Of a stretch of 28,955 nt of DNA, positions 1 to 28,955 are shown one piece after another. Each line of letters starts with the position of its first letter. Positions within the stretch are counted from its first letter, which is position 1. The notes under the pieces were generated by a model, which ran no database searches, was not told the origin of the DNA, and worked only from the letters and a program-made list of their open reading frames with translations. The stretch is from a virus. The DNA lies in the IMG/VR virus record IMGVR_UViG_3300012936_000114, positions 1 through 28,955 of that record; one strand, 5' to 3'. Both the position numbers and the translations under genes were made by a program.

Positions 1-2061
1 ACGTCAAAAGGACCGGAAGAACTTGTTCCAGGACAAATATTAGACGCTGTTGATATAAGGGTATTCCATCGAACTGAGAAAGGCGGAAGTCTATTATCTA
101 CAAACTCCTATGATGGAGACGGTATAAGAACAAGATTTGGTTTTGGCATTCAGCCACAAAGTGAAAGTGGACTTTTTGTCAGTGTAGATAGATTATTGTT
201 CAGCAAAGATAGTTATACTGTTGATTATAAAGCCAAAGAGATTATATTTAATTCAGCTCCAAGCATTAATACAAGGGTAAATGTTGTAAGTATTTCCGGT
301 AATGGAGAAAATATATTAGAGCAAGCAGTGTTAACTGGCGACGGTTGTACAACAAACTTTGAAACAAAGGCAAGATATACAACAAACTTAGATTACATTG
401 CTACAGTAAATGGCGAGTTACTAGATTCTGTGCTTGTAAGTAGCACAGATGGAAGCACAGATGATTCAGATGCTAAAGCAGTAATTAGTTTTGGTAGTCC
501 ACCACCTGATAATAGTGTTATTAATTATGTTGTATACAGTAAAATTAATAGTTTTAGTAAAATTGAACTTCAAGAGTTTACAGGTGATGGAAGCACAGCC
601 GATTTTACACTTACAAAAACACCTTATAGTGCTAAACCTAATAGCCATAATGTAATTGTAAAAGTAAATGATAAAATATTAAATCCTGGTTACAATGAAC
701 AGTTTGATATTACAGCCAAGCAAAGAGAATATAGATTAGAAATTTGGCAAACTCCAATAGGTAGTTTTGAAGAAAAAGATATTTTAGTTTTAATTAATGG
801 TGTAGAAAAAGTAATTGCGGTTGACTATAACATTAAACCAGCAAATAGTAGTATTGAACTTAATCCTGGTATTGGTACAGATGGTGATAAGTTAGAAGTT
901 TATCTTAGAACAGACGGAGAATACGCATTTGGTAGCGTAGTAGTTGAAGGCGGTAACGAAACGTGGCAAGACTCAGGCGCAGTGCTTAAATTTGCCAATG
1001 TGCCTGCTTTAGATGATAAAATTACAGTGTTTACATTCAACAAACATGATTACATGGATATCGAAAGACAGCAGTTTGATATTGTAACAAGAACTAAATT
1101 AAATGTTGGGTCAGCAGATGATATACAATTCCAGCAATTAAAAGGTGGCCTGGTTAAATTGAGAGATCCTGCTATTGATGATCAGTATGTGTGGTTAACA
1201 ATTAATGGAATTTTACAAACACCGAGTGTAGATTATATTTTAACACTTGATAAGAGATATTTAAGGTATAAAGGAAGTTTTGCTGACAATGACACTATTG
1301 AAGTTATTCAATTTAGTGCTGATGGTGCTATTGTACCACAATTTGGATTCAGTCAATTCAAAGATATGTTAAACAGGAATATTTATAAGCGTATAGGACA
1401 CGATGTTCCGTTGAAACTTGCGGCAGATCTAAATATTAGAGATAAAGAAATATTACTTGAAGATGCTAGTACATTAGCAACTCCAGATAAAGCAAGTAAG
1501 ATTCCAGGTATTATATTCATAAACGGAGAGAGAATCGAATACTTAATCAAAGATGGTGATAAACTAAGACAAATACAACGAGGTACACTAGGCACTGGTG
1601 CTCCTGAAGTACATTTATCTGGTAGCGATGTCTATAATGCTGATGCTAATCAAACTGCTCCATATATGGATGATACTAAAGTTGAAGAACTAATAGGAGA
1701 TGAAACATCTAATACATTCGAATTAGGATTTATAGCAAATAGTGTAAATGATTTTGAAGTATATGTGAAAGGAAGACGTCTACGCAAAAATGATTTACAA
1801 TCCTTTGATGCTACAATAGATCAAGACTCACCAGAGGCTGACGTAACATTACCAGCTGAATTTTCAGTAAATACAATAACAGAGAATGGTGTAACTAAGT
1901 CTTACTTAACCTTAACAAACTATAGTCCTGCTGATAGAGAGAAAGTTAAAGTTGTCAGAAAGACAGGTTTACTTTGGACAGAAGTAGGAGAATCACTTAA
2001 AGACTCAGAAAGTTTGGTTGCACGTTTCTTTAAGTCAAAAAAGGCGGAGCTACCAAAATAA
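1..2061 (+). CDS. Large virion structural protein with tandem repeats (5' end missing)
   Basis: The frame is open from base 1 to the stop at 2061, so this is the C-terminal ~686 residues of a longer protein; the first possible internal start (TTG at 196) is not the true one. The fragment begins with a GPEELVPGQILDAVDIRVF segment, which I associate with virion structural proteins of marine T4-like phages. It is built from repeats of a V-x-V/I-N-G ... DY ... GD-x-I/L-x-V pattern (for example INGVEKV, INGILQT, VNDKILN), suggesting a rod of small beta domains. An INGERIEYL...GTLGTG...H segment near codons 500-540 is also typical of such proteins. It lies directly upstream of other virion genes and ends within a late promoter motif. 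Structural role is well supported; which virion part it forms is not known. Confidence 0.75.
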   Translation, partial: TSKGPEELVPGQILDAVDIRVFHRTEKGGSLLSTNSYDGDGIRTRFGFGIQPQSESGLFVSVDRLLFSKDSYTVDYKAKEIIFNSAPSINTRVNVVSISGNGENILEQAVLTGDGCTTNFETKARYTTNLDYIATVNGELLDSVLVSSTDGSTDDSDAKAVISFGSPPPDNSVINYVVYSKINSFSKIELQEFTGDGSTADFTLTKTPYSAKPNSHNVIVKVNDKILNPGYNEQFDITAKQREYRLEIWQTPIGSFEEKDILVLINGVEKVIAVDYNIKPANSSIELNPGIGTDGDKLEVYLRTDGEYAFGSVVVEGGNETWQDSGAVLKFANVPALDDKITVFTFNKHDYMDIERQQFDIVTRTKLNVGSADDIQFQQLKGGLVKLRDPAIDDQYVWLTINGILQTPSVDYILTLDKRYLRYKGSFADNDTIEVIQFSADGAIVPQFGFSQFKDMLNRNIYKRIGHDVPLKLAADLNIRDKEILLEDASTLATPDKASKIPGIIFINGERIEYLIKDGDKLRQIQRGTLGTGAPEVHLSGSDVYNADANQTAPYMDDTKVEELIGDETSNTFELGFIANSVNDFEVYVKGRRLRKNDLQSFDATIDQDSPEADVTLPAEFSVNTITENGVTKSYLTLTNYSPADREKVKVVRKTGLLWTEVGESLKDSESLVARFFKSKKAELPK

Positions 2062-2064
2062 ATA
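2057..2064 (+). promoter_or_regulatory. T4-type late promoter motif AATAAATA
   Basis: AATAAATA followed by C overlaps the end of the upstream gene and lies 17 bases before the ATG at 2082. It matches the T4 late consensus TATAAATA at 7 of 8 positions, and the nATAAATAC form recurs at 6602 and 8103, each time before a structural gene. Such sites are read by phage late sigma factors (gp55 type). Use as a promoter is inferred. Confidence 0.55.
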
Positions 2065-2081
2065 CAGTGTAGGAAAACATT

Positions 2082-2693
2082 ATGATAGAAAACATGAAAG
2101 AACAAAACGGCGTTATGGTAGAGGGACATATTAAAATATTTGATCCTAAATCTGGCGAAGTGCTTATAAACAAAAGAAACGCTATTCATTATGAGAATAT
2201 GAGTATTAGTTTAGCAGAAAGTATTGCTAACTCAGGACAGGGTTTTATCTACCAGATGGCTTTTGGTAACGGTGGTACTAGTATTGATCCTACAGGTATT
2301 ATTACTTACTTGACACCAAATAGCACAGGTACTAACGCAAGTTTATACAACCAAACATTTATTAAAGTAGTTGATGATAGAAGTGTTAATAACACTGACC
2401 CTGCTCGTAATAAGATTGAATCAAGACACGTAAGCGGAACAAACTACACAGATGTAGTTGTTAGTTGTTTACTAGATTACGGTGAACCTAGTGGACAAGA
2501 TGCTGTTGACAATGCGGCTAACGCAGATAGTTTATATGTATTTGATGAACTAGGACTTGTAGGTTATAGTCCATCAGGACAAGGTAGATTACTTACACAT
2601 GTTGTGTTTCATCCTGTACAAAAATCATTGAACAGACTTATACAAATTGACTATACTGTCAGAGTACAAAGTTTGTCGGGGTTAGGTGAGTAA
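2082..2693 (+). CDS. Virion structural protein, 203 aa
   Basis: The start ATG at 2082 has an AGGA ribosome-binding site 7 bases upstream; a second ATG lies four codons in. The protein opens with a polar segment (GHIKIFDPKSGEVLINKRN), then a region rich in Gly, Asn, Ser and Thr, and ends in a segment predicted by eye to be beta strand (IQIDYTVRV). No enzyme motif is visible. Similar small proteins lie before the tail-fibre genes in T4-like marine phages, so a baseplate, tail or fibre-attachment role is plausible. It has its own late promoter motif and its stop overlaps the next start by one base (TAATG), implying translational coupling with the fibre gene. Confidence 0.6.
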   Translation: MIENMKEQNGVMVEGHIKIFDPKSGEVLINKRNAIHYENMSISLAESIANSGQGFIYQMAFGNGGTSIDPTGIITYLTPNSTGTNASLYNQTFIKVVDDRSVNNTDPARNKIESRHVSGTNYTDVVVSCLLDYGEPSGQDAVDNAANADSLYVFDELGLVGYSPSGQGRLLTHVVFHPVQKSLNRLIQIDYTVRVQSLSGLGE

Positions 2694-4774
2694 TGGCATA
2701 TACAATTAACTATTCGGATAGCAACAAAGGTACAATATCTATAGAAGATAGTACAATTAATCAACAAACTAGTTTAGATATTCCAGGACGTAATACAACT
2801 AGTTATGGATCAGTTATAGCAGAAAGTTTTTTACATTTACTTGAAAATTTTGCTAACTCAAATGCTCCAAGAAATCCTATCCAAGGACAGTTATGGTATG
2901 ACAACTCGCAGGGCATTGATACATTAAAGTTATATGATGGTACAGGTTGGGTAAGTGCTAGTGGTCTTAAAAAAGGAAATAACGCACCAGATGTTAGTTC
3001 TGCTCTAGCAGGAGACCTTTGGTCAGATTTAGATAACAACCAACTTTACATTTTCACAGGTTCGGGTTGGACGCTTGTAGGTCCTGAATATAGTGACGGT
3101 TTACTTACTGGTGCTAAGCCAAGGATTGTACTTGGTAAAGATGATATTAATTATACTATACTTCAAACTGAAGTTAATGGTTCTCCGGTTGCTATTTTCA
3201 GCACAAGAACATTTCAACCTAAGACAACAATTCCAGGATTTATTATAATACAGCCAGGACTTAACTTATCAAGTTTAAACATTGGCGGTGACGGCATAGG
3301 AAAATATTACGGAACAGCAGAAAAGGCAGAATTTCTTGTTGTAAGTGGTGAAAAGGTTGATGCTAGTAAATTTTTAAGAAGTGATAAAACAAGTACATCT
3401 AATGAACAAATTGTTGTCAGTAATAACAAAGGAATACAAGTTGGACAGACTGCCACAGTCACTTTCGACGTCCAAGGCACGTCTGGTGTTTTAACTAACT
3501 TAACATCAGGTGCTCCATTAGATTTTAAGGTAAACAATCTAGGACAACAAGAAAATGTATTAAGAATAGACTCTACAAAGAAAATTGGTATTAACACATT
3601 ATCGCCAGCAGAAGCATTAGATGTAGAGGGATCAATACAAACAAGCGAAAACCTAATTGTACAAGGTACAACAGATAGTGCTAGTATTGGAACAGGTGCT
3701 GTCAAAATAAGCGGCGGCGTTGGTATTGCTAAAAAACTTTTTGTTGGAACAGATTTGAATGTAGCAGGTTCTAGTACTACAGGACCAATTTTGCCTGGCT
3801 CCACACAAACACATTCATTAGGATCAAGCGAAAAAAGATGGTCACAAGTTCATGCTGTAGAATTTAGAGGCAATTTAATTGGTAACATAACAGGTACAGT
3901 TACTGGTGGTGCTACAAACGCAAACAAACTTACTTCAGCTACTACATTTGAACTTACAGGAGATGTAAGTTCTAACCAAATTACATTCGACGGACAAGTT
4001 GGCGGTACAGCAAAAACATTTAACACTGAAATTAGTAACACATTTATTGCTGGTAAAACAGCAGTCACTACACCAAACAATGATGATGAAATAATTATAA
4101 ACAGAATTTCTGGAGATGACACAGGTGTGTTTAAGATATCACAGCAAGCACTAGTAAGTAGTGTTCCTGTTATTCCTGTTGGTACAATAGTACCTTACGC
4201 AGGATCTGTAGTTCCAAATGGTTGGTTACTTTGTGATGGTAGTGAATTACGTATTTCAGACTACCTAACACTTTACAATACTATCTTGTATCAATTCAAA
4301 GATCAAAGCCAAGTTACAAGTGGTAATTTTGGTTTACCTGATTTAAGAGGTAGATTCCCACTTGGTGCTGACAACATGGGTGGCGTAAGTGCTAACAGAG
4401 TGTCAGATGTTAACGCTGATACAGTTGGACTTGGTTCAGGTGTTGAAAGTAGATCGATTGATGTTAAAAACTTACCGGAACACGAACATGATTTAAGATC
4501 ACCCAAAGGTGCTCAATTTTATGTTATACTTGACGATAGTGGAGATCTTCAAGATGCTGATACTATTCGTTATGACGCACCTACAGGCGCACAAGCTGGA
4601 CAAGCACGTACAAGTTCAGGTGGTGTGCTTAACAGACGTAATATTCAATATAATTCAAATACTGGCCAGGAAGAATACGAAACTTTTGACATTACAGAAC
4701 TTGGAACACCGTTCAATGTTATGAACCCGTTCTTAACAGTCAAGTATATAATTTACACAGGAGTTGGGGGCTAA
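2693..4774 (+). CDS. Tail fibre protein with phage tail-collar domain, 693 aa
   Basis: The N-terminal ~140 residues form a module shared with the next two genes: an ENFAN...NPIQGQLWYD...LKLYDGTGW unit followed by a second, similar GDLWSD...NNQLYIFTGSGW...GP unit. The middle is repetitive fibre sequence, including KIGINTLSPAEALDVEGSI and GNLIGNITGTVTGGATNANK, typical of trimeric phage fibres. Residues ~495-565 match the phage tail-collar domain (VGTIVPYAG...NGWLLCDG...FGLPDLRGRFPLG), as found in T4 gp12-like short tail fibres. It probably acts in host attachment. It overlaps the upstream stop by one base and its own stop overlaps the next start by one base. The collar domain is clear; equivalence to gp12 is not proven. 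Confidence 0.85.
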   Translation: MAYTINYSDSNKGTISIEDSTINQQTSLDIPGRNTTSYGSVIAESFLHLLENFANSNAPRNPIQGQLWYDNSQGIDTLKLYDGTGWVSASGLKKGNNAPDVSSALAGDLWSDLDNNQLYIFTGSGWTLVGPEYSDGLLTGAKPRIVLGKDDINYTILQTEVNGSPVAIFSTRTFQPKTTIPGFIIIQPGLNLSSLNIGGDGIGKYYGTAEKAEFLVVSGEKVDASKFLRSDKTSTSNEQIVVSNNKGIQVGQTATVTFDVQGTSGVLTNLTSGAPLDFKVNNLGQQENVLRIDSTKKIGINTLSPAEALDVEGSIQTSENLIVQGTTDSASIGTGAVKISGGVGIAKKLFVGTDLNVAGSSTTGPILPGSTQTHSLGSSEKRWSQVHAVEFRGNLIGNITGTVTGGATNANKLTSATTFELTGDVSSNQITFDGQVGGTAKTFNTEISNTFIAGKTAVTTPNNDDEIIINRISGDDTGVFKISQQALVSSVPVIPVGTIVPYAGSVVPNGWLLCDGSELRISDYLTLYNTILYQFKDQSQVTSGNFGLPDLRGRFPLGADNMGGVSANRVSDVNADTVGLGSGVESRSIDVKNLPEHEHDLRSPKGAQFYVILDDSGDLQDADTIRYDAPTGAQAGQARTSSGGVLNRRNIQYNSNTGQEEYETFDITELGTPFNVMNPFLTVKYIIYTGVGG

Positions 4775-6600
4775 TGGCATATCAAATTAACAAAACAAGT
4801 GGTGTACTACTTGTAAATCTAGCAGACGGACAAATTGATACTACAAGTTCAGATATTACTTTAGTTGGTAAAGGGTATACTGGATTTGGAGAAAGCATTA
4901 ATGAAAATTTTGTAAAGATGCTAGAAAACTTTGCTAACAGTTCTTCTCCTGCTAATCCACTCGCTGGACAAATTTGGTGGGATACAAGTGTATCAAGATT
5001 AAAAGTTTATACAGGCACTAACTGGACTACAGGCGGTGGACCAATTGTATCACCTATACAGCCCGTAATGGTTGCTGGTGATATGTGGATAGACAATGAC
5101 GCTAATCAACTTTATTTCTTTGATGGCACAGATTTAGAACTAGCAGGACCAGTTTATAATGCTTTCCAAGGTAAATCTGGACCAGAAGTTGTGACAGTGC
5201 TAGACAACACAGGAACCAGTAGAACTATTGTTAAGTATTGGGTTGGCGGCTCGTTTGTAGGACTTTGGAGTAAAATAGGATTTACACCGCAAAACATTGA
5301 TACTATTCCAACCTTTGTAGGTGATGTTGTAAAAGGATTTAATACTGTAGACGCTGACTTTGTATTTGCTGGTACATCTGATAGAACATCAAAACTTGTT
5401 GATAGTGCTGGAGTTGAAAGAACAGCTGAACAGTTCTTAGCAAGTGATTCAGATGACGCTACATCTGGTGCGCTGACTGTAAGAAATAATACCGGTTTAA
5501 CAGTTGGTTTAACAGATAACCATAATATTAAAATTACTGTTGACGGCGTTATTGCTGAAAACAATATTAGTAATCAAAACTATACAATCAGAACTACAAA
5601 CTCACAAGGTAAGACAGACGTTGTAACTATTGATGCTGAAAACATTAGAGTAGGTATTAATAATATTTCTCCAACTAAAACTTTAGATGTAAATGGAGAT
5701 GTTAGGATAAACGGTGACTTTACTGTTGAAGGTGCTACTACTATTTTAGCATCATCAGAACTAGCAATCGAGGATAAAAGTATTACACTTGCTAAACCAA
5801 GTGATAGTACTGCTTTAAGTAACGCCGACGTTGACGAAGCTGGGGTCATTGTTTTAAGTGGGGACGGAAATAAAGAATGGCTTTGGAGAGATGCTACAAA
5901 CGCATGGACTTCGAACGTAAGTATTAACTTACTTCCAGGAACAAAACTAAAAGCAAATGGTGTTGATATTATTGATGGTACAGCGGCACCTGGACTAACA
6001 TCCTTAGGTGCGTTAACGACTGCTACTATTGGTAACATGATATTTGATGGTGTAAGAATACGTTCGTCATCTACAGATTTAAATGGCGACGGCATGACAT
6101 TAGATATGGCTGGGCCTATAAAATTAACAACAACACAAAGAATTACAAATGTATCTGATCCAATTGACTTACAAGATGTTGCTACAAAAAGTTATGTAGA
6201 CGCAAGTATAGATACAGAGGTTATACCTTTGGCTTTAGACATCACAGGTTTAGGAACAGGTGCTACATTGAACACAAATATTGCTACTATTTTAGGAGAT
6301 ATAGCACCGCCAAGTGTAAAAAGAGATGGTTCCGAAGCAAGGGTTCATTGTACAACAAATACTGGAGCGACAGCAACTCTTACAGGAGCTTCACTAGATA
6401 CAGCATTTAACGAAAGCACAACATTAGTACAGCAGTTAGATAATGGAGGAAATGACGATGGATCCGTTAGTGTGATCCAGAGTGCGGTATTTAACGATGC
6501 GACAGGTAGTATTACGTCTACAGTAAATCGTTCACTCAAATTATTCAGAATTGTTAGTGGATCTTGGACTTGGGTCCAAGACTTGACATCTAGCGTTTGA
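4774..6600 (+). CDS. Tail fibre-like protein, 608 aa, paralogue of neighbours
   Basis: The N-terminus carries the shared module: ENFVKMLENFANSSSPANP, GQIWWD...LKVYTGTNW, then a GDMWID...NQLYFFDGTDL...GP unit. The central part has fibre-like sequence (VGINNISPTKTLDVNGDVR, ATKSYVDASI). The C-terminal ~100 residues differ from both neighbours and include a Thr/Ala-rich stretch and a final SLKLFRIVSGSWTWVQDL segment; no collar domain is present. Most likely a second fibre attached to the same virion socket through the shared N-terminus, with its own receptor-binding tip. It begins at the stop of the collar-domain gene and ends just before a late promoter motif. No enzymatic motif was seen. Confidence 0.75.
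   Translation: MAYQINKTSGVLLVNLADGQIDTTSSDITLVGKGYTGFGESINENFVKMLENFANSSSPANPLAGQIWWDTSVSRLKVYTGTNWTTGGGPIVSPIQPVMVAGDMWIDNDANQLYFFDGTDLELAGPVYNAFQGKSGPEVVTVLDNTGTSRTIVKYWVGGSFVGLWSKIGFTPQNIDTIPTFVGDVVKGFNTVDADFVFAGTSDRTSKLVDSAGVERTAEQFLASDSDDATSGALTVRNNTGLTVGLTDNHNIKITVDGVIAENNISNQNYTIRTTNSQGKTDVVTIDAENIRVGINNISPTKTLDVNGDVRINGDFTVEGATTILASSELAIEDKSITLAKPSDSTALSNADVDEAGVIVLSGDGNKEWLWRDATNAWTSNVSINLLPGTKLKANGVDIIDGTAAPGLTSLGALTTATIGNMIFDGVRIRSSSTDLNGDGMTLDMAGPIKLTTTQRITNVSDPIDLQDVATKSYVDASIDTEVIPLALDITGLGTGATLNTNIATILGDIAPPSVKRDGSEARVHCTTNTGATATLTGASLDTAFNESTTLVQQLDNGGNDDGSVSVIQSAVFNDATGSITSTVNRSLKLFRIVSGSWTWVQDLTSSV
6562..6581. repeat. Perfect 8-bp inverted repeat with 4-base loop near a gene end
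   Basis: TCTTGGAC, loop TTGG, GTCCAAGA. The hairpin lies inside the last codons of the 608-aa fibre gene, 19 bases before the gene's last base. No run of T follows, so it is not a standard intrinsic terminator. It could protect the 3' end of the upstream message or be chance within the WTWVQD codons. Confidence 0.45.
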
Positions 6601-6601
6601 G

Positions 6602-6609
6602 CATAAATA
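6602..6609 (+). promoter_or_regulatory. T4-type late promoter motif CATAAATA
   Basis: CATAAATA followed by C begins right after the stop of the 608-aa fibre gene, 25 bases before the ATG at 6635. It differs from the TATAAATA consensus only at the first base. It matches the spacing and form of the motifs at 2057 and 8103. The transcription start would fall before the TAGGGG ribosome-binding site at 6621-6626. Confidence 0.6.
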
Positions 6610-6634
6610 CATATAACAATTAGGGGTTAACTAA

Positions 6635-8107
6635 ATGGCATACGTAATTAATTTAACAAATGGGCAACAGCTTGCAACAGTTGAGGACGGAACCATTGAC
6701 CAAAGTACTACAATTAAACTTGTAGGTAAAAACTACGCTGGTTATGGAGAAATTCAAAACGAGAACTTTGTTCATTTGATGGAGAATTTTTCAAGCGCAA
6801 ATTCACCAGCAAACCCACTATCAGGACAGATTTGGTTTGATAGCGCGGCAAAGAAACTAAAGTTCTATGATGGTTCATTATTTAGAAGCACTGGTGGTGC
6901 TGAAGTAAGTACTACACAACCAGTAGGATTAACAACTGGTGATTTTTGGTGGGATTCAGGAAACAATCAACTGTATGCCCAAAACAGCGATGGCGGTTTT
7001 GTATTGATTGGACCTGACAGTATTGGTGATACTGTTTCTGCTATGGTTACAAAACAAATACGTGACAACAACATGACAAACAGAACTATCATTCAAGGTG
7101 TTGTCAACGATGCTGTTGTTTATGTCGTAAGCGCATCAGAATTTACAATTGATAGTACTGACCCAACTAACGCAATTACAGGTTTTGATGTTATTAGACA
7201 AGGCTTAACACTTAGAAATACCACAAGCGGTACAAACGGTGTTACAGCAGACCAAACAAGATTTCACGGAACAGCAACAAACGCCGATAGATTAGGTGGA
7301 AATTTAGCAAGCGACTATGCTTTAGCAGGTGCGGCTAACTTTACAAGTATTGTGCGTTTTGGTGATCCAGGATTTACAGTAGGTGCGGCTAATGATCTTG
7401 CTGTATACATAGATAACGGATCTGAAGGTGTAATTGAAAATACTGTAGGAACCGATATTAGATTTAAAGTCAAATCAACAGGTGGAGTAACAACTGAGCC
7501 ATTTGCTATTAAATCAGCAGGATTAGTTCCAGCGGCAACTACAACATTTGATATTGGAACAACAGCGTTTAAGTTTAGAAATGTGTATGCTACATCATTT
7601 AACGGATTAGCAACAAACGCTACAAATTTACAAGTTGGAACAAACTACAGAACAGGTGATGTAAATCCAACAAATAATACAGTAGCAGTAAGGGATTCAA
7701 GCGGAAACTTATCAGCAAACATCTTTAATGGTGTATCAACTAGTGCTAGATATGCTGACTTGGCAGAAAAATATACTACTACAGGCGATGTACCAGTAGG
7801 AACAATTATGAGTGTATGTACTCATGAGGATCATGAAACAGCAGTAGCTAATGAAGGCGACATTGTAATAGGTGTTATTAGTGACAAACCTGCTTATTTA
7901 ATGAACGCAGAAGCAGATGGACAAGCACTAGCATTAAAAGGTCGTGTACCAGTAAGAGTAACAGGTGCTGTGTCTAAAGGCGATCCAATTAGAGTAGCAA
8001 CAGATGGTGTTGGTTCTGTAGAAGGAATGGGCGAACTTATCGGAGTTGCTCTTGAGTCAAACGCTGATGCTACCGAAAAATTAGTTGAATGTGTTCTTAA
8101 AGTATAA
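6635..8107 (+). CDS. Tail fibre-like protein, 490 aa, third paralogue
   Basis: The N-terminus repeats the shared module (ENFVHLMENF...SPANPLSGQIWFD...LKFYDGSLF; then GDFWWDSGNNQLY...GP). The middle has fibre repeats with an FDIGTTAFKFRNVYATSFNG segment. The C-terminal ~120 residues start with RYADLAEKYTTTGDVPVGT and form a compact domain with a DIVIGVISDKPAYLMN segment. This ADLAEKY-type ending is known to me from fibre-like proteins of marine T4-like phages. The start ATG has TAGGGG 8 bases upstream and a late promoter motif at 6602. Probable role is a tail or head fibre with a distinct tip; exact location in the virion cannot be told. Confidence 0.75.
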   Translation: MAYVINLTNGQQLATVEDGTIDQSTTIKLVGKNYAGYGEIQNENFVHLMENFSSANSPANPLSGQIWFDSAAKKLKFYDGSLFRSTGGAEVSTTQPVGLTTGDFWWDSGNNQLYAQNSDGGFVLIGPDSIGDTVSAMVTKQIRDNNMTNRTIIQGVVNDAVVYVVSASEFTIDSTDPTNAITGFDVIRQGLTLRNTTSGTNGVTADQTRFHGTATNADRLGGNLASDYALAGAANFTSIVRFGDPGFTVGAANDLAVYIDNGSEGVIENTVGTDIRFKVKSTGGVTTEPFAIKSAGLVPAATTTFDIGTTAFKFRNVYATSFNGLATNATNLQVGTNYRTGDVNPTNNTVAVRDSSGNLSANIFNGVSTSARYADLAEKYTTTGDVPVGTIMSVCTHEDHETAVANEGDIVIGVISDKPAYLMNAEADGQALALKGRVPVRVTGAVSKGDPIRVATDGVGSVEGMGELIGVALESNADATEKLVECVLKV

Positions 8108-8110
8108 ATA
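8103..8110 (+). promoter_or_regulatory. T4-type late promoter, exact TATAAATA
   Basis: An exact TATAAATA followed by C overlaps the stop codon of the 490-aa fibre gene and lies 36 bases before the ATG at 8147. This is the full T4 late promoter core. It is the best of the late motifs in the window. Confidence 0.7.
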
Positions 8111-8146
8111 CTTTGACATTAAAGTAGTATTTAAAGAGGATGTAAA

Positions 8147-9067
8147 ATGGCAGTAGGCGATATTATTACCGCGGCAAGGTACAACAACATTAGAGCTAGA
8201 GTAGCAAGTATCCTTGGCGTTGGCGCAGGAGATGAAGGTTATGGTCAAGGCGTAACAAGTTCATCCGTAGCTGTTGGTGCTATAGTCACAGCGCAAGACA
8301 TGACTAACTTAGACACTGACATGACTAAAATTAGATTACACCAAACAGGTAGTAATCCTACAGAAATTGATCCACCCGAAGTTGGCGACATTATTGAAGA
8401 TAGTAACTCAACTACAAAAGAAGGATATGCTCAATATGAAAGTTTGAGTATAACTTGCCAAGCATCAAGACTGAGTGCGGCATCATCGCAAATGGGTTCA
8501 ACTGAACCATCAGGCGGTACTAGTTCTAGAACAGCAGATTGGAACTTTGATATTAATCATATTTTTAGAGTGTCCTTTGCGGCATATACTGTAACTAACG
8601 GTGACGGAAGTACAACTACTGTTAGTGCCGCAGATCATATGCGTGTGTTTTTTAACGCAGGCGGCACACTTAATGTAAGAGGAACCATTGGTTCAGGCGG
8701 TGGAACACTTAATAATGACTGGCGTAATTTGATGAATGCTGTAGGAACTGTCAAAATGGGTAGAAGCAGTACAAGCAACGGATCTGTTGGAACAAGCTAT
8801 GGCTATGCTAATTTGCCTTCAAGTTATGTAACTATTTTTAATAAGGCAGCCTCTGCTTACAGTGCTAACGATTACCTAGTTGAAGCAAAGAAAAATGCTA
8901 GTTCAATTGATTTTAGAGTAACATTTAATGAAGACAAAGGCGCAAATCCAAATTTTGACGAAAATGTTACAGCAACTACAACTAGTATTGGCGGTTTTAC
9001 AAGAGCAAATAACACAAACTCAGTAAATGTTCCTGCTCCTACATACTCTACAAGCAACAACCTCTAA
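8147..9067 (+). CDS. Virion structural protein, 306 aa
   Basis: The start ATG has a good AGAGGA ribosome-binding site at 8135-8140. The N-terminal ~90 residues (ITAARYNNIRARVASILG...GYGQGV...HQTGSNPTEIDPPEVGD) resemble the conserved start of structural proteins found next to fibre genes in marine T4-like phages. The rest is rich in Gly, Ser, Thr and Asn with beta-type sequence (DHMRVFFNAGGTLNVRGTI), suggesting an extended or exposed domain. No catalytic motif is visible. It is the last structural gene before the promoter of the accessory array. It may be a minor virion or fibre-associated protein. Confidence 0.65.
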   Translation: MAVGDIITAARYNNIRARVASILGVGAGDEGYGQGVTSSSVAVGAIVTAQDMTNLDTDMTKIRLHQTGSNPTEIDPPEVGDIIEDSNSTTKEGYAQYESLSITCQASRLSAASSQMGSTEPSGGTSSRTADWNFDINHIFRVSFAAYTVTNGDGSTTTVSAADHMRVFFNAGGTLNVRGTIGSGGGTLNNDWRNLMNAVGTVKMGRSSTSNGSVGTSYGYANLPSSYVTIFNKAASAYSANDYLVEAKKNASSIDFRVTFNEDKGANPNFDENVTATTTSIGGFTRANNTNSVNVPAPTYSTSNNL

Positions 9068-9074
9068 TTAATAC

Positions 9075-9103
9075 TTGACAATCATTTGCTATTCATATAT
9101 AAT
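9075..9103 (+). promoter_or_regulatory. Near-consensus sigma70 promoter
   Basis: TTGACA at 9075-9080 and TATAAT at 9098-9103 are both perfect matches to the bacterial sigma70 boxes, with an ideal 17-base spacer. Transcription would start near 9110, giving a leader of about 17 bases that includes AGAGG (9117-9121) before the ATG at 9127. It differs in kind from the late motifs before the structural genes and heads the 23-gene array. Host polymerase could use it from the start of infection; this is inference. Confidence 0.75.
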
Positions 9104-9126
9104 ATGGGTAATGAATAGAGGTTTTT

Positions 9127-9474
9127 ATGGACGAACAATTACAAAAAGCATTAGAGTTCTCTAATTTTACTGTAACACTAAACAATCAAAAACGTATATT
9201 AAAAGAAAAATATAACGAAGAGCTTGTGTTGTACTATAATAATGGTAAATTTAAAGTAACACAGTCATTTTTTACATTTGTGTCATCTCTTGTTTCTATG
9301 AAAATTGAACAAACAGTCATAGTTGATGATAATGATACTCCTATACATATTAATGATACAGTATTGTTTTTTGAAAATGTAAAACAGTCTTATGTAACTG
9401 CTACAAACAAATACTTACATGAATACCAAGAACTAAGTAAAAAGAGAAACGTACAGGGTCTAGTTGATGTCTAA
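9127..9474 (+). CDS. Conserved phage protein of unknown function, 115 aa
   Basis: The start ATG has AGAGG five bases upstream and sits just behind the sigma70 promoter. The protein opens with an apparent helix (MDEQLQKALEFSNF), has a central strand-rich part with a PIHINDTVLFFENV segment, and ends in a charged helical tail (EYQELSKKR). There is no signal peptide, membrane segment or catalytic motif. I have the impression that similar small proteins occur after fibre genes in marine T4-like phages, but I cannot name a function. It is first in the long array and its 3' end overlaps the next start by 8 bases. Confidence 0.6.
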   Translation: MDEQLQKALEFSNFTVTLNNQKRILKEKYNEELVLYYNNGKFKVTQSFFTFVSSLVSMKIEQTVIVDDNDTPIHINDTVLFFENVKQSYVTATNKYLHEYQELSKKRNVQGLVDV

Positions 9475-10285
9475 TGGTGTATTATGTTTTGCTAATAATA
9501 ATAATGAAATAGATTATATTAAGCAAGCTGAAAAACTTGCTTTAAGAGTTAAAAAATATTTAAATTTGCCTACATCTGTAGTAACTGCTACGCCAAACTT
9601 AGCAGACAATAAAATTTTTGATAATATTATTGAATCTAATACACTCACAGAAAATTACAAAAGATATCATGACGGAGATATTTCCTATCGCAACCTAATA
9701 TTTAATAATTTTGGTCGGCATAATGCTCTAGAACTTTCTCCATATGACAAAACGATAGTGCTTGATACAGATTATATTATTTGTAACGATATATTTAAAA
9801 TTGCTTTTGAACAACCTAATGACTTTTTAATTTATAAAAACGGTATCGATCTAGCAAGTTGGCGTCATCACTCAGAATTTGATTATATCAATAATAAAGG
9901 TATTCCTTTTTATTGGGCAACAGCATTTTATTTTGAAAAGACAGATAACGTAAAAATATTTTTTGATTTACTTAAAATTCTAATAAAAGATTGGAATTAC
10001 TATAAAACTGTTTTTGATATTGGCGCAAGGAACTTTAGGAACGATCATGTGTTTAGTATGGCCATACACTATATGAATGGCTTGACAGATAGTGATTGGG
10101 CCAAGCCTATGCCTGGAAATATGTATTATACGCTAGATAGAGATAGATTAAATGTAATGAAAGATGATATTTTACAATTTTTATTAGCGAAAGAAAATAA
10201 AAACGGAGAATATATATTTGCTAAGACTAAAGGACAAAATGTCCATGTAATGAATAAGTTTAGTCTGGAGAGATGTTATGAGTAA
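9467..10285 (+). CDS. GT-A glycosyltransferase-like protein, 272 aa
   Basis: The ATG at 9467 is preferred over the in-frame TTG at 9464. The N-terminus resembles a nucleotide-sugar-binding half, and residues 97-102 give VLDTDY, the DxD motif (D100, D102) that binds metal and nucleotide-sugar in GT-A enzymes. Further on, YWATAFYFEK and NDHVFSMAIH fit the acceptor-side region of GT8-like enzymes, and a late HVMNKF segment contributes a His near the C-terminus. It is similar in plan to the next gene. It probably transfers a sugar, but donor and acceptor are unknown. It overlaps both neighbours by 8 bases. Confidence 0.65.
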   Translation: MSNGVLCFANNNNEIDYIKQAEKLALRVKKYLNLPTSVVTATPNLADNKIFDNIIESNTLTENYKRYHDGDISYRNLIFNNFGRHNALELSPYDKTIVLDTDYIICNDIFKIAFEQPNDFLIYKNGIDLASWRHHSEFDYINNKGIPFYWATAFYFEKTDNVKIFFDLLKILIKDWNYYKTVFDIGARNFRNDHVFSMAIHYMNGLTDSDWAKPMPGNMYYTLDRDRLNVMKDDILQFLLAKENKNGEYIFAKTKGQNVHVMNKFSLERCYE

Positions 10286-11072
10286 AGGATATTTGTTAGT
10301 CGCAACTGGCAAAGAATACGTTACACAAGCATATCTTTGTGCTAAAAGTATTAGAGAGACACAAACTATTTCTAATGTAAGTATAGTGACCAGTGATATA
10401 GTGCCAAAAGAATACACAGATGTGTTTGATAAAGTAATTGATATACCTTGGTTAAGCGAGACAGAAAGTAAAAGCCTATTTTTAACAGAACAAAGATGGA
10501 AGGTTTTTCACGTTACGCCATACAATGAAACAGTAGTGCTAGATACCGATATGATTTTCATCGATGACGTAAGTCATTGGTGGCAATATATGTCAAGACA
10601 TAGTGTTTTACTTACATCTCGTGTAAACGATTACAAAAGAAATACTATTAAAGATGATTATTATAGAAAAGCGTTCACAGCAAACAACTTACCTAATGTA
10701 TATTGTGCTTACCATTACTTTAAAAAAGACGATATAGCCCTTGAATACTATAAAATGCTTGAATTAATTTGTAAAAACTACAAATATTTTTATAAATCTT
10801 ATTTGCCAAAGCAAACACCAACTCGAAGTAGCATGGATATTAATCATGCTATATGTATTCTAGCTACAGAGCTTAAAAATTATACAATAGATAGTTTATG
10901 GTTTACACATATGAAAAGTCATCTACAGTCTTTTACACAACCTACTGATTGTTGGTTAGATACTATTCCAATTTATGCTGATTCAAGCGATATAAAAATT
11001 GGAAATTACAAACAAGCAGGGATTTTACATTATACAGAAAATAAACTTAGTGAGGTATTGTTAGATGACTAA
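10278..11072 (+). CDS. GT-A glycosyltransferase-like protein, 264 aa
   Basis: The start is MSKGYLLVATGKEYVTQAYL, a Rossmann-like opening followed by a helix, as in GT8-like enzymes. The DxD motif is in VVLDTDMIFIDD (D89, D91). A late ILHYTENK segment gives a His in the position where such enzymes often have a C-terminal metal ligand. The layout matches the preceding gene, so the two are probably diverged paralogues acting in sequence or on different acceptors. No membrane segment is seen, so it should be cytoplasmic. Donor and acceptor sugars cannot be read from the sequence. Confidence 0.65.
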   Translation: MSKGYLLVATGKEYVTQAYLCAKSIRETQTISNVSIVTSDIVPKEYTDVFDKVIDIPWLSETESKSLFLTEQRWKVFHVTPYNETVVLDTDMIFIDDVSHWWQYMSRHSVLLTSRVNDYKRNTIKDDYYRKAFTANNLPNVYCAYHYFKKDDIALEYYKMLELICKNYKYFYKSYLPKQTPTRSSMDINHAICILATELKNYTIDSLWFTHMKSHLQSFTQPTDCWLDTIPIYADSSDIKIGNYKQAGILHYTENKLSEVLLDD

Positions 11073-11589
11073 ACAATATGTAAGTTTTATACAAGATACT
11101 GGTAGGATTTTTGAAGTAGGTCCCGAACCTAATTTAGAACACCAACATATAGAAGTATCAAATGATCTTGCTGACAAATTCAAGAGCTCTGAGTATACAT
11201 TTTCTGATTTTGTAGTAACTTACAACAGAACTAGGAAAAAGTTTTCAGTAAAACAAGTGACTGCCACGTCAGAAGAATTAATATTTAGAAAATTAAAAAA
11301 ATTACAACCAGATCATATGTATGATGTGTTGTTAAAGATTGACTTGAATAAAAATTTATGTTATATTAAAACTGATGATGAAATTTTAGATATAGTCAAC
11401 AACTCTAATCTGGATTTTGAAAAACAAGTGACTTTTAATTTTACTAAGAAAAATGATCCGCATGTATTATATGATACAGTAACTTTTGAAATAGGTAGCA
11501 ATACTAAAAAGCAAATGTTTATAAAAGATAATTACAGTGTGTTCACAGAAAATCAAGTTGCTGACTGTGTTTATTTGGAAGTAAAATGA
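11065..11589 (+). CDS. Protein of unknown function, 174 aa
   Basis: I do not recognise this protein. It begins MTKQYVSFIQDTGRIFEVGP, has alternating hydrophobic residues suggesting many beta strands, and a Lys-rich centre (RKLKKLQPDHMYDVLLKI). No Cys cluster, nucleotide-binding loop, signal peptide or membrane helix is visible. It overlaps the upstream glycosyltransferase by 8 bases and the next gene by 4, so it is co-translated with glycan genes. A beta-rich structural or carbohydrate-binding accessory protein is possible but unsupported. Confidence 0.5.
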   Translation: MTKQYVSFIQDTGRIFEVGPEPNLEHQHIEVSNDLADKFKSSEYTFSDFVVTYNRTRKKFSVKQVTATSEELIFRKLKKLQPDHMYDVLLKIDLNKNLCYIKTDDEILDIVNNSNLDFEKQVTFNFTKKNDPHVLYDTVTFEIGSNTKKQMFIKDNYSVFTENQVADCVYLEVK

Positions 11590-12470
11590 AACTACATATA
11601 GCAGAACAAGATATTATATTTTTATCATACGACGAACCCAATGCTGATAAAAACTATGCTGACTTATTGACCAAAGTGCCATGGGCAAAGCGTGTACATG
11701 GAGTAAAAGGTAGTGATGCCGCACATAAAGCCTGTGCTGAGTTATCTGAGACAGATAGATTTGTTACAGTTGATGGAGACAATACAATAGATCAGAAATT
11801 TTTAGATCAAGTTATCGATCTAGAAAACAATGAAAATTGTGTAGTTAGTTGGTGTGGTCAAAATGTAATAAATGGACTCATGTACGGCAATGGTGGTTTA
11901 AAATTTTGGCCCAAAGAATATGTGTTACGTATGAAAACACACGAAAACGCAGAAGAAAATAATATTCATGCCAAAGTTGATTTTTGTTGGGACGCACAAT
12001 ACTTACAAATGAAAGATTGTTTTAGCATAACACACAATAATGCTACTGCTTGGCAAGCCTGGAGAGCAGGATTTCGTGAAGGTGTCAAATTAGCATTAGA
12101 TAGAGGTGAACGAATCAGCGTAGAAGATTTTTACACAAAAAACCATTACAAAAATCTTCATATGCTTTATGTATGGCTTATGGTAGGTGCTGATGTAGAA
12201 AACGGCCAATGGGCAATACTAGGAGCAAGAGAAGGGCTGAACCTTACAATGTTGACTGACTGGGATTATATACAAGTAAGAGATTTTGACGTATTAAATG
12301 ATATGTGGGGAGGCAGAGATCAAATGCCCGAAGATGTCTTACACAATGAAATATTTACTCTTGGTGCTGAACTAACAAATAATTTAGACTTACCAATAAG
12401 CGTACAACCTTTGAATGAAGAACAAAGTGCGTTTTTTAAGACAGTGTACCAAGGACCACAGCGTGTATGA
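11586..12470 (+). CDS. GT-A glycosyltransferase-like protein, VDGDN type, 294 aa
   Basis: The protein starts with DIIFLSYDEPNADKNYADL, the first beta-alpha unit of a GT2-like fold, followed by a VPWAKRVHGVKGSDAAHKAC region and RFVTVDGDNTID, where D63-G-D65 is the DxD-type metal site. A GLMYGNGGLKFWPK segment follows, and then a long C-terminal part with TAWQAWRAGFREGVKLAL. The same plan, with VDGD and YGYGGVKLLP, recurs in the gene at 13821, so these are paralogues. It starts in a 4-base ATGA overlap. Glycosyl transfer is inferred from fold-level motifs only. Confidence 0.6.
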   Translation: MKLHIAEQDIIFLSYDEPNADKNYADLLTKVPWAKRVHGVKGSDAAHKACAELSETDRFVTVDGDNTIDQKFLDQVIDLENNENCVVSWCGQNVINGLMYGNGGLKFWPKEYVLRMKTHENAEENNIHAKVDFCWDAQYLQMKDCFSITHNNATAWQAWRAGFREGVKLALDRGERISVEDFYTKNHYKNLHMLYVWLMVGADVENGQWAILGAREGLNLTMLTDWDYIQVRDFDVLNDMWGGRDQMPEDVLHNEIFTLGAELTNNLDLPISVQPLNEEQSAFFKTVYQGPQRV

Positions 12471-13828
12471 TTGATCATAATTTAGTAAAACAGCGTTTGG
12501 ATAAGAAAGGCTGTGGGTTTTGTCTTGCTAAATGGACCCAGGTAACAATTCATTTAGGGTCAGGTATCAATCATAGTTGTCATCATGTAAAAGCACATCA
12601 TATTCCTTTAGACGAGTTAGCACTCAATCCTAATGCTTTACATAATACAGGATTTAAAAAAGATGTCCGCAAACAAATGCTTAACGGCGAACGTCCTGGC
12701 GAATGTGATTACTGTTGGCGTATTGAGGATAATACAGATAAGTTTAGTGATAGAGTGTATAAAAGTGCCGCACCATTTAGTTATGATGATTTTGATACAA
12801 TTAAAAAGTTTACAGGTGATGAAGATTTTTATCCGAGATATGTAGAAGTAAGTTTTGGAAATGTGTGTAATTTTAAATGTAGTTATTGTGGACCACCTTT
12901 TAGTAGTAAATGGACAGAGGAAGTAAAGTCTAGAGGTCCTTATGATCTTAAAACTTGGCAATATAATACAATAGTACCAGAAGATCAACCTATACCAGAA
13001 AGAGAACATAATCCATATATAGAAGCATTTTGGGAATGGTTTCCTGAAGCAGTCAAACATATGCACACGTTTAGAATTACTGGAGGAGAACCTTTACTTT
13101 CCAAACATACAAAACGTGTAATTAAATACCTTAAAGATAATCCGCAACCTAATTTAGACTTTGCTATTAACAGTAATGGGTGTCCACCAAATAATCTTTG
13201 GAAAGAATTTACAGAGTCAATAAAAGAATTGGAAGAAAATAATTGTATCAAAATATTTACTTTGTTTACAAGTGCTGAGAGTACAGGACCACAAGCAGAA
13301 TACAGCCGTCACGGAATGGACTGGTACATGTTCCAAGATAACATTGAATATTTTGCTAGAAATACAAATTCACGAATTAGTTTTATGTGCGCCTTTAATA
13401 TATTCAGCTTGCCTACATTTAAAAACTTTTTAGTATGGGTATTATATTTAAAGAAAACTTATACAGGAGAAAATAAATTTAACCAAAGGGTACTGATAGA
13501 TATTCCGTATGTCAGAAATCCCGCATTCCTTGACGTTAAAGTAGCAAACGAACAACTTGTAGATGATTATTTGAAACCTGCTTTAATTTTTATGGAGCAA
13601 AACACAGATAGGGAAGGTTTTAGAGATGTTGAAACGCCAAAACTAGCACGTATTGTAAAAGATGTAGAACATAGATTTGCTAATCCAGAAAAGTTTAGAA
13701 AAGAGCAGAAAGAAGCTCAAAATATGTTATTTAAATTTGTAATACAATATGATCGTAGACGCGGCACAAACTTTTTAAATACGTTTCCTGAGTATGAATT
13801 ATATTTCGAGGCTATAAAACGTGTATGA
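12467..13828 (+). CDS. Radical SAM protein with N-terminal twitch-like Cys region, 453 aa
   Basis: The radical SAM [4Fe-4S] motif is CNFKCSYC (C134, C138, C141), and the SAM-contacting GGEP motif is at 206-209. Ahead of it are five cysteines (C16, C19, C38, C80, C83; the last pair in GECDYCW) in a ~90-residue region that looks like an auxiliary cluster domain of the twitch/SPASM type placed at the N-terminus, the reverse of the usual order. This fits the twitch-domain radical SAM proteins known from phages and bacteria, whose substrates are generally unknown. The gene at 20070 has the same layout. It overlaps the previous stop by 4 bases and the next start by 8. Confidence 0.85.
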   Translation: MIDHNLVKQRLDKKGCGFCLAKWTQVTIHLGSGINHSCHHVKAHHIPLDELALNPNALHNTGFKKDVRKQMLNGERPGECDYCWRIEDNTDKFSDRVYKSAAPFSYDDFDTIKKFTGDEDFYPRYVEVSFGNVCNFKCSYCGPPFSSKWTEEVKSRGPYDLKTWQYNTIVPEDQPIPEREHNPYIEAFWEWFPEAVKHMHTFRITGGEPLLSKHTKRVIKYLKDNPQPNLDFAINSNGCPPNNLWKEFTESIKELEENNCIKIFTLFTSAESTGPQAEYSRHGMDWYMFQDNIEYFARNTNSRISFMCAFNIFSLPTFKNFLVWVLYLKKTYTGENKFNQRVLIDIPYVRNPAFLDVKVANEQLVDDYLKPALIFMEQNTDREGFRDVETPKLARIVKDVEHRFANPEKFRKEQKEAQNMLFKFVIQYDRRRGTNFLNTFPEYELYFEAIKRV

Positions 13829-14501
13829 TATTGTTTTTATAAGTTATTACGAAGCCGAAGCCCGTCAAAATTTTGACGATTTGTATAAAAGATTTAACAG
13901 TATAGGTGTGCTTGGAGATAGAGTTAAGCATGTAAAAAATGTGAAAGGTATTCATAATGCTCATTATGAAGCATCAAAACTAGCAAATACGTCATACTTT
14001 TTTGTTGTTGACGGAGATGCTGTAATTACACAAGATTTTACATTTGATTATTATACACAAGTAGAAGATATAGTTCATGTTTGGAAATGTAAAAATCCAA
14101 TTAATGATTTAGTATACGGTTATGGCGGAGTAAAACTTCTTCCTACATTACTTACAAGAAGTATGGATAAAACTACAGTTGACATGACAACAAGTATTAG
14201 TGATAAGTTTGAAGTAGTTAACGAAGTTTCTAACATAACAAAATTTAACACTGACGAATGGAGCACTTGGAAAAGTGCGTTTAGAGAATGTGCTAAATTA
14301 GCAAGTAAAACAATAGATAGACAAGAACAAGGAGAAACAGATGAAAGACTTAAAACTTGGACAACCGTGGGACACGATAGACCATTTGGGGAATATGCTT
14401 TGGCAGGCGCTACCGCTGGTATGGAGTTTGGCCTTTCTAGCGGGTCTGACCTTCGGCTAATAAATAATTTTGATTGGTTAAAGGAACAATTTAATGCCTA
14501 A
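13821..14501 (+). CDS. GT-A glycosyltransferase-like protein, VDGDA type, 226 aa
   Basis: It is a shorter paralogue of the protein encoded at 11586. It begins MYDIVFISYYEAEARQNFDD, then HVKNVKGIHNAH, then FFVVDGDAVI (D64, D66: DxD-type site), then DLVYGYGGVKLLP, mirroring the order of segments in the longer copy. The C-terminal part (TWKSAFRECAKLAS) also matches the WRAGFREGVKLAL stretch of that copy. The two paralogues flank the twitch radical SAM gene, suggesting linked substrates. It overlaps both neighbours by 8 bases. Function as a glycosyltransferase is probable, not proven. Confidence 0.6.
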   Translation: MYDIVFISYYEAEARQNFDDLYKRFNSIGVLGDRVKHVKNVKGIHNAHYEASKLANTSYFFVVDGDAVITQDFTFDYYTQVEDIVHVWKCKNPINDLVYGYGGVKLLPTLLTRSMDKTTVDMTTSISDKFEVVNEVSNITKFNTDEWSTWKSAFRECAKLASKTIDRQEQGETDERLKTWTTVGHDRPFGEYALAGATAGMEFGLSSGSDLRLINNFDWLKEQFNA

Positions 14502-15174
14502 AATAGTAACATATGGTTGTAGTTTTACACAAGGAGAAGGATTTTCTGATTGCTTTGTAGGTAAGGATTTACTTAGAGCAAAAGGAACTAGTAAGTACGC
14601 TTGGCCTACTTTGCTAGGAGATTTGATGGGCTATAGTATAGAGAACAATGGTATGTCTGGTAGTTCAAATAAAATGTTTTCTCATATGGCGCTAGAAAGA
14701 AAATGGAGTAAAACAGACGTAGCCGTTTTTATGTGGACATTTTGGCATAGAACAACAATTATAGAAAATCTTAATCTAACTAGATTTGACATATTACCAG
14801 GCAATATGTATGATTTTAAAAACTTTTCAAACCAACAAGTCCTTCAAATTAAGGCTTATTACAATTACGTATATCATCCTTTTGATATGTTTTACGATAA
14901 TATGCGAGATATTAATTTAGTCAAACATCATCTCGATGGTATGGGAGTCAAAAATTTCCATTATCATCTAGCACCTATTCCACATAAGGAACGAGGAACT
15001 GGACTTATTAAGAAAAGAAATATTGAAATAAATCTACCTTCTTGGAATAAAGTAAATTTTAAACATGCTATATTTGCTAACATAGATTTGGCAGATGATA
15101 AAAAGCATCCTGGACGTAAATCACAAGAAGCAATGGCAAACTCAATTTACGAAGATTTGACAGGTAAAATATGA
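14494..15174 (+). CDS. SGNH hydrolase-like protein, 226 aa
   Basis: Block I of the SGNH family is seen at the N-terminus as YGCSFTQGEG with the likely nucleophile S10. A block II-like NNGMSGSSN follows at ~50-60, and block V is D202-KK-H205 in DDKKHPG. Such enzymes act as esterases, or as acyl transferases on glycans. No signal peptide is present, so it should work inside the host cell. It is one of three SGNH proteins in the window and shares this type of start with the one at 17557. Location among glycosyltransferases suggests trimming or acylating a glycan, which is inference. Confidence 0.65.
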   Translation: MPKIVTYGCSFTQGEGFSDCFVGKDLLRAKGTSKYAWPTLLGDLMGYSIENNGMSGSSNKMFSHMALERKWSKTDVAVFMWTFWHRTTIIENLNLTRFDILPGNMYDFKNFSNQQVLQIKAYYNYVYHPFDMFYDNMRDINLVKHHLDGMGVKNFHYHLAPIPHKERGTGLIKKRNIEINLPSWNKVNFKHAIFANIDLADDKKHPGRKSQEAMANSIYEDLTGKI

Positions 15175-16010
15175 TTAATTTAGTAGTAACAAGTAAACCT
15201 GTAGATGGATTATTTTTATACAGTTACGAATACTGTTCCTTCTTAAATGAGAATAATATTGATGCTAGAGTAGTAGTAATTTGTCATAGAGACTTTACGC
15301 CACAAGATTATTTGTCTGTTATCCAACAGAAATATATTCACTGTAAGCATGTTTACTTTGATAATTTTGTAGCGTTGGATTCAGAAGTAGCAATGGTTCT
15401 TGGCAGAAGCATGATTACATTAAGTTATAAAAATTGGAGGGATTATACCCAAGATCAGCAAAGAGCTTTGACTAGTCTGTTTAATGGAAAAGTTATAAGT
15501 GTTTATTCTGAAAATCATCCTCAAGAATATCCTAAGGCTTTAGAATTTTTCAAGCCAATCGAAGTTATTGATTTATGTGATAAAGAAGTCTATCCTAACG
15601 GAATCGGAGCACATTTTGAAAAGCGTATAAATTTTGATATTTACAAACCTTATAAAGATGATGTCCAATTTAAACATTTGTTTTTTGGTACAACTCCTGA
15701 ATATTATGAAGCAGTCGAAAAAGTTTTACCTAATTATCCTGACCATGGGATCTTGACTTATGACGCAAAGTATGTTAATATAAAAAATAATAATATCTTT
15801 GTGCCTGTTGAAAATGTACTTGGTATATTTGATACCTATGTGTATACAAAAGCAACATTTGATCCAGCACCAAGGATAGTACAAGAATGTAAGTATTTTG
15901 GAAAAAGTATGATTTATGCTAGAGATAAAGACTTAGTAGACGGTGGCAGTGTGTATTGGACAAGAGACATACAGCAACCTGATATACAGTCTATTGTAGG
16001 TGCTTTATGA
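15171..16010 (+). CDS. Possible GT-B glycosyltransferase, 279 aa
   Basis: The N-terminus (INLVVTSKPVDGLFLYSYEY) and the central part lack a DxD motif. The C-terminal segment FDPAPRIVQECKYFGKSMIY followed by DGGSVYW resembles the donor-binding end of GT-B glycosyltransferases, where a Glu and a following small-residue region hold the nucleotide-sugar. At 279 residues it is shorter than typical GT4 enzymes (350-400), so it may be reduced or a different family. It has 4-base ATGA overlaps with both neighbours. I give the call as tentative. Confidence 0.4.
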   Translation: MINLVVTSKPVDGLFLYSYEYCSFLNENNIDARVVVICHRDFTPQDYLSVIQQKYIHCKHVYFDNFVALDSEVAMVLGRSMITLSYKNWRDYTQDQQRALTSLFNGKVISVYSENHPQEYPKALEFFKPIEVIDLCDKEVYPNGIGAHFEKRINFDIYKPYKDDVQFKHLFFGTTPEYYEAVEKVLPNYPDHGILTYDAKYVNIKNNNIFVPVENVLGIFDTYVYTKATFDPAPRIVQECKYFGKSMIYARDKDLVDGGSVYWTRDIQQPDIQSIVGAL

Positions 16011-16474
16011 AAAAATACTTAAATGAAAGATCTATGTGTGTTCATAACGGTGAATACATGACGCCAAGAAAATGGTTTGATAATTATGTAGGGTTTCAAA
16101 GAAACTATCCACAACTTGTACATATATCAAAATTTGATGATATAGAACTTTCTTTTGAAATGGAAAAAATAGAAGGTTTCGTGTTGTCTGACCTTGATAC
16201 ACTTAAAACACTAAGTATTAGAGAGCGTAGAAATATAGCTTCTAGTGTAATAATATTATGGGGTAAGATACATAATTTTACTATAAGCGATAAATTTACA
16301 TTTATACATAAGGATTTTTGCGTTAATAATTTAATGTATGATACTAAAAATAGACAAGTTAGACTAATTGATCCTGATTCATTCCATATAGTATGTCCTG
16401 GTTTAGATAGTGCTGTATTCTACGGTCCTTTTATAGACACAATGTATAATATGAAACAATGGGAAAAACTATGA
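16007..16474 (+). CDS. Miniature kinase-like (APH-fold) protein, 155 aa
   Basis: The segment FIHKDFCVNNLMYD has the HxDxxxxN catalytic loop of aminoglycoside/choline-kinase-like enzymes (H101, D103, N108), and LIDPDSF gives the metal-binding Asp (D122; D124). Upstream, LSFEMEKIEGFVLSDL looks like the hinge between lobes. A glycine-rich nucleotide loop and a clear N-lobe Lys are not seen, and 155 residues is far below the usual 250-300, so the N-lobe is strongly reduced. It could be a small-molecule or sugar kinase, or a binding-only relative. It overlaps the upstream stop and downstream start by 4 bases each. Confidence 0.55.
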   Translation: MKKYLNERSMCVHNGEYMTPRKWFDNYVGFQRNYPQLVHISKFDDIELSFEMEKIEGFVLSDLDTLKTLSIRERRNIASSVIILWGKIHNFTISDKFTFIHKDFCVNNLMYDTKNRQVRLIDPDSFHIVCPGLDSAVFYGPFIDTMYNMKQWEKL

Positions 16475-16821
16475 AAATAAAACCCAAGTGTTTAGCATTT
16501 GACACTAAAGATAACAAAGGTGCGGCATACACATCAGACGGATTTATGCTACCCTGTTGTTGGATGGATGACCCCCCTGTGTACAAGTATGTTAAAGAAT
16601 GTGGATTAAAAGATGATGAACTGTTGCTAACAAATCATGAAAGTTTAGATACAATTTTTACATCTGATCAATGGGAAAACTTTTTTCAAACATTATTGAA
16701 CAATCCTGAAAACGCATCTTACATGTGTAAAAAGAAATGTGGAATAGACATTGACAAGGAAAAAGTAATAGAAGAAGAACGTAGAGCAGTAAGGGAGCAA
16801 GCAAATGGCGCGGATTACTGA
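16471..16821 (+). CDS. Stand-alone Cys-rich twitch/SPASM-like protein, 116 aa
   Basis: The ATG at 16471, in a 4-base ATGA overlap, is preferred to the in-frame ATG at 16459. Six cysteines (C7, C29, C30, C44, C86, C90) are spread as in an auxiliary iron-sulfur domain: SDGFMLPCCW, then a spacer with SDQWENFFQTLL, then CKKKCG. This resembles the twitch/SPASM domain that is normally fused to radical SAM enzymes, yet here no CxxxCxxC is present. The next gene, overlapping by 17 bases, encodes a radical SAM core lacking such a domain. I infer that the two proteins form one split enzyme. The C-terminal ~20 residues are a charged helix. Confidence 0.55.
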   Translation: MKIKPKCLAFDTKDNKGAAYTSDGFMLPCCWMDDPPVYKYVKECGLKDDELLLTNHESLDTIFTSDQWENFFQTLLNNPENASYMCKKKCGIDIDKEKVIEEERRAVREQANGADY

Positions 16822-17560
16822 TCAATACGTAAAATTTCAAAAACGCAGTCGTCCAAATATTGACACTTCTCATAGATGTATCTTTCGTTGTCCACAATGT
16901 ATTAGACAAAAATCTCTAAGTCAAGAACAGATACGTAGAAGTTTTGATTTACAAAACGATCAGTTTAAGAAAATTTTAGACTATTATGATTTTGGTATTA
17001 ACTTTTGCGGACAAATTTCTGATCCAATTTATCATCCTAAGTTTCTTGAACTTCTTAAAATGTGTAACGGACAAGGCAAAAATGTCCGTATATCTACAGT
17101 GGGAAGTGGAAAAAGAGATGAATGGTGGGAAGAAGCATATAGTTATGGTTTAGGAGAAAATGCCTGGTACTTTGGCGTTGACGGCATTGATGAAAAAAGT
17201 GAACTATATCGCGTTGGTTCAAAATTTTCAGATGTATGGAGTAGAATGAAACAAGGTAGAGACGCAGGACATACTATTGTTTGGCAGTATATAATTTTTG
17301 GATACAATGAACATGAAGTTGATCGTGCTATTGAAATAGCCAAAGAAGAAGATTTTGCTTTACTATTAGTAAACACTAATAGAGGCTTCAATCCAGACAG
17401 TCCTTTGCTACGTAAAAACGTAGATTTTAAATTGACTCAACCAGATAAAAAACACACACAAGAAAGAGTAAAAAAAGAATATTGGGGACACAAATCAGAA
17501 GCATTAGAAACTTGGCATAAACTTCCAAGAAAAAGAGCAGAGAGGTTAGGCTTAATATGA
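16805..17560 (+). CDS. Radical SAM protein, core only, 251 aa
   Basis: The cluster motif is CIFRCPQC (C25, C29, C32), close to the N-terminus. The core continues with INFCGQISDPIYHP, which takes the place of the usual GGEP strand, and WYFGVDGID. After the core only a short Lys/Arg-rich tail is present and no auxiliary-cluster cysteines are seen, so the enzyme is a minimal core. The 17-base overlap with the upstream Cys-rich gene is the longest in the array, supporting joint production. Substrate unknown; peptide or sugar modification are both possible. Confidence 0.8.
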   Translation: MARITDQYVKFQKRSRPNIDTSHRCIFRCPQCIRQKSLSQEQIRRSFDLQNDQFKKILDYYDFGINFCGQISDPIYHPKFLELLKMCNGQGKNVRISTVGSGKRDEWWEEAYSYGLGENAWYFGVDGIDEKSELYRVGSKFSDVWSRMKQGRDAGHTIVWQYIIFGYNEHEVDRAIEIAKEEDFALLLVNTNRGFNPDSPLLRKNVDFKLTQPDKKHTQERVKKEYWGHKSEALETWHKLPRKRAERLGLI

Positions 17561-18309
17561 ATCAAGACTTAATAGGATCTGAATTTAGGAATGAAAAAGT
17601 CTTCTGGGACGGCGGCAATGATACAAAAGAAGAATACAGACGGAATATTAGAAAATACGGCAAGACGTGGGAATGGAAAGATGTTAATATCAAGTACAAA
17701 TATAATTCAAATGGTTTTAGAGCACCAGAATTCAATACTGTAGATTGGGCTAATAGTATTGTAATTTTAGGTTGTTCTAATGTTTTAGGTGTAGGAAATC
17801 TTTTAGAGGACAGTGTACCTAGTGTAGTAGAAAAATTAATTAATATTCCAACAGTAAACTTAGGCATAAGTGGGTCAGCAGTAGATCATGCTTGCTGGAA
17901 CAGTCTTGTGTTACACGAAAATTATCCACATCCTAAAGCAATAGTACAAGTCTGGTCAAGCACACAAAGATATACAGATTTTTTAGATGTTGGTATGGTA
18001 AGACACGACTATCCAATCTTTGGTGTGCCTATGTGTCCAAGTAATGTACAACCTCGCAAAAGTCATTATTGTGCTAAACATACTTGGGAGTTGAGATCTA
18101 AGTTTTATGCTTTCGCAGATAGAGCATTATGGAAGAATAAAACACTATACTATGAAGCAAGTTTTTTTAAACATAGTGCCGAGCAACTAGAAGTACCGTT
18201 TATAGCTGAAGTTGATCAGGCTAGGGATTATGATCATCCAGGACCAAAGACTTGTAAACTTATGGCAGAACTAATTGTTGAAAATTTAAAGGAGCAAGGA
18301 ATAAAATGA
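17557..18309 (+). CDS. SGNH hydrolase-like protein, 250 aa
   Basis: An N-terminal extension of ~65 residues (YKYNSNGFRAPEF) precedes block I, VILGCSNVLGVG, with likely nucleophile S74. Block II-like NLGISGSAVDHA follows, and block V is D224-YD-H227 in DYDHPGPKT. The YNSNGFR start is often seen in SGNH proteins of polysaccharide loci, where they act in glycan O-acylation or de-acylation. No signal sequence is seen. It overlaps both neighbours by 4 bases. It is more like the protein encoded at 14494 than the minus-strand SGNH at 27362 in having the GCS form of block I. Confidence 0.65.
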   Translation: MNQDLIGSEFRNEKVFWDGGNDTKEEYRRNIRKYGKTWEWKDVNIKYKYNSNGFRAPEFNTVDWANSIVILGCSNVLGVGNLLEDSVPSVVEKLINIPTVNLGISGSAVDHACWNSLVLHENYPHPKAIVQVWSSTQRYTDFLDVGMVRHDYPIFGVPMCPSNVQPRKSHYCAKHTWELRSKFYAFADRALWKNKTLYYEASFFKHSAEQLEVPFIAEVDQARDYDHPGPKTCKLMAELIVENLKEQGIK

Positions 18310-18998
18310 TTGAAGATTCATTAGGAAGAAGAGCTCATGTAGTTAGTTACGATAAAAATTATATACCTACAGAAGAAGAAATAAAAGAAATTTTAAGTAT
18401 AGGACTTTCATTAGTAACTTCAAAGCAAAAAGGGTTTCCTTACCAAGCACATGTTTTAGGTCCTAATAGAGAACGTAGTAATAAAATTTGGCAGTTTTGC
18501 GAAAACAATAAAATTGATACAGATTTAATTGCCCTCAACGCAGGTGGACTAGATGATGAAGTATATAAAGCAAATGAAGGACTTTTCCATATGAGGACAG
18601 CTCCTTGGACACTTATTTTTACACCCAGAATTGCTCCTGCTAATCCGTTCAATAGAAGAAACTTTGATGCTACAAATTCTGTTTGGGAATTAGATGATTA
18701 TGATTTTGTTAACACTCGTAATAGAGAATCAGGGGCAATAGAAATGGGAATGATAGCAAAAACTATTACAGGAGCCGCACTAGATAGAGGATATGATACA
18801 AGTTATAATGTATGTTTTCCTAAAGATTTAGAATTATGGCAAGAACATTTTCCGTATGTAGAATTTGTTCCTACACTAATACAAACAATCGGCAAAGCAA
18901 AAAAATATAAATGGGAAATGCTTCTTGACGAAGACCATGAATTAAACACAGACCCTGCGTTTGATACAATTTTTAATTTAGTAGATAAGGATACATAA
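18306..18998 (+). CDS. Nitroreductase-like flavoprotein, 230 aa
   Basis: The segment LVTSKQKGFPYQAHVLGP near residues 36-53 matches the FMN-binding loop of nitroreductases and aligns well with KVTPSKNNFMPYTLHVLGP of the gene at 21443. A second half with ESGAIEMGMIAKTITGAALD-type helices is the dimer core typical of the fold. The protein lacks an obvious RRS/RR phosphate motif at the very start, although GRRAH is nearby. It may oxidise or reduce a pathway intermediate using FMN. Placement just before a PLP aminotransferase suggests joint work. It shares one base with the next start. Confidence 0.55.
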   Translation: MIEDSLGRRAHVVSYDKNYIPTEEEIKEILSIGLSLVTSKQKGFPYQAHVLGPNRERSNKIWQFCENNKIDTDLIALNAGGLDDEVYKANEGLFHMRTAPWTLIFTPRIAPANPFNRRNFDATNSVWELDDYDFVNTRNRESGAIEMGMIAKTITGAALDRGYDTSYNVCFPKDLELWQEHFPYVEFVPTLIQTIGKAKKYKWEMLLDEDHELNTDPAFDTIFNLVDKDT

Positions 18999-20077
18999 TG
19001 ATTTCATATGACGGCTGGGATAGAGAGTACCAGCAACACAGATCAGCATACTTAGATATATTTGACGGATTTATGTCACAGTCAAATTATGAAAATAATG
19101 AAGACTTTGAAAAATACTTTGCTGGATTTATAGGAAGAAAACATGTGGTTAGTGTAGCAAGTGCTACAGATGCTTTACATTTCACACTTCAAGCCTACGG
19201 AATTTCTGCCAACAACGAAGTTCTTGTAACAGATTTTAGTTGGATTAGCAGTAGTGCTTGTGTTAATATGGTAGGTGCTATTCCTGTATTTTGCGATATT
19301 AATATAAACACATATCATATAGATATTGATAGTGTACAACGTATGATAACACCAAATACAAAAGCAATAGTATATCCACACCTGTTTGGAAGTATGACAG
19401 ATACAAGTGAATTACAAAAACTATGTAAAGATAACAACATTATTTTTATTGAAGATTCAGCACAAAGTTTAGGTAGTAGTTTGAATGGACAAAATGCTGG
19501 AACTATAGGTGATGCTAGTGTGTTTAGTTTTAATAGTAATAAAGTTATAGCCGGAGTAAACGGCGGCGGTGTTGTTATGACAGATGACGAAGATTTAGCA
19601 AAACGTGTTAAAATGATTCGTAGACATGGTAAAGATAAAGACTTTAGCACATTAGGATATAATAGTAGAATGTATGTTCTTAATGGACAAATAATTAAAC
19701 AAAGGCTTAAATTTTATAAAGAAAATCAAAAACGCAGACAAGAAATAGCAAAAATGTATGACGAAGCATTTGCCGACTTGCCTATTATTTTACAAAGTAA
19801 TGGCAACGGACTTAATCATAACTATCATAAGTATGTTATTAGACTTCAGGATAAAGAAACAAGAAAAAATCTAAAAAATGCTTTAAAGGCAAGTATACAT
19901 TATGAAACACCTTTATCAAAAAATAGTATGTATAATACTATGAATATGCGTAAAGACGATTGTGTAAATTCTAAGATTGCTTCTGATACAGTGTTATCTT
20001 TACCTATACATGCTTGGCTTACTCCTGAAGAAATCATTAGTATTATTAACACAGTGAAAGAGTCTATTAATGGCTAA
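18998..20077 (+). CDS. DegT/DnrJ/EryC1/StrS-type PLP aminotransferase, 359 aa
   Basis: The fold-type I signature is clear: VASATDALHFTLQAYG for the PLP phosphate region, FIEDSAQSLGSSLNG with D153 (pyridine N contact) and Q156, AGTIGDASVFSFN, and K182 in SFNSNKVI as the Schiff-base lysine, followed by GVNGGGVV. This family usually transfers an amino group to a keto-sugar bound to a nucleotide, giving amino sugars in O-antigen or antibiotic pathways. Length is slightly short of the usual 370-400. No dehydratase or epimerase for a nucleotide-sugar is in the window, so the substrate would come from the host or from elsewhere in the phage genome. Confidence 0.9.
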   Translation: MISYDGWDREYQQHRSAYLDIFDGFMSQSNYENNEDFEKYFAGFIGRKHVVSVASATDALHFTLQAYGISANNEVLVTDFSWISSSACVNMVGAIPVFCDININTYHIDIDSVQRMITPNTKAIVYPHLFGSMTDTSELQKLCKDNNIIFIEDSAQSLGSSLNGQNAGTIGDASVFSFNSNKVIAGVNGGGVVMTDDEDLAKRVKMIRRHGKDKDFSTLGYNSRMYVLNGQIIKQRLKFYKENQKRRQEIAKMYDEAFADLPIILQSNGNGLNHNYHKYVIRLQDKETRKNLKNALKASIHYETPLSKNSMYNTMNMRKDDCVNSKIASDTVLSLPIHAWLTPEEIISIINTVKESING

Positions 20078-21446
20078 TAATCCTCTTCCAACACACATGA
20101 CAAAAGGCGGTCCTGGCGATGCCTACTTAGGTGATGGAAAAGTAGATACTAGTTCATGGTTTAAAGAAGTAGACTTACTTGAAGAACAAATTCGTAACCA
20201 AGAAATTTGGTTTTGTACAGCTCCATTCCAAATGATTTACACTGATACTGATGGCACACTGGCACCTTGTTCTTGGGCTGTCACAAGAGCGAAAATGACA
20301 GCGCCTAATGTAAGAAGAAATAAATTTGCTACTTATTTTGTTGAGGATGAAGAATTAAATCAAATGCGAAAGGAGATGACTACTCCTGGATCTGACTTAA
20401 AAACATGTGAGCGTATATGTGTAAATTGTCGTAGACAAGAAAAATTATACGGTAGATCTAGAAGACAAGCATCATTAAAGATACAATCAAACGATCCTGG
20501 ATTATGGCCGGAGATACGTAAAGCAGTTGAAATATATAAAGAAACTGGTAAAGGTAGAATTCAAAACAGAGTTTTTGAAGTACAAATAAAAGCATTTGGT
20601 AATCAATGTAACTTAGATTGTTTTATGTGTATTCCAGATGATAGTAGTACAAGATTAAAAACAATTAACAGTGATAAACTCAAAGATGAACAAGTTTTTC
20701 ACCCTAGACACAAAACAACTCCAATATCATTATTAAAAAGAGGACGTCTTGAAGAAATTGTTGATGAAATAGTTGCTATTGCTCCATATATCTATAATTT
20801 AAAATTTATAGGCGGCGAACCTTTAGTAATGAAACAATTTTACACTTTGTTAGAAAAAATTGTTGCGTCAGGTCATAGTAAAAACATGAGAGTAAAGTAT
20901 CAAACTAATATGTCAGTTTTAGAATTTGAAAGAGTAAAAGTTACAAAATTTATTCCTGAGTTTGAACTTTTCGAATTCACCGTATCTTTAGATGGCATAG
21001 GCAAAGCGAATAATTATATTAGACGTAGATCTGATTGGGACAATATAGTAAATAACATTAAAACTGTTAAAAAATATCCTAATGTAGAAATAAATGTAAA
21101 CGGCACTATCAGCTTTTTAAGTGTACTAAGGTTTTATGAACTTATTGAGTGGTTTCAAACAAATGAATTAGATCTAAATCAAATAAACTGGTCTAATATT
21201 AGAAATCCAAAAAAACTTATGGCTAATGTACTGCCAATAGAAATAAAAGAAAAATTACTTCCAAAGTATGAAGGTTTTTCAGATATTCAAAACATCCTCA
21301 AAGAAGATAATGGAGGATTAGATTATCAAGACAGTTTAAATTATCTAATAATGATGGATAATTATTACTTAGGAACTAAATGGGAATTACATTTGTTTGA
21401 TGTTTACCCCGAATTAGAAAAATATCATAATAGGAGAGCATCATGA
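20070..21446 (+). CDS. Radical SAM protein with N-terminal twitch-like Cys region, 458 aa
   Basis: The core motif is CNLDCFMC (C180, C184, C187) with KFIGGEPL (GGEP at 248-251). Five cysteines lie ahead of it (C49, C67, C113, C117, C120), with the APCSWA and CERICVNCRRQ segments typical of an auxiliary-cluster domain at the N-terminus. This is the same design as the 12467 gene but with little obvious sequence identity outside the motifs. The C-terminal part (SLDGIGKANNYIRRR) fits the second half of the radical SAM barrel. It sits between the aminotransferase and the second nitroreductase, overlapping them by 8 and 4 bases. Confidence 0.85.
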   Translation: MANNPLPTHMTKGGPGDAYLGDGKVDTSSWFKEVDLLEEQIRNQEIWFCTAPFQMIYTDTDGTLAPCSWAVTRAKMTAPNVRRNKFATYFVEDEELNQMRKEMTTPGSDLKTCERICVNCRRQEKLYGRSRRQASLKIQSNDPGLWPEIRKAVEIYKETGKGRIQNRVFEVQIKAFGNQCNLDCFMCIPDDSSTRLKTINSDKLKDEQVFHPRHKTTPISLLKRGRLEEIVDEIVAIAPYIYNLKFIGGEPLVMKQFYTLLEKIVASGHSKNMRVKYQTNMSVLEFERVKVTKFIPEFELFEFTVSLDGIGKANNYIRRRSDWDNIVNNIKTVKKYPNVEINVNGTISFLSVLRFYELIEWFQTNELDLNQINWSNIRNPKKLMANVLPIEIKEKLLPKYEGFSDIQNILKEDNGGLDYQDSLNYLIMMDNYYLGTKWELHLFDVYPELEKYHNRRAS

Positions 21447-22132
21447 GTGTGTTTGAAATTATAGAAAAAAGAAGACACGTCAATAAATTTAAAGAAGACA
21501 TATATCCGGAAAAAGAATTAGTAGAAGATTTATTATATAAATCTTGGAAAGTTACACCGTCAAAAAATAACTTTATGCCATATACATTACATGTGTTAGG
21601 TCCTGAATGTAAATTTCAAAAAAGAAAAGTTTGTCAGTTATCTATGTACAACAAAAAAACTACAAATGAAAGACATAATGTAATGGATATTGACGACTAT
21701 TCAGAAGATGGATTTAATCAGAATTTTGAATTTATTAGAACAGTTCCATACTTGATTGTTGCTGAACAGAGAGTATGTGAGCCAAATGATTTTATTAGAA
21801 ATAGTATTGAAGAAGGCAATAACATATATGAACAAATGCATGAAGAGTTGTTACACGACATTTTAAAAACTACTGCTTTTGAAGTTGGTATGTTTAAAGC
21901 AAACCTTTCTGCTTTATGCCTTGAGCAAGGTATAGATGTATCATGTATTGCTTGTACACCACATATGCCTAAGCCATGGCAAGATTATGGTTTTGATTAT
22001 ATCAAGTATCCAATTATACTTGTTATTGGACTAGGATATTGTGAAGAAGCTAGACGAGATGTAATGAAAAAAGAAGCAAGTGATCTTGATAAAAAACCTG
22101 AGCCGGAAACTATTTTAAGGTGGGTAAAATGA
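21443..22132 (+). CDS. Nitroreductase family flavoprotein, 229 aa
   Basis: The N-terminus FEIIEKRRHVNKFK is the standard nitroreductase opening, with R10-R11 expected at the FMN phosphate. TPSKNNFMPY at 38-47 is the FMN loop, and the C-terminal YIKYPIILVIGLGYCEE matches the final strand of the fold. It is a paralogue of the 18306 gene, better conserved at the start. Such enzymes carry out two-electron reductions or, in natural product pathways, dehydrogenations. It ends in a 4-base overlap with the next gene. Confidence 0.75.
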   Translation: MSVFEIIEKRRHVNKFKEDIYPEKELVEDLLYKSWKVTPSKNNFMPYTLHVLGPECKFQKRKVCQLSMYNKKTTNERHNVMDIDDYSEDGFNQNFEFIRTVPYLIVAEQRVCEPNDFIRNSIEEGNNIYEQMHEELLHDILKTTAFEVGMFKANLSALCLEQGIDVSCIACTPHMPKPWQDYGFDYIKYPIILVIGLGYCEEARRDVMKKEASDLDKKPEPETILRWVK

Positions 22133-22710
22133 AGAAAGAATTACAACGGAAAAATTTACTATTACTAATAGATTTTATAGGACATCCTGTATTAGGTTGC
22201 GAACATACAAATAATCTAAGATATAGTTATTTACAGGCTTTGCTTTTTAATGATCTTTTTGATTTGGTTGTAGTGTCAGATCATAAGCCGTGGCACGAAA
22301 AGGAAAGTGAACTTGAGCGGATAGTTAAAGTTGAAGGCAGGATACCTTGGATTAACATTGATTGTGATGCTGAGCCAACTGTACCAGATATTGTTAGTCG
22401 TGTAAAAGAAGAAGGTATAGACATCGAACATGTGATTATAGGAGGAACTAATACTTCAGGATGTTGTTTCCGCACAAGGTCATATTCAGCTAATAAATGG
22501 CACAAGTATGGTTATACTGTAAAATTCTTTTTACCTTTGTGTGCTGAATATCAAAGCCACGGAATAAATGAAGCAGAGAGAAATATGCACGCCTATGCCA
22601 TAATTGCTAAAGACATTAAAAAACAACAGCTACATAATATTGATATTGTATCAAATTTTAACGAGCTAAAACCGCCAAGAAGGCTTGGCAACCACAAGGA
22701 GACTTTTTAA
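22129..22710 (+). CDS. Isochorismatase-like cysteine hydrolase (tentative), 193 aa
   Basis: The ATG at 22129 (ATGA overlap) is preferred to the in-frame GTG at 22120. LLLLIDFIG gives an Asp (D15) on the first strand and HVIIGGTNTSGCCFRTRS gives a Gly/Thr turn leading to C112, the arrangement seen for the Asp and Cys of the isochorismatase-like fold. A third catalytic Lys cannot be assigned with certainty. Members hydrolyse or transfer amide-type groups, for example nicotinamide or carbamoyl compounds. It precedes the PP-loop gene by one base. The fold call is moderate, the reaction unknown. Confidence 0.45.
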   Translation: MKKELQRKNLLLLIDFIGHPVLGCEHTNNLRYSYLQALLFNDLFDLVVVSDHKPWHEKESELERIVKVEGRIPWINIDCDAEPTVPDIVSRVKEEGIDIEHVIIGGTNTSGCCFRTRSYSANKWHKYGYTVKFFLPLCAEYQSHGINEAERNMHAYAIIAKDIKKQQLHNIDIVSNFNELKPPRRLGNHKETF

Positions 22711-22711
22711 A

Positions 22712-23530
22712 ATGAAAATTACACACGGTAATCAAACTATTGATCTTTTTCCAGTTGAAGTGCCTGAAGTTTGTCCTATTTCACTATCAGGAGGATTAGA
22801 TTCAGCAAGTTTATTTTACCTAATATCAACACATTTCCCGCAAGTAAACTTAATACCGTATACATGTAGAGATTTGAATGCTCCACTAGATGCTGAGGCT
22901 GCCACTGCTATTATAGAATGGTTTCAAAAAAACTTTCCTAATAATAATATACCGGACATTGAGATTTTCAATTTTAATGATAAAGATGAATCTTTTGTTA
23001 CTTTTGAAGAATGTGATGCTACAATAGAACAATATCCTCAGTTCACAGGAATGCGTAGAAGACAAGTATCTAAAATTATACAAGTAGATAGAATTTCATG
23101 GAATTTAATGACACGATTTCCTAACTCAATTAGACTTGACGGCATGACTCGTAATCCACCTAAAGAAGAAATGGAAGCAGGAAATTTTTGGCAAAAAGCA
23201 GAAAGACGTAGAGATAAAGAGTTAGAAAAAGTTGAAGAGTGGAGACCAAATGTAAGTAATCCGCCATTGGCTATATACCAGCCATATGCTAATGTAGATA
23301 AAAAATTTGTAGCTGGTGTTTATCTTGAGAATGATTTGATGGATACACTTTTTCCTTTGACAAGATCCTGTGTAGGTACAAGTCCAAAATTGACAGATAA
23401 CGGAAAAAAAGAATGTCAAGAATGTTTTTGGTGTGAAGAAAAAGCATGGGCGTTTGATTATAATGTAAATAATTTACCTATTAGAGAAATGCGTATCTAT
23501 TCTAGCAAATATTTAAACAATAAGGTATAG
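22712..23530 (+). CDS. PP-loop ATP pyrophosphatase, QueC-like, 272 aa
   Basis: The start ATG at 22712 has a strong AAGGAG at 22696-22701; a TTG at 22685 in the same frame is less likely. The PP-loop is SGGLDS (26-31). Near the C-terminus, SCVG (C220) and CQECFWC (C235, C238, C241) followed by EEKAWAF match the zinc site and ending seen in QueC, which makes 7-cyano-7-deazaguanine. The middle differs from typical QueC and no QueD, QueE or FolE gene is in the window, so it may instead activate a carboxylate in another pathway. It is the only gene in the array with a 1-base gap upstream. Confidence 0.7.
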   Translation: MKITHGNQTIDLFPVEVPEVCPISLSGGLDSASLFYLISTHFPQVNLIPYTCRDLNAPLDAEAATAIIEWFQKNFPNNNIPDIEIFNFNDKDESFVTFEECDATIEQYPQFTGMRRRQVSKIIQVDRISWNLMTRFPNSIRLDGMTRNPPKEEMEAGNFWQKAERRRDKELEKVEEWRPNVSNPPLAIYQPYANVDKKFVAGVYLENDLMDTLFPLTRSCVGTSPKLTDNGKKECQECFWCEEKAWAFDYNVNNLPIREMRIYSSKYLNNKV

Positions 23531-23538
23531 TATAAACA

Positions 23539-24372
23539 ATGATAACACTTGAAGATTTAAAAGGTTCAGAATATAGAACAGTAGACTTTTATCTGTCAAA
23601 GAGTTGTAATAAGAGCTGTCATTATTGTACTGCTTGGACACTAGAAATGCGTAACTTACATACAGATATGGATCTTGTAAGAACAATTTTAGAAGGTCTT
23701 GCTCCTTACAAAACACGTATTTGTTTGTTAGGAGGAGAACCAGGACTTGTAAAAAATTTAGATGATATTATTGCTGAAATTAAAAAACATGAAAATCTTG
23801 TGCCACAAGTATTGTCAAACAGTTTAGTAAGAAAGTTTTATCCACATATTCTTGAAGATCCAGATATAATTTATATTGAGCACCTTGTGCTAGATTTTTA
23901 TGAAGATAAGATTGAAAAACTAGGCAACTGGCCTTTTTTACCTGAAAATAATAAAAATAATTATAATTTAATAATAGAGACACCTGGATATTTTAAATAT
24001 AGAGATAATTTTGACTTATCGGAAATAGATCATAAAAATACTGAATTCAAAGAATATAACAGCAGATCCCCAGACTTTTTTAGTGATCATGAATTAATAC
24101 AAGCACCTGAGATTGAACGTAGAATATGTGCTAAATTTCCACAAGTTCCTGTGTTTGATTTTGAAATAAGAAAAATTAGACATTGTAGTCGTAAAGCAAT
24201 TAATGGATCACGAGAGTTTGACATTACAAAAGAAAACATTACAAAAATGATGGATCATGACTTGTTCCAATTTGAAAAATATTGTACAGCATGTATGGAT
24301 ATTATTCCTCCACGTCCTAAAAAGCGTAGATTAGCAATACTTGAAAAAATAGCGTTTGAAGAGGTAGTATGA
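23539..24372 (+). CDS. Radical SAM protein with C-terminal Cys region, 277 aa
   Basis: The cluster motif is CNKSCHYC (C23, C27, C30), followed by CLLGGEPGL (GGEP at 65-68). After the core, C197, C216, C249 and C252 (KYCTACMD) form a likely auxiliary cluster region of the usual C-terminal SPASM/twitch placement. It is the fourth radical SAM gene of the array and the only one with C-terminal cysteines. It follows the PP-loop gene after an 8-base gap, the largest in the array, and overlaps the carbamoyltransferase by 4 bases. Substrate unknown. Confidence 0.85.
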   Translation: MITLEDLKGSEYRTVDFYLSKSCNKSCHYCTAWTLEMRNLHTDMDLVRTILEGLAPYKTRICLLGGEPGLVKNLDDIIAEIKKHENLVPQVLSNSLVRKFYPHILEDPDIIYIEHLVLDFYEDKIEKLGNWPFLPENNKNNYNLIIETPGYFKYRDNFDLSEIDHKNTEFKEYNSRSPDFFSDHELIQAPEIERRICAKFPQVPVFDFEIRKIRHCSRKAINGSREFDITKENITKMMDHDLFQFEKYCTACMDIIPPRPKKRRLAILEKIAFEEVV

Positions 24373-25838
24373 AACTTTATTCTGTAGCACTTAATATGCA
24401 TGATCATAACACTTATGACGGCGAAGTTCACTTACAAGTTGAACGTCATACTCGTGCTAAACACAATCTTAACTACAAAAATCCACATGATCCTAATCCT
24501 AGTAGAGAATTTTTTGACAATTTTGTTAAAACAGATGATAGTTTACTTTGTTTTACAATAAGTAATCTAGGACAAGAATTTGTAATTGATAAAATTGAAG
24601 AAAAGTTTGGTAAAAAGTTTTTAAAATGGAAACCAAAACATTTATGGGACTGTCTTGACGGAGATGATTTTTATTATATTGATCATCATCAAAGTCATGC
24701 CGCATATGCTTTACTAAGTTCTGGTTTCCCAGAATCAGATATCTTAGCGATTGACGGAAGAGGCTGGAACTATAATTGTGTCTTTATCAATAAAGATGGC
24801 AATATTAAAAATCTTACAAGAGAACTTACTGTTGGAGGTCTTTGGAATAGGCTTTCCCAAGATTTAGGCTTTGGTTATTTAGGTGCTGGCAAAGTCATGG
24901 GACTAGCAGGATACGGAAAATATAATCACAAAGTCCATGCTATGTTAGATTACTACTTACATAATGACAACAATCTACCTAAATGGTATCAAAAACTTTT
25001 AAAAGAGCATCCTAAAGAAGATGTAGCATATACCCTGCAGTATGTGACCCAAGAACTTATTAAGAAGCACGTATACCCCCTTAAAACAAGCGACAACCTA
25101 TGTGTAGCAGGGGGCGTAGCATATAATGGTTATATGAATGAAGAGTTTACTAAGCATTACACAAACGTACATATACCGCCGGCTGTTGGTGACGAAGGGC
25201 AAGCACTTGGAACATATATGCACGCTGACTATGTAATTAATGGAAATGTTCATGTTCCTAATGTTTATGCTGGCGCAGATTATGAATACACTTTACCTGA
25301 TACTTTTGAAGATTTAGATATTAAAAAAGTAGCACAAAGCATTGCTGATGGAAAAATTGTAGGATGGTTTCAAGGAAGATCTGAAAGCGGTAACAGAGCA
25401 TTAGGCAATAGAAGTATTTTAGCTGATCCACGTAATCCAGACATAAAGGATATTATTAATAAAACAATTAAAAAGCGTGAAGACTTTCGTCCCTTTGCTC
25501 CTAGTGTGTTAGAAGAACATTACCACAAATATTTTGATACTACACAACCTAGTCCTTTTATGAGTAGAATAGTAAAGTTAAAAGGTAAAGGAAACGTAGT
25601 CCCGGGCATAACACATGTGGATGGCACTGCTAGAATACAAACAGTCAATAGACAACAAAATGAAAAATTTTATGATCTAATAAATGAATTTTGTAACATT
25701 ACTGGTTGTCCAATGTTGTTGAATACTAGTTTCAATTGTCAAGAACCAATTGTAGAAACACCAGAGCAAGCAATTAACACTTTCAATAATACGGCATTAG
25801 ATTTATTAGTTATAAATGACAAAGTAATAGAAAAATGA
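24369..25838 (+). CDS. O-carbamoyltransferase, NodU/TobZ type, 489 aa
   Basis: This family transfers a carbamoyl group from carbamoyl phosphate via ATP to a hydroxyl, often on a sugar, as in TobZ and NodU. The Kae1-like half has VERHTRAKHN, DHHQSHAAYA (H106, H107, H110), LAIDGRG, GLAGYGK, VAGGVAYNGYMNE and VGDEGQALG. The C-terminal half begins at about 320 with GRSESGNRALGNRSILADPR, then KREDFRPFAPSVL, VDGTARIQTV and NTSFNCQEPIV. All expected motifs are intact, at a length somewhat below the usual ~550. It is one of the clearest calls and argues for a sugar-like or hydroxyl-bearing end product. Confidence 0.93.
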   Translation: MKLYSVALNMHDHNTYDGEVHLQVERHTRAKHNLNYKNPHDPNPSREFFDNFVKTDDSLLCFTISNLGQEFVIDKIEEKFGKKFLKWKPKHLWDCLDGDDFYYIDHHQSHAAYALLSSGFPESDILAIDGRGWNYNCVFINKDGNIKNLTRELTVGGLWNRLSQDLGFGYLGAGKVMGLAGYGKYNHKVHAMLDYYLHNDNNLPKWYQKLLKEHPKEDVAYTLQYVTQELIKKHVYPLKTSDNLCVAGGVAYNGYMNEEFTKHYTNVHIPPAVGDEGQALGTYMHADYVINGNVHVPNVYAGADYEYTLPDTFEDLDIKKVAQSIADGKIVGWFQGRSESGNRALGNRSILADPRNPDIKDIINKTIKKREDFRPFAPSVLEEHYHKYFDTTQPSPFMSRIVKLKGKGNVVPGITHVDGTARIQTVNRQQNEKFYDLINEFCNITGCPMLLNTSFNCQEPIVETPEQAINTFNNTALDLLVINDKVIEK

Positions 25839-26677
25839 TTGATAGAGAAAACTTTGATTATATAAAAAATATTGTTGGATTAAAAAAAGAATACGAGTTA
25901 AATGATTTGTTTGATATTTTAACAGTCATTAAAAACGACCCTAAAAAATTGTCTAGTGTGTTGATAGAAAAAGCACAGTCTTTAACGGTGCTACAGAAAA
26001 ATTTTGATGAAATAGTTAAATCCTTAAATGATAATGATTTTGTAAACTTTTATATACTTACAATTGAACTTATTGATAAAGATATCGATACTACTTTACT
26101 ATCTAATGTGCTTAAAGCAATAAAGCATTTACCCGACTCACAAAAAACAATTTGTGATTCTTTCAGTAATAACCAACTTGTTGCCAAAAAAACACTTATA
26201 AAAAACTTAGAACAGTATCTTAGTAAAGATAAAAAGGTAGCTATACTAGGTAGCTGGTACGCAAGTATACTTGTGCCTTTATTGTACAATAAAGTAAATG
26301 AAATTTGGCCTATTGATATTGATGAACAAGCAATTAAAATAGGTAAAAATATGTTTTTTTCAAACATAAAAAATATACAATGGGCTGTTGGAGATGTATT
26401 TGAAAAAACAATAGCAAGAGACTATAAAAAAATTAATGTTGTAATTAACACTTCATGTGAACATATGCGTCCTATGAAAGAATGGAAATATTGGCGACCA
26501 GAAATGTTATTTGCTTTTCAATCTAATAATATGTATGACATTGAAGGACATATTAATTGTGTTGATACTTTGAAGGATTTTTTAGATCAACTACCAGAAG
26601 GCTCAACAATATTACATACTGAAGAAATAGAAGACACAAGAGGCAAACGTTTTTTAGTTATAGGAAGAAATAAATGA
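25835..26677 (+). CDS. SAM-dependent methyltransferase-like protein, 280 aa
   Basis: A helical N-terminal domain (~1-125) is followed by a Rossmann-like core: KVAILGSWYASILVPLLY (residues 134-151) in the place of motif I, EIWPIDIDEQAIKIGK with the acidic D161/D163 expected to hold the SAM ribose, AVGDVFE, and VVINTSCEHM at ~202-211 as motif IV. Motif I lacks a full GxGxG pattern, so SAM binding is likely but not certain. It follows the carbamoyltransferase directly with a 4-base overlap and may methylate the same product. It is slightly longer than average because of the N-terminal helices. Confidence 0.6.
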   Translation: MIDRENFDYIKNIVGLKKEYELNDLFDILTVIKNDPKKLSSVLIEKAQSLTVLQKNFDEIVKSLNDNDFVNFYILTIELIDKDIDTTLLSNVLKAIKHLPDSQKTICDSFSNNQLVAKKTLIKNLEQYLSKDKKVAILGSWYASILVPLLYNKVNEIWPIDIDEQAIKIGKNMFFSNIKNIQWAVGDVFEKTIARDYKKINVVINTSCEHMRPMKEWKYWRPEMLFAFQSNNMYDIEGHINCVDTLKDFLDQLPEGSTILHTEEIEDTRGKRFLVIGRNK

Positions 26678-27384
26678 CAGAACCAAAATATTCCGTATCT
26701 TCTGCTCCAGCTATATATGATCAGATTGCTGACCAGTTATTTCCTAGTCAAGAGGACTTAGCATGTGAGTTACAATTACAAGTCATAGGAGATTGGGAAC
26801 CATTAGACTACAATATAGACCAAAATGAATACAAAGAGAATGTAAAAAGTTTTATAGAGAACGATTGGTTCAGACCTTTTCAACCTAGAGAAGGAGTGAT
26901 GAATAACAGAGAATCGGTTTTATTATATGGGCTAGAAGGCGATGAGCCTACAGCAGTCACTGGACTATCTCATGTACATGCTAAACTAGGATATAAGCCA
27001 AGAGAATACGAATTTAGTTTTCCAACACAAGCCGCCAAAAATTTTACATGTATGGAATCTGTATTTGATTATTATGATATGGGCAGATCTTTTTTTATTA
27101 GATTAAATGCTGGTGGATTTTATCCATGGCATAGAGATCATATGTATTTGAAAAGAGATACTATTAGACTAATTGCTTTTTTAGGAGATGCTAATCTAGA
27201 CGGTTTAGCCTGGGAAGTCAATGGACAACGTGTAGACGCTTTGCCTAATCATGTATATTATGTAGATACACGTAAGTCACATCGCCTACACGCACAAGTA
27301 GATGCTTGTGATATGGTTGTCATGAATGTAAAAAAAGATTGGCTAAATGTAAATCGAATACTTAGTCATTTAAAGTATAGATAA
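26674..27384 (+). CDS. Aspartyl/asparaginyl hydroxylase-like oxygenase, 236 aa
   Basis: The segment FFIRLNAGGFYPWHRDHMY gives an HxD pair (H153, D155), and DTRKSHRLHAQ gives H203 or H206 as the third iron ligand, in a beta-rich context with RLIAFLGDA and VYYVD strands. This matches the double-stranded beta-helix Fe(II)/2-oxoglutarate oxygenases of the aspartyl hydroxylase type. It would hydroxylate a peptide or small molecule. It is the last gene of the array and its 3' end overlaps the 3' end of the opposite-strand SGNH gene by 23 bases. No terminator separates them. Confidence 0.6.
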   Translation: MTEPKYSVSSAPAIYDQIADQLFPSQEDLACELQLQVIGDWEPLDYNIDQNEYKENVKSFIENDWFRPFQPREGVMNNRESVLLYGLEGDEPTAVTGLSHVHAKLGYKPREYEFSFPTQAAKNFTCMESVFDYYDMGRSFFIRLNAGGFYPWHRDHMYLKRDTIRLIAFLGDANLDGLAWEVNGQRVDALPNHVYYVDTRKSHRLHAQVDACDMVVMNVKKDWLNVNRILSHLKYR

Positions 27385-28084
27385 TCTCTTTAACCTTTTT
27401 ACTTATTTTTTTATGTCCTAATTCATTTGGATGAAAATTAGGAGAATAAAATTCTTTATAGGAATTAGTTTTTAAAAACGATTTCCAATCAAGTGTTCCT
27501 ACACTTTCTCTACCATCTTTAAAAAATAATTCTTTTATTACAGGTGTAGTATAAATTTTTGTTCTATCTATCAAAAATTCTAAATCTTCTATAAACGGAC
27601 TAGGATTAAATTGTTCTATGTAAACGTCTTTTATACTTTTGTCCTTACAATAATTTTGTACTAAATTTATAGACTTGTACCAATTTAAATGTGCCGTTTC
27701 AGGATAGTTTACTAAGTTATACCAGTTTTCTTCCTCAGTCTTGTAACTTTCTTCAGTCTTTGACATACCAGGATATAGATCAATCCAGCCTTTTTCTGGA
27801 CTGTAAATAAAATCTCTGTTATGTTGTGTAAGCATTACAATAAGTGTATAATTATAATTTTTATTATAAATTTCTTCTAATTTTTTTAATTGAGAAACGA
27901 ATCCCGGATTAGAAGCACCTATTAAAGAAAAATTATAACATTCGTCATAATCTGTGCCTAGTAATTGGATAAAATTTTTTTTATCATCCTTTCTTTGAGT
28001 AGCACCAATTTTCCAGCCGGATTCAAATAATTCTGCTCCGGCACCGTAGCTATCGCCAAATGCTACTAAAATGTTTTTTTTCAT
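27362..28084 (-). CDS. SGNH hydrolase-like protein, 240 aa
   Basis: I place the start at the ATG ending at 28084, which has AAGGAG six bases upstream (28091-28096) and puts block I (FGDSYGAG, S12) directly after the start; a longer form from 28135 with 17 extra residues would overlap the upstream stop by 4 bases. NFSLIGASNPGF is the block II region. At block V the His is present in FHPNELGH (H218), but the Asp usually three residues before it is Pro, with Asn next, so the triad may be incomplete or use another acid. It is co-directional with the oxygenase gene upstream. Confidence 0.65.
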   Translation of the reverse strand: MKKNILVAFGDSYGAGAELFESGWKIGATQRKDDKKNFIQLLGTDYDECYNFSLIGASNPGFVSQLKKLEEIYNKNYNYTLIVMLTQHNRDFIYSPEKGWIDLYPGMSKTEESYKTEEENWYNLVNYPETAHLNWYKSINLVQNYCKDKSIKDVYIEQFNPSPFIEDLEFLIDRTKIYTTPVIKELFFKDGRESVGTLDWKSFLKTNSYKEFYSPNFHPNELGHKKISKKVKEIIYTLND

Positions 28085-28131
28085 TATTTTCTCCTTCATA
28101 TAATGAAACAAAGAAATTAAAGAACGCATTA

Positions 28132-28719
28132 TCATTTTATTTTCCTTTTTATTTCTTCGATAGTTAAATTAGGAATTTCTAAATGAAGCATAAGTCTGTT
28201 TTGATCTACATTTCTTACTCCATGCGATTTCATAACATTTACAATCGCAGGTGATAATATTTGATATTCTCCTCCGTCTTTGTAGTAAGTAACAGCATTA
28301 CTTTTAGGAAGATCGTATTTACTTTCACCAAATAACGGAATCATTAGTAGACTATTTTTCCTATAGGGAAAATCTTGATGAAGTTCGACATCTTCTCCTT
28401 TACGTTGAAAGAAAAAAGCAATCAACCCAAACTCTGCTCCGGGTATTTTTTCTCTTACAAACTTACAAATATTTGAAATATTAGGATCATTTTCATTACA
28501 TTTAGATACTAAATCTTTGCGTAAATGCGTAGTAAAAGGTAATTCTTTCTTGAATTCTTTTACAGTAGTGCCTTTAATCTTATAATTATAAATTTCCTCA
28601 AATTCTTTTTTATGAGATACTGCTGTTTCATTAATATCAGTTTGTACTAAAGAATGAAAATAATCAATTAACTTGTCTTGATCAACTGTAATATCAAAAC
28701 TTACATATTCATCATTCAT
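28132..28719 (-). CDS. 2-oxoglutarate/Fe(II) oxygenase-like protein, 195 aa
   Basis: The iron-binding set is clear in the C-terminal half: VELHQDFPYR (H114, D116), then SHGVRN (H166), and NRLMLHLEI with R175 placed to bind 2-oxoglutarate. The order and spacing fit the aspartyl/asparaginyl hydroxylase-like group. The start ATG at 28719 has GGAAGG seven bases upstream. It is the first gene of a two-gene minus-strand unit, preceded by a late-promoter-like AATAAATA on that strand. It shares the HxD...H plan with the 26674 gene but not obvious sequence identity. Substrate unknown. Confidence 0.65.
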   Translation of the reverse strand: MNDEYVSFDITVDQDKLIDYFHSLVQTDINETAVSHKKEFEEIYNYKIKGTTVKEFKKELPFTTHLRKDLVSKCNENDPNISNICKFVREKIPGAEFGLIAFFFQRKGEDVELHQDFPYRKNSLLMIPLFGESKYDLPKSNAVTYYKDGGEYQILSPAIVNVMKSHGVRNVDQNRLMLHLEIPNLTIEEIKRKIK

Positions 28720-28736
28720 TCACATACCTTCCAATG

Positions 28737-28759
28737 ATATTTATTTCATGAATAAATAT
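28737..28759. promoter_or_regulatory. Inverted repeat with back-to-back late promoter motifs
   Basis: The arms ATATTTATT (28737-28745) and AATAAATAT (28751-28759) are perfect complements around TCATG. Each arm holds AATAAATA in the outward direction: minus strand at 28745-28738, toward the oxygenase gene (start 28719), and plus strand at 28751-28758, toward the gene starting at 28767. This is the only divergent gene boundary in the window. Because the arms can also form a hairpin or bind a dimeric protein, an operator is a second reading. Confidence 0.5.
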
Positions 28760-28766
28760 GTAAGCA

Positions 28767-28955
28767 ATGAAATTGAAGTTTGTCAACTTATATCTAACCT
28801 CAAAATATATCAATTTTATAAGTATCAATCCAAATTATTGGATGTTAAAATCTTATTATCGATATATTAACACCATCAATCATGATAGGATTGAATGGAC
28901 AGATCAACTATGGCAACCTTTTTACACTGTTGATCAAATAACAGAAATAATTATA
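28767..28955 (+). CDS. N-terminal part of a protein, possibly B12-type radical SAM (3' end missing)
   Basis: An open frame starts with ATG at 28767 and runs without a stop for 63 codons to the window edge. It begins MKLKFVNLYL, then NPNYWMLKSYYRYI, then IEWTDQLWQPFYTVDQI. The order hydrophobic strand, YW-x-LKSYY helix, W...W-P, then a helix resembles the opening of cobalamin-binding radical SAM proteins, where the N-terminal half binds B12. No radical SAM cysteines are within the visible part, so this is only a suggestion. The AATAAATA motif ends 8 bases before the start, too close for a normal leader, so the start may lie further in or the message may be nearly leaderless. Confidence 0.45.
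   Translation, partial: MKLKFVNLYLTSKYINFISINPNYWMLKSYYRYINTINHDRIEWTDQLWQPFYTVDQITEIII

Follow-up and report, generated by a model that had tools for sequence, protein, structure and literature searches.

Introduction

Clusters of glycan genes in phages are commonly taken to be captures from the host. Among the closest described systems, the host recognition cluster (HRC) of pelagimyophages and cyanomyophages appears, in the part of the source drawn on here, as a hypervariable island in which fibre genes are accompanied by glycosyltransferases and by radical SAM cassettes (Zaragoza-Solas et al., 2020, PMC7029224). The cluster of the jumbo cyanophage S-SSM6a has been predicted to decorate a polysaccharide or to make a metabolite (Iyer et al., 2021, PMC7824862), and mycobacteriophages carry glycans on their own virion proteins (Freeman et al., 2023, as cited in PMC12619734). 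Comparable phage clusters have been predicted before, and the array described here, in a window of 28,955 bp (the whole stretch of viral DNA that was analysed), is a new version of them and not a classical biosynthetic cluster. We read it, with a probability of about 40%, as a glycan-building pathway in two modules, which are linked but under separate control.

Results

Layout of the array

The array consists of 23 open reading frames (g07 to g29), all on the plus strand, between positions 9127 and 27384 (Table 1). From g07 to g25, successive genes overlap by 11, 8, 8, 4, 4, 8, 8, 4, 4, 16, 17, 4, 4, 1, 8, 4, 13 and 26 nt, in this order; a gap of 8 nt follows between g25 and g26, and the last three junctions overlap by 4, 4 and 4 nt. 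The unbroken same-strand chain of 23 genes noticed in the sequence-only reading is borne out, with 21 of 22 junctions overlapping if g25 starts at its TTG codon and 20 of 22 if it starts at the ATG at 22712. We consider the genes real, since homologues in other viral loci were found for 23 of 23 and the third codon position was the most variable in 12 of the 12 genes tested.

The chain is not, however, the single unit that the same reading had taken it for. Comparison with about 135 viral loci, together with two promoter types, divides it into module A (g07–g13) and module B (g14–g29), with partly separate histories. One operon of 23 genes was rejected because of the two promoter types at the joints and because the modules often lie on opposite strands in relatives (inverted in L091, L095, L066, L075, L083, L085 and others). 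The array recurs as a whole, with unchanged gene order, in a 262-kb relative. The promoters of both modules are sequence matches. A sigma-70-type match of at least 11/12 lies upstream of g07 in 7 of 16 non-redundant relatives, as compared to 11 of 581 other genes (Fisher p = 6e-8), and would imply early expression of module A. The late-type core likewise precedes g14 in locus L016 and g26 in locus L015.

Table 1. Features of the array and of the region in front of it (positions are those of the window).
Feature	Position	Strand	Basis
Fibre/structural block g02–g06, upstream of array	2082..9067	+	Collar domain in g03 (Pfam, E 1e-16); PHROG tail matches
g05, peptidase G2-like, part of block g02–g06
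Putative sigma-70-type promoter, module A start	9075..9103	+	TTGACA-N17-TATAAT, 12/12, between g06 and g07
g07, small protein of unknown function, first of module A	9127..9474	+	behind fibre-like ORF in relatives
g08, GT-A/GT8-like glycosyltransferase	9464..10285	+	DxD: D101 invariant, D103 nearly invariant (27 sequences)
g09, GT-A/GT8-like glycosyltransferase, related to g08	10278..11072	+	DxD; PHROG 1903
g10, unknown function, module A	11065..11589	+	relatives in 21 loci
g11, GT-A-fold glycosyltransferase, DGD motif	11586..12470	+	predicted fold, model pLDDT 91.9
g12, N-terminal twitch radical SAM enzyme	12467..13828	+	NCBIfam NF033640, CxxxCxxC invariant
g13, shorter paralogue of g11	13821..14501	+	alignment
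Putative T4-late-type promoter core, module B start	14460..14466	+	ATAAATA ahead of g14
g14, SGNH-like hydrolase (weak)	14494..15174	+	motif GCSFTQG only
g15, GT-B glycosyltransferase, module B core	15171..16010	+	predicted fold, model pLDDT 92.4
g16, small APH/Bud32-like kinase fragment	16007..16474	+	weak APH/Bud32 matches; rare in relatives
g17, stand-alone SPASM-like Cys-rich partner of g18	16459..16821	+	six Cys; linked to g18 in relatives
g18, radical SAM enzyme, module B core	16805..17560	+	Pfam Radical_SAM 36.9 bits vs 29.5
g19, SGNH-like (weak)	17557..18309	+	partial DUF6473 below cut-off, E 1e-4
g20, nitroreductase-family protein	18306..18998	+	profile match 3gfa E 9.6e-5
g21, DegT/DnrJ/EryC1 aminotransferase, module B core	18998..20077	+	Pfam DegT E 2e-88
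g22, N-twitch radical SAM enzyme	20070..21446	+	NF033640 287.5 bits vs cut-off 170
g23, nitroreductase-family protein	21443..22132	+	profile match 3gag E 2e-7
g24, possible isochorismatase-like hydrolase (tentative)	22120..22710	+	invariant G109, G114, C115
g25, PP-loop (QueC-like) enzyme	22712..23530	+	SGGxDS, C220/C235/C238/C241 invariant
g26, radical SAM enzyme, module B core	23539..24372	+	upstream of g27 in 44/55 loci
g27, NodU/CmcH/TobZ-type O-carbamoyltransferase, module B core	24369..25838	+	both Pfam domains
g28, class I methyltransferase-like, module B core	25835..26677	+	MJ0882 match E 2e-4
g29, possible 2OG/Asp-Arg hydroxylase-like (weak)	26674..27384	+	27% over 87 residues to Mosig_00081 Asp_Arg_Hydrox

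Module A and its link to the fibre genes

The first gene of module A lies directly behind a fibre gene in 24 of 24 distinct relatives; this was recognised by BLAST in 20 and, in the remaining 4, from a g06-like N-terminus only, judged by eye. Fibre distances correlate with those of module A at r = 0.94 and with those of module B at 0.82, although the co-divergence of fibre and module A could come merely from their being neighbours.

We predict that g11 and g13 are GT-A glycosyltransferases, with D63 and D65 of the DxD motif invariant in their alignment. The best Foldseek match of the g11 model is the PBCV-1 capsid glycosyltransferase 2p6w (E 1.4e-4), and residues 2–151 superimpose on VIA with Z 10.9 (139 aligned residues, 3.0 Å), a score to which the nucleotidyltransferases MobA and IspD come close (Z 9.3–9.7). 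The full length of g12 matches NF033640 with 296.7 bits (cut-off 170). Neither g11 nor g12 had a match in 50,697 phage records.

Enzymes of module B

Catalytic motifs are preserved in alignments across the array enzymes (PLP lysine, CxxxCxxC, HHxxH, SGGxDS and DxD). Of the families named from the sequence alone, radical SAM (profile searches confirm it for g12, g18, g22 and g26), DegT and TobZ carbamoyltransferase stand above their cut-offs, nitroreductase was recovered by profile only, and the SGNH and 2OG matches are weak; g14 had no library match in profile searches. DegT is matched by g21 with 297 bits (cut-off 19.8), and its PLP lysine K182 is invariant; the nearest NCBIfam entries, PseC and LegC, stay far below their equivalog cut-offs (196 vs 423.5 and 186 vs 420). 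Both domains of g27 are well above threshold (Carbam_trans_C, E 1.3e-67, 227 bits vs 27; Carbam_trans_N, E 1e-18, 68 vs 24), and H106, H107 and H110 of HHxxH are invariant. The g15 model resembles PimA, BshA and TarM over its whole length (Z about 14; for PimA 14.3, 249 aligned residues, 4.2 Å), so that g15 is, as modelled, a GT-B enzyme of GT4 type. Several other enzymes, among them g24, g25, g28 and g29, are guesses at family level, which counts against a detailed reading: g24 matches N-carbamoylsarcosine amidohydrolase and isochorismatase weakly (E 0.3–0.8), and g25 has a C..CxxCxxC motif with a weak QueC match. A viperin or defence role for g26 was rejected, the matches being weak (30.8 bits vs the NF038283 cut-off of 180; PADLOC pVip only 41 bits).

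Four radical SAM/SPASM-type enzymes could instead modify residues of a fibre or of a small phage protein in the manner of RiPP maturation, the other enzymes tailoring them. The SPASM/twitch-type cysteine motifs of g12, g22 and g17/g18, typical of peptide maturases, and weak matches to such maturases are consistent with this, but the gap-free array holds no precursor-like short gene and contains several glycosyltransferases and a sugar-type aminotransferase, and we regard it as quite improbable.

The g15 model also resembles the T4 DNA alpha-glucosyltransferase (Foldseek E 3.4e-4). Together with the QueC-like g25 and a QueE-like ORF recognised by eye in the 262-kb relative, this could point to enzymes that modify phage DNA at hydroxymethylated or deazaguanine bases. 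However, the thymidylate-synthase/hydroxymethylase family is absent from 6 of 7 module B carriers and TET/JBP stays below cut-off in 16 records (in both cases the records may be fragments), and DNA hypermodification by either route was discarded; ThyX is present in some carriers and absent in others. The late-type promoter, the fibre link and the lack of g25 in the array of the 262-kb relative also argue against base modification, which we judge highly improbable.

Distribution in viruses and cells

The sequence-only reading would have failed had these genes been scattered. Instead, dozens of viral contigs and the isolate Mosig share a conserved and co-ordered set. In 55 non-redundant g27 loci, g26 lies upstream in 44 and g28 downstream in 49, while g21 occurs in 39, g18 in 32 and g15 in 31, nearly always on the same strand; the recurring core comprises g15, g18, g26, g21, nitroreductases, g27 and g28. 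Scans of viral_contigs with g19 and g24 found one relative of g19 and none of g24.

Among 84,980 prokaryote genomes (genome_contigs), g26 was found in only 3 contigs, all from MAGs, each with the phage-type module B core and apparently phage, and a captured bacterial O-antigen cluster was rejected on this basis. The core is virtually virus-only, and the near-absence of g26 from cells points to an old viral pathway. Among phage isolates, only Pelagibacter phage Mosig carries the core.

The phage had been called T4-like; neither this label nor SAR11 as host is supported for the lineage of the window, since the gp23 of the 262-kb relative is 71.5% identical to that of the Sinorhizobium jumbo phage Phosso. 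The lineage is probably better read as a gp23-bearing jumbo-type myovirus, a placement that rests on the relative's capsid, the window itself having no capsid gene.

Discussion

Precursor supply, export and the metabolite alternative

The absence of NRPS, PKS, transporter and dTDP-sugar genes, already remarked on, was confirmed by Pfam searches of the window, and none of the 23 proteins matched a classical cluster core (NRPS, PKS, terpene, RiPP precursor or cyclitol synthase) in Pfam or NCBIfam. What stands of the proposed likeness to a biosynthetic gene cluster is a conserved, co-ordered set of sugar- and natural-product-type enzymes tied to fibre genes; the likeness to a classical cluster, with scaffold enzyme and transporter, falls away. 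Nor does the window hold a self-resistance gene, g16 amounting to no more than a short APH-like piece. A diffusible small molecule of antibiotic, toxin or cofactor type, as made by a bacterial cluster, would explain the mix of tailoring enzymes, and such a product was predicted for S-SSM6a (PMC7824862). It is nevertheless improbable: genes for a scaffold enzyme, for export and for resistance are missing from the window, the location is tied to fibres, and such a compound would, we expect, be of little use in a short lytic infection.

No NDP-sugar synthase, dehydratase or epimerase is present in the window either, and the substrate must therefore come from the host or from elsewhere in the phage genome. 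No array protein has a hydrophobic segment, hence there is no flippase, ligase or polymerase, and soluble acceptors fit better than a whole surface polysaccharide.

Proposed pathway and acceptor

In the pathway that we favour, module B, expressed from the late-type promoter at 14460, would make an unusual activated group, either a sugar or sugar-like, in the cytoplasm. The DegT enzyme g21 would put an amino group on a host-derived keto-sugar, the radical SAM enzymes g17/g18, g22 and g26 and the nitroreductases g20 and g23 would alter the redox state or carbon skeleton, g27 would add a carbamoyl and g28 a methyl group, perhaps in this order, and g15 would transfer the finished group. Module A, from the sigma-70-type promoter at 9075, would supply GT-A transferases (g08, g09, g11 and g13) and the N-twitch radical SAM enzyme g12, matched to the preceding fibre gene. 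On the best reading, the product would be a carbamoylated, methylated amino-sugar-type group from a virus-specific pathway, placed on fibres or on the host envelope.

As acceptor we favour a virion fibre protein, by a narrow margin over the host envelope. Peripheral soluble glycosyltransferases can modify the LPS core too, and fibres are made late whereas module A has an early-type promoter; both points count against the fibre. An alternative of real weight, if short of an even chance, is that the array remodels the host envelope, altering LPS, O-chain or another surface glycan, and so blocks superinfection or the sticking of progeny to debris. This role was proposed for the glycosyltransferases of the pelagimyophage HRC, in the part of that source used here (PMC7029224), and for jumbo-phage sugar clusters (PMC7824862); early expression from the sigma-70-type promoter, the below-cut-off proximity of g21 to the surface-sugar aminotransferases PseC and LegC, and a module B more conserved than the fibres agree with it. 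On the other hand, envelope remodelling would not need the constant link between module A and fibre, the promoter of module B is late-type, and the array lacks any membrane protein, lipid-carrier transferase, flippase or ligase.

We put forward only tentatively, and as rather doubtful, a wider version of the fibre reading, in which jumbo and T4-type marine phages have a common virus-only pathway without cellular counterpart. It would make a hitherto unknown amino-sugar-type group, carbamoylated and methylated, and attach it to the phages' own tail fibres, fibre genes and dedicated transferases evolving as a pair. The conserved g26/g27 pair is a core common to two phage lineages. Should the fibre be the acceptor, marine phages would rely for receptor binding on a post-translational modification invisible to sequence-based host prediction. 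Because Mosig, which carries the core, is in culture with its host Pelagibacter ubique HTCC1062, the product can be looked for directly.

Comparison with known systems

Literature searches on carbamoyltransferases in pelagimyophages, and on such enzymes together with radical SAM, aminotransferase and tail fibre, returned nothing useful. Like the HRC, the array is a variable island that combines fibres and glycosyltransferases with radical SAM cassettes; the two-module order and the aminotransferase–radical SAM–carbamoyltransferase–methyltransferase core are not described for the HRC in the part of that source considered here (PMC7029224), the HRC borders VrlC and gp14 were not found in the 28,955-bp record, and the phage lineage differs, being jumbo-type as judged by the relative's capsid. 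The S-SSM6a sugar/amino-acid cluster is likewise multi-gene, with carbamoyltransferases and a methylase, but has a halogenase, cupins and HAD phosphatases, and DegT and radical SAM are not named for it (PMC7824862); in S-SSM7, a near relative, the carbamoyltransferase (31%) was the one product of the examined stretch with similarity to a window gene. Compared with mycobacteriophage virion glycosylation, the tailoring set here is much larger and its acceptor putative. TobZ, NodU and CmcH share both domains and HHxxH with g27, which differs by its phage context. The closest counterpart is one run of genes in Mosig EXVC030M (00082–00090, MT647606), between fibre genes and VrlC, the latter just beyond module B. 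That region lacks relatives of module A and of g22, g24 and g25, but it contains relatives of g15 (51%), g18 (31%), g21 (49%), g26 (55%), g27 (58%) and g28 (43%) and a nitroreductase, headed, as in module B, by a late-type promoter.

The gene array and its two modules

The IMG/VR virus record of 28,955 bases, of which the window is the whole, is probably a genome fragment. The 23 same-strand genes (g07–g29) that the sequence-only reading had placed behind the fibre block g02–g06 were recovered by ORF listing and translation, and 20 of their 22 junctions overlap with g25 read from its ATG, or 21 with its upstream-most start. Tight gene overlap alone is ordinary in phage operons. Relatives of every array gene were found in other viral loci and, in the 12 genes tested, third codon positions are the main site of difference from the closest relatives; these observations show that the gene chain is real and under protein-level selection.

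The same reading had taken the array for one unit. The gene set is indeed conserved, but the arrangement of its relatives splits it into module A (g07–g13) and module B (g14–g29). Among 55 non-redundant g27 homologues, several of them in truncated loci so that counts are lower bounds, g26 lies upstream of g27 in at least 44 and g28 downstream in at least 49, always on the same strand, with g21 (at least 39), g23 (at least 34), g18 (at least 32) and g15 (at least 31) nearby. Module A is often found on the opposite strand, convergent with module B and behind g05/g06 fibre relatives (loci L091, L095, L066, L075, L083 and L085). Immediately upstream of g07, BLAST detects a fibre-like ORF in 20 of 24 distinct loci; in the remaining four, the upstream ORF has a g06-like N-terminus, judged by eye. 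Such locus counts rest on simple ORF calling and on metagenomic contigs, some of them truncated.

Features of the window and of loci in viral relatives
Feature	Position	Strand
g02	2082-2693	
Sigma-70-type match, between g06 and g07	9075-9103	
Array g07-g29	9127-27384	+
g16	16007-16474	
g27	24369-25838	
g30 and g31	27362-28719	-
Late-type motif of g31	28744	
ORF containing g25 relative	L091:6782-9070	
QueE-like ORF, 262-kb relative	L147:9886-10785 (G001:253885-254784)	
Importer genes, 262-kb relative	L057:14737-18211 (G001:237368-240842)	opposite to array
B12-binding radical SAM and ATP-grasp genes	L057:12053-14744 and 19640-21112	

Lineage and distribution

A contig of 261,806 bp carries the complete array on a single strand, ordered as in the window. 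Its gp23 is 71.5% identical to that of Sinorhizobium phage Phosso and 66–68% identical to those of other jumbo phages, e.g. PA5oct. Judged from this relative, the window, itself without a capsid gene, would belong to a gp23-bearing jumbo myovirus group or share this region with it. Phosso and Atu_ph07, both jumbo phages, encode proteins that share 53% identity with the g02 product.

The only isolate found to carry the module-B core is Pelagibacter phage Mosig, and g11 and g12 had no match among 50,697 phage records; the collections searched may omit this record and near-identical ones. A scan of genomes of 84,980 species with exact peptide patterns, which can miss distant relatives, returned g26 in only three contigs, each a MAG contig with the module-B core and most likely a phage contig binned with bacteria.

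Enzyme families and folds

The families first named by eye were borne out, for radical SAM (g12, g18, g22, g26), DegT (g21) and carbamoyltransferase (g27), above curated library cut-offs, g12 and g22 matching the N-twitch radical SAM family, and for the nitroreductases g20 and g23 and the class I methyltransferase g28 by profiles built from relatives. The PP-loop protein g25 has retained SGGxDS along with four invariant Cys, and in this it resembles QueC-type enzymes; g24 is only tentatively isochorismatase-like. AlphaFold models assign g15 to GT-B (pLDDT 92.4; PimA, Z 14.3 over 249 residues) and g11, of which g13 is a paralogue, to GT-A (pLDDT 91.9; Z 10.9 over residues 2–151). Foldseek ranks the PBCV-1 capsid glycosyltransferase 2p6w first for the g11 model, with an E-value of 1.4e-4 and a low TM-score, a likeness that is suggestive only. 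DxD is conserved in g08 and g09. The roles proposed for several array enzymes rest on family resemblance.

Bud32 is the best NCBIfam match of g16, and g27 is a member of the wider Kae1/TsaD fold family; together they recall the Kae1-Bud32 pairing, a match that is weak and rare in relatives. In locus L091, an ORF of ~760 aa contains the g25 relative, a possible fusion.

Promoter matches and neighbouring genes

Promoters are here sequence matches. A 12/12 sigma-70-type match precedes g07 in the window, and matches of at least 11/12 occur at this position in 7 of 16 non-redundant relatives; for other gene starts the figure is 11 of 581 (p 6e-8). One sublineage is without it; the conserved leader found there instead, AGTTATAC...AGGAG..GTATAACT, makes up an inverted repeat whose loop holds the ribosome-binding site (L016, L018, L049, L075, L083 and the 262-kb genome G001). 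Ahead of g15, a sigma-70-type match is present in certain copies of module B, so that timing may vary from phage to phage.

ATAAATA, the core of the T4 late promoter, occurs 7 times in the window against 20 expected, and six of the seven sites lie 15–43 nt upstream of a gene start (g02, g05, g06, g14, g31 and g32; P 8e-10 for 10–50 nt). It also precedes g14 in L016 and g26 in L015, a divergent pair heads module B in Mosig, and three of the four matches in 16.7 kb of the 262-kb relative sit ahead of g02, g05 and g06. T4 late promoters rely on a distinctive -10 box that is recognised with the help of gp55 (PMC6024815).

The end of the array converges with g30 (GDSL-like) and g31 (2OG-like by eye), the latter with its own late-type motif. 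In the 262-kb relative the array is adjoined by a predicted phage-borne importer, made up of two BPD_transp_1 ABC permeases and one extracellular solute-binding protein (SBP_bac_8, E 2.6e-39). Next to the importer genes are those for an ATP-grasp protein and for two radical SAM proteins that have B12-binding domains.

Proposed product and acceptor

On the most economical reading, module B would make an aminated, carbamoylated, methylated sugar-type group, which the glycosyltransferases would attach. Two acceptors were weighed. Fibres are favoured by the constant proximity of module A to a fibre gene, by the late-type match ahead of module B, and by enzymes that are soluble only, membrane-like segments being absent from the array proteins (maximum 19-residue Kyte-Doolittle mean 1.47). 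They are also favoured by co-divergence: across 12 loci with both modules, distances correlate at 0.94 between fibres and module A, 0.82 between fibres and module B, and 0.79 between the modules. Shared descent makes all three values significant; only the gap between them carries information, and being neighbours could by itself account for some of that gap. The envelope, proposed as acceptor in published work, is favoured by the early-type match ahead of module A and by the greater conservation of module B (g26/g27 70–81% identical to the window, fibres down to 43–74%).

Modification of DNA by the array enzymes is a weakened alternative, most carriers being without hydroxymethylase and TET/JBP families. 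The g15 model resembles T4 alpha-glucosyltransferase in fold, but it resembles many other GT-B enzymes too. The 262-kb relative has, by eye, a QueE-like radical SAM ORF (Pfam Radical_SAM below cut-off), and genes elsewhere in this genome may serve deazaguanine modification of DNA.

Comparison with known systems

In content, the window site matches the host recognition cluster of pelagimyophages and cyanomyophages, which is reported to combine radical SAM cassettes with genes for fibres and glycosyltransferases (PMC7029224). In jumbo cyanophage S-SSM6a, a cluster of 10 genes that encodes carbamoyltransferases, a methylase and a halogenase, among others, was predicted to serve polysaccharide decoration or metabolite production (PMC7824862). 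In the regions examined of S-SSM7, S-CAM8 and HTVC008M, the array enzymes except g27 were unmatched. Given these two precedents, the kind of cluster is known; as far as our tools and the open-licence literature reach, its composition, two-module structure and virus-only core are new.
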